Position numbers and translations under genes: made by a program. A stretch of DNA of 64,000 nucleotides. Source: Sphingobium sp. (GTDB taxonomy: Bacteria > Pseudomonadota > Alphaproteobacteria > Sphingomonadales > Sphingomonadaceae). This document shows positions 1-64,000 of this stretch, in pieces. The stretch lies in assembly GCA_035196065.1 (NCBI GenBank), contig CP136575.1, positions 1,021,001 to 1,085,000 of the forward strand. The letters are read 5' to 3'. The notes under the pieces were generated by a model that saw only the letters and a program-made list of their open reading frames with translations, made no database searches and had not been told where the DNA came from. How positions within the stretch are numbered: the first letter of the stretch is position 1; every line of letters starts with the position of its first letter.

Positions 1-186
1 GCACATCGTGCCCGCTTACCGATTCGCGTCCCAACCAAGCGCTTCTTGTCGGCTTTGGAACTGTTCGAACCGGGAAAGCGTCCGTCCGCCAGCAAGTGCG
101 GGGTTGCAAGGCTGTTGACTGAAATCGGGATAATGGCGGGGGGCAGTCGACCGGCGTCGAACCTTCTCTGGGGCGTAAGTTGTTGA
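1..186 (+). CDS. Possible 3' end of a gene entering from the left edge
   Basis: Frame 1 is open from the first base to a TGA at 184-186, giving about 61 residues with a basic, moderately hydrophobic C-terminus. I recognise no domain, and the reading could be chance in G+C-rich DNA. The following stretch up to 420 holds no gene I can support; it is the downstream flank of the minus-strand P450 gene. Confidence 0.2.
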   Translation, partial: AHRARLPIRVPTKRFLSALELFEPGKRPSASKCGVARLLTEIGIMAGGSRPASNLLWGVSC

Positions 187-420
187 TTTACATAAACCGT
201 AACGACATTTCGAATCTCATCTCGGGACAATTTGAACCTACATCCAAACGCCCAGCGATGCTTGAGCTGCATTGAGCACTTGAAAGGTGCTCGCTGACGA
301 TAATTACACAGATAGGTGGGCCGCGTCGATGAGCGCTACGTCTCGCGGATACCCAAACATGACGCGGCCGTCTGGCCGGATTTCTCATTATTTTTGCGCC
401 CCGCCATTTCCCGACGGCGC

Positions 421-1668
421 TCAATAGTGCTCTAGCGTGACCATCATCTTGCTGTACCCATGAACCCAGCAAGCTGGCACGCGCTCGGGCTCTTCGATTA
501 CGTTGACGCGCAGCCTTCGCTTGCTCATTTCCTCTAAGAGAGTGTGCAGCTGCACTTCCGCGATCCTTGCTCCGACGCACCGGTGAATTCCGCAGCCGAA
601 GGCCAGATGCCGCCGCGCGTTTGCGCGGTCGATCTTTAGCGCATAGGGATCGTCAAAGACTGTCTCATCATGATTGGCTGAGATGTACCAGAGGACAACT
701 TTGTCCCCCTTATTCATCTGCACGCCTTCGAATACCGTGTCTTCGACGACCGTGCGCCGCGTGTGCGACAGCGGTGTCTGCCAACGGATCAGCTCTTGCA
801 CGGCGTTGGGAATGAGAGACGGGTCCGCTTCCAGCTTGGCGCGCTCCTCGGGGAATTTGTGAAGGCCATAGGCAATGGCCGACATGGAGTTCCGAGTGGT
901 GTCATTGCCGCCGACGATCAGCAGGATCAGATTGCCGATAAATTCCTCGGGGCTCATCTCCTTCATCGCGTCGGACTGCATCATGACCGAGATCAGATCC
1001 TGGCCCGGATTGGCGGCCTTTTCCTGCCACAACTGGGCAAAGGCCTGGCCCATTTCGTTCATAGCCGCATTGCGGAGGGCGAGGCCGCCCGGCTCCCGGA
1101 CTAGTTCAACATCGCCGCCAAGGTCGGACCAGTACGTCAGCTTGTGGCGCTCCTCCCAAGGGAAGTCGAACATGCGCGCAAGCATGCCAGTGGGCAGCTC
1201 GACCGACACCTTCTCAACCCAGTCAAACGGGGTGCCAATGGGCAGGGAGTCCAATACTTCGGCAGTACGCTGTTGCACATCAGCCTTCATCGCGGCGACC
1301 TGGCTCGGGCCGAATGCCGGTGCAACCATGCGGCGCTGCTCGGTATGGCGCGGCGGGTCCATCGCGATGAACATGGGCAAGCGCACTTCGTCTTCAAGCA
1401 GATCGTAAGTGTCAAATGCGATCGTGATGCCGCCATATTCCCAAGACGAAGAGAAGATCTGGGGCAGCGCTTCAATGTCCATGATGTGCTGATAGGTCGA
1501 GACCGACCAATAATCGCCAAACTTAGAGCCCGTGCAGCGATAGATCGGCGCTTCGGCACGCAACTGGCTGAACGGCTCGCGCCACGTGTCATTGGCGTAA
1601 AATTCCGCTCGGGATACGTCGAGTGGGTCAAAGCGCGTCGGCGAAGTATTGACTGTAAGCTCTTTCAT
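421..1668 (-). CDS. Cytochrome P450 monooxygenase
   Basis: Soluble bacterial haem-thiolate monooxygenase that would hydroxylate a hydrophobic substrate using electrons from a ferredoxin; no ferredoxin or reductase gene is adjacent. Visible family marks are the I-helix oxygen-binding stretch GGNDTTRNS near residue 255, the ExxR motif (ELIR) near 295, and the haem loop FGCGIHRCVG with the cysteine ligand near residue 364. The length of about 415 residues is normal for the class. I chose the ATG at 1668, five codons inside the longest frame, because GAGAGG sits about 7 nt upstream. It is divergent from the flavin monooxygenase at 1872, and the spacer holds a perfect palindrome, so the two oxygenases are probably co-regulated. 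The exact substrate family cannot be read from the sequence. Confidence 0.93.
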   Translation of the reverse strand: MKELTVNTSPTRFDPLDVSRAEFYANDTWREPFSQLRAEAPIYRCTGSKFGDYWSVSTYQHIMDIEALPQIFSSSWEYGGITIAFDTYDLLEDEVRLPMFIAMDPPRHTEQRRMVAPAFGPSQVAAMKADVQQRTAEVLDSLPIGTPFDWVEKVSVELPTGMLARMFDFPWEERHKLTYWSDLGGDVELVREPGGLALRNAAMNEMGQAFAQLWQEKAANPGQDLISVMMQSDAMKEMSPEEFIGNLILLIVGGNDTTRNSMSAIAYGLHKFPEERAKLEADPSLIPNAVQELIRWQTPLSHTRRTVVEDTVFEGVQMNKGDKVVLWYISANHDETVFDDPYALKIDRANARRHLAFGCGIHRCVGARIAEVQLHTLLEEMSKRRLRVNVIEEPERVPACWVHGYSKMMVTLEHY

Positions 1669-1806
1669 CACGTGGCCTCTCATTCAGGGCTTATTTCGCC
1701 CGTCAGGACAGTCACGCCTGTTACAGCGATGCCCATCCCTCAGAGCGAAACGACGATCGCTCAGGTTTCAGCCAGTGGGCACACTTTGATGGCGGCTGAC
1801 CCAAAC

Positions 1807-1824
1807 TTTAGTCATTTGACTAAA
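1807..1824. promoter_or_regulatory. Palindromic operator between P450 and flavin monooxygenase genes
   Basis: Perfect inverted repeat TTTAGTCA-TT-TGACTAAA in the divergent spacer, between the two starts. Its size and symmetry fit a TetR-type dimer site; the TetR gene at 3328 is the obvious candidate. A diverged copy lies at 5085-5102 in front of the EamA transporter. Confidence 0.6.
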
Positions 1825-1871
1825 AATCACTAGCAGCCTATTTGTCTGGGAGCAATATGGGAGGAAGGTAC

Positions 1872-3224
1872 GTGACCCGAGAGCTTCGCCTGAATGCATT
1901 CGCAATGAACTGTGTAGGCCACCAATCGCATGGTCTGTGGCGTCACCCGCGCGACCGGTCTGCCGACTACAAGCACTCACGGCATTGGGTTGAAATTGCG
2001 AGACTGCTCGAGAAAGGCAAATTCGACGGGATCTTCTTTGCCGATGTAGTCGGTGTGTATGATGTCTACGGCGGCGGCCCCGACACTGCACTACGCGAGG
2101 CTGCGCAGGTTCCCACCAACGACCCCCTTCTGATCATTCCGCCCATGGCGGATGCGACCCAGCACTTGAGTTTTGCCGTTACCGCGAACCTGACCCAGGA
2201 AGCCCCGCTCCCGTTTGCCCGCCGGATGTCGACCCTCGACCATCTGACCGATGGCCGGGTCGGTTGGAACATTGTTACCGGTTACCTCGACAGCGGCGCT
2301 AAGGGCGCCGGCCAGGCGAAACAGATCACCCACGATGTTCGGTATGATATCGCCGAAGAGTTCATGAGCATTCAGTACGGTTTCTGGGAAGGCAGTTGGG
2401 AAGATAACGCGCTGCGCAAAGATGTCGCAGCCGGCGTGTTTGCCGATCCTGAAAGGATCCACCGTGTTGAGCATGACGGGGAATATTTCAAGGTCAGCGG
2501 CATCCATCTCTGCGAGCCATCGCCGCAAAGAACACCGGTCCTTTACCAGGCCGGTTCGTCACCGAAAGGCATGGCCTTCGCAGCCCGGCATGCCGAATGC
2601 GTTTTCGTGGCTGGAAGGTCGCGCGCAAAGATGGCGGGAGACGTTGCAAAACTCCGCAAGCTTGCGGTTGATGCAGGCCGCGCGGCGTCAGACATCAAGG
2701 TTTTTTGCCTTGCAACCGTCATCACCGGCGCGACGAATGAGGAAGCTCAAGCCAAACTTGCGGACTATCGAAAGTATGTCAGTCCCGAAGGGGGGCTCGC
2801 GATCGTTTCTGGCTGGACCGGAATTGACTTCTCCAAACCTGATTTGCTGGCATCCGGTGCTGCAAGCAGCAATGCGATCCAATCCGTTGCGGCAGCTTAC
2901 GCGGGCGGTGCTGACGATGTCGAGGCAATTGGCAGGTCCATAGCGCTAGGCGGGGGCGGCCTGCTCATTGTCGGTGATGGCAAACATGTTGCTGATGAGC
3001 TCGAGGCTTGGGCGAACGAAGCTGATCTGGACGGTTTCAATTTCTGCTACGTTGTGATGCCGGAAACCTTCGAGGATATCGTCGAGCATGTGGTACCTGA
3101 ATTGCAGCGCCGCGGCTTGTTCAAGACTGAATACGAGCCCGGGACCTACCGCGACAAGCTGTTCGGGGGCGGGCCGCGCTTGAAAGACGTTCACCCAGGC
3201 GCGAAGTTCCGCAAAGGCCTCTAG
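1872..3224 (+). CDS. LLM-class FMN-dependent monooxygenase (NtaA/SnaA/DszA family)
   Basis: Two-component flavin monooxygenase of the bacterial luciferase-like superfamily, which uses FMNH2 from a separate reductase to oxidise N- or S-containing substrates. The N-terminus RELRLNAFAMNCVGHQS is followed by LWRHPRDRS, as is typical for the nitrilotriacetate/dibenzothiophene-sulfone oxygenase group; LDHLTDGRVGWNIVTGY near residue 135 is the diagnostic flavin-binding stretch. About 450 residues, the usual length. The GTG start at 1872 is preferred because GGAGG lies 7 nt upstream; an ATG at 1857 is a weaker alternative. No flavin reductase lies nearby, so a housekeeping one must serve. Divergent from the P450 and followed by its likely regulator. 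Confidence 0.9.
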   Translation: MTRELRLNAFAMNCVGHQSHGLWRHPRDRSADYKHSRHWVEIARLLEKGKFDGIFFADVVGVYDVYGGGPDTALREAAQVPTNDPLLIIPPMADATQHLSFAVTANLTQEAPLPFARRMSTLDHLTDGRVGWNIVTGYLDSGAKGAGQAKQITHDVRYDIAEEFMSIQYGFWEGSWEDNALRKDVAAGVFADPERIHRVEHDGEYFKVSGIHLCEPSPQRTPVLYQAGSSPKGMAFAARHAECVFVAGRSRAKMAGDVAKLRKLAVDAGRAASDIKVFCLATVITGATNEEAQAKLADYRKYVSPEGGLAIVSGWTGIDFSKPDLLASGAASSNAIQSVAAAYAGGADDVEAIGRSIALGGGGLLIVGDGKHVADELEAWANEADLDGFNFCYVVMPETFEDIVEHVVPELQRRGLFKTEYEPGTYRDKLFGGGPRLKDVHPGAKFRKGL

Positions 3225-3327
3225 CGATTGGTCGCGGTTCAGGCCCTGCGACAGGCTATTTGTATTCCGGTTATCGGGGAAGGTGGTCACTAGCGCAAAA
3301 TGCGACAGTCATGATAGGCAAGCGTAT

Positions 3328-4116
3328 ATGCAGGATCTACCACGCAAAAGAAGCCGTAAGGGTTCCGGGGTCTATCAGACCGGGAAGGAGAGATTGCTCC
3401 AGATCCAGGCAGTGGCACTGGGCATTCTGGTTGAAGAGGGCTTCCCGGCTCTGACCCTGCGAGAAGTTGCCAGACGCTGCAACATTCAGATCGGTGCGGT
3501 TAGCTACTACTATAAGAGCCGCGTCGATCTCTTCCAGGACACTATCAGTAATGTCCTGAAAGATTATGCTGAAAATTTCCGCTCGATCGTTCAGGACAAG
3601 TCGAAATCCGATGAGGATCGGTTGCATAGCCTTATTGAGCTGTTGCTTGATGATATGCAGTCCAAACAGACCACGCGATTGTTTCCGCATCTGTGGATGT
3701 TGGCAAACCACGACGATCTGATCGCGCAGACTGTCGATCGCATCTACATTCTCGAACGCAACACGCTCAACATGCTGATCGCGAGGATCAATCCAAAGCT
3801 CAGCAAGCAAGAGCGTGAAACGCTGTCTGTATTCCTCTCGGCCTCGATCGCCGGTTCGACCCTGTTCGTCGGTTTCGAAAAACCGTGGGCGCGAGAGCTC
3901 CCGCTCTATCGGGCGATTGCGAGCCGGGCGTTGGTGGAAACTGTTAAGACAATAACCTCCGAGCAACTGGCGGCTTACGGTCACAATCCTCAGAGTTCTC
4001 GCCCGGCGTGGCGGGCGCCAACAATGCTGTCTGACGACGAGTACGAGGCCTTGCTCGCCAATGACATCGTTGATCTGTACGACCTTGATGCGACCAGTTG
4101 CCCCGCTGGAGGATAG
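3328..4116 (+). CDS. TetR/AcrR-family transcriptional regulator
   Basis: DNA-binding repressor of about 262 residues. The N-terminal helix-turn-helix is clear (LTLREVARRCNIQIGAVSYY followed by YKSRVDLFQ); the C-terminal ligand domain is longer than average, with an acidic tail. It starts about 100 bp after the flavin monooxygenase on the same strand and faces the convergent EamA transporter, so it probably governs the local set through the TTTAGTCA palindromes at 1807 and 5085. The start is uncertain: I took the ATG at 3328 because it places the HTH near residue 40; a GTG at 3283 would add 15 residues. Confidence 0.88.
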   Translation: MQDLPRKRSRKGSGVYQTGKERLLQIQAVALGILVEEGFPALTLREVARRCNIQIGAVSYYYKSRVDLFQDTISNVLKDYAENFRSIVQDKSKSDEDRLHSLIELLLDDMQSKQTTRLFPHLWMLANHDDLIAQTVDRIYILERNTLNMLIARINPKLSKQERETLSVFLSASIAGSTLFVGFEKPWARELPLYRAIASRALVETVKTITSEQLAAYGHNPQSSRPAWRAPTMLSDDEYEALLANDIVDLYDLDATSCPAGG

Positions 4117-4141
4117 TCTTCATCGAGGATCAGAAGTCATC

Positions 4142-5008
4142 TTAAAGCTGGGGGCGTCTCCGGCCGATAATGACCAGCGCAATACCTCCAAGAATTGTTA
4201 CCGAAACCAGCACCAGTCGGAGTGAGATCGTTTCGCCGAGCAGCAATGCGCCAGAAATAGCTGTTATGACCGGAACACTCAGCTGAACCGAAGCGCCTTG
4301 GGCAGGCGTCAAGCCGCGCAAAGCAGAATACCAGATTGTATACCCAAGTCCGGAAGCGATTGCCCCTGATGCAACCGCACTAACCGCTCCGTATGCCGAA
4401 ATCTCTCCATGCGAAAGCAAGGCGATGACCAGCAGAAGCAGCGCTGCCGGGGTGGCCAATGCAAAGTTCCCGGCCGTAACGGCAAGCGGGTCTTCGGCAC
4501 CTCGGCCAAGAAGCGAATACAGCCCCCAGGCAATACCGGCCGCTACCATCAGTGCTGTACCCAGCGGGGGAGGTGAAGCCGTACTGGGCGCAAGCAGTGC
4601 CCCAAGCCCCATAATAGCCAGGGCGAACCCCAACCATTGAAGGATGCGAAGACGCTCTCCGCGCAGCAAGCCCGCTGTCACCATGGTGATCTGAACGGCA
4701 CCGAACAGCAGCAAGGCACCAGTCCCGGCGGCGAGAGAAATGTAGGCATAGGAAAAGGCCGCTGCATAGACAAACAGGGCTCCAGCTCCCCTCCAGGTCC
4801 CGGCTCTGAGAGTCAGCTTTGCGGAACGGGAGTTGATCACCGCCAGGACGGCTGCACCGGAGCCGATCCGAATTGCCGTGAAGATCCCCGGATCGCTCGC
4901 CGCATTCGCCAGCGCATATCGGCAAAGCAGCGAATTGGCCGCAAACGCGAACATTGCGATGACCGTAAGTCCGACAGTCGTTGAAAACGCGCGCCGATGC
5001 TCAGTCAA
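4142..5008 (-). CDS. EamA/DMT-family transporter
   Basis: Inner-membrane drug/metabolite transporter with about ten hydrophobic segments arranged as two EamA repeats, 288 residues, the typical size. Glycine- and alanine-rich helices and the final repeat ending in a basic GRRRP tail are characteristic. The direction is probably export, but the substrate is unknown. The start is a TTG at 5008; the next in-frame ATG at 4954 would remove part of the first membrane helix, so I kept the longer form. It lies convergent with the TetR gene, and an imperfect copy of the TTTAGTCA element lies about 77 bp upstream of its start, suggesting shared control. Confidence 0.85.
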   Translation of the reverse strand: MTEHRRAFSTTVGLTVIAMFAFAANSLLCRYALANAASDPGIFTAIRIGSGAAVLAVINSRSAKLTLRAGTWRGAGALFVYAAAFSYAYISLAAGTGALLLFGAVQITMVTAGLLRGERLRILQWLGFALAIMGLGALLAPSTASPPPLGTALMVAAGIAWGLYSLLGRGAEDPLAVTAGNFALATPAALLLLVIALLSHGEISAYGAVSAVASGAIASGLGYTIWYSALRGLTPAQGASVQLSVPVITAISGALLLGETISLRLVLVSVTILGGIALVIIGRRRPQL

Positions 5009-5084
5009 GGTGATCGCTCATTCCAGAGAGTATGCCTCGCTCATTCTGAGCGGCTGTCGATCGACCATACATTGATCGCTCAAA

Positions 5085-5102
5085 TTTAGTCAAACGAACA
5101 AA
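5085..5102. promoter_or_regulatory. Diverged copy of the TTTAGTCA operator upstream of the EamA gene
   Basis: TTTAGTCAAACGAACAAA matches the left arm of the perfect palindrome at 1807-1824 exactly and the right arm partly. It lies in the promoter region of the minus-strand transporter gene. Confidence 0.4.
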
Positions 5103-5185
5103 ATATTGCCGCAGCGGTATCAAAAACATGAGAGATCCAGCATTACGCGATGATACAAATGGTGCACTGGGGCAATTCTTGCCGG

Positions 5186-5410
5186 CTAGGAGGCACTATC
5201 CGCCTGTCCGACCGTGCGCGCCAATTTGGCCTTGAGCCTTGCCAGCCCATTCCCCAGAATTTGACGTACCTCGGCCATCCGTTCTTCTGGCGTCATATCA
5301 TCGGGATGTGGTCCGCCAGGCGACCAAGCCCGATCCGGTTGCGGCTGATAGACATGCCGGTTGGCAAAGAGATCCTTTACCAGTGAAGGCTTCTGCGCGA
5401 GTATCGTCAA
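5186..5410 (-). CDS. Small hypothetical protein
   Basis: A 74-residue frame from a TTG, containing a charged helical stretch (DDMTPEERMAEVRQILGNG) that resembles short proteins often found near recombinase or DUF2924 genes in alphaproteobacterial accessory DNA. It has no ATG start and overlaps decayed gene fragments on the other strand, so it may itself be a remnant. No function is assigned. Confidence 0.3.
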   Translation of the reverse strand: MTILAQKPSLVKDLFANRHVYQPQPDRAWSPGGPHPDDMTPEERMAEVRQILGNGLARLKAKLARTVGQADSAS

Positions 5411-5480
5411 TAGGACCTGTGCTGGGGCAGGTTACGTTGTGCTCAACGACGTCGTCCTCAACCAAGCGTTGTTCCACGCC
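5385..5480 (+). pseudogene. Fragment of a group II PLP-dependent decarboxylase
   Basis: In this frame about 30 residues read like the C-terminal region of aromatic-amino-acid/diaminobutyrate-type decarboxylases; the segment AGYVVLNDVVLNQALF matches the conserved LNDVVLNQVLV stretch of that family. The lysine-bearing catalytic core is absent, and the frame continues into unrelated sequence. It is a relic with no functional product. Confidence 0.45.
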
Positions 5481-5578
5481 AGGAGCAATGCGGAGAACGA
5501 TAGCGATCTCACTGGTGGTTCGCGGCGGTCTGGACCAGCTTGCCTAAGGCCTAACGCAAGTGTCCCCTTGCAAACTAG

Positions 5579-5872
5579 CAAGGTGAGCGGCTCTCACACG
5601 GTAAGCGCGAACTTGATCAGGCGCTGCTTCGCCGCGCGGAGCGCATCATCTGCGACGATCCTGAGCAATGTCTTGATCACGGTGAGTTGCAGACCATCAG
5701 AATGGATGTCAGCCATCTCGAGCGGCTCGGCGACCTCCTGGCGCTTCCGCCCTCCGCTCGACCTAAACACGCGGATGGCGTCACTGTAATTGATCTAACC
5801 GGTATCGCTGCACAAGATGTTGCCGTGGCGCAGTGCTGCTGGGTAGCACTAGGCGACGGACTGGCCTGGTAA
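5579..5872 (+). pseudogene. C-terminal fragment of an ornithine cyclodeaminase/mu-crystallin protein
   Basis: The frame after a TAG at 5576 encodes about 97 residues containing GKRELDQALLRRAERIICDD, EQCLDHGEL and VTVIDLTGIAAQDVAVA, which match in order the last third of the ornithine cyclodeaminase/mu-crystallin family (NAD-binding domain and C-terminal helices). The N-terminal substrate-binding half is missing. Together with the decarboxylase relic it marks decayed amino-acid-metabolism DNA. The stretch from 5873 to 6131 shows no gene I can support. Confidence 0.6.
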
Positions 5873-6131
5873 CGTTACAAGCAAAGGCGCGGCCCAACAC
5901 GAATGCGCTGTCGCAGCGCTTCTGCTATGAATCATGATGCTGTAGCGTGCCCAATAACAGGTGCGGCCAAAGCAGAAGACTGAATGGCGATTCTCGACTT
6001 GCGTCGGACCTTGCAACGGCTCTTCAATGTAATAGTCCGCAATGTGGGACTTTACGGTCATTCCCGCTTCACGTATTCTAAGACAAGCCCTCAGCCAAAA
6101 CCTGTCACCCAGCGAATGTCCGTCCGACCCA

Positions 6132-7550
6132 TTAATCGGGTGTCCAGCCAGCCCCAAGAGCGAGGTGGACGTTAGCCCATGCCTCGCGCTGGTTCGCTTC
6201 GGCGGTGATGTTTCCCGCCTCTGCAGCGAGGAGATTAGCCTCGGCCTCGGCCAGTTCGAAGGCGCTGGCCGCGCCCGCCCGAGCGCGGGCGCGGACCGTG
6301 GCGGCGGCACGCGCCGCGGCGCTGCGAGCGGCCTCGGCCGAGGCGGCGGCGCTTCGGGCGCTGCGCCATGCGTCGATCGCGCCATCGGCTTCCTCGAGCG
6401 CGGCGAGGAGGCTTCCCTGCCAATGCGCGGCCGCCGCCTCGCTCGCGGCATCGGAGGCACGGATACGCGCGCGCACCTGACCGAGGTTGAAGATCCCCCA
6501 GTTGATCGACGGCCCGATCGAAAAGCGGAACGCCCCGGCTTCGTCGAGCGCACCCGGCGCTGCCAGCAAACTCGCACCCGCACCCAAGGACAGGCTGGGA
6601 TAGAGCGCCGCGCGCGAGGCACCGGCGCGCTCGAAGGCGGCGATCAAGCGCGCCTCGGCAATCTGCACGTCGGGGCGCAGACGAAGGAGCTGGCGCGGGT
6701 CGCCGACAGTCAGAGCCTGCGGAGTCGCGGGCGCGCGGGGGACGCCTGCCGCCAAGGCCCGCGCGCCGGCGACCGGGTCCTCGCCGGTCAGCACCGCGAT
6801 CCGCCGCAAGGCGTTGCGGGCGGCAAGGTCGAGCAGCGGCAGCTCGCCCGCGGTCTCGGCGCGAAGGCGTTCAAGCGGGGCGACATCGCTCGCCAGTGCC
6901 GCACCCCGGGCAGCCCGGCTGGCACCGATCGCGAGCATCCGGTCCATCGCATCGAGCCGCTGGCGCAGGAGCGATGCGAGCTGCTCCGCCCGCGCAAGAT
7001 CGAGCCACGCGCGCACCACCTGCGCGGCGACCGCGGCCTCGGTGCGGCGTCGCTCCCACAGGGCCGCGACAGCTTCCGCTCCGGCCGCGCGGGCGTTGGC
7101 GGCGCTGCCGCCGGCGAGGTCGATCTCCCAAGCGAAATCGACGCCAAGATTGGCGATGGTCTGATCCGGGAAGGGTTCGGGGGTAATGAACACCGGCGGC
7201 TGGGCCTGCGAGGATTCGCGCAGGCGCTGCACCCCGGCGCTCGCCCCGCCGCTTACCCCGCGCGCACGGCGCGCCTCGCCAGCGAGCGCGCGCGCGGCCC
7301 TGAGGTTGGCCTCGGCGGCGGCGAGATCGTGATTGGCGGCAAGCGCGCGCGCCACCAGCGTGTCAAGCTCGGGCGATCCGAAGGCGTGCCACCAGTCGAG
7401 GCGCACCTCGCCGAGAGCGATGGCCGGGTCATCGACCGACCATGCGGCAGGCGGCGGCGGCGGAGCGGGGAGCGGCGGGGGGGCGCCCGCGCATCCAGCG
7501 AGCAGCGCGGTGCCGAGCGAGAGGGCGAGAAGGCGGGACGAGAAAGTCAT
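6132..7550 (-). CDS. RND efflux outer-membrane lipoprotein, NodT/OprM family
   Basis: Outer-membrane factor that forms the TolC-like exit duct of a tripartite pump. A signal peptide ends in the lipobox LLAGC (cysteine at residue 20), predicting a lipidated, outer-membrane-anchored protein. The rest is alanine-rich alpha-helical coiled-coil sequence in two structural repeats, 472 residues, the normal length for the family. It is the last gene of the regulator-fusion protein-permease-outer membrane factor set and starts 24 bp after the permease stop, so all three pump parts should be made from one message. Confidence 0.92.
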   Translation of the reverse strand: MTFSSRLLALSLGTALLAGCAGAPPPLPAPPPPPAAWSVDDPAIALGEVRLDWWHAFGSPELDTLVARALAANHDLAAAEANLRAARALAGEARRARGVSGGASAGVQRLRESSQAQPPVFITPEPFPDQTIANLGVDFAWEIDLAGGSAANARAAGAEAVAALWERRRTEAAVAAQVVRAWLDLARAEQLASLLRQRLDAMDRMLAIGASRAARGAALASDVAPLERLRAETAGELPLLDLAARNALRRIAVLTGEDPVAGARALAAGVPRAPATPQALTVGDPRQLLRLRPDVQIAEARLIAAFERAGASRAALYPSLSLGAGASLLAAPGALDEAGAFRFSIGPSINWGIFNLGQVRARIRASDAASEAAAAHWQGSLLAALEEADGAIDAWRSARSAAASAEAARSAAARAAATVRARARAGAASAFELAEAEANLLAAEAGNITAEANQREAWANVHLALGAGWTPD

Positions 7551-7574
7551 GACGGTAAACTCCGGATCAGGGCG

Positions 7575-10500
7575 TCAGGCGGCGCTTGCGGCCTGCCGCT
7601 CCCGGAACAGCAGGACGTAGAGGGCGGGGATCAGGACGAGAGTGATGAGCGTGCCCAGGGCGAGCCCGCCGATCATCGCTGCCGCCATCGGCCGCCACAG
7701 CGCGCCGCCGAACAGGAACAGGGGGACAAGCCCGGTGATGCAGGTGAGCTTGGTCATCACGATCGGGCGCAGGCGCACGGCGGCGGCAGCGGCGACTGCA
7801 TCGGCAAGGCCAAGCCCGGCCTCGCGTTCCTCCTGCACCCGCTCGAGCAGCAGCACCGCGTTGTTGACGATGATCCCGGCGAGCGCGAGCAGGCCCAGCG
7901 TCGCGGTGAAGCTCATCGCCTCGCCGCTCAGTTTGAGGCCCACCGAGGCGCCGATCAGCACGAAGGGGATCGAGGCCATGATGATCGCGGTCTTTCTGAG
8001 CGATCCGAACTGCCACAGGAACAGCCCCGCCATGCCGAGGAGAGCGAGCGGGAAGTATTGCTCGATCCCCGCATTGGCATCGGCCGCCTCCTCGATGTCG
8101 CCGCCCAGTTCGAGCCGGTGGCCGGGGGCGAGCTTGAGGTCGTCGATGGCGGGCTGCACCGCATCGACGATCCCCTGCGAGGTCATCCCCGGCGCGCGCG
8201 CGGTGACGGTAATGACCGGGCTCTGGTTGCGGCGCAGCAGCACACTCGGCTGGTCGTCGAGGCGGATGTCGGCGATCTCGTGCAGGGCAACCGCGCCTTT
8301 GGTGCCGAACACCGGCAGTGCGCCGAGCCGTTCGGGCAGGGTGCGGTCGGCGGCGGGCGCGCGCAGCACCACCGGCACCTGCGCCTCGCCCTGGCGTAGG
8401 ACGGTGACCGGCAGGCCGCTGGTCGCCGTGTCGAGCGCGCGGGCGACCGCGGCCGAGCTGACCCCTGCAGTGAGCGCGCGGGACTGGTCGATTTCTACCG
8501 CGAGGCGCACGATCCGCCCCTCGCCATCGTCGCGCACGTCCTCGGCGTCCGGCACCTTGGCGAGCGCCTGTTTGAGCGCCGCGGCACCGCGTTCGAGTTC
8601 GGCGCGGTCGGGGCCGGTCAGGCGGAATACCGCGGTGTTGGCCTCCGAGACGCCGAGCGAGAAGCGCTTGGGCTCGATCCGCGCATCGGGAAAGCGCTCG
8701 CCCAGCACCTTGCGCAGCCGTGCCACCACTGCGGGCGCATCGGTCCCCTCGGCAAGGTTGACGATGCCATAGGCCCGGTGCGGTGCGGCGAGCGGCGGGT
8801 TGAGGCCGAGGATGAAGCGCGGGCCGCCATCGTTGACATAGACCACGTTGCTGGCGATTTCGGGGAAGGCCTTGCGGTCGGCAAGCAGGGCGGAGGCCTT
8901 CTGCGCCACCTCCAGCGTCGCGCGGGTCGAGGCGCCGGGGGCGAGCTCGATCGGCACCTGCACCTGCGGGCGGGCGCTTTCCGAGAGGAGTTCGGACGGG
9001 ATCGTCGCGAACAGGCCGAACGAGAGCGCCAGCAGCCCGGCCATGGCGCCCGCCACCAGCGAGGGATGGGCAATCACCTGCCGGACCTTGCCTTCATACC
9101 AGCCGCGCACCCGCGCGAGCCAGCCGCTATCCTCATGGCTATCGTCATGCGCACCGGCGAACATTTCGGCCATCAGCGGGGTTACGGTAAGCGCCAGCAG
9201 CAGCGACAGGAGCAGCGTCACCGCCAGCACGATCGCGAGGCTGCGCATGTATTCGGCCGTATCGCTGACCCCGGCGGCGAGCGGCGCGAAGGCAAAGATG
9301 ATCGCAAGGCTCGAGGTGAGCAGCGGGGCGGCCATGGTGTGGCCGGCCGCAATCGCCGCCGCGCGCCTGTCTTCGCCGAGCGCCAGGCGGCGCTGGTAAT
9401 CCTCGACCACCACGATCCCGTTGTCGACGAACAGGCCCAGTGCGATGATCACCGCCGCGATCGAGACCATGTGGAGCTCGATGCCGAGGAGGCGCATCAC
9501 CAGCAGCGTGCCCATTACCGTGAGCGGCACGATCACGCCGGTCACCAGCCCTGCGCGCCAGCCGAGGAACAGCACCACCACTAGCATCACCACCGCGACG
9601 GTCTCGAGGAAGGTCTGGCCGACCTTGGTTAGATCGTGCGCCACCACTTCGGACTGATCGGTGACGTCGCCCAGCTTCATCCCGGCCGGAAGATCGGCGG
9701 AGACCTCGGCGATCCGCGCGTCGAGCCGGTCGGCGAAGCTCAGGACGTTGGAACCGGGGCGCATCGAGATGCCGAGCACCACGGCAGGCTCGCCATTGTA
9801 GAGCGCGGCGAGCTCGGGCGGATCGGCCGGGCCGCGAGCGATGCTGCCGAGCGCGCTCAGCGGCAGGCTGGTGCCGTCGGGCAGCGCGACGGGAATGGCA
9901 CCGAGCGCGGTCTCATCGGGCAGATCGCCGCTCGGCTCGATCGCGAGCAGGCGGCGTCCGGTGTCGATCGCCCCTGCCGAGGCGACGATGTTGCGTTCGG
10001 CGAGCTGCGCGGCGAGACTGTCATAGGTGAGGCCCGTCGCGGCGAGGCGCTGCGGCGCGACCTCGACGAACACCCGCTCGGGCCGCACCCCGTGGAGCGA
10101 GATGCGCTCCACCCCCTCGACCGATTGCAGCCGGTCGCGCGCGGCCTTGGCCCAGTCCTCGAGCTGGCCGGCGCTGTAGCCCTTGCCGGTGAGCGCCAGG
10201 CTGCGCACCGCGACGCGGGCGAACTCGTCGTTGATCACGTAGTCGCTGGTGCCCTCGGGCAGCCCGGCGCGGGCTTCGGCGAGCTTGGCGCGCAGCTTCT
10301 GCCAGATCGCGGGCATGCGCGCCGCCGGGGTGCCGTCGTGCAGCGTCACCGTGGTGATCAGCGAGCCGGGGCGCACTGTCGTCTCGATCGTCTTGATGTC
10401 GGCGATCTCGCGCAGCTTGTCTTCGACGGGACGCGCAACGAGCTGCTCCACCCGCGTGCTGCTGGCGCCGGGCAGATAGGCCTCGACGGTTGCCACCCGC

Positions 10501-10625
10501 ACCTCGACGAAGGGTTCTTCGGTGGCGGGAAAATCGAGCATGGCGACCAGCCCTGCGAGGAACAGGGCGATGGCGGCGGCAAGGGTGAAGCGGCTGCGCT
10601 TGAGCGCCGCGGCGGTGATCGGCAT
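7575..10625 (-). CDS. RND-family efflux permease (AcrB/HAE type)
   Basis: Inner-membrane proton-driven exporter of about 1016 residues with the usual two-fold layout: TM1 from residue 10, a large periplasmic loop, TM2-6, a second loop and TM8-12. The fourth transmembrane segment reads GLFVDNGIVVVEDY, where AcrB has VDDAIVVVEN; the second aspartate of the proton relay is replaced by Asn, a variant seen in some RND subgroups. The frame stays open far upstream, but the start is the ATG at 10625 (MPITAAALKRSRFT), just before TM1. The substrate is unknown: not clearly of the heavy-metal class, more likely hydrophobic compounds. Confidence 0.94.
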   Translation of the reverse strand: MPITAAALKRSRFTLAAAIALFLAGLVAMLDFPATEEPFVEVRVATVEAYLPGASSTRVEQLVARPVEDKLREIADIKTIETTVRPGSLITTVTLHDGTPAARMPAIWQKLRAKLAEARAGLPEGTSDYVINDEFARVAVRSLALTGKGYSAGQLEDWAKAARDRLQSVEGVERISLHGVRPERVFVEVAPQRLAATGLTYDSLAAQLAERNIVASAGAIDTGRRLLAIEPSGDLPDETALGAIPVALPDGTSLPLSALGSIARGPADPPELAALYNGEPAVVLGISMRPGSNVLSFADRLDARIAEVSADLPAGMKLGDVTDQSEVVAHDLTKVGQTFLETVAVVMLVVVLFLGWRAGLVTGVIVPLTVMGTLLVMRLLGIELHMVSIAAVIIALGLFVDNGIVVVEDYQRRLALGEDRRAAAIAAGHTMAAPLLTSSLAIIFAFAPLAAGVSDTAEYMRSLAIVLAVTLLLSLLLALTVTPLMAEMFAGAHDDSHEDSGWLARVRGWYEGKVRQVIAHPSLVAGAMAGLLALSFGLFATIPSELLSESARPQVQVPIELAPGASTRATLEVAQKASALLADRKAFPEIASNVVYVNDGGPRFILGLNPPLAAPHRAYGIVNLAEGTDAPAVVARLRKVLGERFPDARIEPKRFSLGVSEANTAVFRLTGPDRAELERGAAALKQALAKVPDAEDVRDDGEGRIVRLAVEIDQSRALTAGVSSAAVARALDTATSGLPVTVLRQGEAQVPVVLRAPAADRTLPERLGALPVFGTKGAVALHEIADIRLDDQPSVLLRRNQSPVITVTARAPGMTSQGIVDAVQPAIDDLKLAPGHRLELGGDIEEAADANAGIEQYFPLALLGMAGLFLWQFGSLRKTAIIMASIPFVLIGASVGLKLSGEAMSFTATLGLLALAGIIVNNAVLLLERVQEEREAGLGLADAVAAAAAVRLRPIVMTKLTCITGLVPLFLFGGALWRPMAAAMIGGLALGTLITLVLIPALYVLLFRERQAASAA

Positions 10626-10657
10626 GGAGACGGTCCTTAGGAGAGGGAGAGGCAGGC

Positions 10658-11728
10658 TCAGCGCTGGGCGCGCTGCGGCCGGACGGTGAGACCGGGTTCG
10701 AGGAACTCGCCGCCCGCGGCGACCACCAGCTCGCCCGGGGCAAGCTTGCCGGTGACCAGCGCCTGCGATCCGGCAAGGCCTTTGAGTGCGACGGGCGCCT
10801 GGCGCAGTCGCTTGTCGGCACCGACCACCAGCACGGCCTTGCTCCCCCCGCGCCCCTTGAGCACGGCCGCGAGCGGAACGCTGACGGCCGCGCCCGGATC
10901 GCTGCGCAGGGCAAGGTCGACCACGAGGCCGGGCGCGGGATCGCCCGCAATCACCGTGAGCACCGCCATCCGCCCGCCCCCGCCGCCGTGGGCGCGGGCG
11001 CTGATGCCGGTGACCCGCGCCTCGCCCGCGCCACCGGGGTGGCGGAAGGCCACCACATCGCCGGGCTTCAGGGTGCGGGCGAGCGTTTCGGGCAGGGCGG
11101 CATCGATCAGGCGTTCGCCCGCGCCCTCGATCGCGAAGGCGATCTCGCCGGGTGCGAGCACCGCGCCAAGGCTGGTGCGGCGCTCGGCAATGACCCCGCT
11201 GACGGGCGCGCGCAGCACGCCTTCGGCGGCATCGTGCCGTGCTGCGGCGGCGGCGGCGCGAGCGGCATCGCTGGCAGCGGCCGCAGCGCGGGCCTCGCTG
11301 CGGGCCGCTTCGAGTTCGGCGTCGGTGGCGGCAGCGTCGGCCTGGAGCTTGGCGGCGCGCTCGGCGTTGCGTGCGCGTTCCTCGGCGACGATTCCGGCCT
11401 GACGGGCCTCGGCCTCGGCCTGGCGGCTGCGCAGCTGCGCCGCTTGGGCATCCAGCCGCGCGAGCACTTGGCCTTGCGTGACGCGCGCGCCGACATCGAC
11501 GTAGAGAGCCTGGACGCGGCCACCCTGGGCGGCCGCGACCATAGCCTGGTTCTCGCCGCGCACGGTTCCGATCGCGAGCGCTTCGCCGCCTTCGGAGGCA
11601 GTCGCCGGGGCAACCAGCACGGTGCGCGGGGGATTGGCAACAGGTTCCTCGCCGCCGCTGCAGGCGGAGACCGCGAAGGCGAGAGCGGAGGCGGCCAAGC
11701 CGCTTAATATAAGTGATGGCTTGCTCAC
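10658..11728 (-). CDS. RND efflux periplasmic adaptor (membrane fusion lipoprotein)
   Basis: HlyD/AcrA-type adaptor linking permease and outer-membrane duct, 356 residues. A short signal peptide ends at a lipobox-like AFAVSAC (cysteine about residue 23), then come the lipoyl half-motif (QALYVDVGARVTQGQVLARL), an unusually alanine- and glutamate-rich coiled-coil hairpin around residues 90-165, and the second lipoyl half (VLRAPVSGVIAERR). I chose the GTG at 11728 because GGAG lies 8 nt upstream; the longer frame would begin at a TTG inside that ribosome-binding region. The preceding terminator ends directly against this ribosome-binding site. Confidence 0.92.
   Translation of the reverse strand: MSKPSLILSGLAASALAFAVSACSGGEEPVANPPRTVLVAPATASEGGEALAIGTVRGENQAMVAAAQGGRVQALYVDVGARVTQGQVLARLDAQAAQLRSRQAEAEARQAGIVAEERARNAERAAKLQADAAATDAELEAARSEARAAAAASDAARAAAAAARHDAAEGVLRAPVSGVIAERRTSLGAVLAPGEIAFAIEGAGERLIDAALPETLARTLKPGDVVAFRHPGGAGEARVTGISARAHGGGGGRMAVLTVIAGDPAPGLVVDLALRSDPGAAVSVPLAAVLKGRGGSKAVLVVGADKRLRQAPVALKGLAGSQALVTGKLAPGELVVAAGGEFLEPGLTVRPQRAQR
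11709..11728. promoter_or_regulatory. Possible second TetR operator overlapping the adaptor start codon
   Basis: ATAAGTGATGGCTTGCTCAC agrees at 15 of 20 positions with the reverse complement of the palindrome in front of the tetR gene at 12443-12462. It covers the first seven codons of the adaptor gene, so binding could block entry into the pump operon. The coding constraint makes this less certain than the upstream site. Confidence 0.35.
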
Positions 11729-11738
11729 ATTTAGCTCC

Positions 11739-11763
11739 AAAAAAAGCCCGCCGGAAAGGCGGG
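11739..11763 (-). terminator. Rho-independent terminator between tetR and the pump operon
   Basis: On the minus strand CCCGCC-TTTCC-GGCGGG is followed by C and seven T residues, a textbook intrinsic terminator. It lies 27 bp after the regulator stop and its T tract abuts the ribosome-binding site of the adaptor gene. Confidence 0.85.
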
Positions 11764-11790
11764 GTAGACAAGAGGCTCGGGGGCGCAGCG

Positions 11791-12432
11791 TCAGACGCTG
11801 GGCTGCGACCCCCGGGTGAAGGCGGCGATGATCATCTGGTTTGCGGCAAGGGTCATCGCGACGGCGTTCTCCGAGGAAAAGACAAGTCTTCCGTAGAGCC
11901 CGTCATAAAGCGAAAGAATGAGGTGCGAGATGACGAGCACATCCGCGTCCTTGCGTACCTCCCCCTCGCGCTGACGGCGTTCGAGCAGCGTGGCCATTGC
12001 CTTGACCATCTTCGCGTCGGCTTCTTCGACGACCGCTGCGATCAGGGGATTGCGCGCGGCTTCGGCAACGATCTCGAGCTTGAGGTGGGTCTGTTCGACA
12101 TAGTCCGGGTCTGCCGCAAGCAGAACGCCGATCTTCTCGAGCCCTTCGCGCAGGCTGCCCGCCTCCTCGACCAGCCGCACGAGGGCAAGGTCCTCAGCAA
12201 GGTCGTCTTCGATCAGGGCTTTGACGAGATCGTCCTTGGTGGGGAAGTACTGGTAGAGGTTGGCGACGCTGACGCCTGCCTTGGCGCTGATCTCCGCCGT
12301 CGTGGCGGCATGGAAGCCCTTGCGCAGGAAGCAGGCACGCGCGCCATCGAGGATCTGCGCCCGTCGCTGCGCGCGCGCTTCGGAGTTGACGGGGCGGCCG
12401 AGCGCCTTCTGATTTGTCGATTCGCGTGCCAT
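11791..12432 (-). CDS. TetR/AcrR-family regulator of the RND pump
   Basis: Repressor of 213 residues whose N-terminal HTH reads TTAEISAKAGVSVANLYQYF followed by PTKDDLVKALI; the C-terminal half is the helical ligand domain. The ATG at 12432 (MARESTNQ) is preferred over an upstream in-frame start because it fits the family N-terminus and leaves the operator-like repeat outside the gene. Its position immediately upstream of the pump genes on the same strand is the classic arrangement for a ligand-responsive pump repressor; an inverted repeat 11 bp upstream of the start suggests autoregulation. Confidence 0.9.
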   Translation of the reverse strand: MARESTNQKALGRPVNSEARAQRRAQILDGARACFLRKGFHAATTAEISAKAGVSVANLYQYFPTKDDLVKALIEDDLAEDLALVRLVEEAGSLREGLEKIGVLLAADPDYVEQTHLKLEIVAEAARNPLIAAVVEEADAKMVKAMATLLERRQREGEVRKDADVLVISHLILSLYDGLYGRLVFSSENAVAMTLAANQMIIAAFTRGSQPSV

Positions 12433-12442
12433 GGCGACTAAA

Positions 12443-12462
12443 ATAAGCAATCGCTCACTTAT
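12443..12462. promoter_or_regulatory. Inverted repeat upstream of the pump tetR gene
   Basis: ATAAGCAATCGCTCACTTAT has ATAAG/CTTAT outer arms and lies 11 bp before the tetR start codon, as expected for an autoregulatory TetR operator. A related sequence lies at 11709-11728. The remaining spacer up to 12600 shows nothing else. Confidence 0.5.
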
Positions 12463-12600
12463 GTCAATCGACAAGTCGCAGAGATGCAGCGTGCGCGGCC
12501 AACCACCTCGTAAGCATTGGTCTAGATTGCAAAAGGGGGCGTCGATGCGTGCGCAAGCGGCAGGCTAGCGCCCCGCAAACCGGCCGTCGGAGGTGGGCCG

Positions 12601-14343
12601 TCAGAAGCCTATGGCCTCGCAGGGTCGGATCGCGTCGACCCCGCAGCGCATTACCCCTTCTGGATCACGCGCGATGGCGGTGACATTGGCGAATTCGACC
12701 CCCAGCAGGTGATGGTCCTCGCGCACCGCCTTCACGCGATGTCCCTTCTCGGCCAGCGTTCCGGGCAAGGCGTCTCCGAGCCGGTCGGACACGAAGGTCG
12801 TGCGCTCGCTCGCGTCGATCCGCCCTGCCTCGCACGCCTGCTGGGGCGAAAGCCCGTGATCGACCACGTCGCTGATGATCTGGACGATGGCGCTGATGAT
12901 CCTGCGCCCGCCGAACGCGCCGGTGCCCATCACGCCGCCGTCCGCGCCATAGACCATCGCCGGGGCCATGTTGGCGAGCGGACGCTTGCGCGGGGCGATG
13001 GCATTAGGCCCGCCGGGGCGAGGCGAGAACCATTGCATCCCGCTGTTGAGCAGCACGCCCGGCCCGGCCATGCACTTGGCGCCGAAGACGTCGCCGATGG
13101 TGTGCGTGCAGGTGACCAGCATGCCCGAGGCATCAGCCGCCGTGACGTGCACGGTGCCTTGCGGCGATCCCGGGCCGGTGCCCGGCTGGGATTGCGGCCG
13201 CGCCTCACCGCTGTAGACCCACGGGTCATGGAGCGGCGCCTCGCGGAACGCGACCCAGGGCTCGGCCTCGGTCTGGAGCGCCGGGTCAAGCCGCGCCGCA
13301 TCGATCAGCGCGGCGATTTCGTCGGCATAGGCGTCCGAGAGCATGGTACCCAGCGGCACCGCGCCGAACGCCGGATCACCCGCCCAGGCATAGCGATCGG
13401 CAAAGGCGTGGCGCAGCGCCGCGATCACGAGGTGGAACCGTTCTGCGGAGGCGCGTGGCAGGGCGGGCAGATCGAACCTTTCGAGCAGCCGCAATGTCTG
13501 GAGCACGGTCCAGCCGCCGCAGGGCGAGGCCGGGACGGCGACCCGGCGGCCGCGGTAGCTGCCCCACAAGGGCTCGCCGACGCGCGGGGCATAGGTCGCA
13601 AGGTCATCGAGCGACAGGATCCCGCCGCCCGCTGCGACATCGGCCACGATCGCCCGGGCGACATCGCCGCGATAGAACGATGTGCCGCCATCCGCGCCGA
13701 TCTCTTCCAGAGCATCGGCGAGCGCGGGTTGGGCGATGCGGTGGCCGTAGAGCGAGACGGGCGGCTCACCGCGATGGAGCAGGTTCGCCGCGGACTTATC
13801 GAACATCGCGAGCACGGGTTTGAAGGCCGCCGCCAGCGAATCGTAATAGATGTCGCTCGCAAATCCCTCGCGCGCCACCTTCACCGCCGGGGCGACGAGA
13901 CGCGCCAAGGGCAGGCGCCCGAACATGCGGTGTGCTTCGACCAGACCGGCAACGCTCGCGGGCACGCCGCAGGACCGGAAACCGAAAGCGTTGGCATTGC
14001 CCTCGACCGCCTCGGTCGCAAGCATGCCTGAAGGCGAATCCCCGATCACCTTGAACATGTCGGGCTGCGCGGCGGCGGGGGCCAGCGTCGGAAACTCGAT
14101 CGACCAGCATTTGCTTCCGGCCGGATCGTGCACCAGCATGAAGCCGCAGCCGCCGATCGAAGTGCTGAAGGGCTCGACCACCGCGGCCATGAACGCCGCG
14201 GCAATCGCGGCATCTACCGCCGAGCCGCCTTCCTTCAGGCACTCGGCCCCCGCCTCGGCCTCGAGCGCGCGGGTCGCGGCGACCGCTCCGCCCGTTACGG
14301 CCACTTCCTCGCGGCGGACCTGTTGCCGGCTGCGCACCATCAT
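12601..14343 (-). CDS. Gamma-glutamyltransferase family protein
   Basis: Ntn-hydrolase that removes or transfers a gamma-glutamyl group from peptides or amines. The N-terminal block GGSAVDAAIAAAF and the segment GTVHVTAADASG, whose threonine aligns with the autocatalytic nucleophile at the start of the small subunit, are visible, followed by GVLLNSGMQWFSP, KRPLANMAPAMV and GAFGGRRI. It has 580 residues, a normal precursor length. No signal peptide is seen, so it is probably cytoplasmic, unlike the periplasmic E. coli enzyme. GGGAG lies about 8 nt before the ATG. It is the last gene of a six- to seven-gene amine-catabolic run, 13 bp after the amine oxidase, so it may act on a gamma-glutamyl amine or amide intermediate. 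Confidence 0.88.
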   Translation of the reverse strand: MMVRSRQQVRREEVAVTGGAVAATRALEAEAGAECLKEGGSAVDAAIAAAFMAAVVEPFSTSIGGCGFMLVHDPAGSKCWSIEFPTLAPAAAQPDMFKVIGDSPSGMLATEAVEGNANAFGFRSCGVPASVAGLVEAHRMFGRLPLARLVAPAVKVAREGFASDIYYDSLAAAFKPVLAMFDKSAANLLHRGEPPVSLYGHRIAQPALADALEEIGADGGTSFYRGDVARAIVADVAAGGGILSLDDLATYAPRVGEPLWGSYRGRRVAVPASPCGGWTVLQTLRLLERFDLPALPRASAERFHLVIAALRHAFADRYAWAGDPAFGAVPLGTMLSDAYADEIAALIDAARLDPALQTEAEPWVAFREAPLHDPWVYSGEARPQSQPGTGPGSPQGTVHVTAADASGMLVTCTHTIGDVFGAKCMAGPGVLLNSGMQWFSPRPGGPNAIAPRKRPLANMAPAMVYGADGGVMGTGAFGGRRIISAIVQIISDVVDHGLSPQQACEAGRIDASERTTFVSDRLGDALPGTLAEKGHRVKAVREDHHLLGVEFANVTAIARDPEGVMRCGVDAIRPCEAIGF

Positions 14344-14356
14344 TGCCCGTCTCCCC

Positions 14357-15736
14357 CTAGTGTGTCGCCGCGATCACTTCGTCGGCCGCCCGCTCGCCCG
14401 CGCCGAGCGCGCCCTCGACATAGCCGCACCATTCGAGCGCAGTTTCGGTCCCGGCCCAGTGGATCCGCCCGCAAGGCGTGCGCAGCGCCGAGGCGCAGGC
14501 GTTGAGGAGGCCCGGGCCGCCGAACCCGCCGTAGCAGCCGCGCGACCAGCGTTCCTCGGACCAGTCGTGATCGACGTAATCGAGCGGCGACAGGGCCTCT
14601 GGCCCATAGGCGCTGGCGAGTTGGCGCAGCGTCTCGGCGCGCCGCGCCTCGGCGCCGCGCGGCGACCACGTGCGGGCGTGGGCAGCATCGAAGAAGCCGA
14701 CGATCAGGCCTTCCGGACGGCCGGGGCGCGACACGTCGAACCAGGGCGAGAACGGCTTGTCGGCGATAAGGCCGAAGCCGTTGCGTCCCGCCTCGCGCCA
14801 GAACGGGCGGGCGTAGGCGATCCACACCTTGATGACGCTGCCCATCGCCATGCGCTGATGCAGCGCATCGCGCTGGTGCGGCAGCAGCGGGTCGTAGGCA
14901 ATCTGGCCCGCCAGTGTCGGGGGCAGCGCGACGATCACGCGCTTTGCCGCAAAGGTCGCGCCCGCGGCCTCGACCCTGACCCCGGCGGCGTCCTGCGTGA
15001 TCGTCCGGACGGGGGTGTTGAGCCGCACCGCATCGCCAAGCTCAATTGCCATCCGCTCCGGCACTTCGACCAGCCCGCGTTCATAGGCGAACTGCTGCGC
15101 GCCGCCGGGTGCGGCCGAGAAGATCACCTCGGCCCCGTCGCCCGCCAGCATGTAGAACAGGAAGAACCGCATCGAGACATCCTCGGGCTCGGCGCATAGC
15201 ATCGAGCGGGTGAGGAAGGCGAAGGTGGCTCTGGCCCGGCGGGTGCGGGCGTGGCGGCTGACCCAGGCGGCGACCGACCAGCCATCGAGCCATGCCAGCG
15301 CCGGGCCCTGCTGCACCTCTTCGAGCGTCAGCCCCCGCGCCAGTGCGAGCAACTTGCCGAAGGTCGCCTTGTAATCGAGCCCGGCGACGAGGCCGAAGGC
15401 CGCATCGACATTCTCGCCCTCGCCCGATGCCGCGCGGCCCTGGAAATCGACGATGTTACGGCCGGCAAGGTTGGTCTCGTAGGTCCTGAGCCCGTAGGCC
15501 TCGGTCAGTGCCAGCAGCCGCTTCTGGCTCGGCCCCAGCCACATCCCGCCGAGGTCGACCGGCTGTCCAGCGAGGGTGCCGCGCTTCAGGCGCCCGCCGA
15601 CCCGCTCGCGCGCCTCGAGCACCATCACGCTGAGCCCCGCAGCCCGCAGCCGGCGTGCCGCCGCGAGGCCCGAGGCGCCGGCGCCCACCACGATGCAGTC
15701 GCTGGCGAGCGGCACCACCTTGCGCCGCCCGGTCAT
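14357..15736 (-). CDS. Flavin-containing amine oxidase
   Basis: FAD-dependent oxidase of the monoamine/polyamine oxidase family, which converts an amine to an aldehyde with release of ammonia and H2O2. The N-terminal dinucleotide fold VGAGASGLAAARRL is followed by LEARERVGGRL; the C-terminal FAD motif reads HWAGTETALEWCGYVEGAL. It has 459 residues, the expected length, and no signal peptide, so it is cytoplasmic. Its ATG overlaps the stop of the upstream dimethylformamidase-like gene by 4 bp (ATGA), indicating translational coupling. The substrate is presumably the amine freed or imported by the neighbouring gene products. Confidence 0.92.
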   Translation of the reverse strand: MTGRRKVVPLASDCIVVGAGASGLAAARRLRAAGLSVMVLEARERVGGRLKRGTLAGQPVDLGGMWLGPSQKRLLALTEAYGLRTYETNLAGRNIVDFQGRAASGEGENVDAAFGLVAGLDYKATFGKLLALARGLTLEEVQQGPALAWLDGWSVAAWVSRHARTRRARATFAFLTRSMLCAEPEDVSMRFFLFYMLAGDGAEVIFSAAPGGAQQFAYERGLVEVPERMAIELGDAVRLNTPVRTITQDAAGVRVEAAGATFAAKRVIVALPPTLAGQIAYDPLLPHQRDALHQRMAMGSVIKVWIAYARPFWREAGRNGFGLIADKPFSPWFDVSRPGRPEGLIVGFFDAAHARTWSPRGAEARRAETLRQLASAYGPEALSPLDYVDHDWSEERWSRGCYGGFGGPGLLNACASALRTPCGRIHWAGTETALEWCGYVEGALGAGERAADEVIAATH

Positions 15737-17907
15737 CGGCCCGCCTCCGGCCAGGCGAAGGGTTCGGGCGAGCGGAACCGGGCAAGGACATTGCCGGTGA
15801 TGCGCGCAACGTCGTTGTCATAGCCGCCGGTCGCGAGCGCCCCGGCCCAGCCGATCGAGCCGGTGGCAAACACCGCGCCGCCTGCGCGGGTCTCGAAGAA
15901 GGTCAGATCGGCGCGGGTGTCGGCGTCCTGCAACACGGGCATTGTGGCGTGGAACTCCTCTTTGACCTTGAGCATGTCGGGGCCGTGCCCCTTCGATGAG
16001 GCGATCACCAGCGCATGCGGGGGCGAGCCCAGAAGGGGGTCCCAGCGGTCGATCTCCTCGGAAGCCGCCCCGCCGCCGCGCTCGCCGTGGGCACCGATCA
16101 CGCTGCCCTCGACGCCTTCGAGGATGAACTGCGCGCGTGGATCGTCCGCCCCGGGGGCGCGGTGATAGGGGGCACCGGTGATGAAGCCCTGCGCGGCAAA
16201 GCCCACTCCGACCAGCCGGTTGGGCGGCCGCCCGCAGCGCCGCCACAGCCCGCCGAGCCTGCCGTCGAACTCCTGATGATATTCGCCCGGCTCCTCGATC
16301 CAGGCGCGGGTGCCGTCCTCGGCGCGGCGGATCTCGACCGCGGCGGGGAAATGCGGGCTGAGCGCGGTGCGCCAGTAGAAGCCGTTGCCGCCCATGTAGA
16401 TCAGCCGCCCGCCGCGGGCGAGGAAGGCCTCGAGAGCGTCGAGCATCTCGTCGCTGACATATTCGGGATGGGTGCCGGTCACCACCACCCGCGCGCCTTC
16501 CAGCGCCGCGACGCCGCGGGCGTGGAGGCCGTGATCGGTGACCGTGTCATAGCAGGGGGCGACGCGCTCGAGCCAGGCGGTGATCGCGGTGTCGGCGTTG
16601 AACGACCACATCCGGCTCTCGGGCCGCAGGTTGACGAGCGGGCGCAGCCACGAAGAGGTGCGCACGCCCGAGCCGTCGGCGTGGTGCTCATACAGCGATC
16701 CGCCGAACTCGGGGTGATTGATCAAAGGCATGTAATCGTCGGGCGGCGGCGGCGTGATCCCGTAGAGCATTTCCGGCAGGCGCAGGAACACCGTCTCATT
16801 AGCATAGGCGAGATAGGTCGCCGTGGAGGCAAGGAATACCACCTCGTTGCATGGCCCGTTCGGCTCGACGAAGAAGGTGGCATAGGCGCGGCCGCCATCG
16901 GGATCGGTGATCCTGGCGGCATAGGCGCCCGAGCGCAGGTCGGCCGGGACGGCCCAGTCGGTACTGCTCTCCCAGCCCATGTCGTATATGTCGTCGCTCC
17001 TGAAATGGGCCGCGCCGTAATGCTCGGGCGCGCGCTGCCAGTCATGGACGGTGCCGTCCCAGCGCAGGCCCTTGACCCCGCGCGAGGGCAGGTTGCGGGT
17101 GAGCCCGGTCCAGATCGGCCCGGTCTGGCTCGCCACCACCGGGGTCCCGGTGCCGAGCGCGAAGTCGAGCGCGCAGACCAGCGTCTCACTTTCGGGCGCC
17201 GGGTCATGGATCAACGCCTCGATCGCCTCGCGGGGGGAGGCCCCGGCGCGCACCCGCAGGGCATCGATCTTGCCGTCGAAGCTCGGCCCCTCGCCGTCGC
17301 TGGCGATCAGCATGCCCGAAAGCGCGAAGGGGACGGGCGTCATCGCCTGCGACACCTCGGCAAGGCCGCAAGGGTCGCCTTGCCCCTCGCCGATGATGCG
17401 CACGCCGGCGGTGATCATGCCGGCAGCGGCATCGACCGAAAGGCTCACCAGCGCCCAGCGGCGCAGCGGGAGCGCCAGCGGCAGGCGCAGCGGCGCGGTA
17501 TCACCTGGTGCCCGCACGGCGATGGACAGGCACCCCTGTGCATCGATCCGCAGCGACACCGCCGCCGTCCCCGTGTCATCCTGCAGCGCCAGCACCCCGG
17601 CGCTCCCGGGCGGCAGCCGGGTCGGCATCAGCGCCAGCCCGAGACTGAAACTCTCCAGCATCGCGGGCTGCTGCGGCGTGACATGGGCCGAGGACCCGGC
17701 CGCGATGGGCTGCGGGTGGACCGCGATCCGGCCCTCGCCGATGGGCGCCGCCACCGGCAGGTCGAGCGGCAGCGCTGGATCGCCCTGCACGATGCGCACG
17801 CAGTCGATGGCGCAGTCGAGCGGTGTGTCGGCGTGGGCGTGAAAGCTTATGTCGTTCCCCGGCTGCACCACCAGCTGCGAGGGGTAGGCCGCGACCAGCC
17901 GGCTCAC
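15733..17907 (-). CDS. N,N-dimethylformamidase large-subunit-like protein
   Basis: About 724 residues with the layout of the DMFase beta subunit: an N-terminal beta-domain opening with QLVVQPGNDISFHAHAD and VRIVQGDP, a LamG/concanavalin-like insert around residues 85-215, and a C-terminal glutamine-amidotransferase-like domain with HPEYVSD and GGRLIYMGGNGFYW. Known DMFase is an iron-dependent amide hydrolase with a second, small subunit; no small-subunit gene is present here. The open frame runs far upstream, but the GTG at 17907 overlaps the aminotransferase stop as GTGA, which fixes the start. In this operon it may cleave an amide to release an amine for the adjacent oxidase. Confidence 0.82.
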   Translation of the reverse strand: MSRLVAAYPSQLVVQPGNDISFHAHADTPLDCAIDCVRIVQGDPALPLDLPVAAPIGEGRIAVHPQPIAAGSSAHVTPQQPAMLESFSLGLALMPTRLPPGSAGVLALQDDTGTAAVSLRIDAQGCLSIAVRAPGDTAPLRLPLALPLRRWALVSLSVDAAAGMITAGVRIIGEGQGDPCGLAEVSQAMTPVPFALSGMLIASDGEGPSFDGKIDALRVRAGASPREAIEALIHDPAPESETLVCALDFALGTGTPVVASQTGPIWTGLTRNLPSRGVKGLRWDGTVHDWQRAPEHYGAAHFRSDDIYDMGWESSTDWAVPADLRSGAYAARITDPDGGRAYATFFVEPNGPCNEVVFLASTATYLAYANETVFLRLPEMLYGITPPPPDDYMPLINHPEFGGSLYEHHADGSGVRTSSWLRPLVNLRPESRMWSFNADTAITAWLERVAPCYDTVTDHGLHARGVAALEGARVVVTGTHPEYVSDEMLDALEAFLARGGRLIYMGGNGFYWRTALSPHFPAAVEIRRAEDGTRAWIEEPGEYHQEFDGRLGGLWRRCGRPPNRLVGVGFAAQGFITGAPYHRAPGADDPRAQFILEGVEGSVIGAHGERGGGAASEEIDRWDPLLGSPPHALVIASSKGHGPDMLKVKEEFHATMPVLQDADTRADLTFFETRAGGAVFATGSIGWAGALATGGYDNDVARITGNVLARFRSPEPFAWPEAGR

Positions 17908-19313
17908 GACGCTGCACTCCGCGCATCGGTAGCAAAGCCGAGGCTGCGCTCCCAGATGTCGAGCGTGCGATCCAGCCGCTCGATAAGCAGATCGATCTCC
18001 GCCTCGGTGATGATCAGCGGCGGGGAGACCCACATCGGCAGGCCGCGGCTCATCAGCGGGCGGCGGCGCGGGCCGTAGAGCGTCGAGTAGAACGCAAGGC
18101 CGTTCTCGAAGGCGATCTTCTGGAACAGCTGCTCGGCGCCGCGCTCGGGGGCGAAGTAGGTGCGGCTCGCCTTGTCCTCGACCAGCTCGAGCACCATGAA
18201 CAGGCCCCAGCCCCGGACATCGGCGATGCTCGGGTGGGCGAGCAGCCGCTCGCGGTAGGAGAACAGCCGCTCGTGCTTGGCCGCCACGCTTTCGACGAGG
18301 CGGTCTTCCTCGAGGATTCGGATGGTGGCGAGCCCGGCCGCGCAGGCCAGCGCATGGCCGCCATGGGTGAAGCCGTGGACGAAATAGGCGCGCCCCTCGT
18401 CGAAGGGCGCGCGGACGCGGTCTGAGACCACCACGCCGCCGAGCGGCATGGCGCAGCCCGACATGCCCTTGGCGATGGTCATGAGGTCGGGAACGACTCC
18501 GAAATGCTCCATCGCGAACCACGCGCCGGTACGGCCGAAGCCGGTCACCACCTCGTCGGCGATGAAGAGGATGTCGAAGGCATCGCACAGCGCGCGCACC
18601 CCCTCCCAGTAGCGGCGCGGGGCGACGAGGCCGTAGTCCGATCCGCAGCCGTGGGGTGTGGCGATGAAGGCGGCGATGGTGTCTGCGCCCTCGTAATGGA
18701 AGCAGCGTTCGATCTGCGCGAGGCTCTGGTCGACCCAGTCGTCGATGGTGACATCGTCCGGGCGGCCCGCGAAGGAGAATTGCGGCACCTTGGGCCAGTG
18801 CGGTACCATCGGATCATAGGCGCGCAGCACCCCCGGATTGCCGCTCAACCCCATCGTCGCCAGCGTCATGCCGTGGTAGCTTTCGAAATTGCTGACCACC
18901 TTGTGCTTGCCCGGCCGGCCTTCGGCGACCCAGTATTGACGGGCGAGTTTCAGAGCGGTCTCGACCGCCTCCGACCCGCCCGACACGAGATAGACCGCCG
19001 ACAGGCCCGGCGGCGTGTGGCGGGCGATCGCCGCGGCAAGTTCGGCGCGCGGGCGGTTGGCGAGCATCGGGTGGCAATAGGCGAAGTGATCGAGCTGCGC
19101 GGCGATGGCCGCCTTCATGCGCGGGTCGCCGTGCCCGATATTCACGGCCATCGGCCCGCCCGAAGCGTCGATGTAGCGCCGCCCGGCGGTGTCCTGCAGC
19201 CAGATGCCGTGGGCGTCGGCGAGCTCGATGTTGAAGGGGTGATAGCCGAACACATGGGCAAAATCGCCCTCGGCGCGCAGCATCCCGATGAGGTCGTCAG
19301 AGGCGGTCGTCAT
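17904..19313 (-). CDS. Class III PLP-dependent aminotransferase
   Basis: Fold-type I transaminase of the omega-amino-acid/amine group, 469 residues. The cofactor-binding block LFIADEVVTGFGRTGAWF precedes TIAKGMSG, whose lysine near residue 282 should form the Schiff base; SGGSEAVETALK marks the N-terminal PLP phosphate region. Such enzymes move amino groups from terminal amines or beta/omega-amino acids to pyruvate or 2-oxoglutarate. It starts 40 bp after the symporter stop and overlaps the dimethylformamidase-like gene by 4 bp, so it is part of the amine operon. The exact substrate cannot be read. Confidence 0.9.
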   Translation of the reverse strand: MTTASDDLIGMLRAEGDFAHVFGYHPFNIELADAHGIWLQDTAGRRYIDASGGPMAVNIGHGDPRMKAAIAAQLDHFAYCHPMLANRPRAELAAAIARHTPPGLSAVYLVSGGSEAVETALKLARQYWVAEGRPGKHKVVSNFESYHGMTLATMGLSGNPGVLRAYDPMVPHWPKVPQFSFAGRPDDVTIDDWVDQSLAQIERCFHYEGADTIAAFIATPHGCGSDYGLVAPRRYWEGVRALCDAFDILFIADEVVTGFGRTGAWFAMEHFGVVPDLMTIAKGMSGCAMPLGGVVVSDRVRAPFDEGRAYFVHGFTHGGHALACAAGLATIRILEEDRLVESVAAKHERLFSYRERLLAHPSIADVRGWGLFMVLELVEDKASRTYFAPERGAEQLFQKIAFENGLAFYSTLYGPRRRPLMSRGLPMWVSPPLIITEAEIDLLIERLDRTLDIWERSLGFATDARSAAS

Positions 19314-19353
19314 GAATCAAGGGTCCTTGTGTGTGCGGGTCCGACAGCGCGGC

Positions 19354-20844
19354 CTAGCGGACGGTTTCGAGAAGAACTTCGCTCTCCTCGGCGGCATGGG
19401 CGGCGGCGCGGGCCTGCCTGCCGATGCGCCGGTCGAGCGCGGCGCGGATCACGCGCTGGCGCGCCTCGGTGATCGGATAGGCAAGGATGAAGGGGATCGC
19501 GGCGAGCGCGAAGACCGCCGGCAGCAGCACGTTGACGACAATCAGCGCCCATTGGCCCGCGTCGGTGTGGGCAGTGGCCGGACTGAAGCCCATCGCCTCC
19601 ATCAGCGGCAGGCCGATCCCCACCCCCACCGCTTCGGACAGCTTCTTGCCGATCCCCCAGAAGGCGATGAACATGGCCCCGCGCTGGAACCCGCTGCGCA
19701 GCCATTCGAGATCGATCACGTCGGCCGCCATCGACGCCCCGAGGATCAGCGGCCCGGCATAGGCGAACCCGGTGGCGAGCTGGATCAAAGTGAAGCCGGT
19801 GACGTCGCCCGCCGGCACCAGCAGGATCGCGAGCGAGGCGACGAGGGCGATCACCGAGGATATCGCGACGACCCGGTGCTTGGCGAAGTGCCGCCCGACC
19901 CACACCCAGAAGAACGATCCCGCAACGGCGGCGAGGAAGAAGTAGAAGATCATCACGTCGGCCTGATCCCCCAATGCCGCGCGATAGCGGTAGTAGTGGA
20001 TCACCGTGGTCTGGTTCATGCCGGTCGAAAGCCCGGCGAGGAACGTGCCTGCGAGCAGCAGCATGAAGGGCCGGTTGCGCAGCGTCTCGCGGAACAATTG
20101 CCGGGTGAAGGGCACGTCCTCGGCCGGCGCGCTGATGACGGGGACGAAGCGGATTAGGATGATCGTGAGCAGCGGAAGCAGGATGATCGTCGCCCAGCCG
20201 AGCGCTTCCACGTCCGAGACGATCGCCGCCGTCTCGAGCGCGGCGCGATCGGTGATTTCGGCAAGGCTGTCCGGGCGCACGAACAGCGGGAAGGTCACCG
20301 CGAACAGCAGGCCGATGACCGAGAACAGCTCGCGCGATCCGGAAATGCGCGAGCGTTCGTGGTAGTCGGGCGAAAGCTCCGCCCCCCAGGCGGCATAGGG
20401 CACCACGATCATCGCCCAGCCGAGGTAGAAGACCGAGAGCCACACGAACAGGCCGAGCGCGCTCGCATCGGGGCCGGGCATGAAGGTCTGCCAGGTGCCC
20501 AGCATCATCACCGGCACCCCGGCGAGGATCCACGGCACCCTGCGGCCCCACCGGCTGCGGGTCGAATCGCTCAGCCGCCCGATCAGCGGATCGATCACGA
20601 TGTCGAGTAGCCGGGTGGCCATGATCGCGAGGCCGACCACGGTGAGCCCGAGCCCGACATGGTCGGTATATACCGGCGCGACATAGATCGCGACCGGCAG
20701 GCCGGCGACGCCGAGCGGGATGGTGAAGGCACCATAGGCCGTCAGCCGTGCTTTGCCGAGCCTGCCGGTGCCTGCCACCTTGTGTCTGCCCTGACTTCCG
20801 GCGGCACGGCCGGCACCGACCGCCGGGCTCGCCGCAGTGCTCAA
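19354..20844 (-). CDS. GPH-family cation symporter
   Basis: Twelve-helix inner-membrane transporter of the glycoside-pentoside-hexuronide:cation symporter group within MFS. Diagnostic cytoplasmic loop: DPLIGRLSDSTRSRWGRRVPWI after TM2; PYAAWGAELSPDYHERSRISGSR after TM4 is also typical. Another frame is open along the same stretch but lacks membrane segments. The likely start is a TTG at 20844 that overlaps the TonB-receptor stop (TTGA), giving 496 residues; a GTG at 20778 would also work. Placed between an outer-membrane receptor and catabolic enzymes, it probably brings the same substrate across the inner membrane. It is one of three GPH paralogues here. Confidence 0.88.
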   Translation of the reverse strand: MSTAASPAVGAGRAAGSQGRHKVAGTGRLGKARLTAYGAFTIPLGVAGLPVAIYVAPVYTDHVGLGLTVVGLAIMATRLLDIVIDPLIGRLSDSTRSRWGRRVPWILAGVPVMMLGTWQTFMPGPDASALGLFVWLSVFYLGWAMIVVPYAAWGAELSPDYHERSRISGSRELFSVIGLLFAVTFPLFVRPDSLAEITDRAALETAAIVSDVEALGWATIILLPLLTIILIRFVPVISAPAEDVPFTRQLFRETLRNRPFMLLLAGTFLAGLSTGMNQTTVIHYYRYRAALGDQADVMIFYFFLAAVAGSFFWVWVGRHFAKHRVVAISSVIALVASLAILLVPAGDVTGFTLIQLATGFAYAGPLILGASMAADVIDLEWLRSGFQRGAMFIAFWGIGKKLSEAVGVGIGLPLMEAMGFSPATAHTDAGQWALIVVNVLLPAVFALAAIPFILAYPITEARQRVIRAALDRRIGRQARAAAHAAEESEVLLETVR

Positions 20845-23441
20845 AACCGCACCCCTGCCACCGCGATGACCCGGCGCGCCGGGAGCAGGAACAGGTTCGT
20901 CGGCAGGCCCGATGAGGCATCCGCGACGAACATCCCGGTCGCCCCCGCGCTGTCGAACAGGTTCGATCCTTCCACGCGCAGATACCAGCGCTCGTCGATG
21001 TCGGAGAGCTGCACCGTGCCGTTGACCACGCCCCAACCCTCGAGCCGGTCGATCGGATCACGGTTGAAGATGCGCCCCCAGATGTCGGAGCGCTGGGTCA
21101 CGTCGGCGCGGATCCGCAAGGCGAGCTTGGACGAGAGCTTCTCGTCGAACTGCGCGCCCACGCGCACCGTCCACTCGGGCGCGTTGGGCAGGCGGTTGCC
21201 CTTGAGCGCGACGGCATTGCCCGCCGGCAGGCCCAGTGCGGCGCAATCGCCGAACGGCACCCCGCCGAGGAGAGTAACGAGCTGAGCGAAGGTCGCAACG
21301 CAATTGGCCGCTGTGTTGATGTCCTTGACAGCAATGGTGCCGGGCACGCCCCCAGTCGGATCGCGCGGATCGATGACGGAAGCCTCTCCGATACGTGAGC
21401 CGAGATAGGCGAAGCTGAGATCGAAAGTCAGCTGGCGCGCCGGGCGCAGCTGCAACTCGATCTCGCCGCCCCACATGTCGGCATCGATGTTCGCGTTGAC
21501 CGAGGTGCGGTTGACGATGTTCGAGACCTGCAGGCCTCTGTAGTCATAATAGAAGCCGGCGAGGTTAAGCGTCGTCCCGCCGCCGAAACTTGATTTGGAG
21601 CCGAGTTCGAAGGCGTTGACCTTTTCGGGGTCGAAGGTCGGCGGCACCGCCACCACGCCTTGCGGGTTGAACCCACCCCCTTTGAACCCGCGCGAATAGC
21701 TCGCATAGACCAGCGCGTCCTCGGTGAAATCGAAATCGGGGTTCCATTCGATCACCGCGCGCCCTGTCATGGCGCTCTGGGTGAGAGTGTTGATGTCGAA
21801 CGGCTGGGGCAGGCTGAAGAGCAGACTACGGTTAGACTGGTCCTTGCGGTCCCGACTCCAGCGCAGACCGCCGGTGAAGCGCAGACTGTCGCTGAGCGAC
21901 ACGTAAGCTTCACCGAACACGGCATAGGACTGGAGGTCGGCGACCGGAGTTTCGAGCCGGAAGAACGGCGGGGCGGCACCGAGCACTTGCCCTAGCGCAT
22001 CCAGCGGCGAGCTGATCAGGTATAGGTTCTCGCTGCGGTCGAAATCGACGAAGAAGCCCCCAACCAAGAAATTGAAGGCCCCCTCGAACTGGGAAGACAG
22101 CCGCGCCTCGGCGAGCCACTGGCGGCTTTTGCCGTCAGCGCGCTCGAAGGTGTAGGGACGGTTGAACCGGCCGAGCACCTGCCCGCCGAGCGAGCCAAGA
22201 TTGCCGGGATCAGGAAGGCTGGTGGCAACGCCGCCTGGAAACAGCGGGGCAAATTGCCCAGCCGCGACTGCGAAGTCGGTATCGGTGGTATAGAAGCCGT
22301 CTTCATCCTGGAAAGTTCCAAGCAGGTTCAGTGTGAAGTCACCGAATTTCTGCTCCAGTTCAACTGAGGCAATCCAAATGTCGGTCCCGATACTGGGATC
22401 AAAATCAAGCGAGACCTGACGCGGCCGCGTGGCGATCTGCGACCCAGTGAAAGGATCATCGCCGAACGGCACCAGTCCCACCCCGGCAGCGGCAAGCCCG
22501 GTCAGGGTCGCAGCGAAATTGGGAATACCCGGCTCCAAGCGGTCCGGTAGACAACCAAGATTGCCGATCGGATCGCGGTTGCAAAGCCGGCGTTGCGCCT
22601 GCAATCCGTCGCCGCGCGCATGGAGGTATGTTGCGGTCAGGTCAACGGTCGTATCGGTACCCGGCTGCCAACGCAGCGCAGCACGGCCAGAGACCGCGTC
22701 TGTGCCATTGATCCGGTTCCCGTTGGCGATGTTGCGGATGTCCCCGTCATAGGCCTCGCCATAGCCCGCAAGACGGAACGCAAGTTTCTCCGAAAGCGGC
22801 ACATTAATCACCGCCTGTCCGCGATAGCTGCCGAGCGAGCCGACGCCGACATCGGCGAAGGCCTTAAAGGCGAAACCTGGGCGACGGGTGCGTAGATTGA
22901 CCGCGCCGCCCGTTGCATTGCGGCCGAACAGCGTACCCTGCGGCCCGCGGAGCACCTCGACCGCTTCTAAATCGTAGAAGATGTTCGTGCTGCCGCCGCT
23001 TTGGAGAAAGGCACCATTGTAGTGGAAGGCAACGCCAGTATCCGCTCCGTCCCCAAGCACGCTCGCTCCGATCCCGCGAATGGTGTAGTTCACGCCACCG
23101 TAATTGGTTGCTGTGAAGGAGAGGTTGGGCACATAGGCCTGAAGATCGGAAGCGTTGCGCAGCTGCAGCGTGTCGAGCGACTGCTGATCGAGCGCGGTCA
23201 CTGCAAGCGGCACGTCCTGGATCGATTGCAAGCGGCGCTGCGCGGTCACGAGAATTTCGTTGGGGGCGGGCGGCGTGGGCTCCGCGCTCCCGGCGGCGGC
23301 GTCCTGCGCGGCGGGCTGCTCGGCCGGATCCGCCGAACCTTCCGCACCGGGCGTGGCCCAGGCCGGAAGGCTCCACAACGCCGCGCCGAGCATGAGTGCC
23401 TGCCGGATGCCTGCGCAGCTGCGCTTACGGGTCTTGATCAT
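20841..23441 (-). CDS. TonB-dependent outer-membrane receptor
   Basis: Energised beta-barrel importer of about 866 residues. A signal peptide ends near PAWA, followed by a Pro/Ala-rich linker, a TonB-box-like stretch EILVTAQRR, the plug domain (VPLAVTALDQQSLDTL, then LRGPQGTLFGRNATGGAVN) and the barrel ending in an aromatic C-terminus (IAVAGVRF). This is the sphingomonad catabolic-receptor type rather than an obvious siderophore receptor. The frame is open upstream, but ATG 23441 has GGAGGA 7 nt before it and begins the signal peptide. It heads the transport genes of the amine operon, 100 bp after the oxidoreductase gene. Confidence 0.93.
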   Translation of the reverse strand: MIKTRKRSCAGIRQALMLGAALWSLPAWATPGAEGSADPAEQPAAQDAAAGSAEPTPPAPNEILVTAQRRLQSIQDVPLAVTALDQQSLDTLQLRNASDLQAYVPNLSFTATNYGGVNYTIRGIGASVLGDGADTGVAFHYNGAFLQSGGSTNIFYDLEAVEVLRGPQGTLFGRNATGGAVNLRTRRPGFAFKAFADVGVGSLGSYRGQAVINVPLSEKLAFRLAGYGEAYDGDIRNIANGNRINGTDAVSGRAALRWQPGTDTTVDLTATYLHARGDGLQAQRRLCNRDPIGNLGCLPDRLEPGIPNFAATLTGLAAAGVGLVPFGDDPFTGSQIATRPRQVSLDFDPSIGTDIWIASVELEQKFGDFTLNLLGTFQDEDGFYTTDTDFAVAAGQFAPLFPGGVATSLPDPGNLGSLGGQVLGRFNRPYTFERADGKSRQWLAEARLSSQFEGAFNFLVGGFFVDFDRSENLYLISSPLDALGQVLGAAPPFFRLETPVADLQSYAVFGEAYVSLSDSLRFTGGLRWSRDRKDQSNRSLLFSLPQPFDINTLTQSAMTGRAVIEWNPDFDFTEDALVYASYSRGFKGGGFNPQGVVAVPPTFDPEKVNAFELGSKSSFGGGTTLNLAGFYYDYRGLQVSNIVNRTSVNANIDADMWGGEIELQLRPARQLTFDLSFAYLGSRIGEASVIDPRDPTGGVPGTIAVKDINTAANCVATFAQLVTLLGGVPFGDCAALGLPAGNAVALKGNRLPNAPEWTVRVGAQFDEKLSSKLALRIRADVTQRSDIWGRIFNRDPIDRLEGWGVVNGTVQLSDIDERWYLRVEGSNLFDSAGATGMFVADASSGLPTNLFLLPARRVIAVAGVRF

Positions 23442-23541
23442 GATTGTTCCTCCCCAATATTGCGCCGCCCCCGCAGCGCCTTGCCGTTGTTGTTGATGCC
23501 TGCTCCCTCGGGTGCGTGATGACGGTGCGGTGCCGGGCCGC

Positions 23542-24732
23542 TCAGCTGTCCTGTTCCTCGCAGGTGACGCTGACCAGCTCGCGGCCCGAGGCGAAGTTGC
23601 CCGCGCACAGCGGGGCAAGCCGGTCGAGAAAGTCGTCGGGATCGATGATTTCTTCGGGCGCGAAGACGCCATGGCGCGTGCCAAGCCCGTTGGCGAATAG
23701 CGGCAGCACAAGAGCGAAAGGTACGCTGGTTGAGCCAGCCATGCCCCCTGCGGGCATGGAGTGCACTTCGGCAGTAGCAATCGCGGGTCGTCCATTGCGC
23801 CGACCGCTCGCCCAGGCGAACAGCGGCGGCGCCACGCCCCGCGCCTTTTGCTCCTGCTGGACCGGCGCGGCGGCCTTTTCCTGCATGCTGGCCAGGATCG
23901 CGTCGGCGGCCTGGTGGATGGTCAGCGCGCCGCTGTCGACCAGCTGGGCGATCATCGCGAGACCTTCGAAGCTCTCGGGCGGGCCGACCATCGCGTTGGC
24001 GCAGTGGATCAGACCCGGCACCGCGCGCGGCAAGGTCACCGCCTCGGGGTGGCCGACCGACCAGGTGACCACCTCGCCCCGGCCCGGATAGTGGATCGTC
24101 CGGCTGGTGAGCGGTTTAACGTCCTGAAAGCCGCCGTCGGCGAGCACCCGAATGGCGCCGGTCAGCTGCTGGACCCAGTGGACGACAGCCGCACTGGCCC
24201 CGGTCGCGCGCGGACGCTGGCTGCGCATCGCCTCGAGATCCTCGTCGCTTCCCTCGATCGACCAGCAGGTCAGAAGGTCATCGACCTCGTCGAGCGCGCG
24301 CGCGGCTTTGAGCGCGATCATGTTGGTGACGCCGGGACTGGCGCCGATGCCGATCACCGCCGTGACCCCGCGCTCCTCGGCGCGGCGCGAGAGCGCCAGC
24401 ATGTCGAGCGTCGGCTCCCAGTCGTCGCAGATATCAGCGTAGTGCCGCCCAGCATCGATCACCTGTTCGAGCACCGGCAACCCATGGGTGTAGAACGGCC
24501 CCACCGCATTGAGGACCACGTCATGCGCGGTGATCGCCGCGCGCATCGCCGTGCGATCATTGATGTCGAGCCCGATCGCGCCCGCTCGCCCGGGATAGAG
24601 CGCCGCCACCTCGGCCGCGTGCTCGGCATGGAGATCGGCGACCGTCACGCTTTCGACGAAATCGAACCGCACTGCTTCACGCACGGCGACCTGCCCCATG
24701 CCGCCTGCACCCCCGAGAACCAGCACCTTCAT
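23542..24732 (-). CDS. Saccharopine dehydrogenase-like NAD(P)-dependent oxidoreductase
   Basis: The N-terminal Rossmann fold (VLVLGGAGGMGQVAVREA) and the central segment GIGASPGVTNMIALKAA place it in the saccharopine dehydrogenase/carboxynorspermidine synthase superfamily, enzymes that form or split secondary amines between an amino acid and a carbonyl compound. It has 396 residues, the usual length. The start at ATG 24732 (MKVLVLGG) has GGGGA upstream. It is the first gene after the divergent promoter shared with a TetR regulator and precedes the TonB receptor, so it is probably the leading gene of the long amine operon. Oxidative splitting of an imino or secondary-amine substrate is a reasonable inference. 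Confidence 0.82.
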   Translation of the reverse strand: MKVLVLGGAGGMGQVAVREAVRFDFVESVTVADLHAEHAAEVAALYPGRAGAIGLDINDRTAMRAAITAHDVVLNAVGPFYTHGLPVLEQVIDAGRHYADICDDWEPTLDMLALSRRAEERGVTAVIGIGASPGVTNMIALKAARALDEVDDLLTCWSIEGSDEDLEAMRSQRPRATGASAAVVHWVQQLTGAIRVLADGGFQDVKPLTSRTIHYPGRGEVVTWSVGHPEAVTLPRAVPGLIHCANAMVGPPESFEGLAMIAQLVDSGALTIHQAADAILASMQEKAAAPVQQEQKARGVAPPLFAWASGRRNGRPAIATAEVHSMPAGGMAGSTSVPFALVLPLFANGLGTRHGVFAPEEIIDPDDFLDRLAPLCAGNFASGRELVSVTCEEQDS

Positions 24733-24787
24733 CGAATCGTCCCCATCCCTTGTCCCGCGCCTCATTGCGTCAGGATCGCGATCACAT

Positions 24788-24832
24788 CACAACGGTTGTT
24801 ATGTTGTCAAGGGGCACATAACACTTGTTGTG
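24788..24832. promoter_or_regulatory. Paired TetR operators in a divergent promoter
   Basis: Two related 19-bp elements face each other: CACAACGGTTGTTATGTTG at 24788-24806 and, on the minus strand at 24814-24832, CACAACAAGTGTTATGTGC (14 of 19 identical). The spacer separates the oxidoreductase/TonB operon from the TetR gene. A third copy lies at 25886. Confidence 0.65.
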
Positions 24833-24860
24833 AGGTGGCGGTCCGGTGTATGGGGAAATA

Positions 24861-25463
24861 ATGAGCGCCCAACCCACCGCCACCCCTGCCGACAGCCGCC
24901 GTGACGAGGTTGTTCAGGCTACCTGTGCCGTGATCGCCCGCGAAGGGCTCGACCGCGCTTCGATGCGCGCGATCGCGCAGGAGCTCGGCAGCACCACCGG
25001 GGTGCTCACCCACTATTTCCGCGACAAGAACGATCTGCTCGGCTTCGTTCTCAAGGCGATCATCGCCAAGTTGGAACTCGACCGGATCGACCCGAGCAGC
25101 GTCGAGGCGTCGCTGGAAGACGTGCGCAATCTGCTCGGCCGCTATCTTCCGGGGTCGGCGGACAATGAACTGTGGTGGCGGGTGTGGCTCGCCTTCACCG
25201 TTGCCGCGCTGTCGGACGGCAAGCAGGCCGAACAGCACCGCTCACTCTATGCCCAGATGCGCTCCATGTGGACGGCGCTGCTCACCGCGATGCAGGTGCG
25301 CGGCGAGGTGGCGGCGGAGCTTAATCCGGCGATCGAGGCCGACGTGATCCTGTGTATCGTCGACGGGGTCGGCATCCAGGCGCTGATTTCGCCGGAGCTC
25401 TATTCGCACGACTACCAGATGGCGATTGTCGAGGCCGCACTGGCGCGCCTCGCCCCGCGCTGA
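24861..25463 (+). CDS. TetR-family regulator of the amine module
   Basis: Repressor of 200 residues with an N-terminal HTH (ASMRAIAQELGSTTGVLTHY then FRDKNDLLGFVL) of the BetI-like subgroup, whose members often sense quaternary amines, aldehydes or acyl compounds. The ATG at 24861 has GGGGA 6 nt upstream; a GTG fifteen bases earlier lacks one. It is divergent from the operon at 24732 and has two copies of an ACAAC-GTTGT element in its promoter, with a third copy before the monooxygenase gene, so it probably represses all three units until the substrate appears. Confidence 0.9.
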   Translation: MSAQPTATPADSRRDEVVQATCAVIAREGLDRASMRAIAQELGSTTGVLTHYFRDKNDLLGFVLKAIIAKLELDRIDPSSVEASLEDVRNLLGRYLPGSADNELWWRVWLAFTVAALSDGKQAEQHRSLYAQMRSMWTALLTAMQVRGEVAAELNPAIEADVILCIVDGVGIQALISPELYSHDYQMAIVEAALARLAPR

Positions 25464-25474
25464 GGCACGAGGTC

Positions 25475-25499
25475 AAGGCGCCCAGGCGTTGGGCGCCTT
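25475..25499. terminator. Hairpin between convergent tetR and SCP2 genes
   Basis: Perfect inverted repeat AAGGCGCCCA / TGGGCGCCTT with a 5-nt loop lies exactly between the two converging stop codons. It has no long T tract, so it may act as a weak bidirectional terminator or an RNA end-stabilising structure. Confidence 0.55.
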
Positions 25500-25816
25500 C
25501 AGCGACCGCGCGACAGCGCCCCGTCGATCCGCATTGCAAGCCCCATGTCACCTTCGATCTTCAGGCGCGCCGTCATCATCGCCTGCGCGGCGCCGAGGGT
25601 GCCCTCGCTCATGGCGGCGAAATCGGCGATGCTCTGCTTGAGCGTGCACTGAGCGGGACGGTCCTCGTTGTCGACGACGTTGGGCACCGCGGTCGCATCG
25701 ATCACCACGACGCCCTCGGGCCCGAAGTCGAACTTCACCACCGCGCCGAGGCCGCAGTCCTCACCCACCGCGTCCTTCAGCCCGGCGGTCACCTGGGCAA
25801 GCGCATCACTTGTCAT
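25499..25816 (-). CDS. SCP2 sterol-binding domain protein
   Basis: A 105-residue single-domain protein of the sterol carrier protein 2 fold. The order GAVVKFDFGPEGVVVID, then CTLKQSIADFAAMSEG, then AMMTARLKIEGDMGLAM is typical. Such proteins bind a hydrophobic ligand, often an acyl-CoA or sterol, and may deliver it to enzymes. The ATG at 25816 has GGGAG 8 nt upstream. It is divergent from the flavoprotein monooxygenase, and the operator at 25886 lies between them, so both probably serve the same hydrophobic substrate. Confidence 0.85.
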   Translation of the reverse strand: MTSDALAQVTAGLKDAVGEDCGLGAVVKFDFGPEGVVVIDATAVPNVVDNEDRPAQCTLKQSIADFAAMSEGTLGAAQAMMTARLKIEGDMGLAMRIDGALSRGR

Positions 25817-25885
25817 CTCTTCCACTCCCTATCTGCTCTCCCGCAGCGAATCGCGGGCACCGGGTCTTAACGGCTCCCATTCAAT

Positions 25886-25904
25886 CACAACAGTTGTTAT
25901 TTTA
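25886..25904. promoter_or_regulatory. Third copy of the amine-module TetR operator
   Basis: CACAACAGTTGTTATTTTA, with the palindromic core ACAAC-A-GTTGT, matches the 24788 element at 15 of 19 positions. It lies between the divergent SCP2 and monooxygenase genes, 49 bp before the monooxygenase ATG. Confidence 0.6.
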
Positions 25905-25953
25905 TTCCGGTCAGTCTATCTGTTGGCGAAATCCACACGGGAGAGCCCACAGA

Positions 25954-27417
25954 ATGGCCCAGCATTTCGACGTCCTGATCATCGGCGCAGGCATTTCAGG
26001 CATCGGTTCGGCCTGCCATCTCAAGACCCAGCTTCCGGGCAAGAGCTTCGCCGTTCTCGAAGCGCACGAGAGCTTCGGCGGCACCTGGCTGATCCATCGC
26101 TATCCTGGCATTCGCTCGGACAGCGACCTGTTCACCTTCGGCTACCGCTTCAAACCGTGGGAGGGGCCGCCGATCGCCAGCGGCGCCGAGATCATGCGCT
26201 ATCTCGGCGAGGTGATCGAGGAATATGCGCTCGGCCCGCAGATCCGCTATGGTCGCCGTGTGGTCTCGGCCGACTGGCGCAGCGCCGAGCGCCATTGGGT
26301 GGTCCGCGTCGCGGTCGCAGGGTCGGAGGAGATCGAAGAATATACCGCCCATTTCCTGTGGTCCTGTGCAGGTTATTATCGCCACGATCAGGGCTATACG
26401 CCCGACTGGCCGGGGCTTGCCGACTTCGCCGGACGGCTGATCCATCCGCAGGCCTGGCCCGAGGACATCGACCTTTCGGACAAGCGGGTAGTGGTGGTAG
26501 GCTCGGGTGCCACCGCGGCAACGCTGGTTCCGGCGCTCGCCGGCAAGTGCGGCGCGCTCACCATGCTGCAGCGCTCGCCGACCTATTTCTATCCCGGCAG
26601 CAACCGCAACGAACTCGCCGAAACGCTGCGCGGGCTCGATGTCGACCCAGCGTGGATCCACGAGATCGTGCGCCGCAAGGTTCTGGCCGACCAGAAGGTC
26701 GCGACCGATCTCGCGCTCGCCTATCCCGCTGCGGCCAAGCAGATGCTGATCGAGGGCGTTCGCGAACAGGCAGGGCCCGGCGTCGATATCGAGACCCACT
26801 TCACCCCGCGCTATGATCCGTGGCGCCAGCGGATCGCCTTCGTGCCCGACGGCGACCTGTTCAAGGCGCTCAAGAGCGGCGCATTCGAAATCGTCACCGA
26901 CCGGATCGAAAAGTTCGTGCCCGAGGGCATCGTGCTCGAATCCGGCCGGACACTCGAGGCTGACGTGGTCGTCTCGGCGACCGGATTCAATCTCGCAGTG
27001 CTGGGGGATGTCACCCTCCATGTCGACGGCGCAGCGGTCGACATTTCCTCAGAGATGACCTGGCGGGGCGTGATGATGACGGGCGTGCCCAACCTCGTGT
27101 GGACCTATGGCTATTTCCGCGCGAGCTGGACGCTGCGGGTCGACCTGCTGGGCGATTTCATGTGCCGCATGCTGCGCCATATGGCGGCGAACGGGTGGCA
27201 GACCGTCGAGGCGGGGCCCCGTGCGCACGAGCAGGGCATGGTTCGCACGCCCTGGATGGAAGGGCAGGACTTCGCCCCTGGCTACATGCAGCGCGGCGGA
27301 CACATCCTTCCCCGCCGCGGCGAAGGGCAGGAATGGACCCACACGCAGGATTACTGGACGGAACGCGACGAGCTTCCAAAAATCGACTTCACCGAGGCAC
27401 CCCTGACGTTCCGCTGA
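25954..27417 (+). CDS. Flavin-containing (Baeyer-Villiger-type) monooxygenase
   Basis: FAD/NADPH oxygenase of 487 residues. The N-terminal FAD fold VLIIGAGISGIGSACHL is followed by GGTWLIHRYPGIRSDSDLFTFGY, the marker stretch of class B flavoprotein monooxygenases; the NADPH fold VVVVGSGATAATLVPAL lies near residue 180. A Baeyer-Villiger fingerprint FxGxxxHxxxWP is not perfectly matched (FAGRLIHPQAWPE is close). It would insert oxygen into a ketone or oxidise a heteroatom such as nitrogen. The ATG at 25954 has GGAGAG upstream. It is divergent from SCP2, with the TetR operator between, linking it to the amine module. The 166 bp after it hold no gene. Confidence 0.9.
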   Translation: MAQHFDVLIIGAGISGIGSACHLKTQLPGKSFAVLEAHESFGGTWLIHRYPGIRSDSDLFTFGYRFKPWEGPPIASGAEIMRYLGEVIEEYALGPQIRYGRRVVSADWRSAERHWVVRVAVAGSEEIEEYTAHFLWSCAGYYRHDQGYTPDWPGLADFAGRLIHPQAWPEDIDLSDKRVVVVGSGATAATLVPALAGKCGALTMLQRSPTYFYPGSNRNELAETLRGLDVDPAWIHEIVRRKVLADQKVATDLALAYPAAAKQMLIEGVREQAGPGVDIETHFTPRYDPWRQRIAFVPDGDLFKALKSGAFEIVTDRIEKFVPEGIVLESGRTLEADVVVSATGFNLAVLGDVTLHVDGAAVDISSEMTWRGVMMTGVPNLVWTYGYFRASWTLRVDLLGDFMCRMLRHMAANGWQTVEAGPRAHEQGMVRTPWMEGQDFAPGYMQRGGHILPRRGEGQEWTHTQDYWTERDELPKIDFTEAPLTFR

Positions 27418-27583
27418 AGGCCGGGCGCAGGTGAACGAGAGTTTCTTCCCTCACGGGCCCCAAGTGGTGTCCGACCCGGCCACGAGTGCCCGTCTCGCCG
27501 CGCTCGCGCCTCGATAGCGGGCTTCATCGTTCATTCATCGCCACTAATGCTCCACTTATTCAAATCATGATGGGATTGCCTTT

Positions 27584-27725
27584 ATGTACTGGTACAAATT
27601 GATACTCGGGCTGATGCTCTCTGCACAGTCCATGACCGCATCGGCCGATCCGGCCGACACGCCTCAGAGGGACCTCGTGGTTCGCGGCGGTCAGACCATC
27701 GCCATGCAGATCAACGACCAGCCAG
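27584..27725 (+). pseudogene. Secreted protein truncated by the insertion element
   Basis: ATG at 27584 begins a clear signal peptide (MYWYKLILGLMLSAQSMTASA) followed by about 26 residues of a mature protein (LVVRGGQTIAMQINDQPG). The reading is cut where the IS6-family inverted repeat begins at 27726 and then runs into element sequence. The original protein cannot be identified; its missing part is not found on the far side of the element. Confidence 0.45.
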
Positions 27726-28566
27726 GGTGCTGTCAGTCTAATGCGAACCGCTCTCCACTGGATGCAATGATCCTCAACTTTGCAATTCTTTAGTTCACAA
27801 GGTTTTGCCACTCGACCAGTGCGGCCGAGCGTCGAAGCTTGAATGTGGTTCGGTCGACGAGGTGGCGTTCCTGGGAAAAGTGGTTGTGGAAGGAAGCATG
27901 GACTGAAGCAAATTTCTGTAGGGACTTCATTTGCCGAAATCGCAGCATCGCCCGTTCTCGTCGTCGAAAGGGGAGGTGGCTGTTTTCAGCTCGGTTGTTT
28001 AGCCAGCGTCCCATCTCCCGCCGCTCTACATTGCCCAGTTCCTTCATGGCGGCAGGGTAGGAGCGTAGTCCATCAGTAACGATTTCTTCTGCCTGTCCAT
28101 GGCGTTTCATGGCTTTCTTCAGAAAGCGTAAAGCTGCGGATTTGTCGCGTTTCCGAGTGACGTAGCTTTCCAGAACCTCACCCTCGTGGTCTACAGCACG
28201 CCATAAATAAACCATCTCGCCGTTGAGTTTGACGTACATCTCATCAAGGTGCCAACGCCAGTGTTTGAAGCCGCGCATCCGGTTTACCCGCTGGCGCCGG
28301 ATGTCTGCAGCAAACAGTGGACCAAACCTGTTCCACCACAGCCTCACCGTCTCGTGACACACGTCGATGCCGCGCTCGAATAGTAGGTCTTCAACGTTTC
28401 GCAGCGACAACGGAAAGCGGACATACAGCATCACCGCGAGACGGATGATCTCCGGTGACGAGTTGAAATAGCGGAAGGGACTGGCGGATTTGCGGCGTCG
28501 AGACATGACGCCGCTTAGCCTTCAAACGCCCTCGCTACCAGCAGGTGCATTTGCTTTGACAGTGCC
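27726..28566. mobile_element. IS6-family insertion sequence
   Basis: An 841-bp element bounded by imperfect terminal inverted repeats: left GGTGCTGTCAGTCTAATGC, right (inverted) GGCACTGTCAAAGCAAATGC. It contains one transposase gene. The 8 bp outside each end (CCAGCCAG and AGCGAGGC) do not match, so there is no target-site duplication; this fits replicative IS6 transposition followed by deletion or recombination. Both flanking genes are truncated exactly at the element ends. Confidence 0.82.
27790..28506 (-). CDS. IS6-family DDE transposase
   Basis: A 238-residue transposase with the compact IS6/IS26 architecture: a short N-terminal HTH region (RFPLSLRNVEDLLFERGI), then a DDE domain with WHLDEMYVKLNG (first Asp), VTDGLRSYPAA (second Asp) and NNRAENSHLPFRRRERAM (Glu). 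The length matches the family and the frame is intact, so the element may be active. IS6 enzymes form cointegrates and can delete adjacent DNA, which would account for the two truncated genes beside it. Confidence 0.93.
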   Translation of the reverse strand: MSRRRKSASPFRYFNSSPEIIRLAVMLYVRFPLSLRNVEDLLFERGIDVCHETVRLWWNRFGPLFAADIRRQRVNRMRGFKHWRWHLDEMYVKLNGEMVYLWRAVDHEGEVLESYVTRKRDKSAALRFLKKAMKRHGQAEEIVTDGLRSYPAAMKELGNVERREMGRWLNNRAENSHLPFRRRERAMLRFRQMKSLQKFASVHASFHNHFSQERHLVDRTTFKLRRSAALVEWQNLVN

Positions 28567-29403
28567 AGCGAGGCGGGGTTCCGGGTGGTCGCCCCGGACA
28601 TTCGGGGTTTTGGCGAAAGCGGCAAACCCGATCCCGTCGAGGACTACACCCTGCTGCACAGTGCCGGAGATGTGGTTGCGCTGCTGGCTGCCCTGGACGA
28701 GCCAGGTGCGCTTCTGGTCGGGCACGATCTGGGTGCATGGATTGCGGCTTATGCTGCAAGGCTCAGGCCAGACCTGTTTCCGGCCCTGGCCCTGATCAGC
28801 ACGGTCGTCGGCCCGCGGGAAGCGCAGCGTCCCAGCACGGGCTGGGCAGCGCTGGAGGCGCAGTTTGGTGGCAAGTCGCACCACCACTACTTCCAGCAAC
28901 CGGGTCTCGCCGAAGCCCAGCTTGATGCTGACATCGCCAAGTCGCTGCGGGGCATTCATTTCGCCATTTCAGGGCAGGCCACGGGAGCCCAGCGCTGGCG
29001 GCTGTTCGTGAGGCCCGGTGAAACCGTGCTTGATGTGTTGCCGGATCCCGGCTTTACCCCATCATGGCTGGGCGAAGAGGCGTTCGGTGAATACGTCCGG
29101 CAATACAGCAAAGCCGGGTTTGTGGCCCCCTTGGCACACTACCGCTGCCGCGATCGCAATTGGGACCTGACCGCCGCCCTGGCCGGGCAACCCGTGACCC
29201 AGCCCGCCATGTTCATCGGCGGCGCGGCCGATCCCGTCATGGATCTGATGCATCCACTTTATGATGCGATGGAGCAGACTTACCCCGGGCTGGTCTCCAA
29301 GACCCTGCTGGAAAACATCGGCCACAGCGCGCCGGAAGAAGCCCCGGAAGCCGTTTCGAACGCACTGGTGGCATTCTGCACGGCGTATGGGTTGAAGCAT
29401 TGA
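28567..29403 (+). pseudogene. Alpha/beta hydrolase (epoxide-hydrolase type) missing its N-terminus
   Basis: Immediately after the IS end the frame reads SEAGFRVVAPDIRGFGESGKP, the familiar stretch that follows the HGFP oxyanion motif in epoxide-hydrolase-like proteins. LLVGHDLGAW carries the nucleophile Asp (residue position normally about 105), and ENIGHSAPEEAP carries the catalytic His. The first roughly 40-50 residues, including the oxyanion-hole HGxP, are missing and were evidently removed by the IS. An internal GTG (28585) could start a shortened protein, but it would lack the oxyanion hole, so activity is unlikely. Confidence 0.8.
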
Positions 29404-29564
29404 AGGATCGGCCGCCCAGACGATGCGCCCGACGGCAATTGCCACTTCCTGACGTCGGCACACGACGAATCCGCACAATCCGTTCAGCAGATCGCAACCC
29501 GATTACCGGTGCGGATCCCGAGGCCAAGCGGGACGGAAAACTGCCATGCGAATGATTGAAAAGG

Positions 29565-29609
29565 TGGTGAGCCCTGCTGGGTTCGAACCAGCGACCTACT
29601 GATTAAAAG
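29565..29609 (-). repeat. 3' half of a tRNA-Lys gene (attachment-site scar)
   Basis: On the minus strand the sequence from the anticodon loop CTTTTAA (anticodon TTT) through ATCAG, the T arm GCTGGTTCGAACCCAGC and the acceptor end AGGGCTCACCA is intact, but no matching 5' half (acceptor GAGCCCT, D arm) precedes it. This is the usual remnant left where an integrative element uses a tRNA 3' end as attachment site. The CCA end points left, placing host DNA to the left and the acquired element to the right. Confidence 0.7.
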
Positions 29610-29863
29610 TTCATATTCAATAGCTTAGCAGAAATTCGCTCTGCAGCGCTATAGTTCGCAATTTCCGACAGTTGGGCCCATCTTGCCGCCAACACCGGAT
29701 CGCTAAAACACGCAGCAGTTCGAGGGCTTTTTATCCCTCTTGCTTCCACTGTGCTGACGAAAATTCCGCGTACAACAACTGATATCACTTGGGACTCCAG
29801 CGGTTCTCTTGTCTGGGATCTACGCAGAAAATCGCACTTCTTCCTTTCTATACTATAAATCAA
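29603..29863 (-). CDS. Hypothetical small protein ending in the att scar
   Basis: An 86-residue frame from a TTG, more A+T-rich than its surroundings; its stop codon TAA is supplied by the tRNA anticodon-loop sequence. A hydrophobic stretch SQVISVVVRGIFVSTVEA is followed by a helical C-terminus. No family is recognised, and the frame may be a gene fragment fused to the attachment site. Nothing else is seen between 29404 and 29934. Confidence 0.28.
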   Translation of the reverse strand: MIYSIERKKCDFLRRSQTREPLESQVISVVVRGIFVSTVEARGIKSPRTAACFSDPVLAARWAQLSEIANYSAAERISAKLLNMNF

Positions 29864-29934
29864 TATGTTGCTTGACCATCCTGGTTAATCTGAGCAGCTG
29901 TCCGTCACGATTACATGGCAACGGCAGGTGCAGA

Positions 29935-30522
29935 ATGCCCAGACTGACCAAACGAATTGTGGAAGGCGCAACGCCCAAGGTCAAAGAGTATTACCTTTGG
30001 GATGAGGACATTCCGGGCCTGGGCCTGCGTGTGCTGCCTTCAGGTCGGAAGCAGTACATTGTGCAGTACCGGGCGGGGAGACGATCCCGGCGGATCTCGC
30101 TGGGGCCACATACCGTACTGACCGCGGAGCAGGCACGCGCCAACGCCTTGGCTATTCTAAGCGATGCACGGAGCGGAAAAGATCCCGCAGCCGCCTGCGA
30201 ACTGCTGGAGCATGCCCCTTGCCTGCCCGACAACCCTTGGGTAATCACAGGAATGCTGCCGGGTGCCCGGCTAACTGATCTTCAGCCCTTCTGGCAGAGG
30301 GTGCGTGCCCGAGCCGGTCTGTCAGAGGTTCGTATCCATGACCTGCGGCACACGTTCGCCTCGACGGCGATTGCGGCTGGCCATTCATTGCCCATCATCG
30401 GGAAGCTGCTGGGGCATACTCAGGTGCAGACTACCGCGCGCTACGCTCATCTTGCCGCTCAGCCGGCCATGCTGGCAGCTGAATCCATCACAAAAGTCCT
30501 GGACGGCGCGCTGACGGCTTAA
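29935..30522 (+). pseudogene. Tyrosine-family integrase with internal deletion
   Basis: The N-terminal domain is that of DUF4102-type phage/island integrases (LTKRIVEGATPKVKEYYLWD, IPGLGLRVLPSGRKQYIVQYR). After about residue 80 it jumps straight to the C-terminal catalytic part: IHDLRHTFASTAIAAGH (Arg of HxxR), IGKLLGHTQVQTTARYAHL (His/Arg and the Tyr nucleophile). The core-binding domain and the first catalytic Arg, some 200 residues, are missing, giving 195 instead of about 400 residues. It is in frame but almost certainly inactive. It lies beside the tRNA-Lys scar and is the relic of the enzyme that inserted the island. Confidence 0.8.
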
Positions 30523-30546
30523 CATCGGTGTCGAACTTTTCGAAAT

Positions 30547-30684
30547 GTGCCTGGTGGGGTTGGCAACAAGTGGGACATCACCGGCACTCTGCTGGGCGGT
30601 CGCTTGGCCGCCGCTGTAGTCTTCGCCCTGATCCGCCGCAGCTACCTTGCCGATCTTGCACAAATGGCCCCCGCGAAAGTCTGA
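30547..30684 (+). other. Unidentified short reading frame in an otherwise empty gap
   Basis: From a GTG, 45 codons read through WDITGTLLGGRLAAAVVFALIRRSYLAD to a TGA at 30682. The amphipathic, arginine-containing C-terminus looks like a fragment of a larger protein. I recognise no family. The rest of 30523-30824 shows no gene. Confidence 0.2.
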
Positions 30685-30824
30685 CACATAAACCATATTG
30701 CTGAACTAACTTAGGCTTATGTCCCGGTGTCGGCTTGGCGCTCATTCTCGCTGCGGCGGAGACTTTCCTATCCGAAAACCCCGCGAAAAGAAGCCTAAAG
30801 AAACGTTTTTTATGATATGCACTT

Positions 30825-31937
30825 TTACAGAACCGAACTGATCGCGATGTGGTGATAGCCGAGGTCACGGGCGACGGCTTCGTGGATGACTTGGCCTGCG
30901 TGTACGTTCAGCCCAGCGGCGAGGTGGGGGTCGCTGCGCAAGGCGGCTTGCCAGCCATGTCCAGCTATCTTCAGGGCGTAAGGCAGCGTCACATTGTTGA
31001 GGGCATAGGTGCTGGTGCGAGCGACCGCGCCCGGCATATTCGCGACGCAGTAATGCACAATGTCGTCGACAATGAAGGTTGGATCCGCGTGCGTAGTGGC
31101 GCGGCTGGTTTCGAAGCATCCACCCTGGTCAATCGCAACATCGACCAGCACGGCCCCCGGCTTCATGGTCTTGAGCATGTCGCGGGTGACCAGCTTGGGC
31201 GCGGCGGCCCCCGGCACAAGCACCGCTCCGATGACCAGATCGGCTTCGGCAACCTGCTGGGCAAGGCTGGCCCGGCCCGAAAATAAAGTCCGTGCGCGCC
31301 CGGCGAAATGGGTATCAAGCCGCTCCAGCACGGCGGCGTCCCGGTCCAGAATCGTGACATCGGCGCCCAAACCGACCGCCATTTGAGCGGCATTGAAGCC
31401 AACCACGCCGCCACCGATCACCACAACTCTGGCGGGCAAAACGCCCGGCACACCTCCCAAAAGGACGCCGCGGCCGCCGTGCGCCTTTTCGAGCGCCGTT
31501 GCCCCGGCCTGGACGGCCATGCGGCCCGCCACCTGGCTCATCGGTTTTAGCAAGGGCAAGGAGTTATCGGGGGCGGTCACGGTTTCATAGGCAATTGCCG
31601 TGACCCCGCTTTTGACGAGGTCAGCCGTCTGCTCGGGATCAGGGGCAAGGTGGAGATAGGTGTAAAGGATCTGCCCTTCCCGCAGCATGGCACGTTCGCC
31701 CGCCTGGGGTTCCTTCACTTTCACGATCATTTCGCAGGCGGCGAAGATTTCCTGCGCAGTGGCTTTTATCGCAGCGCCAGCAGCGATGTAATCGGCATCG
31801 CTGGCACCAATCCCGTTACCAGCACTACATTCGACCCAGACTTCGTGCCCATGCGAAACCAGTTCACGCACGCTTTCCGGCGTCAGGCCAACGCGATACT
31901 CGTGATTCTTGATCTCTTTGACTGTACCAACACGCAT
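30825..31937 (-). CDS. ald: Alanine dehydrogenase
   Basis: NAD-dependent interconversion of L-alanine with pyruvate and ammonium. The N-terminus [20 protein letters not shown] is diagnostic (substrate-binding Arg in the RVGLTP block); the Rossmann segment [20 protein letters not shown] lies near residue 170. It has 370 residues, the family length. The ATG at 31937 has GGGAG upstream; the longer frame adds 26 unlikely residues. It is last in a TonB receptor-SDR-FAH hydrolase-symporter-ald run. In this regulon it would regenerate pyruvate from the alanine formed by pyruvate-dependent aminotransferases and release ammonium. Confidence 0.95.
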
Positions 31938-32024
31938 CGCGCACTCCCTTGTTGCGAACGCTTTTGCGCCGCAGTGAAAAGCCTGAAATTTGCTGTTCCG
32001 TGGCTCGTTAACCACACGGTCGGG

Positions 32025-33407
32025 TCAGTTGGGCACCAGCAGTTCTTCCCGCACGATCTGACGCGATTGCAGGCGGCGGGTGATGATCCCGTGGCGCCGA
32101 CGATCCAAAGGAAAATTCCATGCCAGCGCAGCCATCGCCAGGTGGAACAACAGCGGAATGCCCAGGAAGATCGCGGCCAGTCCCCAATTGGCAAAATCGG
32201 TGTTGGGCTGGTTGACCCGGTATCCGACCAGTTGCAACAGGTTGAAGGCCACCGCGCCGCCCAGCGCCATGGCGATCTTGATCAGGACCATCTGGACCGC
32301 AAACAGATTGCCCGCCTTGTTCGTCCCGCTTTTCATGGTGTCATAATCAATGACGTCGCCAAGCACCGCGCCGGGCAGAAAGTTGGCCGGAGCCATCAGG
32401 AAAGCCTGCACGATGACCAGCGGAAAAAGATAAGGCAGCGCCTGTTCACCCTTGGGCAGGAGCAGCGCGATCGGAGCCAGCAAGGCTGCTGCGCCAATAC
32501 AGAAAGCCCAGACCCGGTGACGGTCGTACCGCGGCAGTATCCGCGACCATAGCGGCAGCGCCATCACCTGTATCAGGAACAACAGCCCCATGATCATCGC
32601 GAACCATTCGTCCAGCTTCATGTAGTAGCTGTAGAAGATGAAGGCACAACCGACGAACACACCCTGGCCCAGTCCCCAAAGCGTGACGATGGTGAAAAGC
32701 CTGCGGGCCGGCAACGAGCGCAAGATCGTCTTGCCGACGCCCCTTAGGGTAGTCGGCTTGTGGTCAAGCTTGCGCCCCTGCGGGACCAGCCACAGGCACA
32801 GCAATACGGCAACCGGCATGGAAATCGCATAGACCCAAGAGATCAGGCTCAATGCCGCGCCATCAACCTTGGAACTGCCGCCGAACATGCCCAGCGTGAT
32901 TGGCACCAGGTAAAAGGTCAATGCACCCGCGATATTGAAACCCCCGACAAACATCCCGATCCGGGCCCGTTCGTTATAGTCCCGGCTTAGTTCCGCCCCC
33001 CAAGCAGAACGCGGCACTTCGAACATGGTAAAGCCAGTGTAGAGCACTTGCGACCAGATCAGGAAGTACACCCAGGTAGCATCGCGGGGCGGCGAAAAGA
33101 GCTGAAACACGGCAATCACGCAAAAGATGATTGCCGCTGCAATCCAGGGCTTGCGGCTGCCGAACCGGCTTCGCGTGCGATCGGACAAATAGCCCATGAC
33201 CGGATCATTAAGGGCATCGATCACCCGGCTGAGCCCGGCCACGGTCCCAATCTGGGCTAGGGTGATGGCCGTGTTGGCAGCGTAGTGAGTGGGCAGCACG
33301 GTATAGACGGCGCCCGCGACCAGGGCATGTGACATTGCCGGCAAGCCGAAAGCGACCAGCTGCGTGCCGGACAGCGATCTATTGTTGTTACTCTCCCCGC
33401 TAGCCAC
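32025..33407 (-). CDS. GPH-family cation symporter
   Basis: Twelve-helix MFS transporter of the glycoside-pentoside-hexuronide:cation group, 460 residues. The loop after TM2 reads DPVMGYLSDRTRSRFGSRKPWI, and after TM4 VPRSAWGAELSRDYNERARIG, both diagnostic. It shares a run with a TonB receptor, which suggests sequential outer- and inner-membrane passage of one substrate. The following alanine dehydrogenase is 87 bp away. Family members usually carry sugars, but here the neighbours are peptide and acid enzymes, so the cargo may be a peptide fragment or an organic acid. Confidence 0.9.
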   Translation of the reverse strand: MASGESNNNRSLSGTQLVAFGLPAMSHALVAGAVYTVLPTHYAANTAITLAQIGTVAGLSRVIDALNDPVMGYLSDRTRSRFGSRKPWIAAAIIFCVIAVFQLFSPPRDATWVYFLIWSQVLYTGFTMFEVPRSAWGAELSRDYNERARIGMFVGGFNIAGALTFYLVPITLGMFGGSSKVDGAALSLISWVYAISMPVAVLLCLWLVPQGRKLDHKPTTLRGVGKTILRSLPARRLFTIVTLWGLGQGVFVGCAFIFYSYYMKLDEWFAMIMGLLFLIQVMALPLWSRILPRYDRHRVWAFCIGAAALLAPIALLLPKGEQALPYLFPLVIVQAFLMAPANFLPGAVLGDVIDYDTMKSGTNKAGNLFAVQMVLIKIAMALGGAVAFNLLQLVGYRVNQPNTDFANWGLAAIFLGIPLLFHLAMAALAWNFPLDRRRHGIITRRLQSRQIVREELLVPN

Positions 33408-33446
33408 GCTTCACTCCATGCTTGTTTCGTGCGACGCGCGGGCCGT

Positions 33447-34292
33447 CTATCGTGAGTTCACGACCGTTTGCTGCTGAATTCCGAGACCTTCGATCCCCAA
33501 CTTAATTCGATCGCCAACCTCTAGAAACAACGGCGGCTTCTGCCCCATTCCAACGCCGGGCGGAGTGCCGGTGGAAATCACGTCGCCGGGCATGAGAGTC
33601 ATGAACTGGGATACATAACTGATGAGAAAGGCCGGCTTGTAAACCATGGTCGAGGTCGAACCGTCCTGAAAACGCTTCCCGTTGACTTCCAGCCACATAT
33701 GCAGCGCGGTCGGGTCCGCAATCTCGTCGCGGGTTACCAGCCATGGCCCGATCGGCCCGAAGGTGTCGCAGCCCTTGCCCTTGTCCCAGGTGCCAGACCG
33801 GTCCAACTGAAATTCACGTTCGGACACATCGTTGATCAGGCAGTATCCGAACAGATGATCCATGGCCTCGGCTTCGCTGACATATTTGGCGCGACGCCCG
33901 ATGACCAGGCCCAGTTCGACCTCCCAGTCCAGCTTGGTCGAGCCGCGCGGCTTTTGGATGTCATCGTCCGGCCCGCAGATTGCGGAATTGGCCTTTAGGA
34001 AAACCACCGGCTCTGGCGGCACCTCGGCGCCGGTTTCACGCGCGTGGTCAGAATAGTTGAGGCCTATACAGACAAATTTGCTGACACCGGAGACGCAAGG
34101 ACCAATCCGCGTTCCGGCTTGAACAAGAGGCAGAGATTCCAGGTCAATGGCCCCCAACCCCAGATCATGCCCGCGCTCCAACGCAGCGCCGTCGATGTCG
34201 CCGATCAGACCTGATAGATCGCGCATGCCTCCCTGGCCATCCAACACGCCGGGCTTTTCCGAACCCGCAGGTCCATGACGGAAGAATTTCAC
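33447..34292 (-). CDS. Fumarylacetoacetate-hydrolase-family diketo acid hydrolase
   Basis: C-C bond hydrolase of 281 residues. The core reads KFVCIGLNYSDHARETG, then VFLKANSAICGPDDDI, DWEVELGLVIGR (metal-binding Glu) and GTPPGVGMGQKP. The whole sequence closely follows 2,4-diketo-3-deoxy-L-fuconate hydrolase, which splits its substrate to pyruvate and lactate, and the adjacent SDR resembles the dehydrogenase acting one step earlier. The GTG start at 34292 has AAGGAAA about 6 nt upstream; the longer frame lacks family similarity. Whether the substrate is a true deoxy-sugar acid or a related diketo acid is open. Confidence 0.87.
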   Translation of the reverse strand: MKFFRHGPAGSEKPGVLDGQGGMRDLSGLIGDIDGAALERGHDLGLGAIDLESLPLVQAGTRIGPCVSGVSKFVCIGLNYSDHARETGAEVPPEPVVFLKANSAICGPDDDIQKPRGSTKLDWEVELGLVIGRRAKYVSEAEAMDHLFGYCLINDVSEREFQLDRSGTWDKGKGCDTFGPIGPWLVTRDEIADPTALHMWLEVNGKRFQDGSTSTMVYKPAFLISYVSQFMTLMPGDVISTGTPPGVGMGQKPPLFLEVGDRIKLGIEGLGIQQQTVVNSR

Positions 34293-34323
34293 GCGCAGTT
34301 TCCTTTTTCGCTTGTTTGCAGGT

Positions 34324-35052
34324 TCAGATCGCCCAGCCACCGTCAATGATATACGTCTGCCCGGTGGTGAATGCGGCCTCGTCGCTCGCAAGATAGCGGG
34401 CCATCGCTGCGATTTCTTCGGGTCGTCCCAAGCGGCCCATCGGTTGGCGCGCGCGAAAATCGACCAGTGCCTGTTCGTAATTTCCGGTTGCACGTAGTCG
34501 CTCTTGCAACGAGGGCGATTCAACCGTTCCGGGGCAGATCGCATTGCAGCGGATACCCCGCCCGACGAAATCGGCAGCGATGGACTTGGTCAGGCCGTTT
34601 ACCGCAGCTTTTGTGGTGGAGTAGGCAAAGCGGTTCGGCACACCCTTGATCGAACTGGCGACCGAGGAAATGTTGAGGATCACCCCTGCTTGGCGGTCCA
34701 GCATGGCGGGTAGGAACGAGCGGATCATTTGGTACATCGAAGTGACGTTGATCCGGATCGCCGCATCCCACTCAGCAGGCTCGCACTCCAGGATCGAGCC
34801 AGCGTGAACGAAGCCAACAGCGTTGACTAATATGCCGACATCGGGATTGGCCTGCGCTGCCGCAGCAATTGCCGCGGGATCAGTCGCGTCAAGCTGCAAC
34901 GGGACTACTCCCGCTAGATCGTCCAGCAAATCGCGGTTGATGTCGGCTGCGATGACCTTAGCACCAGCGGCACAGAATGCAGTGGCGATTGCGCGCCCAA
35001 TTCCCTGACCTGCTGCTGTAACCAGAGCTACTTTGCCATCCAGAGCCGACAT
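34324..35052 (-). CDS. SDR dehydrogenase, 2-keto-3-deoxy-L-fuconate dehydrogenase type
   Basis: NAD-dependent short-chain dehydrogenase of 242 residues. The cofactor motif is TAAGQGIGRAIA, the catalytic Ser lies in ILNISSVASSIKGVPNRF, and YSTTKAAVNGL is the YxxxK motif; CPGTVESPSL and a C-terminal IDGGWAI complete the family pattern. The stretch SSVASSIKGVPNRFAYS and the FAH partner gene 31 bp downstream match the paired enzymes that oxidise and cleave 2-keto-3-deoxy-L-fuconate to pyruvate plus lactate. The ATG at 35052 is preferred over a TTG one codon upstream. It lies 35 bp after the TonB receptor. Confidence 0.88.
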   Translation of the reverse strand: MSALDGKVALVTAAGQGIGRAIATAFCAAGAKVIAADINRDLLDDLAGVVPLQLDATDPAAIAAAAQANPDVGILVNAVGFVHAGSILECEPAEWDAAIRINVTSMYQMIRSFLPAMLDRQAGVILNISSVASSIKGVPNRFAYSTTKAAVNGLTKSIAADFVGRGIRCNAICPGTVESPSLQERLRATGNYEQALVDFRARQPMGRLGRPEEIAAMARYLASDEAAFTTGQTYIIDGGWAI

Positions 35053-35087
35053 CAACCTTTTCCCTTGTTTCCTAACCGCAGTATTGA

Positions 35088-37328
35088 TCAGAACCGGTGG
35101 TTCAGATCGACACTGAAGGTCCGCCCAGACGTTACCGTCTGTGCGCCGTTGTAGAAGTAGAACTGGGGGACATGCTCATCGAGCAGGTTCTTGACCCCAA
35201 CCGTTAGCCGCGTTTTATCGCGCAGCTCCAAGCCAACTTGCAGGTCGATCTTGTTGTAGGCCGGATAGGTTTTGCTGACCCCCACGTAGTCTCCCAGCAT
35301 GCCGCCCCATTCAAAACGGAACACACCATTGGCAACGAAATCTACGCTGTCAGACATGGGCGCATCTACTGCAAACATCCCCTGGATCGATCCCCGCCGA
35401 GTGTAGGGCAGCATCTTGCCATCGAGGGTGAACGCATTAGGACGGCCTGCATTGACCGTGGCCTTGTCGAACTTTGCATCCAGAAGGCCCAATGAAATGC
35501 CGCCGGTGAACCATGAAGTGGGCCGCGCCAGCATTTCTAGCTCAAGTCCCTTGGTCTTGCTGGTGCCAACGTTGGCATAGTAGGACTGCGCCAACGGCGT
35601 GGACTGCGTCACCAGGACATTGTCCTGAGGCATATAGAACACCGCACCGTTAATCGAGAGCTTGCCGTTCATCATCTGTGCGCGGAAGCCCGCTTCGTAA
35701 TTCTTGGCGGTTTCTTCGCGGTATGGAATTGTATCGGCAGAGACTGGCGTAAGGTTAAAGGCGCCTGGTCGGAAACCCGTACCGTAAGTCATGTAGAAGT
35801 TGAGTTGTTTGCTAGGCATATAACGCAACGTTACGGTCGGAGAAGTAAAGTTAAACGTTGCTTCCGAATTCAAGTTATACGTGGGGAACGTAGAAGAAAA
35901 GGCCGCGTTCGCGATATAAGCCAAGGTCGGATTGGCAATTGGCTTGATACCAGACAAGAAGGTGAGGCGCTTACGGTCGGAATTGTAACGCAAGCCTCCG
36001 CTCAAAGTAAGTTTCTCAGTTAGATCGTAGGCAGCGGTAGCGAATACGGACTTTGAATCGGTGTAGATCGTTGTCCCAGGCTTTGGCCCGCCAACAGGAA
36101 CAGTTTGCACACCAAGTCCAAGTGGCATGCGCGTCACTACATCGACATTGAATGTGTAATCGCTGTTAACATCGTAGCCATAATGCTCGTTGAAATAGGA
36201 AGCACCGAGCATCCAGGTAAACGGCCCGTCCTGTTTTGAGGTGACCAAGGCTTCGAGATAAGTATCCTCAACCTTGTCTGTCGGTGAGGCGACGCCCTTT
36301 ATGTTATAAGGCGGTCCAAGATCTGTTTGGTCAAGATCATAGATCGCGTTGAAGCGATATTCCCGATAACTGCCATTGACTGCAAAGGTTGCGAAACCGG
36401 CATCATACTCCGTTTTTACAAAGAAGTACGCATTCGACTTTGCTGAAGTCGATCCAGTATCACGAAAAACCTGCGCAAAGGTTTCCTTCTTCGAAGGCAT
36501 GAAGGTGAGGCCGTTGCCGGTAATGCCGTTTGGCGCAAAGGAGATCAGCGAAGGTCCGTCGTACTCTTGGTATTCGGCAAGGGCTTCGACGGTGAATTCA
36601 GGAGCCAAACTTGCACGAAGAGTTCCGCGCACCCCTTTGTCGGTCATCGCGCCAATGTATTCATTAAGGGTGTCGTTCTTCATTTCAGAGCGTGACTGAT
36701 TAAAATGCCAGCCCGTTACCCGAAGCGCGACTTTATCTGAGATGGGCAGGTTGATTGCGCCTTCAAATTCGCTGCGGCGATAGCTGCCGTAGGAAGCGCG
36801 AATATAACCGCCCAGCTCCGCCTTGGGCATGGTAGCGATGATATCAACCGTGCCGCCCAGCGAACTCCGGCCATAAAATCCACCTTGAGGCCCGCGGAGA
36901 ACTTCAACCTGTTCGATGTCTACTTGGGCACCGAGGCTTTGGCGATGACCGCCCGCGTAAAGGCCATTGCGATAAACACCCACATTTGGCTCTGCCTGGG
37001 TATTGACCAACTGCATGCCGCGAATGTTGATGAACGTGTTGAGCCCGTTCGCGGAGTCTTGAATAACCGCATTCGGCACCAGCCCGACAATCTCGCGAAT
37101 GTTTGAAATGCCCTGATCGCGCAGCATGGTACCGTCGACAACGCTGACAGTCGCAGGAACTTCTGTCAGGATCTCCGCGCGGCGACGTGCCGTAACGACG
37201 ATCGCATCCGCGCTTTCGGCCTTTGCCGTATCCGTTGCTTCTTCTGCCCGGGCGCCCGTGCCTGCGAATGCCGAAATGCATGCTGCCGCCAACAGGGACG
37301 ACCGAAAATTCACCTTCGCCACCATCAT
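35088..37328 (-). CDS. TonB-dependent outer-membrane receptor
   Basis: Barrel importer of about 746 residues: signal peptide (SSLLAAACISAFAGTGARA), TonB-box-like DAIVVTARRR, plug domain (VPATVSVVDGTMLRDQG, VLRGPQGGFYGRSSLGGTVD) and a barrel ending SVDLNHRF. AGGAG lies just before a tandem ATGATG at 37328/37325. The barrel-coding part is noticeably A+T-richer than the neighbouring enzyme genes, as often seen for exchangeable surface receptors. It is first in the minus-strand run through alanine dehydrogenase, and the regulon element at 37365 lies 37 bp upstream of its start, so import is likely induced with the catabolic genes. Confidence 0.93.
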   Translation of the reverse strand: MMVAKVNFRSSLLAAACISAFAGTGARAEEATDTAKAESADAIVVTARRRAEILTEVPATVSVVDGTMLRDQGISNIREIVGLVPNAVIQDSANGLNTFINIRGMQLVNTQAEPNVGVYRNGLYAGGHRQSLGAQVDIEQVEVLRGPQGGFYGRSSLGGTVDIIATMPKAELGGYIRASYGSYRRSEFEGAINLPISDKVALRVTGWHFNQSRSEMKNDTLNEYIGAMTDKGVRGTLRASLAPEFTVEALAEYQEYDGPSLISFAPNGITGNGLTFMPSKKETFAQVFRDTGSTSAKSNAYFFVKTEYDAGFATFAVNGSYREYRFNAIYDLDQTDLGPPYNIKGVASPTDKVEDTYLEALVTSKQDGPFTWMLGASYFNEHYGYDVNSDYTFNVDVVTRMPLGLGVQTVPVGGPKPGTTIYTDSKSVFATAAYDLTEKLTLSGGLRYNSDRKRLTFLSGIKPIANPTLAYIANAAFSSTFPTYNLNSEATFNFTSPTVTLRYMPSKQLNFYMTYGTGFRPGAFNLTPVSADTIPYREETAKNYEAGFRAQMMNGKLSINGAVFYMPQDNVLVTQSTPLAQSYYANVGTSKTKGLELEMLARPTSWFTGGISLGLLDAKFDKATVNAGRPNAFTLDGKMLPYTRRGSIQGMFAVDAPMSDSVDFVANGVFRFEWGGMLGDYVGVSKTYPAYNKIDLQVGLELRDKTRLTVGVKNLLDEHVPQFYFYNGAQTVTSGRTFSVDLNHRF

Positions 37329-37364
37329 CCTCTCCTGTCCCATTTCGTCAGCGAATTCTCAGTT

Positions 37365-37385
37365 AATGTGATCGCTGATCATTTT
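37365..37385. promoter_or_regulatory. Regulon operator upstream of the TonB receptor
   Basis: Element AATGTGATCGCTGATCATTT(T). In reverse it contains the core TGATCAGCG found at all six sites (37365, 37409, 39891, 47641, 50891, 61168). It lies 37 bp upstream of the receptor ATG on the minus strand. Confidence 0.7.
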
Positions 37386-37408
37386 GGATGTTGAATGCAG
37401 ATTCGTTT

Positions 37409-37430
37409 GATGTCAACACTGATCACACTG
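37409..37430. promoter_or_regulatory. Regulon operator upstream of the amidase gene
   Basis: GATGTCAACACTGATCACAC(TG) contains the core TGATCAGTG in reverse. It is the second element in the divergent TonB receptor/amidase spacer, about 86 bp before the amidase ATG. Confidence 0.65.
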
Positions 37431-37515
37431 AAGGCACCCGGTAACGGTTGCGCCCTTGAAAGAAGGGATGCACGTTTACAGGAATTCGCCGATCCATTTT
37501 GCGGGGTGTAAAAAC

Positions 37516-38907
37516 ATGCAATCGGTAGTCGAAACAGCTGAACAGGTTCGCCAGGGAAAGCTTAAGGCAGTTGCGCGGACCCGTGATGCACTGGACGCAA
37601 TCGAACGGCTGAATGCGGCGATAAATGCATTTGTCATGCTCGACCCGGAAAGCGCTCTGGCAGCGGCAGAGCAGATCGACCGCAAGGTCGCCGCGGGCGA
37701 AGATCCAGGCCCCTTCGCCGGCGTGCCGATCGGGGTGAAAGACATGGAGGCCTGCGCCGGGTTCAGGATGACCCAGGGCAGCTGGTTCCTGCGCGATGCT
37801 CCACCGGAGAAGTCCGACTCCCGCCACGTCGCCCGGCTGAGAAGTGCCGGAGCGATTATCGTCGGGACCACTGCCTGTTCCGAATTCGGGATGGATTCGG
37901 CCACGACTTCCAAACTGTGGGGAACCACGCGCAATCCGTGGAACCTGGAGAAGACCCCCGGCGGCAGCAGCGGGGGGTCCTCTGCAGCAGTCGCCGCTGG
38001 GATGGTGCCACTGGCTACCGGAACGGACGCCGGCGGATCGATCCGCGAGCCAGCAGCTTTCACCGGCATCATCGGCCTGAAGCCGAGCCACGGCCGTATT
38101 CCGAAAATGAACGGCTTTGCCAACTGGTCAGTCCATGGTGCCCTGACCCGCACCGTGGCCGATGCGGCGCGTCACCTTGATGTCGCGGGCGGTCCGCATG
38201 ATGGAGACCGCCAGTCGCTCCCGGCCTTTCCCGGATCGTTCGAGGCCAGCATTGAAACCTTGGACGTCAAAGGCCTGCGCGCCACCTGGACGCCGGATTA
38301 CGGCTATGCCCCAGTCGAGCCTGAAGTGATCGAGATTGCCCGCGAAGCGGCTCAGCGCCTGATCCGCAACGCCAAACTGGTCGAACGAGATGTGCCTTTC
38401 GCCCCAGTCAACATCTATCGCCATTTCGGCGCGATCATGGGCAGCACGCTGGAGGCGGACTTCATCAGGGACGGCATCCTGCCCGATGGCTTCGAAATGC
38501 TGTCAGCACCCGTGCAAAGCCTGATCCGCAAGATCCGCGCCCGGCGCGACGAAATCGATGTCCAGAAATCCTGGCAACAGGTCTATCTGCTGGAGCGGCA
38601 GGTTGCCGATCTGTTTGCCGAAACCGATCTACTGATGTCGCCTGCGACCTCTTGCGCACCCTACGGCGCTGATGAATTGGTGCCAGAGGTGATCGACGGG
38701 CGAGATGCTTCCGAAACCGGGGCCGAACCGTTTGGAATGCTGGCCAATGCGTGCTGGAATCCATCCATTTCCATCCCCGCAGGGTTTACGGCGGCAGGAC
38801 TACCGGTCGGCCTGCAGATTACGGCGCGGCGGCACCGTGACGATATCCTGCTGCGGCTTGCCCGGATTGCCGAACTGACGGCACCCTGGCCATTCCCGCA
38901 AATGTAA
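37516..38907 (+). CDS. Amidase-signature family amidase
   Basis: Amide hydrolase with the Ser-cisSer-Lys triad: Lys in FAGVPIGVKDME (about residue 75), cis-Ser in TPGGSSGGSSAAVAAG and nucleophile Ser in ATGTDAGGSIREPAAFTG. It has 463 residues, the normal length, and no signal peptide, so it is cytoplasmic. The ATG at 37516 is preferred to an upstream start at 37456 because of GGGGTG about 8 nt before it and the family N-terminus. It is transcribed away from the TonB receptor through a shared spacer with two operator elements and followed by the TetR-type regulator. It may release ammonia or an amine from an amide in the imported substrate. Confidence 0.92.
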   Translation: MQSVVETAEQVRQGKLKAVARTRDALDAIERLNAAINAFVMLDPESALAAAEQIDRKVAAGEDPGPFAGVPIGVKDMEACAGFRMTQGSWFLRDAPPEKSDSRHVARLRSAGAIIVGTTACSEFGMDSATTSKLWGTTRNPWNLEKTPGGSSGGSSAAVAAGMVPLATGTDAGGSIREPAAFTGIIGLKPSHGRIPKMNGFANWSVHGALTRTVADAARHLDVAGGPHDGDRQSLPAFPGSFEASIETLDVKGLRATWTPDYGYAPVEPEVIEIAREAAQRLIRNAKLVERDVPFAPVNIYRHFGAIMGSTLEADFIRDGILPDGFEMLSAPVQSLIRKIRARRDEIDVQKSWQQVYLLERQVADLFAETDLLMSPATSCAPYGADELVPEVIDGRDASETGAEPFGMLANACWNPSISIPAGFTAAGLPVGLQITARRHRDDILLRLARIAELTAPWPFPQM

Positions 38908-39101
38908 GCACTTTTCACATGACGCGAGGCTATTTCCCGACTAGTCCAGCCTCGCCCGCCGCAGCATCGCGATCGGGCAAAGCTTGAACGCTTGTGCAAG
39001 TCGTGCTTGAGGCGTTGTGGGCCCGGGCATCGAAGCTGCAGGGCGGATGGGAAATTGAAGATGCTTTACCGCTACCGCCTGGCCACTGGGTGCACCCCGG
39101 C

Positions 39102-39752
39102 ATGACCGGCAAGTCCGCATCCGCTGCGGCCATGAAAAGCAAGGCCGCTGAACCCTATCATAAAGGGAACGTCCCGGCGCGACTGATGGAAGCGGCAGAG
39201 CGCATCCTTGAAACCGAGATGGTTGAGGATATTACGGCACGTCGACTGTGCCGGGAAGTCGGCGTTACTTCGGCCAATTTCTACAATCACTATCCCAGCC
39301 TGGAATTCCTGCTGCTGGAAATTGCCGCCAAGGGCTTTCAGGCGCGCACCCGCATGATGCGAAAGCTGATCAAGAGCAACCTCTCGCGGGAAGAGGCCAT
39401 GATCGAATGCGCGGTCAAAACGGTGGAACTCAGCCTCAAGCAACCGCAACTGTTCCGCATCATGTTCGGATACAGCAAGGAACCGACACAAAGCGCAAAC
39501 TACGTGAAGTACGGAGACGAATCGCTCGCTGTACTAACGCACATCGTCTATGGTGAAGATATCTTCCGCACGGATGATATCGCTTGGTCGCACGAGCATT
39601 GTCAGAAGGCCTATGCCTTCTTCTCGTTCATTTACGGCCTCGCCGTGGCCATGTCGACGAAGATGATTTCGAACCCGCATGGCACGCGCAAGTCGATGAT
39701 CGCGATCATCGAAGACGTTACCCGCGCATACCTGCGCGGTCTGGACGGCTAA
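39102..39752 (+). CDS. TetR-family regulator, candidate master regulator of the peptide regulon
   Basis: About 216 residues with an HTH reading ITARRLCREVGVTSANFYNHY followed by PSLEFLLLEIA; the ligand domain resembles the BetI/AcrR type. It is the only regulator gene seen between 30 and 64 kb, where one palindromic element recurs at six promoter regions, so it is the best candidate to bind them. It lies downstream of the amidase in the same direction and may be autoregulated through the 37409 site. The start is uncertain: ATG 39102 or 39132, neither with a strong ribosome-binding site. Confidence 0.87.
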   Translation: MTGKSASAAAMKSKAAEPYHKGNVPARLMEAAERILETEMVEDITARRLCREVGVTSANFYNHYPSLEFLLLEIAAKGFQARTRMMRKLIKSNLSREEAMIECAVKTVELSLKQPQLFRIMFGYSKEPTQSANYVKYGDESLAVLTHIVYGEDIFRTDDIAWSHEHCQKAYAFFSFIYGLAVAMSTKMISNPHGTRKSMIAIIEDVTRAYLRGLDG

Positions 39753-39890
39753 GCGCCAAACCGGCTGCCAGAACCGTGATCAAGACGCCGATCGCGCCGG
39801 ACTGGGGTGCGGACCGGGGTGCGTCTTGCGGTGTTCAGGTTGCGGCAGAGACCGTCATTGCGGACAGCAGGGATTGACCGCACGTCCCCA

Positions 39891-39912
39891 ATATGTACAC
39901 TGATCACATTGA
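39891..39912. promoter_or_regulatory. Regulon operator upstream of the transaminase/aminopeptidase pair
   Basis: ATATGTACACTGATCACATT(GA) contains the core TGATCAGTG in reverse with near-dyad ATGT/ACAT arms. It is 43 bp before the transaminase ATG. The spacer from 39753 holds nothing else recognisable. Confidence 0.7.
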
Positions 39913-39954
39913 CTCGCTAGAGGTCAGTTCGTTCAGTCAGTTGGAGGATGCCGC

Positions 39955-41289
39955 ATGTTTCCGGATCAAGGTTCAAAATCGAGCAGGCTGTTCGAGCGTG
40001 CGCTCAAGGTCATGCCGGGCGGAAATTCGCGGCATACGGTCTATTTCCCGCCCTATCCGATCTATGCGGCGAGCGCGCAGGGCGCGCGGGTAACCGATGT
40101 GGACGGCGTGACCCGGCTGGATTTCATCAATAATTACTCGTCCCTGATTCACGGCCACTGCCATCCCGAAGTGACCGAAGCGATCCAGCGCCAGGCCGCG
40201 CGGCTGACAGCCATTTCCCTACCCACCGAAAGCGAAATCGAACTGGCCGAAATCATCTGCGAACGCCTCCCTTCGGTCGAGCAGGTTCGCTTTGCCAATT
40301 CCGGGACGGAAGGGGTGATGATGGCGATCAAGACCGCCCGCGCCTATACCGGCCGGCGGATCATCGCCAAGATCGAAGGCGCCTATCATGGCGGCGACGA
40401 CACTGCCGCGGTGAGCACTTATCCCCACCCGGCCAAGCTGGCCGAACCCGAAGCGGGCATTGGCATTCCGGAAGTCGGATCAGGCCCCGGTACGGCAGCA
40501 GACGTCCTGGTCCTGCAGATGAACGATGTGGAAGGCGGCCGCAAATTGCTGCGTGCGCATGGCGCGGAGCTGGCGGCGGTTCTGGTTGATCCGCTGGTCA
40601 AGAACCTCGCCTATCAGCCCGCGTCGCTCGAATTCCTAACCATGCTGCGCGAAGAAACCCGCGCCCTTGGCGCTCTGCTGATCTTCGATGAAGTATATAG
40701 CCTGCGTCTCGGCTATGGCGGTGCACAGGAAGCCATTGGAATAATGGCGGATATTACCGCAATGGGCAAGATCATCGGAGGAGGCCTGCCTGTTGGTGCC
40801 GTCGGCGGTTCGGCAGAAATCATGTCGGCGGTTTACGATCAGCGCAAGGGCAAGGCCCGGGTTACACATGGCGGCACCTACAACGCCAACCCGCTGACAA
40901 TGGCTGCTGGCGTTGTCGCCATGCGCCTGTTTGACCGCGCCGCCTTCGACCGCCTGAGTGGCCTTGGAGACCGGCTCCGCGATGGCCTGAACCAAGCCAT
41001 TGCCGCGACCGGAGCCCACGCCATGGTGCGCGGGGCCGCCTCAATCGTCGGGCTGTTCCACACCGTAGCGGATGGGGCGACCTATCGCGATCTGATCCGC
41101 ACCAGCATGGCCAACCCCGGCATGGGGGCGAAAGCCGAAACCTTTTTCCATCATATGCTGAACAACGGCGTCCTGATGGGCGCGCCAGGCTTCTTTGTGC
41201 TCTCTACTGCGAATACCGAAGCCGACATCGATCATGTTGTCGAGCAGGCCTACGAAGCGTTCAAGATAATCGGAAAGCAGGCGGCATGA
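39955..41289 (+). CDS. Glutamate-1-semialdehyde aminomutase-like transaminase (beta-amino acid aminotransferase candidate)
   Basis: Class III PLP enzyme of 444 residues. Opening block MPGGNSRHTVYFPPYPIY, phosphate-binding NSGTEGVMMAIKTARAYTGR, LLIFDEVYSLRLGYGG and DITAMGKIIGGGLPVGAVGG with Lys about residue 272 for the Schiff base. Known beta-amino-acid transaminases (for example those acting on beta-phenylalanine) belong to this subgroup, and the true haem-pathway aminomutase would not be placed here. The stop overlaps the start of a BapA/DmpA-like aminopeptidase by 4 bp (ATGA), so the transaminase probably acts on the beta-amino acid released by that peptidase. The role is inferred from context and subgroup. 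Confidence 0.86.
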   Translation: MFPDQGSKSSRLFERALKVMPGGNSRHTVYFPPYPIYAASAQGARVTDVDGVTRLDFINNYSSLIHGHCHPEVTEAIQRQAARLTAISLPTESEIELAEIICERLPSVEQVRFANSGTEGVMMAIKTARAYTGRRIIAKIEGAYHGGDDTAAVSTYPHPAKLAEPEAGIGIPEVGSGPGTAADVLVLQMNDVEGGRKLLRAHGAELAAVLVDPLVKNLAYQPASLEFLTMLREETRALGALLIFDEVYSLRLGYGGAQEAIGIMADITAMGKIIGGGLPVGAVGGSAEIMSAVYDQRKGKARVTHGGTYNANPLTMAAGVVAMRLFDRAAFDRLSGLGDRLRDGLNQAIAATGAHAMVRGAASIVGLFHTVADGATYRDLIRTSMANPGMGAKAETFFHHMLNNGVLMGAPGFFVLSTANTEADIDHVVEQAYEAFKIIGKQAA

Positions 41290-42416
41290 AGCAGGCACAC
41301 CGACAGACGCCTTCGGGCAAAACGCGGGCGCGGGGAGCGGGCGTTCCGTTTGTCGGCACGCCGGGCGAATTCAATGCGATCACCGATGTGCCGGGCGTGG
41401 AAGTGGGTTACCAGACCCTGATCCGGGGCCATGGTCCGCTGGTCGTTGGCCAGGGCCCGGTGCGCACCGGTGTCACAGCCATTTTCCCGCGCGGCTACGC
41501 CAATCCGGAAGGCGCGGCCTATGCCGGTTTCTTCAACATGAGCGGCAATGGCGAAATGAGCGGCGCCGCCTTCATCGAGGAACGCGGCCGGTTTGATGGA
41601 CCGATCACCATCACCAACACCCATTCCTGCGGCCTTACTCGCGATGTCACGGCAAAGTGGCTATATTCCAGGCACAACAGCGCGGAAAAAGTCGACCAGC
41701 CATTCTATCTCCCGGTTTCTGCCGAAACCCATGATGGCCCGCTCAACGATATCAATGGGCACCACGTCACCGAAGCAGACGTGATTGCCGCATTTGAAGA
41801 TGCGCGCGGCGGCTGGATCGAGGAGGGCAGTGTCGGCGGCGGCACAGGCATGCGCTGCTTTGAGTTCAAGGGTGGATCGGGCACGGCATCGCGCGTGGTC
41901 AACTATGCCGGGCGCGATTATACCGTGGGCGCTTTCGTCCAGAGCAATTTCGGCAAGCGCCACTTGCTCAAGATCGCTGGTGTCCCGGTTGGCCTGGAAC
42001 TGCCGATTGTCGATTTCTCGCCGCCGGAATTTGGCTCGATCATCGGGGTCGTTGCCACCGATGCGCCCATGGCGCCGCATCACCTGCGCCGCATTGCGCG
42101 CCGCGCGGCCTATGGCATTTCCGCGACTGGGGGGATCGCGTCCAACGAATCCGGCGATCTTTTTCTGGCCTTCTCGACCGCGAACGAAGCAGCCGTGCGG
42201 CAGCATGAAGGGCTGGTAACCACCGAATTCGTCGGCGAAGCGGCTATGAGCCGGTTCTATGAAGCAACGATCCAGGCGGTCGAGGAAGCGATCATGAACA
42301 GCATGTTCGCCAACGAGACGATGACCGGGATCAACGGCTTCACCGTCCGCGCCCTGCCCATTCCCGAAGTGCAGGAAATCATGAAACGCTACAATCGGCT
42401 CGTCCCGGTCGATTGA
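41286..42416 (+). CDS. P1-family (DmpA/BapA) aminopeptidase
   Basis: Self-processing Ntn-type peptidase of 376 residues. DmpA cleaves N-terminal D- or L-residues; BapA, from sphingomonads, cleaves N-terminal beta-amino acids. The autoprocessing site is visible as EFG-SIIGVVATDAPM, Gly250/Ser251, almost exactly where DmpA is cut; the preceding FVQSNFGKR supplies the conserved Asn, and EEGSVGGGTGMRCFEFKGGSGTAS the alpha-subunit core. No export signal is seen, whereas BapA has one, so this enzyme is probably cytoplasmic. It is translationally coupled to the transaminase. Choice between beta- and D-specificity cannot be made from sequence alone. Confidence 0.93.
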   Translation: MKQAHRQTPSGKTRARGAGVPFVGTPGEFNAITDVPGVEVGYQTLIRGHGPLVVGQGPVRTGVTAIFPRGYANPEGAAYAGFFNMSGNGEMSGAAFIEERGRFDGPITITNTHSCGLTRDVTAKWLYSRHNSAEKVDQPFYLPVSAETHDGPLNDINGHHVTEADVIAAFEDARGGWIEEGSVGGGTGMRCFEFKGGSGTASRVVNYAGRDYTVGAFVQSNFGKRHLLKIAGVPVGLELPIVDFSPPEFGSIIGVVATDAPMAPHHLRRIARRAAYGISATGGIASNESGDLFLAFSTANEAAVRQHEGLVTTEFVGEAAMSRFYEATIQAVEEAIMNSMFANETMTGINGFTVRALPIPEVQEIMKRYNRLVPVD

Positions 42417-42470
42417 TCGGCAGGCAAACCGGGCCGGCATCGCTTGGCACCGGCTTGCCGACCCCAGCCG

Positions 42471-43577
42471 CTAAGCGGCGGCGCGCTGCTCTGCCGCCCA
42501 GCGGAAGACCAGCGGTTGCCACAGCTCATTGGCGCCTTCGGCATTCATCAGCATGCAGATCCCCGAACCGAGCTGAGGGTAGATCGAATAGATGCTGCGC
42601 CAGCCAATCGAGCCACCTGAATGATGAACATTCTTCAGCCCGCCGAAATCGAGCAGAATGTGGCCCAGTCCGGCGCCAGCTTTTAACTCGCCGATATCAT
42701 CGGCATCGCCATGCGCGGTATGCATCGTCTGGACGGAAGCCGGGGTCAGAACCCCTGCGCCCGGACCGGTGCGCGGAGCATACATTCCCGCCCGGGCAAA
42801 GGTGGCAAGATCCTCGATCGAGGCATAGGCCCCGCCCGCAGCCCCGCACAGCCAGCGATAGTCCGGGGTAGGCTCTCCCTGCCGGTCATGCGGCGCGGCA
42901 TAGGGCAGCCCATCGCGGCGGCCATAGCAGGAATTGGTCATGCCCAGCGGCGCAAAGATAGCCCGCTCGACAATCGTGCCAAAATCTTCACCGGTAATAT
43001 CCTCGATCGCCAGTTCCAGCAGGCCGAAACCGGCGTTGGAGTAATTCCAGCCTGAGCCAGGTTCGTGCGTCACGGTCACGACAGCATCGTCGCGCGGCAG
43101 GTTCCAATAGGCATAGTGCTGCTCTTGCTGCGGAGTGGGCGGAGGCAGCTTGCCCTGCATTGCATCGATCAGGGTAAAGCCGGTTTGGTCCAATGCAACG
43201 CCGCGAAAGCCTGCCACGGTCACTCCGCCATGGTGGCTGAGCAACCGGCGCGGGGTGACAAGCGCCAGATCGAACTGCGCCGATGGCGGCAGGGTCCAGC
43301 GGCGCAGATAGTCGCCGATGGGCCGATCAAGGTCGATACGGCCCTCTTCGACAAGCTTCAGGACCATCCAGGCGGCTATGGATTTCGAAATCGACTGCAG
43401 GCTGAAACGGGTCCTGGGCGTCACCGCCTCATTGGCCAGGCGGTCCGCAGTGCCAAAGCACAGCACATCGGCAAGCTGAAAGTCGCGGATCAGGGCGACT
43501 GCGCAACCGGGGACGTTGAATTGGTCCATTGCGCCGGGAATTTCAGCCCGCAATATGTCGGCAAATGCGTCAGCCAT
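42471..43577 (-). CDS. Beta-lactamase-family serine hydrolase
   Basis: Class C beta-lactamase/D-peptidase fold, 368 residues. The SxxK motif is SISK (nucleophile Ser about residue 62, Lys 65), the second motif YSN in GWNYSNAGFGLLE, and the third HSGG in VHHSGGSIGW. Such proteins include D-aminopeptidases, esterases and peptidases of unusual peptides. No signal peptide is seen. ATG 43577 has GGGAG 9 nt upstream; the longer frame would start at a TTG. It is third in the run serine hydrolase-PepN-serine hydrolase behind the operator at 47641, which favours a peptidase role. Confidence 0.88.
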   Translation of the reverse strand: MADAFADILRAEIPGAMDQFNVPGCAVALIRDFQLADVLCFGTADRLANEAVTPRTRFSLQSISKSIAAWMVLKLVEEGRIDLDRPIGDYLRRWTLPPSAQFDLALVTPRRLLSHHGGVTVAGFRGVALDQTGFTLIDAMQGKLPPPTPQQEQHYAYWNLPRDDAVVTVTHEPGSGWNYSNAGFGLLELAIEDITGEDFGTIVERAIFAPLGMTNSCYGRRDGLPYAAPHDRQGEPTPDYRWLCGAAGGAYASIEDLATFARAGMYAPRTGPGAGVLTPASVQTMHTAHGDADDIGELKAGAGLGHILLDFGGLKNVHHSGGSIGWRSIYSIYPQLGSGICMLMNAEGANELWQPLVFRWAAEQRAAA

Positions 43578-43604
43578 GTTGGGCAACTCCCGGTTTGATG
43601 AAAA

Positions 43605-46196
43605 TCAGGCGAGCGTGCGCGAGACGACTTCGCGCAGCGTGGGCGAGATGTCCGGGTCTTCTGCGATCCGGACCAGCTCGGCGTGCATCAGCGCCTTGCG
43701 CCGATCATCGAACCGCCGCCACTGATCCAGCTGAGCCATGAAGTAGGCCGGATGGCCCCGGCCCATCTTGTCCATCATCAGCAAACGGTCTGCCAGGAAC
43801 CGATACCCCTTGCCCGACAGGTCATGGAACGTGGCGCGGTTCTGCCGGAACAGGCTGCCGTAAAAGGCCACGGCACGCGAGACGTTCTGGATTTCGAAAG
43901 CCGGATGGCCTTCCAGATCGATGATCTCGTCAATCACCCGTGGCGCGCGGGACAGGGCATAAGCCTTGAACCACTTGTCGACCACCAGCGGCTGGTCCTT
44001 GTACTGTTCGAGAAACCCGTCGAACGCCGCGCGGCGCTGCGGATGATCATGATGACTGATCAGACACAAGGCGTCGAACTGCTCGGTAATCGACGGCCCG
44101 TTCCGCACCTGCGCAAGGCAAAGCTCCGCAGCGTGGTCACTACCCGTCGCCAGAAGCAGATCGAGCAGAACCGAACTCAGGTTGCGCTGGGAAATCGTTC
44201 GCGGGCTCCGATCGGCCGGATCAAGGCCATCCAGCGCGCGGTAGACAGAACCAAGCAGGTCGCCAAGCGCCATACCGATTGCGCGCTTCACGGCCTCGCG
44301 GGCGGCAAGATGCTCGTCCAGCCGGATCCGGTCGAGGCCTTCGCTCAAAGCCGGCTCATCGGGCAGGGACAGCTTCTGGGCGGTCAGGCCCGGCGCAGAT
44401 ACGGCATTGTTGCGGAGCAGATCGGCGACCAGCGCGATCAGCCTTTGCGGAACGTTGGCCACCATCTCGCTGGCGGGCAAATGGCTGAGCGCCCGGATCG
44501 TGCGGGTGAACAATTGCTGCACGCTGTTCCAGCCGACAAACGGATCGGGATCATGCAAGGCAAGCTGCACCAGATCCTCATCCGCCAGATCGCATTCCAG
44601 AGTGACCGGAGCGGTAAACCCGCGCAGCAGCGAGGGGACAGGCGCACAGGGCACATCCTCGAACACCAGGGTCTGCGACCAGTCGGTCAGCTCAACCAGG
44701 TGTTCATCGCCCATCTGCCCCCCAGCAGGGTTGAGCAAGGCGATACGGATCGGGATGTGCAGCGGTCCGCCCGGGCCAGGCTTGTCCGGCACCGTTTGAG
44801 CAAGGGTAATCGTGGCCCGCCGCAGGACCGGATCGTAAGTGCGGGTAACGGTTACGGTCGGCCTGCCAGTCTGGTGCAACCACTTGCGGAACTGCGTCAG
44901 GTCCTTGCCGCATTCGCTTTCGATAAGGTCGAACAGATCATCAATCGTGGCTGCCTGCCCGTCGAACCGGCGCAGATAGGCCTTGATCGCCGCAATGAAG
45001 CGATCCGGCCCGACCATGGTGCGCAGCATACGAAGCGTTTCGGCGCCTTTTTCGTAGATCGTCGTGGTGTAGAAATTCTCGATCTCGACAAATTCCGCCG
45101 GCTGGACCGGATGCGCCGCCGGTCCATCGTCTTCGGGAAACTGGTTGCGCCGCAGGGCCTTGACCGTTTCGATCCGGAATGTGCCCGCCTCCAGTTCATC
45201 TTCCATGAACAACTGGTCGCGCAGCCGGGTCAGCCCTTCCTTCAGGCTCAGCTGGAACCAATCGCGGCAGGTAACGCGATTGCCAGTCCAGTTGTGGAAA
45301 TATTCGTGCGCAATGATGCGCTTGATCAGGGTAAACTCCTCGTCGGTGGTAATCGCGGGATCGGCAATCACCCCATCGGCGCCGAACAGATTCAGCCCCT
45401 TGTTCTCCATCGCACCGGAATAGCCGGGCAAGGCAACGACGTTGTAGATCGGCAGATCATACTCAAGGCCGAAAACCTGTTCTTCCCAGGCAAAGGCGGA
45501 TTTGAGGCTGTCCATGGCAAACCGGCAGCGTTCTCGCTCGCCCGGTTCGGCCAGGATCGCAATGTCGACCGGCTGGCCGCTGGCCGTGACATATTGATCC
45601 CGCAAAGCGTCAAAGCGCCCCGCCATGATCGCGAAGATATAGCTGGGCTTGGCATGGGGATCGCGCCAGGTCACCCAGTGCCGCGCGCCCTCTGCTCCTT
45701 GATCGCCCGGCTCGCCATTCGACAACAGCATGGGGAATGCATCCCGGTCGGCTTCAAGCCGCACGGTATAGACGGTCAGGACGTCGGGCCGGTCCGGGAA
45801 ATAGGTGATACGGCGGAAACCTTCCGCTTCGCACTGGGTGGCCAGAACCCCGGCATGGAAGAACAACCCCTTGCGCGACACATTGCGCGCCGGATGGATG
45901 GCGACTTGCGTGGTCAGCGCAAAGCTGCGCGGCGGAGCGAAGATCACAAGCCGGTCCGGCGTAGCGGAATATTCATCACCGCGCAGCGCGCGGCCATCCA
46001 TGCTGATCGCGCGTAGCTCAAGGTCCTTGCCGTCCAGAACAAGATCGGGCGCGCCCTCTTGGGTTTCGGGCAGGTGCACCTGCATGGTGGCCTGCACGAT
46101 TGTCACTTCCGGATCGAGCGCAACGTCCAGTTGCACCGCTTCGATTATATGCGGATAGGGTTGATAATCGGCCAGCCGGGTAACCGTCTTGCTCAT
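43605..46196 (-). CDS. pepN: Aminopeptidase N, M1 family
   Basis: Zinc metallo-aminopeptidase of 863 residues (E. coli PepN has 870). The substrate motif GAMEN is at about residue 261, and the zinc site HEYFHNWTGNR has His297, Glu298 and His301, with the third ligand Glu in LSLKEGLT near residue 320. It removes N-terminal residues from small peptides in the cytoplasm. A housekeeping pepN usually stands elsewhere, so this copy placed between two serine hydrolases inside the regulon points to dedicated peptide breakdown. The start overlaps the upstream stop by 4 bp (ATGA). Confidence 0.95.
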   Translation of the reverse strand: MSKTVTRLADYQPYPHIIEAVQLDVALDPEVTIVQATMQVHLPETQEGAPDLVLDGKDLELRAISMDGRALRGDEYSATPDRLVIFAPPRSFALTTQVAIHPARNVSRKGLFFHAGVLATQCEAEGFRRITYFPDRPDVLTVYTVRLEADRDAFPMLLSNGEPGDQGAEGARHWVTWRDPHAKPSYIFAIMAGRFDALRDQYVTASGQPVDIAILAEPGERERCRFAMDSLKSAFAWEEQVFGLEYDLPIYNVVALPGYSGAMENKGLNLFGADGVIADPAITTDEEFTLIKRIIAHEYFHNWTGNRVTCRDWFQLSLKEGLTRLRDQLFMEDELEAGTFRIETVKALRRNQFPEDDGPAAHPVQPAEFVEIENFYTTTIYEKGAETLRMLRTMVGPDRFIAAIKAYLRRFDGQAATIDDLFDLIESECGKDLTQFRKWLHQTGRPTVTVTRTYDPVLRRATITLAQTVPDKPGPGGPLHIPIRIALLNPAGGQMGDEHLVELTDWSQTLVFEDVPCAPVPSLLRGFTAPVTLECDLADEDLVQLALHDPDPFVGWNSVQQLFTRTIRALSHLPASEMVANVPQRLIALVADLLRNNAVSAPGLTAQKLSLPDEPALSEGLDRIRLDEHLAAREAVKRAIGMALGDLLGSVYRALDGLDPADRSPRTISQRNLSSVLLDLLLATGSDHAAELCLAQVRNGPSITEQFDALCLISHHDHPQRRAAFDGFLEQYKDQPLVVDKWFKAYALSRAPRVIDEIIDLEGHPAFEIQNVSRAVAFYGSLFRQNRATFHDLSGKGYRFLADRLLMMDKMGRGHPAYFMAQLDQWRRFDDRRKALMHAELVRIAEDPDISPTLREVVSRTLA

Positions 46197-47614
46197 TGCA
46201 CAGCATCCATGATGCGTTCGGCGCGCAGCAGTTCGATATCCTCTCCGGCATAGGCGATCAGAGTCATCGCGCGGCCTTCTCCGTCATACTCCACCACCGT
46301 TTCGCCGGGCACTTGCTGCGAGAAGAAGCGCCCGCCTTCATCCATGTAAATCGGACGCGGAGGCAGGATCAGGCCCTGAATGTGGCTGTGCAATTGGCCG
46401 TCCTCTACCCAGATATCGATATGCGGGGCATCGATGCCGGATACGATCCGGTAACGCCCGACATAGCGCTGCATCTCATCCCCGATAATCGGCTTGATCC
46501 GGCGCGGCGCGCGCAGGTAGCCCTGCCAGTCAAAGGCGCGCGCCATCCCGTTGAGTACTTCGTAATAGAGGATCAGGCCGCTCAGGCTGTTGGTCAGCAC
46601 GACGCCGCCCCAGCCTTGCTCAAGGTTGCAGGTGGTATTGCACTGATACCCTTCGTTCGATCCGCCGTGACCAAAGCGGGCAGCCGCGCCCTTGCCGAAA
46701 ACTTCCCAGCCCAGTCCGAACTGACCGCCTGCCTGGTTCTCCATCATCTGCCGCGCGATCTGCTGGCCCAGCAGAACATTGCCGCGCCCCAGCCACGCGT
46801 TGCGGCACTCGATCATGAAGCGGGCATAGTCGGGCGCGGTGGTATAGACCCCGCCTGCCGCCAGTTGCGGCGTGAACGTATATTGCCCGTTGACCACGCG
46901 GCCATCGGCATGATGTCCCAATGCCGCCAGAGGGCGCAGCGCGTCCGGCAGCGGCTGGGAAAAGGTGGTGCGGTTCATCCCCAGTGGGGCAAAGATCCTT
47001 TCCTGCGCCAGAGATGCAAAGTCCGTTCCCGTCATTTCCTCCAGCAACAGTTGCACGACCTGCGTGCCGCCGCCGGAATAGCGCACGGATTCGCCGGGCA
47101 GCTTGTTGACCTCGACCCGCGGCGTTGGCGAAGGTTCGCGGCCGTTCAGCACGTCAAGCAACGTGGGGGCAGCCCGGTCATGCGGATAAGCCCCAAAGCC
47201 ATGCACCGTGGTACCCGCGCGGTGGCTGAGCAGATGGCGCAGGGTTACCGGGACCTGGCGCGTGAATTCGCTTTCCGGCACCTGCCAGCTGCGCAGGTAA
47301 TCGTTGATCGGACGATCCAGATCGACCCGGCCCTGATCGACCAGTTGCAGGGCGAGAACCGCAGTCAATGGCTTGCTGATCGATGCTCCGGCAAACACAG
47401 TTTCGGCACCGACCGGCGCGCCGCCATGGGTAATCGCGCCAAAGCCCGCCGCATCGACGATATCGCCATCGCGGATGACGCAAACTGCAACACCCGGACA
47501 ATTGTAATGCGCCAACCGTTCCTCGACGGTCCAGCTCACCTCTTCTCCGGCGACCGGATTGACCGGCAACAGGCCGGCCGCGAACTTGTGCATTTCCGAT
47601 TCCACGGCAGTCAT
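46193..47614 (-). CDS. Beta-lactamase-family serine hydrolase with C-terminal extension
   Basis: About 473 residues, longer than the sister gene at 42471 by an added C-terminal beta domain (from about residue 370). SxxK is SISK (Ser about 78, Lys 81); the second motif reads YSGGG where YxN is usual, so the Asn is replaced by Gly; the third is GHGGSNEGY. The fold covers penicillin-binding proteins, D-aminopeptidases and linear-peptide hydrolases; the Tyr is kept, so activity is plausible. ATG 47614 has GGAAGG about 9 nt upstream. First gene of its operon, 27 bp from the operator, overlapping pepN by 4 bp. Confidence 0.87.
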   Translation of the reverse strand: MTAVESEMHKFAAGLLPVNPVAGEEVSWTVEERLAHYNCPGVAVCVIRDGDIVDAAGFGAITHGGAPVGAETVFAGASISKPLTAVLALQLVDQGRVDLDRPINDYLRSWQVPESEFTRQVPVTLRHLLSHRAGTTVHGFGAYPHDRAAPTLLDVLNGREPSPTPRVEVNKLPGESVRYSGGGTQVVQLLLEEMTGTDFASLAQERIFAPLGMNRTTFSQPLPDALRPLAALGHHADGRVVNGQYTFTPQLAAGGVYTTAPDYARFMIECRNAWLGRGNVLLGQQIARQMMENQAGGQFGLGWEVFGKGAAARFGHGGSNEGYQCNTTCNLEQGWGGVVLTNSLSGLILYYEVLNGMARAFDWQGYLRAPRRIKPIIGDEMQRYVGRYRIVSGIDAPHIDIWVEDGQLHSHIQGLILPPRPIYMDEGGRFFSQQVPGETVVEYDGEGRAMTLIAYAGEDIELLRAERIMDAVQ

Positions 47615-47640
47615 CCAAGCATTCCTTCCCAAGCGCCGTT

Positions 47641-47662
47641 TATATGATCGCTGATTACATTA
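47641..47662. promoter_or_regulatory. Regulon operator in the serine hydrolase/acyl-CoA ligase spacer
   Basis: TATATGATCGCTGATTACAT(TA) contains the core TAATCAGCG in reverse. It is 27 bp from the serine hydrolase start and 58 bp from the ligase start, so one site could control both directions. A weaker ATGTATTCATCGCTCAC-like half-site follows near 47686. Confidence 0.7.
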
Positions 47663-47719
47663 CGCCTTGTTGATCGCGGCTTGTCAATGTATTCATCGCT
47701 CACTTTCGGGAGATCAAGC

Positions 47720-49300
47720 ATGAAACAGGACAACATGCCAGGGCCAATCCATATGTTCACCGGACAGGACCTGCCCCACCTGCTTGAGGCCCGCGCACAG
47801 GATCGCGCGGACCACCCCTTCCTGATCTATTCTCCGCCCAAGGGCCCTGCGCAATCCTGGACCTATCACGGCTTTCGCGATGCGGTTGCCGCATTCGCCG
47901 GCGGACTGGCGGAACATGGCGTCAAACGGGGCGATTTCGTGGTCATCCACATGGACAACTGCATCGAATTCCTGCTGGCATGGCACGCCTGCTCGCGCCT
48001 AGGCGCAGTGGCGGTGACCACCAATACCCGTTCTTCGCAAGATGAACTGGCCTATTTCATTGATCATTGCGGCGCCCGCCATGCAATCACCCAGCCATGC
48101 TTTGCCGAGTTGGTCAGCACTGCCTCTCCGCGCCTGGAATGGCTGTGCGTAACCGAAACCGACTGCGGCTTGGCCCCGGATGCTCCGCGCCCGGCGGGAA
48201 GCTTGCCGTTCGAGAAACTCGCCGCTGGCGATGCCGCCCGCGCGCCGCTGCGCCCAGCCGATCCGATGCTGCCCAACAGCGTGCAATATACATCGGGAAC
48301 GACATCGCGGCCCAAGGGGGTGGTCTGGACCCATGCCAATGCCCTGTGGGGCGCACGCCTGGGGGCCTTGTCCAGCCAGGTTGGCCCGGACGACATCGGC
48401 CATACCTGCCTGCCGCTCTATCACACCAATGCCCTGTCCTATTCGCACCTTGCGACCTTGTGGGCGGGGGCAACGCTGGTGTTCCAGATGCGTTTCTCGG
48501 CCAGCCGGTACTGGCCCTGCGTGACAGAGCACAACTGCACCTGGGGGGTGCAAATCCCCTTCATGCTGAAAGCGCTGATGGCGCTGCCGGTGCCGCCCAA
48601 CAGGATCCAGCGCTGGGGCCTTGGCGGGATCGATCCGCCCCCTGTGCTGCAAAAATTCGGCATCCCCTGCATCGGCTGGTTCGGAATGACCGAGACCGTA
48701 TCGCTGCCGCTGATTTCAACCTGGAACATGCCAGGCCGGATCGGCTCGATGGGGCAGGTCGGCCCTGGTTACGAAATCGAAGTGCGGCGCGAGGACGGTT
48801 CGCATGTGAGCGCGGGCGAAAGCGGGATGCTCTGGATCAAGGGGAAGCGCGGGCTTTCGTTGTTCCAGGAATATCTCAACAATCCGGAAGCCACTGCCGA
48901 AGCCTTTGACGAGAATGGCTGGTTCAAGACCGGCGACCGCGTTACCCCGCACGCCGATGGCAGCGTGGTCTTCGACGGACGTGACCGCGACATGCTGCGG
49001 GTCGGTGCCGAAAATGTGGCCGAGTCCGAAATCGAACGGGTCCTGATGGGCACCGGGCTGGTGGTGGAAGTGGCCGTTGTGGGCAAGCCCCATCCGATGC
49101 TGGACGAAGTGCCGGTGGCCTTTGTCATCCCGATGCAGCCGGGCACCGATCCGGTGGAACAATTGCTGGCAGCCTGCCAGGCAAAGCTCGCCTCGTTCAA
49201 GGTTCCCGACGAAATCTTCGTGGTCGATGATCTGCCGCGCGTAACCCTGGGCAAGATCGACAAGAAGCAATTGCGCAGCCGCATGGCAGAGCGCCAGTAA
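47720..49300 (+). CDS. Acyl-CoA ligase (AMP-forming, ANL superfamily)
   Basis: Activates a carboxylic acid with ATP and CoA. Visible motifs: P-loop YTSGTTSRPKGVVWTH at about residue 168-183, WFGMTETV (A5), GWFKTGDR (A8 region), and the C-terminal Lys in VTLGKIDKKQLR. It has 526 residues, the family length; ATG 47720 has GGGAG 8 nt upstream. It would activate the keto or fatty acid left after transamination, feeding the enoyl-CoA hydratase, dehydrogenase and thiolase genes at 51-59 kb. It is divergent from the peptidase operon with a shared operator. The substrate class (medium, long or aromatic acid) is not readable. Confidence 0.92.
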   Translation: MKQDNMPGPIHMFTGQDLPHLLEARAQDRADHPFLIYSPPKGPAQSWTYHGFRDAVAAFAGGLAEHGVKRGDFVVIHMDNCIEFLLAWHACSRLGAVAVTTNTRSSQDELAYFIDHCGARHAITQPCFAELVSTASPRLEWLCVTETDCGLAPDAPRPAGSLPFEKLAAGDAARAPLRPADPMLPNSVQYTSGTTSRPKGVVWTHANALWGARLGALSSQVGPDDIGHTCLPLYHTNALSYSHLATLWAGATLVFQMRFSASRYWPCVTEHNCTWGVQIPFMLKALMALPVPPNRIQRWGLGGIDPPPVLQKFGIPCIGWFGMTETVSLPLISTWNMPGRIGSMGQVGPGYEIEVRREDGSHVSAGESGMLWIKGKRGLSLFQEYLNNPEATAEAFDENGWFKTGDRVTPHADGSVVFDGRDRDMLRVGAENVAESEIERVLMGTGLVVEVAVVGKPHPMLDEVPVAFVIPMQPGTDPVEQLLAACQAKLASFKVPDEIFVVDDLPRVTLGKIDKKQLRSRMAERQ

Positions 49301-49319
49301 GCAATCGCCGCCATGATGC

Positions 49320-49345
49320 AGGGGTCGTTCGACTAGTCGACCCCT
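49320..49345. terminator. Possible hairpin terminator between converging genes
   Basis: AGGGGTCG / CGACCCCT stem with a 10-nt loop at the convergent ends of the ligase and DUF1330 genes. No T tract follows, so confidence is modest. Confidence 0.35.
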
Positions 49346-49626
49346 TCGACCACGCACAGCTCGATTTCTGCCGCGTTCAACCGGTGGGCACGGGCGGACT
49401 GGTATTCTTCGGAATGCCAGTATTCCATAGCCGTGTCGTAACTGTCGAATTCCAGGATGACATTGCGCGGGCGGGCACCACCCTCCAGTCCGGTGTAGCG
49501 CCCGCCGCGCGCCAGAATTCGCGCACCGTATCGTTCCATCGCGCCCCGTGCCAACCCTGCATAGATGGCGTAGGCATCCGGATCGGTCACGCTGACCCGC
49601 GCAATGATATAGCCCTTCGCCATCAT
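49333..49626 (-). CDS. DUF1330 family protein
   Basis: A 97-residue protein with a dimeric alpha/beta-barrel (ferredoxin-like) fold. It begins MMAKGYIIARVSVTDPDAY, followed by GGRYTGLEGGARPRNVILEF and AMEYWHSEEYQSARAHR, the full DUF1330 pattern. The function of the family is not established. The ATG overlaps the stop of the aminotransferase gene by 4 bp (ATGA), so the two are translationally coupled; a small accessory role in the same step is an inference. Confidence 0.88.
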   Translation of the reverse strand: MMAKGYIIARVSVTDPDAYAIYAGLARGAMERYGARILARGGRYTGLEGGARPRNVILEFDSYDTAMEYWHSEEYQSARAHRLNAAEIELCVVEGVD

Positions 49627-50858
49627 CCGGTCCCTTTTGTCCGATTGTTGCCCACCCAGTCCGCAAGCCGCGCCAGGCCCTCGTTCAATCCTTCTCCACC
49701 CGCGGCGAAGCACCAGCGCAGCCAGCCTTCCCCTTCCGGACCGAATGCCGCACCGGGCGCCAGGCCCAATCCGGCCTCGTGGACGAGCCGCTTGGCCAGG
49801 GCGACGGAATCCGGCTGTCCGTGAATCCTGAAGAACGCGTACATCCCGCCCTGCGGCAAGGGCGCGGCGATCCCCTCCATCGCGGTGAGCGCCGCAATCA
49901 CCTGATCGCGATTGGCGGTAAGTTCCGCCTGCAGGGCACGGATGTGCGGTTCCCCCTGGGTCAGCGCGGCGATCCCGGCAGACTGGATGAAGCCCGGCAC
50001 GCACGAAGTATTGAATTCAATCACCTTGGCCAGATCGTCCGCCAGTTCGGCCGGAGCGACCAGCCAGCCAAGGCGCCAGCCGGTCATCAACCAGGCCTTG
50101 GAAAAGCTGTTGGCCCCGATCAGGCGGTCCTGCGGGTCGGCAAGGGCCAGAAACGACGGCGCAGGCCCGGCTTCTGCCCCCAGCATCAGCCGCTCGTAAA
50201 CGTCGTCGGCCAGGATCCACACGCCCAGGCGGCGACAGTGATCCAGGATCGCGCGTTGCTGCTCTGCCGGGATGATCCAGCCGGTCGGATTGGCCGGAGA
50301 ATTGATGATCAGCACTTTCGTGTCGGGCGTGATCGCTGCCAGCAACCGATCGAGATCAAGCCGCCATTGCCCTGACGAACCATCCACGGCCACGCGCTCA
50401 ACCTGCGCACCCAAGGCAACCGGAATTTGCGCGATGTTTGGCCAGATCGGAGTCACGATCACCACCCGGTCGCCCGGATCGATCAGGGCCTGCAGCGCAA
50501 TCATCAGCGCAGATACGCCCGAGCTTGTGATCGAGGTCCGCTCCAGCGAAAACGGCTGGCGATGCAGCTGCGTCAGATAGCTGGCCAGCGCCGCCCGCAG
50601 GTCTTCGCGGCCATTGTTGTGCGTGTAGAAAACCTCGTCATTGGCAATGCCCGCCATCGCGGCCTGCTTGATATAATCCGGCGTCGGGCGGTTGCTTTCG
50701 CCGAACCAGAAACGCAGCAGGTCGGTTCGGCCGAACCCGGCATTGGCAATCTCGCGGATCTTCGACGGCGGCAGGTCAGCCACCACGGGCCGGGCGGCAA
50801 CCGGCCACCTGCCATTATAATCCGGTTGCCCGGACGCCCTATCGCGCAAGTCATTCAT
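49623..50858 (-). CDS. Class I/II PLP-dependent aminotransferase
   Basis: Fold-type I aspartate-aminotransferase-like enzyme of 411 residues. FYTHNNGREDLRAALASYL and SSGVSALMIALQALIDPGDRV mark the N-terminal part, NSPANPTGWIIPAE the PLP Asn region, and SFSKAWLMTGWRLGW the Schiff-base Lys with the phosphate-binding Arg. It transfers an alpha-amino group; the preferred amino acid is unknown. Its start lies 33 bp from the operator at 50891, shared with the divergent beta-oxidation/peptide operon, so it belongs to the same regulon and probably deaminates one of the released residues. Confidence 0.9.
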   Translation of the reverse strand: MNDLRDRASGQPDYNGRWPVAARPVVADLPPSKIREIANAGFGRTDLLRFWFGESNRPTPDYIKQAAMAGIANDEVFYTHNNGREDLRAALASYLTQLHRQPFSLERTSITSSGVSALMIALQALIDPGDRVVIVTPIWPNIAQIPVALGAQVERVAVDGSSGQWRLDLDRLLAAITPDTKVLIINSPANPTGWIIPAEQQRAILDHCRRLGVWILADDVYERLMLGAEAGPAPSFLALADPQDRLIGANSFSKAWLMTGWRLGWLVAPAELADDLAKVIEFNTSCVPGFIQSAGIAALTQGEPHIRALQAELTANRDQVIAALTAMEGIAAPLPQGGMYAFFRIHGQPDSVALAKRLVHEAGLGLAPGAAFGPEGEGWLRWCFAAGGEGLNEGLARLADWVGNNRTKGTG

Positions 50859-50890
50859 TCGATCAGCATCCCTTGCATTGCCAATCCCGT

Positions 50891-50913
50891 TATGTAATCA
50901 GTGCACACATTGA
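50891..50913. promoter_or_regulatory. Regulon operator between aminotransferase and enoyl-CoA hydratase genes
   Basis: TATGTAATCAGTGCACACAT(TGA), core TAATCAGTG with ATGT/ACAT dyad arms; the most symmetric copy. It lies between divergent starts at 50858 and 50968. Confidence 0.72.
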
Positions 50914-50967
50914 GAGGGCGAGTCAATTCGTCTGTTGGCGGTTTTTAAGGGAAAGGGTGTGCGCGCG

Positions 50968-51777
50968 ATGAGCAAGGATTCCCGGTCGTTCACCGGGCTT
51001 CGCCTGGAGCGTGACGGCAATGTGGTTACGGTCACGATTGACCGTCCTGCCGCGCGCAATGCGATGGACGGCGCGCTGATGGACAGCCTGACCGAAGTCG
51101 CCCGCCAGCTGCGCCGCGACCCGACCGTTCGCGCCGTGATCCTGACCGGACAGGCGGAATTCTTCTCTGCGGGCGTCGATCTGCAGATGTCTTCCAGTCG
51201 CAGTGCCGCCAGCGCAAGCCTGCTGGAACTGCGCTCGGCGGTCGCCGCTGGCCCGGATATGTGCCAGGCCTGGGAAGACATCGAAGCGGTGACGATCGTT
51301 GCCATCGAAGGTTTCTGCGTGGGCGGCGGGCTGGCCCTGGCGCTCTCATGTGACTTCCGGATCATGGGCGAAGGTTCGTTCGTCCGCCTGCCCGAAGTGC
51401 CGCTGGGCATGAACATGAGCTGGCGATCCCTGCCCCGCCTGACCGCCCTGGTCGGCCCGTCGCGGGCAAAACGCATCGTCATGTTCGGCGACCCGGTCGA
51501 TGCCGGAACCTGCGCCACCTGGGGGCTGGCGGAACTGACCTGCGCCAAGGGCCAGGCCCTGAGTGAGGCGCGCGCCTGGGCTACCCGCATTTCCGGGCTT
51601 CCCCCGATTCCGGTGCGGATGACCAAGGAAGCCATAAACGCCGCCGCGCTCGCCAATGCCGCAGCGGTCAGCTTCATGGACCGCGACCAGTACCTGCTGG
51701 CCGCCCGCTCGAACGACTTCCGCGAAGGTGTCTCCGCCTTCCTGGCAAAGCGCCATCCCGAATTCAAAGGCGACTAA
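50968..51777 (+). CDS. Enoyl-CoA hydratase/isomerase (crotonase) family protein
   Basis: Crotonase-fold CoA enzyme of 269 residues. [17 protein letters not shown] opens the fold; FSAGVDLQM and [19 protein letters not shown] form the oxyanion-hole region. In typical hydratases the second block reads GGGxELA; here the Glu is Ala, while the second Glu ([12 protein letters not shown]) is kept. One glutamate is more like an enoyl-CoA isomerase or another crotonase, so simple hydratase activity is uncertain. ATG 50968; a GTG at 50959 is an alternative. First gene of an eight-gene plus-strand operon. Confidence 0.85.
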
Positions 51778-51811
51778 GCCTCGCTCCCGCTCAACCGACA
51801 AGGAAATCACG

Positions 51812-52993
51812 ATGAAACTAGCAGCAATCGTTTCAACGGCACGCACTCCCATTGGCCGGGCCTACAAAGGTGCGTTCAACGATCTTGAAGCGCCGACCCT
51901 GGCCGGTTTCTCGATTGCCGAAGCCGTGCGCCGCGCTGGCATTGCCGCCGATGAAGTCGAAGATTGCATCATGGGCTGCTCGATCCAGCAGGGCACCCAG
52001 ACCTTCAACATCGGCCGCCTCTCGGCCCTGGCTGCGGGCCTGCCTGTAACGGTCGCCGGGATGAGCATTGACCGTCAGTGCTCATCCGGACTGATGGCGA
52101 TTGCCACCGCGTCGCGGCAAGTCGCCTGTGATGGAATGCAGGTGATCGTCGCGGGCGGGGTGGAATCGATCAGTCTGGCCCAGACGCCGGCCATGAATAT
52201 CTCCCGCGTGCCCGACCCGCGCCTGTTCGCACGCCATCCCGCGATCCACATGCCGATGCTCGACACGGCAGAGATCGTCGCCAACCGTTATGGCATCAGC
52301 CGCGAGGCGCAGGACCTTTATGCCCTTTCCAGCCAGCAACGCACGGCAGCGGGCATGGCCGCCGGCAAGTTCGATGATGAGATCGTCGCGGTCACTTGCG
52401 AGATGTTGGCGACCGACAAGGCCACGGGCGAGCGGACCAAGCAGGAAGTCACAATTGCCCGCGATGAAGGCGCGCGGGCCGATACGACTCTGGAAGGATT
52501 GGCATCGCTGAAGGCGGTGCGCGAAGGCGGTTCGATCACCGCAGGCAATGCCAGCCAGCTTTCCGACGGATCTTCGGCCTGTGTCGTCATGGATGCGGAT
52601 CTGGCGGCGCGGCGCGGCATTCCGGCCCTGGGCTATTTCCGGGGCATGACCGTGGTCGGCTGCGAGCCGGATGAAATGGGCATCGGCCCGATCTTTGCCA
52701 TTCCCCGCCTGCTGGAACGCAACGGGCTGAAAATGGACGATATCGGCTTGTGGGAAATCAACGAGGCCTTCGCCTGCCAGGTGCTCTATTGCCGGGATTA
52801 CCTGGGCATTCCGGACGAGCGGCTGAACGTCAATGGCGGAGCGATCTCCATCGGCCACCCCTATGGGATGAGCGGCGCGCGGATGGTTGGCCACGCCCTG
52901 ATCGAGGCACGCCGCCGCGGCGAAAAATATGTCGTGATCTCGATGTGCGTGGGCGGCGGGCAAGGCGCTGCCGGCCTGTTCGAGGTGGCCTAG
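51812..52993 (+). CDS. Thiolase (acetyl-CoA acyltransferase)
   Basis: Thiolase of 393 residues that cleaves a 3-ketoacyl-CoA with CoA. The nucleophile is Cys90 in [13 protein letters not shown], the His base lies in [20 protein letters not shown], and the second Cys in [14 protein letters not shown]. Motif spacing and length are standard. AAGGAAA lies about 6 nt before ATG 51812. It is 34 bp after the crotonase and one base before the epimerase-like gene. In the regulon it would complete beta-oxidation of the CoA-activated acid. Confidence 0.94.
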
Positions 52994-52994
52994 G

Positions 52995-53981
52995 ATGGAG
53001 CTTCTGTTCGCCTTTCAGGAATGGCCCTACGCGGAAACGTTCCGCATTTCGCGCAGCGCCAAGACCAATTCCGAACTGTTCACGGTCTATGTCCGCGACG
53101 GCGGCCATGTCGGTCGCGGTGAATGCGGTCTGTTGCCGCAGTACGGCCAGACCCGTGAGGATGTCGCCGCTGCCCTGCACGATGCCGCAGACCTGATCGC
53201 AGCCGGAGCGAGCCGCGCCGAAATTGCCGAAAAGGTCAGCAACACCTCGGCCCGCAATGCCCTGGACTGCGCCTTGTGGGATCTGGAGTGCAAGCGCAGC
53301 GGCCAAAGCATCTGGGAGCGCACAGGGGTGGCGCGCAAGGACGCGATCGAGGTCGACCTGACCATCGGGATAAACCCCACGGCCAAGATGCGCGAAGATG
53401 CCTTGGCCGCTTTCGCCAAGGGCTTTCGCATCCTCAAGCTGAAGGCCAACCAGGAAGACGTGCTGGAACGGGTTGAGGCGATTGCCGCCGCCTGCCCCGG
53501 GGCCTCGCTGATCGTCGATGCCAATGAAGCCTGGGACATTGCCACGCTGAACCGGCTGACCGGTCCACTCGACAAACTGGGCGTAGCCCTGATCGAACAG
53601 CCGCTGCATCATCTGGCCGACGAGCCACTGGCCGGATACACCGGCGAGATTGCCCTGTGCGCGGATGAAAGCTGCAGTTCGCTTGCCGATCTGGACCGTC
53701 TGGCCAGGCTTTACCAGGCAATCAACATCAAGCTGGACAAGGTTGGCGGGCTGACCCCGGGGCTGGAACTGGAAGCCGCCGCCCATGCCCGCGGCATGAA
53801 AGTGATGCTGGGTTGCAGCGGTCCGACCTCGCTTGGCGCGGCGCCCGCTTATGTGCTTGGCACGCGGTGCGACTTCGTCGACCTCGACGGGCCGGCTCTG
53901 CTGCTCGACGACCGGGCCGATGCCATGCACTATTCAGGCGGCAATCTGCACTGCTTCTCATCGGCCCTGTGGGGCGGCTGA
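52995..53981 (+). CDS. Enolase-superfamily dipeptide epimerase-like protein
   Basis: Muconate-lactonising/dipeptide-epimerase branch of the enolase superfamily, 328 residues. The catalytic lysine pair is seen in ILKLKAN (about residue 145) and INIKLDKVGG; metal ligands are Asp in IVDANEAW, Glu in LIEQPL and Asp in LCADES. The C-terminal substrate-specificity DLDGPALLL resembles the L-Ala-D/L-Glu epimerase group, which acts on dipeptides. Its place between thiolase and asparaginase, in a regulon with peptidases, suits epimerising a D-residue-containing dipeptide before cleavage. Confidence 0.85.
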   Translation: MELLFAFQEWPYAETFRISRSAKTNSELFTVYVRDGGHVGRGECGLLPQYGQTREDVAAALHDAADLIAAGASRAEIAEKVSNTSARNALDCALWDLECKRSGQSIWERTGVARKDAIEVDLTIGINPTAKMREDALAAFAKGFRILKLKANQEDVLERVEAIAAACPGASLIVDANEAWDIATLNRLTGPLDKLGVALIEQPLHHLADEPLAGYTGEIALCADESCSSLADLDRLARLYQAINIKLDKVGGLTPGLELEAAAHARGMKVMLGCSGPTSLGAAPAYVLGTRCDFVDLDGPALLLDDRADAMHYSGGNLHCFSSALWGG

Positions 53982-53990
53982 GCCACGGCA

Positions 53991-54983
53991 ATGCGCGGGA
54001 CCCGGCGGAAAATAAGCGTGATCGCCCTTGGCGGCACGATCGCCATGGCAGACGGGCCGGGCGGACTTGCGCCTGCCCTTGATGCGGCGCAGCTCACGGC
54101 GGAACTGGCCGCAGAACACGCGGGCCTGGACATCGACTGGACCGATTTCGCCAAGCTGCCCAGTGCCAACATTACTTTTGCCGACCTGATCCGACTGGCC
54201 AGAACGATCGAGCGGCTGCACGATGATGGCTATCACGGCGTCGTCATTTCACAGGGGACCGACAGCCTGGAGGAAACCTCCTTTGCGCTGGAACTGCTGG
54301 TTTGCCGGCCCATAGACATTGCCTTGACCGGCGCCATGCGCGGCAGCAGCGCGCCGGGCGCCGATGGTCCGGCCAACCTTCTGGGCGCCCTGCACTTTCT
54401 GGAGGCATCGCCGGGCCTGGGCGAGGTGGTGGTGGTCCTTGATGATTGCGTCCACGCGACGCGGCACGTGACGAAAAGCCATACCACTGCGCTATCGGCA
54501 TTCAGCTCGGGCGAAGCTGGCCTGCGCGGCCGGATTCACGAAGGCCGCTTCGTGGCCATCAATCCGCCCCGGGCCTCACTGGCCAAAGTGGCGATCCAGC
54601 CCGATGCGCCGCCCGCCCATGTCGAACTGGTCAGCATCGCCATCGATCATTCGCCATGGATTTTTCGCGCGGCGGAGAACGCTTCAGTCGCTGGGTGGGT
54701 CATCGCAGCGATGGGCGCCGGACACGTGCCTGAGGCCCTGGTTCCCGAACTGGCCCGGCTTTCCGCAAAAGTGCCGGTCGTGCTCTGCTCGCGCGCCGCC
54801 TGGGGTGCGGTCTGCACCGCCACCTATGGCTATCCGGGCGCGGAGATCGACCTGCTGCGGCGCGGCCTGGTCCCAGCGGGGAACCTTTCCCCGCTGAAGG
54901 CGCGGGTGCTGCTTACCCTACTGCTGATGTCAGGCACGCACGCCTGGCGCGACGAATTTACCAGAACCGCCAGCGCGGTTTGA
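53991..54983 (+). CDS. Asparaginase/glutaminase-family amidohydrolase
   Basis: Type I/II asparaginase fold, 330 residues. The first catalytic Thr lies in ALGGTIAM (Thr16), the second in VISQGTDSLEET (Thr90, Asp91), and the Lys in VTKSHTTALSAFSSGEAG. No signal peptide is seen, so it is cytoplasmic. It would release ammonia from asparagine, glutamine or a side-chain amide, possibly of an unusual or D-residue. It begins 9 bp after the epimerase-like gene and is followed by the SDR after 27 bp; all are on one message. Confidence 0.9.
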   Translation: MRGTRRKISVIALGGTIAMADGPGGLAPALDAAQLTAELAAEHAGLDIDWTDFAKLPSANITFADLIRLARTIERLHDDGYHGVVISQGTDSLEETSFALELLVCRPIDIALTGAMRGSSAPGADGPANLLGALHFLEASPGLGEVVVVLDDCVHATRHVTKSHTTALSAFSSGEAGLRGRIHEGRFVAINPPRASLAKVAIQPDAPPAHVELVSIAIDHSPWIFRAAENASVAGWVIAAMGAGHVPEALVPELARLSAKVPVVLCSRAAWGAVCTATYGYPGAEIDLLRRGLVPAGNLSPLKARVLLTLLLMSGTHAWRDEFTRTASAV

Positions 54984-55010
54984 ACTAACGGATTGAAAAG
55001 GAACACACCA

Positions 55011-55802
55011 ATGGCAGATATTTTCGCACCCGGCATCTTCAACGGCAAGCGCGCCTTTGTTGCAGGTGGATCAAGCGGGATCAATCTCGGCATTGCCGCA
55101 CGCCTGGGCGCGCTGGGGGCAGAAGTCGGAATTTTCAGCCGGTCCCAGGAAAAGATCGACAGCGCCCTGGACCTGTTGCGGGAAGCCGGAATAACCGCAT
55201 CTGGCTATACCGGGGATGTCCGCCAATACGATACGGTTGCAGCCGCCTTCAGCGAGTTTGCCAGCAGCGGTGGCGGAATCGATTTCGTGGTTTCCGGCGC
55301 GGCTGGCAACTTTGTCGCCCCGGCCATGGGGATGTCGCCCAACGCGTTCCGCGCGGTGGTAGAGATCGACCTGCTTGGCACCTATCACGTCATGCGGGCA
55401 AGCTATGAGCATCTGCGCCGTCCCGGTGCTTCATTGATCAACATTTCCGCTGTCCAGTCCAGTCAGGCGATCCCGTTTCAGTCCCACGTCTGCTCGGCCA
55501 AGGCGGGGATCGATATGCTTACAAAGGCACTGGCCGTCGAATGGGGACCGGCCGGAATCCGCGTCAACGCGATCCTGCCCGGACCGATCAGCGACACCGA
55601 AGGCATGCGCCGCCTCTCTTCGACGCCCGAAATGGAAAAGAAAATCACCGGAGCGATCCCGCTGCAACGCTTTGGCACCAAGGAAGAGGTCGCCAACCTG
55701 GCCGCATTCCTCTGCTCTGATGCCGCTTCCTACATCAGCGGCGCGGTCATGACCTGCGACGGCGGGCAATTGGCCGGAAACCCGATGGGCTTCGTTGGCT
55801 AA
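55011..55802 (+). CDS. SDR resembling 2,4-dienoyl-CoA reductase
   Basis: Short-chain dehydrogenase of 263 residues. The cofactor motif is FVAGGSSGINLGIA. Instead of NNAG the third block reads VSGAAGNFVAPAMGMSPNAFR, and the rest (SAKAGIDMLTKALAVEWGPAGIRVN, PGPISDTEGMRRL, IPLQRFGTKEEV) follows peroxisomal/mitochondrial 2,4-dienoyl-CoA reductase. That enzyme lacks the catalytic Tyr of typical SDRs and removes a conjugated double bond during beta-oxidation of polyunsaturated acyl chains; SAKAG here also lacks the YxxxK Tyr. ATG 55011 has AAGGAA upstream. It suggests the acyl part of the substrate is unsaturated. Confidence 0.85.
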   Translation: MADIFAPGIFNGKRAFVAGGSSGINLGIAARLGALGAEVGIFSRSQEKIDSALDLLREAGITASGYTGDVRQYDTVAAAFSEFASSGGGIDFVVSGAAGNFVAPAMGMSPNAFRAVVEIDLLGTYHVMRASYEHLRRPGASLINISAVQSSQAIPFQSHVCSAKAGIDMLTKALAVEWGPAGIRVNAILPGPISDTEGMRRLSSTPEMEKKITGAIPLQRFGTKEEVANLAAFLCSDAASYISGAVMTCDGGQLAGNPMGFVG

Positions 55803-55844
55803 GCCCCCTCCCTGCAAGCCCGTCTGAACACAAAGGACAGTCCG

Positions 55845-57167
55845 ATGTCAGCCACCGCCATTCCCAACGACCTGTCTGCCTACTGGTTGCCGTTCACTGC
55901 AAACAAGGCCTTCAAGGCAGCACCGCGCCTGATCGTCGGGGCCGAAGGACAGTTCTATCATACTGCGGACGGGCGCCGGATCCGCGACGCCTTTTCCGGA
56001 ATGTGGTGTTCGATCCTGGGGCATGGCCATCCCGGCATTACCGCGGCTATCGTCCGCCAGGCGCAAACCCTGGATTATTCGCCGGCCTTCAACTTCGCCA
56101 CGCCCGGCGCCTTCGATCTGGCCAGCCAGGTTGCGGCGCAGTTCCCCGATGGGCTTGAGCATGTGTTCTTCACCAATTCAGGTTCGGAAGCGGTCGATAC
56201 CGCGCTGAAGATGGCGCTGGCCTATCACCGAGCGCGCGGCGAAGGCACGCGCACGCGGTTCATCGGGCGGGTCAACGGCTATCACGGCGTCGGTTTTGGC
56301 GGCATTTCGGTCGGCGGCATGCCCAACAACCGCAAGTTCTTTGGCATGGGCCTGCCCGGCGTGGACCACATGCCCTTCCCCTATGACCCCGCACTGGACG
56401 GCTTTACCAGAGGCGAGCCCAGCCGCGATCCGATGACCTACCTGAAGGAGCTGGAGGCGATTATCACGCTACACGATCCTTCCTCTATCGCGGCTGTCAT
56501 TGTCGAACCAATGATCGGTTCGGCTGGCGTGTTCGTGCCGCCCAGCGGCTATCTGAAAAAGCTGCGCGAGATTACCGAGCGGCATGGCATCCTGCTGATC
56601 CTGGATGAAGTGATCACCGGGTTCGGGCGGCTAGGCGCGGCCAACGGCGCGACTTTCTTTGGCGTTACGGCAGACCTGTGCACCATGGCCAAGGGGATCA
56701 ACAATGCCGCCGTGCCCATGGGCGCGGTGATAGCGCATCAGAAGATCCACGACACCATCATCAATGCGACGCCGACCGGAGTGGAATTCTTCCACGGCTA
56801 TACCTACTCCGCCCATCCGCTTGCCATCACCTCGGGGCTGGCGGCCCAGCAGGCGATCCGCGAAGAGGGCGTTTACGAAAACGTCCGGCAGCTTGCCCCC
56901 GTTTTTGAAGAAGCCATGCACAGTCTGCGCGGCGAACCCTATGTAACTGACATTCGCAACCTCGGCCTGGCCGGGGGCATGACCCTGGCCCCGCACAAGG
57001 ATGGCCCTGGCCTGCGCGGCTATGAACTGTTCATCAAGGCTTACGAACGCGGGGTTTCGATCCGGGCCAATGGCGACACGATCGCGCTGGCACCGATCCT
57101 GACCAGCAACCCGTCCGACCTGGAAGAGATCTTCGACCTGGTCCGCCAAAGCCTGCGCGCATTGTAA
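55845..57167 (+). CDS. Omega-amino acid:pyruvate aminotransferase
   Basis: Class III PLP enzyme of 440 residues in the beta-alanine/omega-amino-acid:pyruvate group. AYWLPFTANKAFK at the N-terminus, FSGMWCSILGHGHPGITAAI, NSGSEAVDTALKMALAYHRARG and LLILDEVITGFGRLG are characteristic; the Schiff-base Lys is 283 in TMAKGINNAAVPMG. It moves the amino group of beta- or omega-amino acids to pyruvate, yielding alanine and a semialdehyde or 3-oxo acid. Alanine dehydrogenase at 30.8 kb would recycle the alanine. It is the sixth gene of the long operon, 42 bp after the SDR. Confidence 0.93.
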   Translation: MSATAIPNDLSAYWLPFTANKAFKAAPRLIVGAEGQFYHTADGRRIRDAFSGMWCSILGHGHPGITAAIVRQAQTLDYSPAFNFATPGAFDLASQVAAQFPDGLEHVFFTNSGSEAVDTALKMALAYHRARGEGTRTRFIGRVNGYHGVGFGGISVGGMPNNRKFFGMGLPGVDHMPFPYDPALDGFTRGEPSRDPMTYLKELEAIITLHDPSSIAAVIVEPMIGSAGVFVPPSGYLKKLREITERHGILLILDEVITGFGRLGAANGATFFGVTADLCTMAKGINNAAVPMGAVIAHQKIHDTIINATPTGVEFFHGYTYSAHPLAITSGLAAQQAIREEGVYENVRQLAPVFEEAMHSLRGEPYVTDIRNLGLAGGMTLAPHKDGPGLRGYELFIKAYERGVSIRANGDTIALAPILTSNPSDLEEIFDLVRQSLRAL

Positions 57168-57177
57168 CGAGGCACCC

Positions 57178-58317
57178 ATGATCATCAATTCCGTCAATGA
57201 CTTTCGTGAACTTGCCCGGCGGCGCCTGCCCTGGCCGGTATTCGACTATATCGATGGCGCTGCCGACGACGAATTGACCAAGGCCCGCAACACTGCCGCG
57301 TTTGACAATGTGGACCTGGTTCCCGATGTCCTTGCCGGGGTTGGCGAGATCGACACCAGTTGCACAATCCTCGGCAAGAAGTCTGCCCTGCCGCTTATCC
57401 TGTCGCCCACGGCATTACAGCGGGTATTCCACTGGCAGGGGGAACGCGCTGTTGTACGAGCAGCCGAGAAGTTCGGCGTGTGGTGCGGAATTTCCAGCCT
57501 TGCGACGGTTTCCATCGAGGAAATCGGTGCAATGATCTCAACACCAAAGATGTTCCAGCTCTATATCCATAAGGACAAAGGGCTCAATCGCAGCATGATC
57601 GAACGGTGCAAGGCTGCCAAGTTCGATGCGATCGCGCTTACTGTGGACACGATCGTGGCTGGCAAGCGCGAGCGCTGCGCGCGTAGCGGTTTCACTTCGC
57701 CGCCGCGGCTGACACTCTCGTCCGCCCTGTCTTACGCGGTCAAGCCCGCCTGGGCGTTAAATTATATGCTGCGTGAGAAGTTTGCGCTTCCCAATCTCGA
57801 CACACATGTCAGTGAGGGAACCGGTGAGGCAGTCTCGATCGCCGACTACTTCAACAAGATGCTCGACCAATCGATGGATTGGCAGGTGGCAGAGCATGTC
57901 CGCAATGATTGGGGCGGCAAGTTCATCCTCAAGGGGGTGATGAGCGCGGCCGACGCCCGCCGGGCCGTTGAGATCGGGGCAGATGCAATCATGATTTCCA
58001 ATCATGGCGGACGCCAGCTTGACGGCAGCCGTGCGCCTTTCGACCAACTGCCCGAAATCGTCGATGCCGTGGGCGGTCAGATCGAGATCATCTGCGACGG
58101 CGGCATCAGGCGCGGTACCCATGTCTTAAAAGCGCTGTGCGCAGGCGCTTCAGCAACTTCGGGGGGCAGACTCTACCTCTATGCACTCGCCGCTGCTGGA
58201 CAGCACGGAGTCGAACAAGCACTTGGAATCCTGAAGGACGAGATTGAGCGCGGTATGAAGCTGATGGGGGTCCCTGCGGTAGACCAGCTCAACCGTGAGC
58301 GCCTACGCCGTCGCTGA
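57178..58317 (+). CDS. FMN-dependent alpha-hydroxy acid dehydrogenase (L-lactate dehydrogenase type)
   Basis: Alpha-hydroxy-acid oxidase family, 379 residues. Starts SVNDFRELARRRLPWPVFDYIDGAADDE; the active-site segment ALTVDTIVAGKRERCARSGF and the catalytic His276 in MISNHGGRQLDGS are intact; CDGGIRRGTHVLKAL binds the FMN phosphate. It oxidises a 2-hydroxy acid such as L-lactate to the keto acid. Lactate could come from the deoxy-keto-acid pathway encoded at 33-35 kb. It begins 10 bp after the aminotransferase. A truncated second copy of its C-terminal half lies at 61290. Confidence 0.93.
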   Translation: MIINSVNDFRELARRRLPWPVFDYIDGAADDELTKARNTAAFDNVDLVPDVLAGVGEIDTSCTILGKKSALPLILSPTALQRVFHWQGERAVVRAAEKFGVWCGISSLATVSIEEIGAMISTPKMFQLYIHKDKGLNRSMIERCKAAKFDAIALTVDTIVAGKRERCARSGFTSPPRLTLSSALSYAVKPAWALNYMLREKFALPNLDTHVSEGTGEAVSIADYFNKMLDQSMDWQVAEHVRNDWGGKFILKGVMSAADARRAVEIGADAIMISNHGGRQLDGSRAPFDQLPEIVDAVGGQIEIICDGGIRRGTHVLKALCAGASATSGGRLYLYALAAAGQHGVEQALGILKDEIERGMKLMGVPAVDQLNRERLRRR

Positions 58318-58353
58318 AGCGGCAAAGCCAGCACAAATACTCTGGAGAGATTG

Positions 58354-59610
58354 ATGCAAGAACCGCTTCCCGGTGTGCTGGAGCACATCGAACAAGCTCG
58401 CCGCACTGCAAGCGTCGTTAAAGACATTCCAGCTGACACTCCGCTTCTCCCGATCCGCCGCTTGGGAGTGATTGGCGCAGGCACGATGGGCAGCGGGATC
58501 ACCATGAATTTCTTGACCGCTGGCCTCCCGGTGACATTGCTGGATAGGTCACAGGATGCTCTCGACAAGGGCGTGGCGATGATTGAGCGAAATTATCAAA
58601 GCGCGGTCAAGCGCGGGAAGATAGATACCGCGCAAGCCGAAGCAGCCATGACCAATTTGGCAGCAAGTGTCGATTTTGCGGATCTGGCAAACGCCGATCT
58701 GATTATCGAAGCCGTCTACGAAAACATGGACACTAAGAAGGGCGTATTTGCCAAACTGGACAAGATTGCAAAGCCGGACGCAATCTTGGCGAGCAATACC
58801 AGCAATCTGGATATCGACGAAATTGCGCTGGCAACATCACGCCCGCAGTCCGTCCTAGGGATGCACTTCTTCTCGCCCGCTCATGTCATGAAACTGCTCG
58901 AAGTCGTGCGGGGGAAGGCAACGGGCAAGCAGCAGCTTGCAACAGTGATGGCACTGGCGGTGGCGGTTGGAAAGACCCCGGTCGTCTCTGGAGTTTGCTA
59001 TGGCTTCATCGGCAACCGGATTTTGCACGCGAGGCAAATACAGGCTCAGGCTCTTATTATGGAAGGCGCAAAGTACTGGGACGTCGATGCGGCGTTACTG
59101 GAGTTCGGGTTTCCAATGGGACCATGGCAGATGGCCGATCTTGCCGGCATAGATCTTGGCTGGCACCGCGATGCATGCAGGATCGAAAATCTCCAGGATG
59201 CACTTTGTGCAGCAGGGCGCTGGGGACAGAAAACCGGCAAAGGTTTTTACGATTACGATGAAAACCGAAAGCCGAAACCATCACCAGAAGTAGAGGCCCT
59301 GATTGAAACTTTTGCCCAAAAGACGGGCAAGCCGCAGCGCGAGATCGGCAAGCAAGAAATTCGCGAACGCCTGCTTTATCCAATGATCAACGAGGCCGCC
59401 CTGATTTTGCAGGAAGGGATCGCCCAACGTGCCAGTGACGTCGATACCGTCTGGCTTAGTGGCTATGGCTGGCCTGCATGGACAGGAGGTCCAATGTTCT
59501 GGGCACACCACCTTGGCCTAAAGGTTATCGTAAAGGGCCTCGAGAAATATAGTCTTCCGGTTGCGCCACTGCTGGCAGAAAAGGCTGAGGCGGGCACACC
59601 CCTCGAGTAA
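58354..59610 (+). CDS. 3-hydroxyacyl-CoA dehydrogenase
   Basis: NAD-dependent beta-oxidation enzyme of 418 residues. After a 35-residue leader the Rossmann motif IGAGTMGSGITMNFLTAGL is followed by EAVYENMDTKKGVF (catalytic Glu region), SNTSNLDIDEIA and GMHFFSPAHVMKLLEVVRG, with His, then two C-terminal dimerisation domains. It resembles the dehydrogenase half of FadB/FadJ without the hydratase half, which may be supplied by the separate crotonase in this operon. ATG 58354 has GGAGAG upstream. It ends the eight-gene plus-strand operon and is lower in G+C than the first genes of that operon. Confidence 0.93.
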   Translation: MQEPLPGVLEHIEQARRTASVVKDIPADTPLLPIRRLGVIGAGTMGSGITMNFLTAGLPVTLLDRSQDALDKGVAMIERNYQSAVKRGKIDTAQAEAAMTNLAASVDFADLANADLIIEAVYENMDTKKGVFAKLDKIAKPDAILASNTSNLDIDEIALATSRPQSVLGMHFFSPAHVMKLLEVVRGKATGKQQLATVMALAVAVGKTPVVSGVCYGFIGNRILHARQIQAQALIMEGAKYWDVDAALLEFGFPMGPWQMADLAGIDLGWHRDACRIENLQDALCAAGRWGQKTGKGFYDYDENRKPKPSPEVEALIETFAQKTGKPQREIGKQEIRERLLYPMINEAALILQEGIAQRASDVDTVWLSGYGWPAWTGGPMFWAHHLGLKVIVKGLEKYSLPVAPLLAEKAEAGTPLE

Positions 59611-59636
59611 ACGCCCTGCACAGCACCAGCACTGCG

Positions 59637-61058
59637 TCAGTCTTTTGGATTTTGCGCAAAGTGTAAGGCGCCGGCTTGGCCGATTGGACTCTCATCGCCG
59701 CCGGACATAGCCACAAGACGGCGGTCCAGAACGCGGCGTATGGCGACGTGGCGTGTCCGGGTGATCGGGTAAAGGAGCATCAACAGGCCAGAGATCAACA
59801 ACAGCGCCATCGGCAGGAACACTGCAAGCGTGATCAGTCCTTGTGTTGCAGCAGCATCATTGTTCCCGCCTGGATCAAAGCCAATCACTCCCAGCATATA
59901 GAATGCAAAAGAACCGCCAATCGCGCCTCCAGCCGGGATCAACATGGTCCGCATCGCAAAATAGGCGCCGAGCCGATTGGAACGGGTCTTGAGTGCATCA
60001 AAATCAGCGATGTCCGCGAGCAAGGACGGCGAAAACATCATACTTGGTGTGTTCATACTGGCGACAAATGCAATGAAGCCCAGCAAAACATAGAAATCCG
60101 CTTGTCCTGCCGGTTCAAACAACAAGTAAAGCGGCAAAAGCGCGCCGCTGAGGATTTGCCCCCAAGCATAAAGAAGGTGCTTGCCAAAGTGCCCTGCAAG
60201 CTTTTCGCACAGCGGAATGGCAACAACCTGGAGCGCGGTTGCGGCGAGCAAAACCATCACAATCGCTTCCGCGAAACCAAAATAGTCATCGAGGACGATA
60301 GCCATCAAGGCGTATGTGATCGCCCAGCTGATCGAATTGAGCACCTCGGCAGCCATATAAATCCGAAACGGTCCATTGCTGGTTACGATGGTCCTAAGCT
60401 CAAGGACTCCGACGCTGTGACCTCGGGTCACCGTGCCGACTGGAACAACAAGAACCGCAATCAGGACGGCTACGGGCATCAAGACCATGCCTACCAAGCC
60501 AAGGATTTCCATTGCGCTGCGGTCCAGCGCGGCAGTCCTCAAAATACCTATGGATGGGTGCGAGAGGATTTCAGGAACTGCCATGAACGCTATTCCGCCA
60601 ACAAGCATGGCGAGAGCCTGCGCTCCACTGATCCGCGAGCGCTGGGCATAGTCTGTGCTAATCTCACCAGACCATGAATTATAGGGGGTCGAGAGCAGGC
60701 TTTGGGCAAGATAGAAAGCCATCATACCACAAAGGAACCAGCGGTTTCCGGCGCCCTGCGGTGGGATGAAAATCACCCAAAATGCAAAGACGGAAACGAT
60801 TGCTCCTGCCACCAACCACGGCTTTCGCGGTCCGAACCGGCCGGAAGTGCGATCGGAAAGATAGCCGATAGGCAGATCTACTGCGCCATTGAACAGACGA
60901 GCAATGAGGATGCCAGTGGCAATCCCTGCAGTCGTTGCCTCGGTGTATTTAGCGTAAAATGCCATCAGCAAGGCTGGAAAAGGCGAATTAAGCAACGATT
61001 GCGGAATGGATGGCAGGGCATAGGCCCAAAGCACCTTGCGAGGCAATTTAACGCTCAC
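59637..61058 (-). CDS. GPH-family cation symporter
   Basis: Third GPH/MFS symporter in the window, about 473 residues. The TM2-3 loop is DLPIGYLSDRTSGRFGPRKPWL, and the TM4-5 loop TPYNSWSGEISTDYAQRSRISG; both follow the family pattern. A start is proposed at the GTG at 61058 just before the first helix; no strong ribosome-binding site is seen, and a TTG at 61112 is open in frame. It is convergent with the hydroxyacyl-CoA dehydrogenase and divergent from the truncated lactate dehydrogenase, with a regulon operator in the spacer, so it probably imports the substrate or a fragment of it. Its base composition is lower in G+C than the 40-57 kb genes. Confidence 0.86.
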   Translation of the reverse strand: MSVKLPRKVLWAYALPSIPQSLLNSPFPALLMAFYAKYTEATTAGIATGILIARLFNGAVDLPIGYLSDRTSGRFGPRKPWLVAGAIVSVFAFWVIFIPPQGAGNRWFLCGMMAFYLAQSLLSTPYNSWSGEISTDYAQRSRISGAQALAMLVGGIAFMAVPEILSHPSIGILRTAALDRSAMEILGLVGMVLMPVAVLIAVLVVPVGTVTRGHSVGVLELRTIVTSNGPFRIYMAAEVLNSISWAITYALMAIVLDDYFGFAEAIVMVLLAATALQVVAIPLCEKLAGHFGKHLLYAWGQILSGALLPLYLLFEPAGQADFYVLLGFIAFVASMNTPSMMFSPSLLADIADFDALKTRSNRLGAYFAMRTMLIPAGGAIGGSFAFYMLGVIGFDPGGNNDAAATQGLITLAVFLPMALLLISGLLMLLYPITRTRHVAIRRVLDRRLVAMSGGDESPIGQAGALHFAQNPKD

Positions 61059-61167
61059 GCCGTGCCGTTTCGCGCAATTGGATAGATCAGGCGGGTCAGG
61101 TCGCCAGCGCAATTTTCAGAAGCACGAGATATCATCTGCAGCCCTCCCACGGCGAGCATCTGGCCGT

Positions 61168-61189
61168 TATATAATCAGTGTATACATAA
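61168..61189. promoter_or_regulatory. Regulon operator upstream of the third symporter
   Basis: TATATAATCAGTGTATACAT(AA), core TAATCAGTG. It is 110 bp upstream of the symporter start and 101 bp before the plus-strand truncated dehydrogenase, and lacks one base of the left ATGT arm. Confidence 0.65.
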
Positions 61190-61289
61190 GCCAGCCGTGG
61201 TCAATCTGGTACCTGGTTGCCGATTTCAGCCGACTGGGCTTATCAGAATTACCCTGAAATCATTGACGTTTGTGAGAGTAGGCCTGGTA

Positions 61290-61877
61290 ATGAGCAAGTC
61301 ACCCGAGGCTGCGAAAAACGAATGTCTGCTGCGAGAGAAGTTTGCCCTGCCCAACCTGGACACCCAAGTATCCGAAGGCACCGGCGAGGCGGTTTCCATC
61401 GCCAACTATTTCAATACGATGCTAGATCAGTCGATGGACTGGAAAGTGGCTGAGCAGGTCCGCAATGACTGGGGCCGCAAGTTCATCCTGAAAGGCGTCA
61501 TGAGCGTGGCCGATGCCCGGCGTGCGGTCGAAATCGGGGCCGATGCCATCATGATTTCAAACCACGGCGGGCGTCAGCTTGATGGCAGCCGCGCGCCTTT
61601 CGACCAGTTGCCGGAAATCGTCGATGCGGTTGGCGGCCAGATCGAGATCATTTGCAACGGCAGCGTGCGGCGCGGCACCCACGCGCTGAAAGCGCTCTGC
61701 GCGGGCGCCACTGCTGTTTCCGGAGGACGCCTATATCTTTATGCGCTGGCGGCAGCCGGCCAGGGCGGCGTGGAACAGGCGCTGGCGATCCTGAAAGATG
61801 AAATAGAGCGCGGCATGAAGTTGATGGGAGTGACTTCGGTCGACCAACTCACTGCAGACCGTTTGCGCCGTCGTTGA
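61290..61877 (+). pseudogene. Truncated duplicate of the FMN-dependent hydroxy acid dehydrogenase
   Basis: 195 residues that from LREKFALPNLDT onward match residues 198-379 of the intact enzyme at 57178, with most positions identical but many synonymous DNA differences. The N-terminal half, including the first FMN-binding segments and the KRERCARSGF block, is missing. The catalytic His in MISNHGGRQLDGS remains, but the FMN-phosphate motif CDGG has become CNGS. An ATG with a short novel leader (MSKSPEAAKNE) could start translation, yet the product cannot be a complete oxidase. Probably a relic; alternatively a diverged regulatory fragment. Confidence 0.82.
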
Positions 61878-61886
61878 TGCTTTCAG

Positions 61887-61903
61887 GCCCGCCGCGCGCG
61901 GGC
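61887..61903 (+). terminator. Possible terminator after the truncated dehydrogenase
   Basis: GCCCGC-CGCGC-GCGGGC stem-loop followed by GTGAATTTTCTT on the plus strand, 10 bp after the stop codon. The T-rich tail is interrupted, so activity is moderate at best. Confidence 0.45.
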
Positions 61904-61936
61904 GTGAATTTTCTTCCGGCAAACGCCGGGGTGGAA

Positions 61937-63226
61937 TCACGCCCGCAACGGCTCGATCAGAATCGCCCGAAAGTCGTTGACGTTGGTATAGGTCGGCCCA
62001 GTCAGCAAAAGATCGCCAAGGGAAGCAAAGAAGCCATAGCTGTCGTTTTCGGTAAGACTGTGCGCGGCATCCAGGCGCAGTGCCGCCGCGCGAGCAATGC
62101 TGGATGGAAAACCCATCGCGCCGGCGTTGGCCTCGCTCCCGTCGATCCCGTCTGTATCGGCAGCCACAACCGCAATCCCAGGCTGACCGCCAAGTTCCAG
62201 CAAGGCGCCCAGAACATATTCGCCGTTGCGCCCGCCGCGCCCTTTTCCTCGCACCGTGACCGTCGTCTCGCCTCCGGATATCAGGCAGACGGGCTTGCCC
62301 TTGCGCTGCAGCTGCAATGCCAGCCTTGCATGGGCCGCACCCAATTCACGGGCCTCACCTTCCAGATCGTCGCCAAGGATCATCGGCAAATATCCCGAAA
62401 CTTTTGCAACGCTCGCCGCTGCCGCCAGGGAATCGGCAGGGCGGATAATCACAAAAGCACTATCCTGCAGCCTGCCCGCAGCAACAGCACGCGGCACCGC
62501 CTTTCCGGCACTGGCCAGATGGCGCTCGATCGCCGGTGCAGGCATGATGCCGTAGCGGGCCAGGATTCCGAGCGCGTCGACACGCTTGCCCGCATTCACG
62601 ATTGTCGGGCCAGAGCCGATCGACTCGATGGCATCTCCTGGAATGTCAGAAACCGCCAATGTAACAACGCGCGCTGAACCGGCGAGCCGCGCAAGCTCGC
62701 CACCTTTGACCGTAGAGAGTTGCTGTCGCACCATGTTGATCTCGCGGATCGGTACGCCCGAAGCGAGCAATGCTTTTGTCACTGCCTGCTTGTCGGCCAA
62801 ACTGACACCATCCGGCAAGCCAACCATAAGCGATGATGCTCCGCCGGAAATCAGTGCCAGAATCAGGTCGTCCTCGCCCAGCCCACGAACCAATGCCCGC
62901 ATATGTTCGCCAGCCGCTACGCTGCTTTCATCAGGAACCGGGTGGCTGGCTTCGAGCACCTCGATACGGCCAGAGTATCCGGGGATTGCACTGCCGCGAG
63001 ACGTGACCACCGCTCCTTTCAGCGGCGCGCTCCACACGCGATCGAGTTCCGCCGCCATCGCAGCAGCCGCTTTGCCCCCGCCAATCACGACAGTTCGGCC
63101 TATGGGAGGAGGCGGAAGAAAACCAGCAAGCTTGCCTTCGATCCGAGCCGCGCCCAAAGCTGCATCGAACAGCCCGCGCAGCAGCTGCCGTTGTCCGGCT
63201 TCTTCGTCGCTAGTGCAGACGGTCAT
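61937..63226 (-). CDS. Glycerate 2-kinase (MOFRL/GckA family)
   Basis: Phosphorylates D-glycerate to 2-phosphoglycerate. 429 residues: the N-terminal domain has TVVIGGGKAAAAMAAELDRVW, ILALISGGASSLMVGLPDG and INMVRQQLSTVKGGELARLA; the C-terminal MOFRL domain has LISGGETTVTVRGKGRGGRNGEYVL and ADTDGIDGSEANAGA. Older annotations call such proteins hydroxypyruvate reductase TtuD, but the kinase is the established activity. The ATG overlaps the stop of the upstream 2-hydroxyacid dehydrogenase by 4 bp, so the pair would turn hydroxypyruvate into 2-phosphoglycerate, a route for serine-derived carbon. Confidence 0.92.
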   Translation of the reverse strand: MTVCTSDEEAGQRQLLRGLFDAALGAARIEGKLAGFLPPPPIGRTVVIGGGKAAAAMAAELDRVWSAPLKGAVVTSRGSAIPGYSGRIEVLEASHPVPDESSVAAGEHMRALVRGLGEDDLILALISGGASSLMVGLPDGVSLADKQAVTKALLASGVPIREINMVRQQLSTVKGGELARLAGSARVVTLAVSDIPGDAIESIGSGPTIVNAGKRVDALGILARYGIMPAPAIERHLASAGKAVPRAVAAGRLQDSAFVIIRPADSLAAAASVAKVSGYLPMILGDDLEGEARELGAAHARLALQLQRKGKPVCLISGGETTVTVRGKGRGGRNGEYVLGALLELGGQPGIAVVAADTDGIDGSEANAGAMGFPSSIARAAALRLDAAHSLTENDSYGFFASLGDLLLTGPTYTNVNDFRAILIEPLRA

Positions 63227-64000
63227 GGTATGACGACCCGCGACGCCAGTGGACGCCCTGCGAAAAACGCATCCACATCGCGCACAAGGCTTAAACCCAT
63301 GGCCTCCCGCGCGCCTGTCGTGGCGCTGCCGATATGCGGTAAAAGGTAAGTGTTTGGCGCCGCCAGAAGCTCTTCGGATACCTTTGGTTCACCCACAAAT
63401 ACGTCCAGCCCCGCCGCTGCGATCCTGCCGCTTCGCAAGGCGTTGATCAGAGCCGTCTCGTCAATCAACCCGCCGCGCGCGGTGTTGATCACGATTGCCC
63501 CCGGCTTCAACAGGGCCAGCCTGTCCGCATTCAACCAGGCGTGTGTTTCCGTTGAAAGCGGCAAGTGCAGAGAAATGAAATCGCTCTCCTGCACAACCTC
63601 TTCAAGCGAGCCGCACAGGTGCACATTGTCTGCCAGGCCATTCCCGGCGGGAGAGCGGACATAGGTGCGAACCTGCATTCCAAAGCCGCGCGCCCTTTCA
63701 GCCACTGCCCGGCCAATCCGCCCGAACCCAAGGATGCCAAGGGTCTTGCCATAAATGTCAGCACCAAGCAGCTGGGTCGGTTCCCAACCGTGCCATTGCC
63801 CTTGACGCAGCATGGCCTGTGCTTCCCAGCCACGCCGGGCGGCGCCAAGCAGCAGCAGCCAGGTCACGTCGGCCGTGGCCTGGGTCAAAACATCCGGGGT
63901 ATTGACCAACACGATCCCGCGCGCCTTGAGCGCGGCGACATCGACATGATCGAACCCGACAGAATAGGTCGCGACAAGCCGGATCGAAGCGGGAAGCCGG
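63223..64000 (-). CDS. D-2-hydroxyacid dehydrogenase (glyoxylate/hydroxypyruvate reductase type), 5' end beyond the window
   Basis: NAD(P)-dependent reductase. The visible 258 codons include RLVATYSVGFDHVDVAALKARGI (substrate-domain hinge with the catalytic segment), the Rossmann motif LGILGFGRIGRAVAERARGF, LHLPLSTETHAWLN, VINTARGGLIDETAL (catalytic Arg region) and LLPHIGSATTGAREAM with the catalytic His. About 60 N-terminal residues lie outside. It overlaps the glycerate kinase by 4 bp; reduction of hydroxypyruvate or glyoxylate to the hydroxy acid is the likely job. Confidence 0.92.
   Translation of the reverse strand, partial: RLPASIRLVATYSVGFDHVDVAALKARGIVLVNTPDVLTQATADVTWLLLLGAARRGWEAQAMLRQGQWHGWEPTQLLGADIYGKTLGILGFGRIGRAVAERARGFGMQVRTYVRSPAGNGLADNVHLCGSLEEVVQESDFISLHLPLSTETHAWLNADRLALLKPGAIVINTARGGLIDETALINALRSGRIAAAGLDVFVGEPKVSEELLAAPNTYLLPHIGSATTGAREAMGLSLVRDVDAFFAGRPLASRVVIP

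Follow-up and report, generated by a model that had tools for sequence, protein, structure and literature searches.

Genes of the cluster and the palindromic element

Within the window, meaning the whole 64,000-nucleotide stretch of Sphingobium DNA that was analysed, a TonB-dependent receptor gene (35088..37343, minus strand) heads a run on the same strand comprising genes for an SDR (34324-35055), an FAA hydrolase (ORF 33447-34544), an MFS_2 symporter (32025-33407) and, last, alanine dehydrogenase, ald (30825-32015). The plus strand carries an amidase-signature hydrolase (37456..38907), a TetR-family regulator (39102..39752), a class III, beta-transaminase-like aminotransferase (39955..41289) and an S58 aminopeptidase of the DmpA/BapA type (41286..42416). 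These are followed on the minus strand by serine hydrolase 1 (42471-43586), PepN (43605-46196) and serine hydrolase 2 (46193-47632), on the plus strand by an acyl-CoA ligase (47681..49300), and on the minus strand by a DUF1330 protein (domain within ORF 49333-50004) and a class I/II aminotransferase (49623-50858). An eight-gene operon on the plus strand (50935..59610) encodes an ECH protein, a thiolase, an L-Ala-D/L-Glu epimerase-like enzyme, an asparaginase, an SDR, an AptA-type aminotransferase, an FMN_dh protein and a 3HCDH protein. A second MFS_2 symporter, b, lies beyond it on the minus strand (59637..61112). As claimed in the initial annotation, the TetR gene is the sole regulator gene between 30.8 and 61.2 kb among the ORFs scanned.

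Six elements containing TRATCAGYG had been reported at the promoter regions. All six exist, all sit between genes, and each is a copy of one imperfect 19-bp palindrome, starting at 37366, 37410, 39891, 47642, 50892 and 61169. Judged from the ORFs, divergent genes flank four of the five intergenic regions, in line with the earlier statement; the exception is the tandem TetR to transaminase junction. Two of the predicted operators form a tandem pair before the TonB receptor: 37366..37384 (minus) is proximal, and 37410..37428 (minus) is distal for the receptor and proximal for the amidase. The latter contains TTGACA, which is likely to be the -35 box of the TonB promoter. The two are spaced 44 bp apart, and the spacing is 44-47 bp in the related loci L016, L017, L018 and L021. 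The predicted operator at 39891..39909 (minus) precedes the class III aminotransferase-S58 peptidase pair. Another lies between serine hydrolase 2 and the ligase (47642..47660, minus). The one at 50892..50910 (plus) separates the eight-gene operon from the class I/II aminotransferase-DUF1330 unit, and the one at 61169..61187 (plus) is found in the gap between a 5'-truncated FMN_dh copy and symporter b. Three sites had been overlooked: one before TetR that overlaps the end of the amidase gene (38902..38920, plus), a weaker second copy 45 bp beyond the 47642 site, inside the opening codons of the called ligase ORF (47687..47705, plus, score 18.2), and a strong one 2.5 kb to the right of the window (G000:C1:1087512). 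The single regulon of about 23 genes that had been suggested is supported, and now counts 25 genes in the window, one of them truncated, plus up to five rightward.

TRATCAGYG itself was matched eight times in the window, where shuffled sequence averaged 2.17 matches, and the matches at 10355 and 18011, unlike the other six, had no palindrome arms. Across the 3.02-Mb genome this bare 9-mer gave 208 matches, and it was rejected as a signal because it is unspecific. When up to three mismatches to the 19-mer were allowed, 15 strand-matches were obtained in the window (shuffle mean 1.24, maximum 6). Genome-wide, the one-sided 19-mer with at most one mismatch occurred at eight places, six of them inside the cluster. 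The symmetric pattern ATRTRWNCRNYGNWYAYAT was perfect at five places in the genome, all in the cluster (one falls just past the right edge of the window). Allowing one mismatch raised the number to ten places, eight in the cluster; site 37410 has two mismatches and hence is absent from this list. Equal density of the core inside unrelated genes, which was to refute the proposal, is thus partly seen for the bare 9-mer but not for the whole element. Elsewhere in the genome, a match at 2773885 (matrix score 16.3) falls inside overlapping ORFs, and further places were seen at 1742868, 1727679, 2546010 and 1733064.

Recurrence of the sites in other genomes

The palindrome and the TetR protein come up again beside these genes in a number of further bacteria. 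A scoring matrix was trained on the eight sites of the Sphingobium genome alone, two of them added by this analysis, and at a score of at least 18 it found 44 sites in 14 loci with a TetR relative, at least one in each locus. As these loci were retrieved via the TetR protein and some share ancestry with the window, the co-occurrence is partly by design and the sites are non-independent. L020, L022 and L023 come from one genome. All 44 sites fall outside homologous genes, 42 of them no more than 300 bp upstream of a homologue start, such starts being extrapolated from tblastn matches. Markov shuffles gave no sites. The 25 control loci gave one, with a score of 18.3, inside the S58 homologue of L062. 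The controls comprised 18 loci with S58 relatives (2.5-4.1 kb each) and seven further stretches, of which L002-L004 belong to the Sphingobium genome and L012-L015 surround TetR relatives of about 35% identity, so that 4 of the 25 hold a distant TetR.

For the S58 relatives in the same order, from 18 other genomes and 48-53% identical, the top motif score ranged from 2.2 to 18.3, and the locus of the nearest aminotransferase relative (G784, 49%) reached no more than 1.7. A close TetR was absent from these 18 genomes and from G784, the best match being 30% identical over a part of the protein (E 5.9e-14). The palindrome was also seen at some Komagataeibacter loci that carry the TetR, mostly without the enzymes. 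Among 19 loci with farther TetR relatives (30-43% identity), 11 lacked a site scoring at least 18 and five lacked one scoring at least 14; L042 (TetR 39%) is among those without a site.

Perfect symmetric sites fell in TetR clusters in all cases in the Sphingobium genome (5/5), the environmental strain Caulobacter vibrioides OR37 (2/2), Phenylobacterium (4/4) and a Caulobacteraceae MAG (1/1), and in 2/3 cases in a Caulobacter MAG and 6/11 in SO-S41. The five perfect sites of SO-S41 outside TetR loci lie at, or no more than about 110 bp before, gene starts. They mark an AptA homologue (50%), an amidase (56%), two serine-hydrolase homologues (39% and 48%) and a phosphotransferase-aminotransferase gene pair.

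The TetR protein, the half-site and the promoters

The 39102 protein has an N-terminal TetR helix-turn-helix, matched by PF00440 with E 6.3e-4 and 19.9 bits (gathering cut-off 24 bits), and its solved relatives (best E 2.8e-11) carry transcriptional or TetR regulator names. The motif ANFYNH is invariant across 20 aligned TetR sequences. One base of the half-site tracks a Ser/Pro difference in the recognition helix: an A occupies position 7 in 99 of the 104 half-sites that go with a Pro-type TetR, against 23 of 78 that go with a Ser-type. These counts were recovered from rounded fractions, for sites scoring at least 15 rather than 18, and cover 11 of the 19 farther loci (all but L037 and L042-L048). 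A single evolutionary event may lie behind the correlation. The claim that this TetR is the binder is supported: the palindrome travels with the TetR subfamily and its base preference shifts with the recognition helix. Carriage on plasmids was rejected: plasmid-borne TetR relatives were at most 37% identical among the matches listed (best 20 of 29), the top one over half the query, and the 138 plasmid relatives of the aminotransferase were all below 60%.

A promoter match, TTGACC-16-TACACT, lies at 39874-39901, and the predicted 39891 operator overlaps its -10-like box. This arrangement is repeated before the orthologous aminotransferase gene in L016, L017, L021 and L040. The -35/-10 layout was seen in 5 of 11 aligned rows, TTGACC lay farther upstream in three, and none was clear in three. 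The alignment of the TonB promoter covered 8 of the 11 relatives that have a TonB homologue. Cross-genome alignment shows that sites overlap conserved promoter elements at both promoters. Around 52 sites (300-bp span), 30 of 55 TTGAC occurrences were at -40 to -11 and 12 at +10 to +19. A promoter scan of 13.8 kb gave four matches against 3.5 expected, and it therefore counts solely alongside the alignment.

Proposed regulation, likely substrate and alternatives

The target promoters share one palindrome with the regulator gene and its unit, as in a local TetR regulon. From the sequence, the local TetR very probably uses this palindrome as its operator and thereby represses a set of peptide-catabolism genes. 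As long as inducer is lacking, its dimer would occupy the sites overlapping the promoter elements of each unit, so that none of the units is expressed. Some derivative of the imported substrate would bind TetR and release it, with joint induction of the receptor, symporters, peptidases, aminotransferases and CoA enzymes, and the sites before tetR and before the amidase-tetR unit would provide feedback. The TonB receptor and symporters would import the peptide, which would be cleaved by PepN, the S58 peptidase, the serine hydrolases and the amidase. Aminotransferases and alanine dehydrogenase would then carry out deamination, and the ligase/ECH/thiolase/3HCDH set would degrade the carbon chain.

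The S58 peptidase belongs to the DmpA/BapA family by its profile (PF03576, E 1.9e-100) and its Gly/Asn-Ser site, and both enzymes are among its top solved relatives. Its Gly-Ser site, the autoprocessing site of these enzymes, is retained (GSII, at position 250, aligns with DmpA). Unlike these beta-aminopeptidases (PDB 1b65, 3n2w), it is embedded in a TetR regulon with a TonB receptor, symporters and aminotransferases. The class III aminotransferase missed the NCBIfam hemL cut-off for glutamate-1-semialdehyde aminomutase (315 vs 527.3 bits). An Arg/Val/Glu/Tyr motif has been proposed for beta-amino-acid transaminases (PMC9850050); in an alignment read by eye, Arg and Tyr are retained, Glu is Asn and Val is Thr. 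The enzyme shares the class III fold, the PGGN[S/T]R arginine and the motif Tyr with MesAT and VpAT (PDB 2yku, 4ao9), but differs in the Asn and scores higher to 6k8h and ForI. Peptides that contain beta-amino and/or D-amino acid residues are the most likely substrate, and one substrate for the whole regulon is plausible. An SDR in the first operon, and a below-threshold match there to 2,4-didehydro-3-deoxy-L-rhamnonate hydrolase, are superfluous for a pure peptide pathway.

A chance likeness among unrelated stretches of AT-rich promoter DNA is hardly conceivable as an explanation of the elements: the abundance of the 9-mer core would allow it, but the specificity of the whole palindrome and its conservation contradict this. 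It is highly improbable that another regulator binds the sites while the local TetR controls something else. The genome has 16 TetR_N matches, including the 39102 protein, and the TGTGA...TCACA arms look like CRP half-sites, so that a different TetR or a CRP/FNR-type protein might be considered. However, the sites follow the 39102 subfamily into different gene settings, the half-site varies with its recognition helix, and the only match to this TetR in its own genome at E 1e-15 or better is itself. The CRP consensus is TGTGA-N6-TCACA, whereas the arm spacing here is 7 rather than 6. Activation by the TetR is very unlikely, though a few members of the family do act as activators. At two aligned promoters the operators overlap a -10-like box or contain a -35-like box, and the median operator distance to the extrapolated gene start is 58 bp; this position over promoter boxes and close to the start favours occlusion.

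A different substrate, murein stem peptide (L-Ala-D-Glu), is unlikely. It would account for the L-Ala-D/L-Glu epimerase/DgcA-like enzyme, the S12-type hydrolases and alanine dehydrogenase, but it would leave the CoA enzymes unneeded. Moreover, among the 14 related loci the epimerase was found in two, the beta-transaminase-like enzyme in 13 and the S58 peptidase in 11; as these loci reach about 10 kb to either side, gene absences are weak evidence.

The mlr microcystin-degradation system acts on a peptide holding D- and beta-amino acids, and its cluster shares with the present one a penicillin-recognizing-type serine hydrolase. The MlrC_C profile had no match in the Sphingobium genome, a weak result as the control genomes were silent too, and neither a microcystin link nor, among the matches listed, a description of the regulon was found in the open-licence PMC literature. 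Local TetR-family catabolic regulons include those of FadP, LiuQ, PsrA and RutR (PMC5343134), which likewise have a TetR-family regulator and predicted operators common to several genes of one catabolic function. Their gene content is different, and no peptide function appears among the TetR entries in the table rows examined. Multi-operon local TetR regulons are a known kind, and it was too strong to call the reuse of one site around a local TetR rare. The present case is a known kind of regulation on a seemingly undescribed peptide-uptake system. We suggest tentatively that it is an undescribed, horizontally mobile, modular regulon in scattered Alphaproteobacteria and in some MAGs of less certain placement (Exilibacterium in the title of one), devoted to beta-/D-amino-acid peptides such as non-ribosomal peptides or lipopeptides, with TetR sensing a beta-amino-acid derivative and the three diverged copies of SO-S41 tuned to related substrates.

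For this system of peptide catabolism the analysis yields a predicted operator, together with its predicted regulator and some 25 to 30 predicted targets, and a conserved sensor that could serve to find the inducer. The SO-S41 sites outside TetR loci suggest that the operator alone can pinpoint more pathway genes, and the TetR-operator pairs form a natural series for the study of specificity change.

A palindrome common to the promoter regions of one gene cluster

The six elements with a TRATCAGYG core described in the initial annotation (37366, 37410, 39891, 47642, 50892 and 61169) are all present, all lie between genes and are all copies of one 19-bp imperfect palindrome, with left half ATGTRATC, centre AGY and right half GNNNAYAT. 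Allowing up to 3 mismatches, the 19-mer gave 15 strand-matches in the 64-kb window against 1.24 expected. The bare 9-mer is common, with 208 occurrences in the genome, but the whole palindrome is not. Genome-wide, the one-sided pattern with at most 1 mismatch occurs at 8 places, 6 of them in the cluster; the symmetric pattern occurs perfectly at 5 places, all in the cluster, and with at most 1 mismatch at 10, 8 of them in the cluster. Further sites were found at 38902, before the TetR gene (39102..39752, + strand), at 47687, a weaker copy, and 2.5 kb right of the window at G000:C1:1087512 in the chromosome record, with an acetoacetate-decarboxylase-like gene on one side and an SDR gene on the other. 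Two TGATCAGTG cores lie at G000:C1:151 and 397, inside the record's first 405 bases.

The proposed gene grouping was borne out: ald to the second MFS_2 symporter comprises 24 genes, or 25 with a truncated FMN_dh copy. The units are the TonB receptor with SDR, FAA hydrolase, MFS_2 symporter and ald; amidase with TetR; a class III aminotransferase (39955..41289) with an S58 peptidase (41286..42416); two serine hydrolases with PepN; an acyl-CoA ligase; a class I/II aminotransferase with DUF1330; an eight-gene operon (ECH, thiolase, epimerase, asparaginase, SDR, AptA-type aminotransferase, FMN_dh and 3HCDH); and the second symporter. The FMN-dependent dehydrogenase copy at 61197-61877 matches residues 177-379 of the copy at 57178 with 81% identity and is without its N-terminal half, yet a predicted operator precedes it; it is probably a decayed duplicate.

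Directly left of ald is a tyrosine integrase ORF (29809-30522, 237 aa) with an Arm-DNA-binding domain and part of the catalytic domain. The right flank carries a MOFRL kinase, 2-hydroxyacid dehydrogenase, histidinol-dehydrogenase-like, ADC-like and SDR genes and then an IS21 pair (L001:3721-6037, in the fetched flank). The integrase on the left and the IS21 genes on the right suggest an acquired island. The family sample includes 5 further genomes from this genus, and none of them showed a relative of the TetR.

Sites accompany relatives of the TetR in other genomes

The local TetR, proposed as binder of the palindrome, is very probably the regulator of the genes so marked, judging by the company its relatives keep: sites were found in all 14 loci of the nearer relatives and in 1 of 25 controls. 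Such relatives are rare in the sampled family (4 of 298 genomes including its own, E 1e-15); a scan of named genomes gave 33 loci, which were scored with a matrix trained on eight sites, all from the own genome. The 14 loci with a TetR 30-74% identical hold 44 sites scoring at least 18, at least one per locus, none within a homologous gene and 42 at most 300 bp upstream of a homologue's start. With divergent sites credited to both genes, the starts served are TonB (14), class III aminotransferase (10), amidase (8), MFS_2 (8) and others. Gene order varies among loci and the sites remain ahead of the units. The 19 farther loci gave 12 sites, none within homologous genes and 2 at most 300 bp upstream of TetR; at a threshold of 18, 11 of the 19 were empty, as were 5 at a threshold of 14. 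The single control site was located inside a gene, and ten Markov shuffles per locus gave zero sites.

Loci with the enzymes alone served as a further control. In 18 other genomes of the order, S58 relatives at 48-53% identity came with no such site outside genes. At the aminotransferase locus of G784, the sole other genome among the 385 of the class sample with a relative of that enzyme at E 1e-125, the best motif score was 1.7. No close TetR was found in these 19 genomes; in six of them there was a match, but a weak one (24-30%, E values between 5.9e-14 and 2.4e-9).

Perfect symmetric matches were counted inside and outside the TetR cluster in whole genomes of relatives. Inside were 2 of 2 in Caulobacter vibrioides OR37, 4 of 4 in Phenylobacterium, 1 of 1 in a Caulobacteraceae MAG, 2 of 3 in a Caulobacter MAG and 6 of 11 in SO-S41; in OR37 and in the Caulobacter MAG one site each falls, from its coordinates, ∼75-100 bp past the fetched stretch, beside serine hydrolase 2 (46193-47632 in the window). 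The five remaining SO-S41 sites, all fetched, are at or before homologues of AptA, of the amidase and (two sites) of serine hydrolases, and a phosphotransferase-aminotransferase pair. One of the five, 4044655, has a TetR gene 21 kb away, which leaves only four distant sites. One more scored site precedes an ald homologue. This genome has three TetR relatives at E <1e-40 and a fourth, weak one; its three diverged TetR-cluster copies (L020, L022, L023) each have their own sites.

Half-site position 7 is mostly A (99/104) where the TetR has V[TA]PANFYNH and mixed (A in 23/78) where it has V[TA]SANFYNH. The Fisher value for this difference is no true probability, because the half-sites cannot be treated as independent observations, the tally omits eight farther loci and the change may be one single event.

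Several Komagataeibacter and relatives (L028-L041) apparently have another regulon that belongs to this TetR subfamily: each carries one TetR relative or two, in some cases together with MFS_2 and TonB genes, and ATATGAACANYGTTCAT-type palindromes precede TetR. In Sandaracinobacter neustonicus (L040, L006) the amidase match spans residues 246-483 only; the matching part is joined to a frame that by eye resembles a transposase, and it adjoins an otherwise conserved TetR-aminotransferase-S58 module.

Overlap of predicted operators with promoters

Ahead of the aminotransferase, TTGAC(C/G) is followed after ∼16 bases by a -10-like box inside the predicted operator. Judged by eye, this layout is seen in 5 of 11 aligned rows (the window, L016, L017, L021 and L040); TTGACC lies farther upstream in L024, L025 and L027, and no clear TTGAC(C/G) was seen in L018, L019 and L020. 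At the TonB promoter, TTGACA falls inside the distal predicted operator in the window and, also by eye, in eight aligned relatives of the 11 having a TonB homologue. Around 52 sites, taking 300 bp per site with some occurrences common to neighbouring sites, 42 of 55 TTGAC occurrences fall in two intervals relative to the predicted operator, -40 to -11 and +10 to +19. The arrangement is consistent with repression by promoter occlusion.

Enzymes and likely substrate

Among solved structures DmpA is nearest to the S58 peptidase, followed by a Pyrococcus-type protein of 361 residues and BapA; the Gly-Ser site is retained, as in DmpA. The class III aminotransferase failed the hemL cut-off and resembles 6k8h, ForI, MesAT and VpAT. 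Of the motif proposed in PMC9850050 it retains Arg and Tyr but not Glu. The epimerase resembles L-Ala-D/L-Glu epimerase and also, with a score under the cut-off, DgcA. Across the 14 related loci the aminotransferase is present in 13 and S58 in 11. The best inference for the substrate is a peptide with beta- or D-residues. The sequence case for the regulon is strong; regulation of this kind is already known, and the regulon itself seems to be new.
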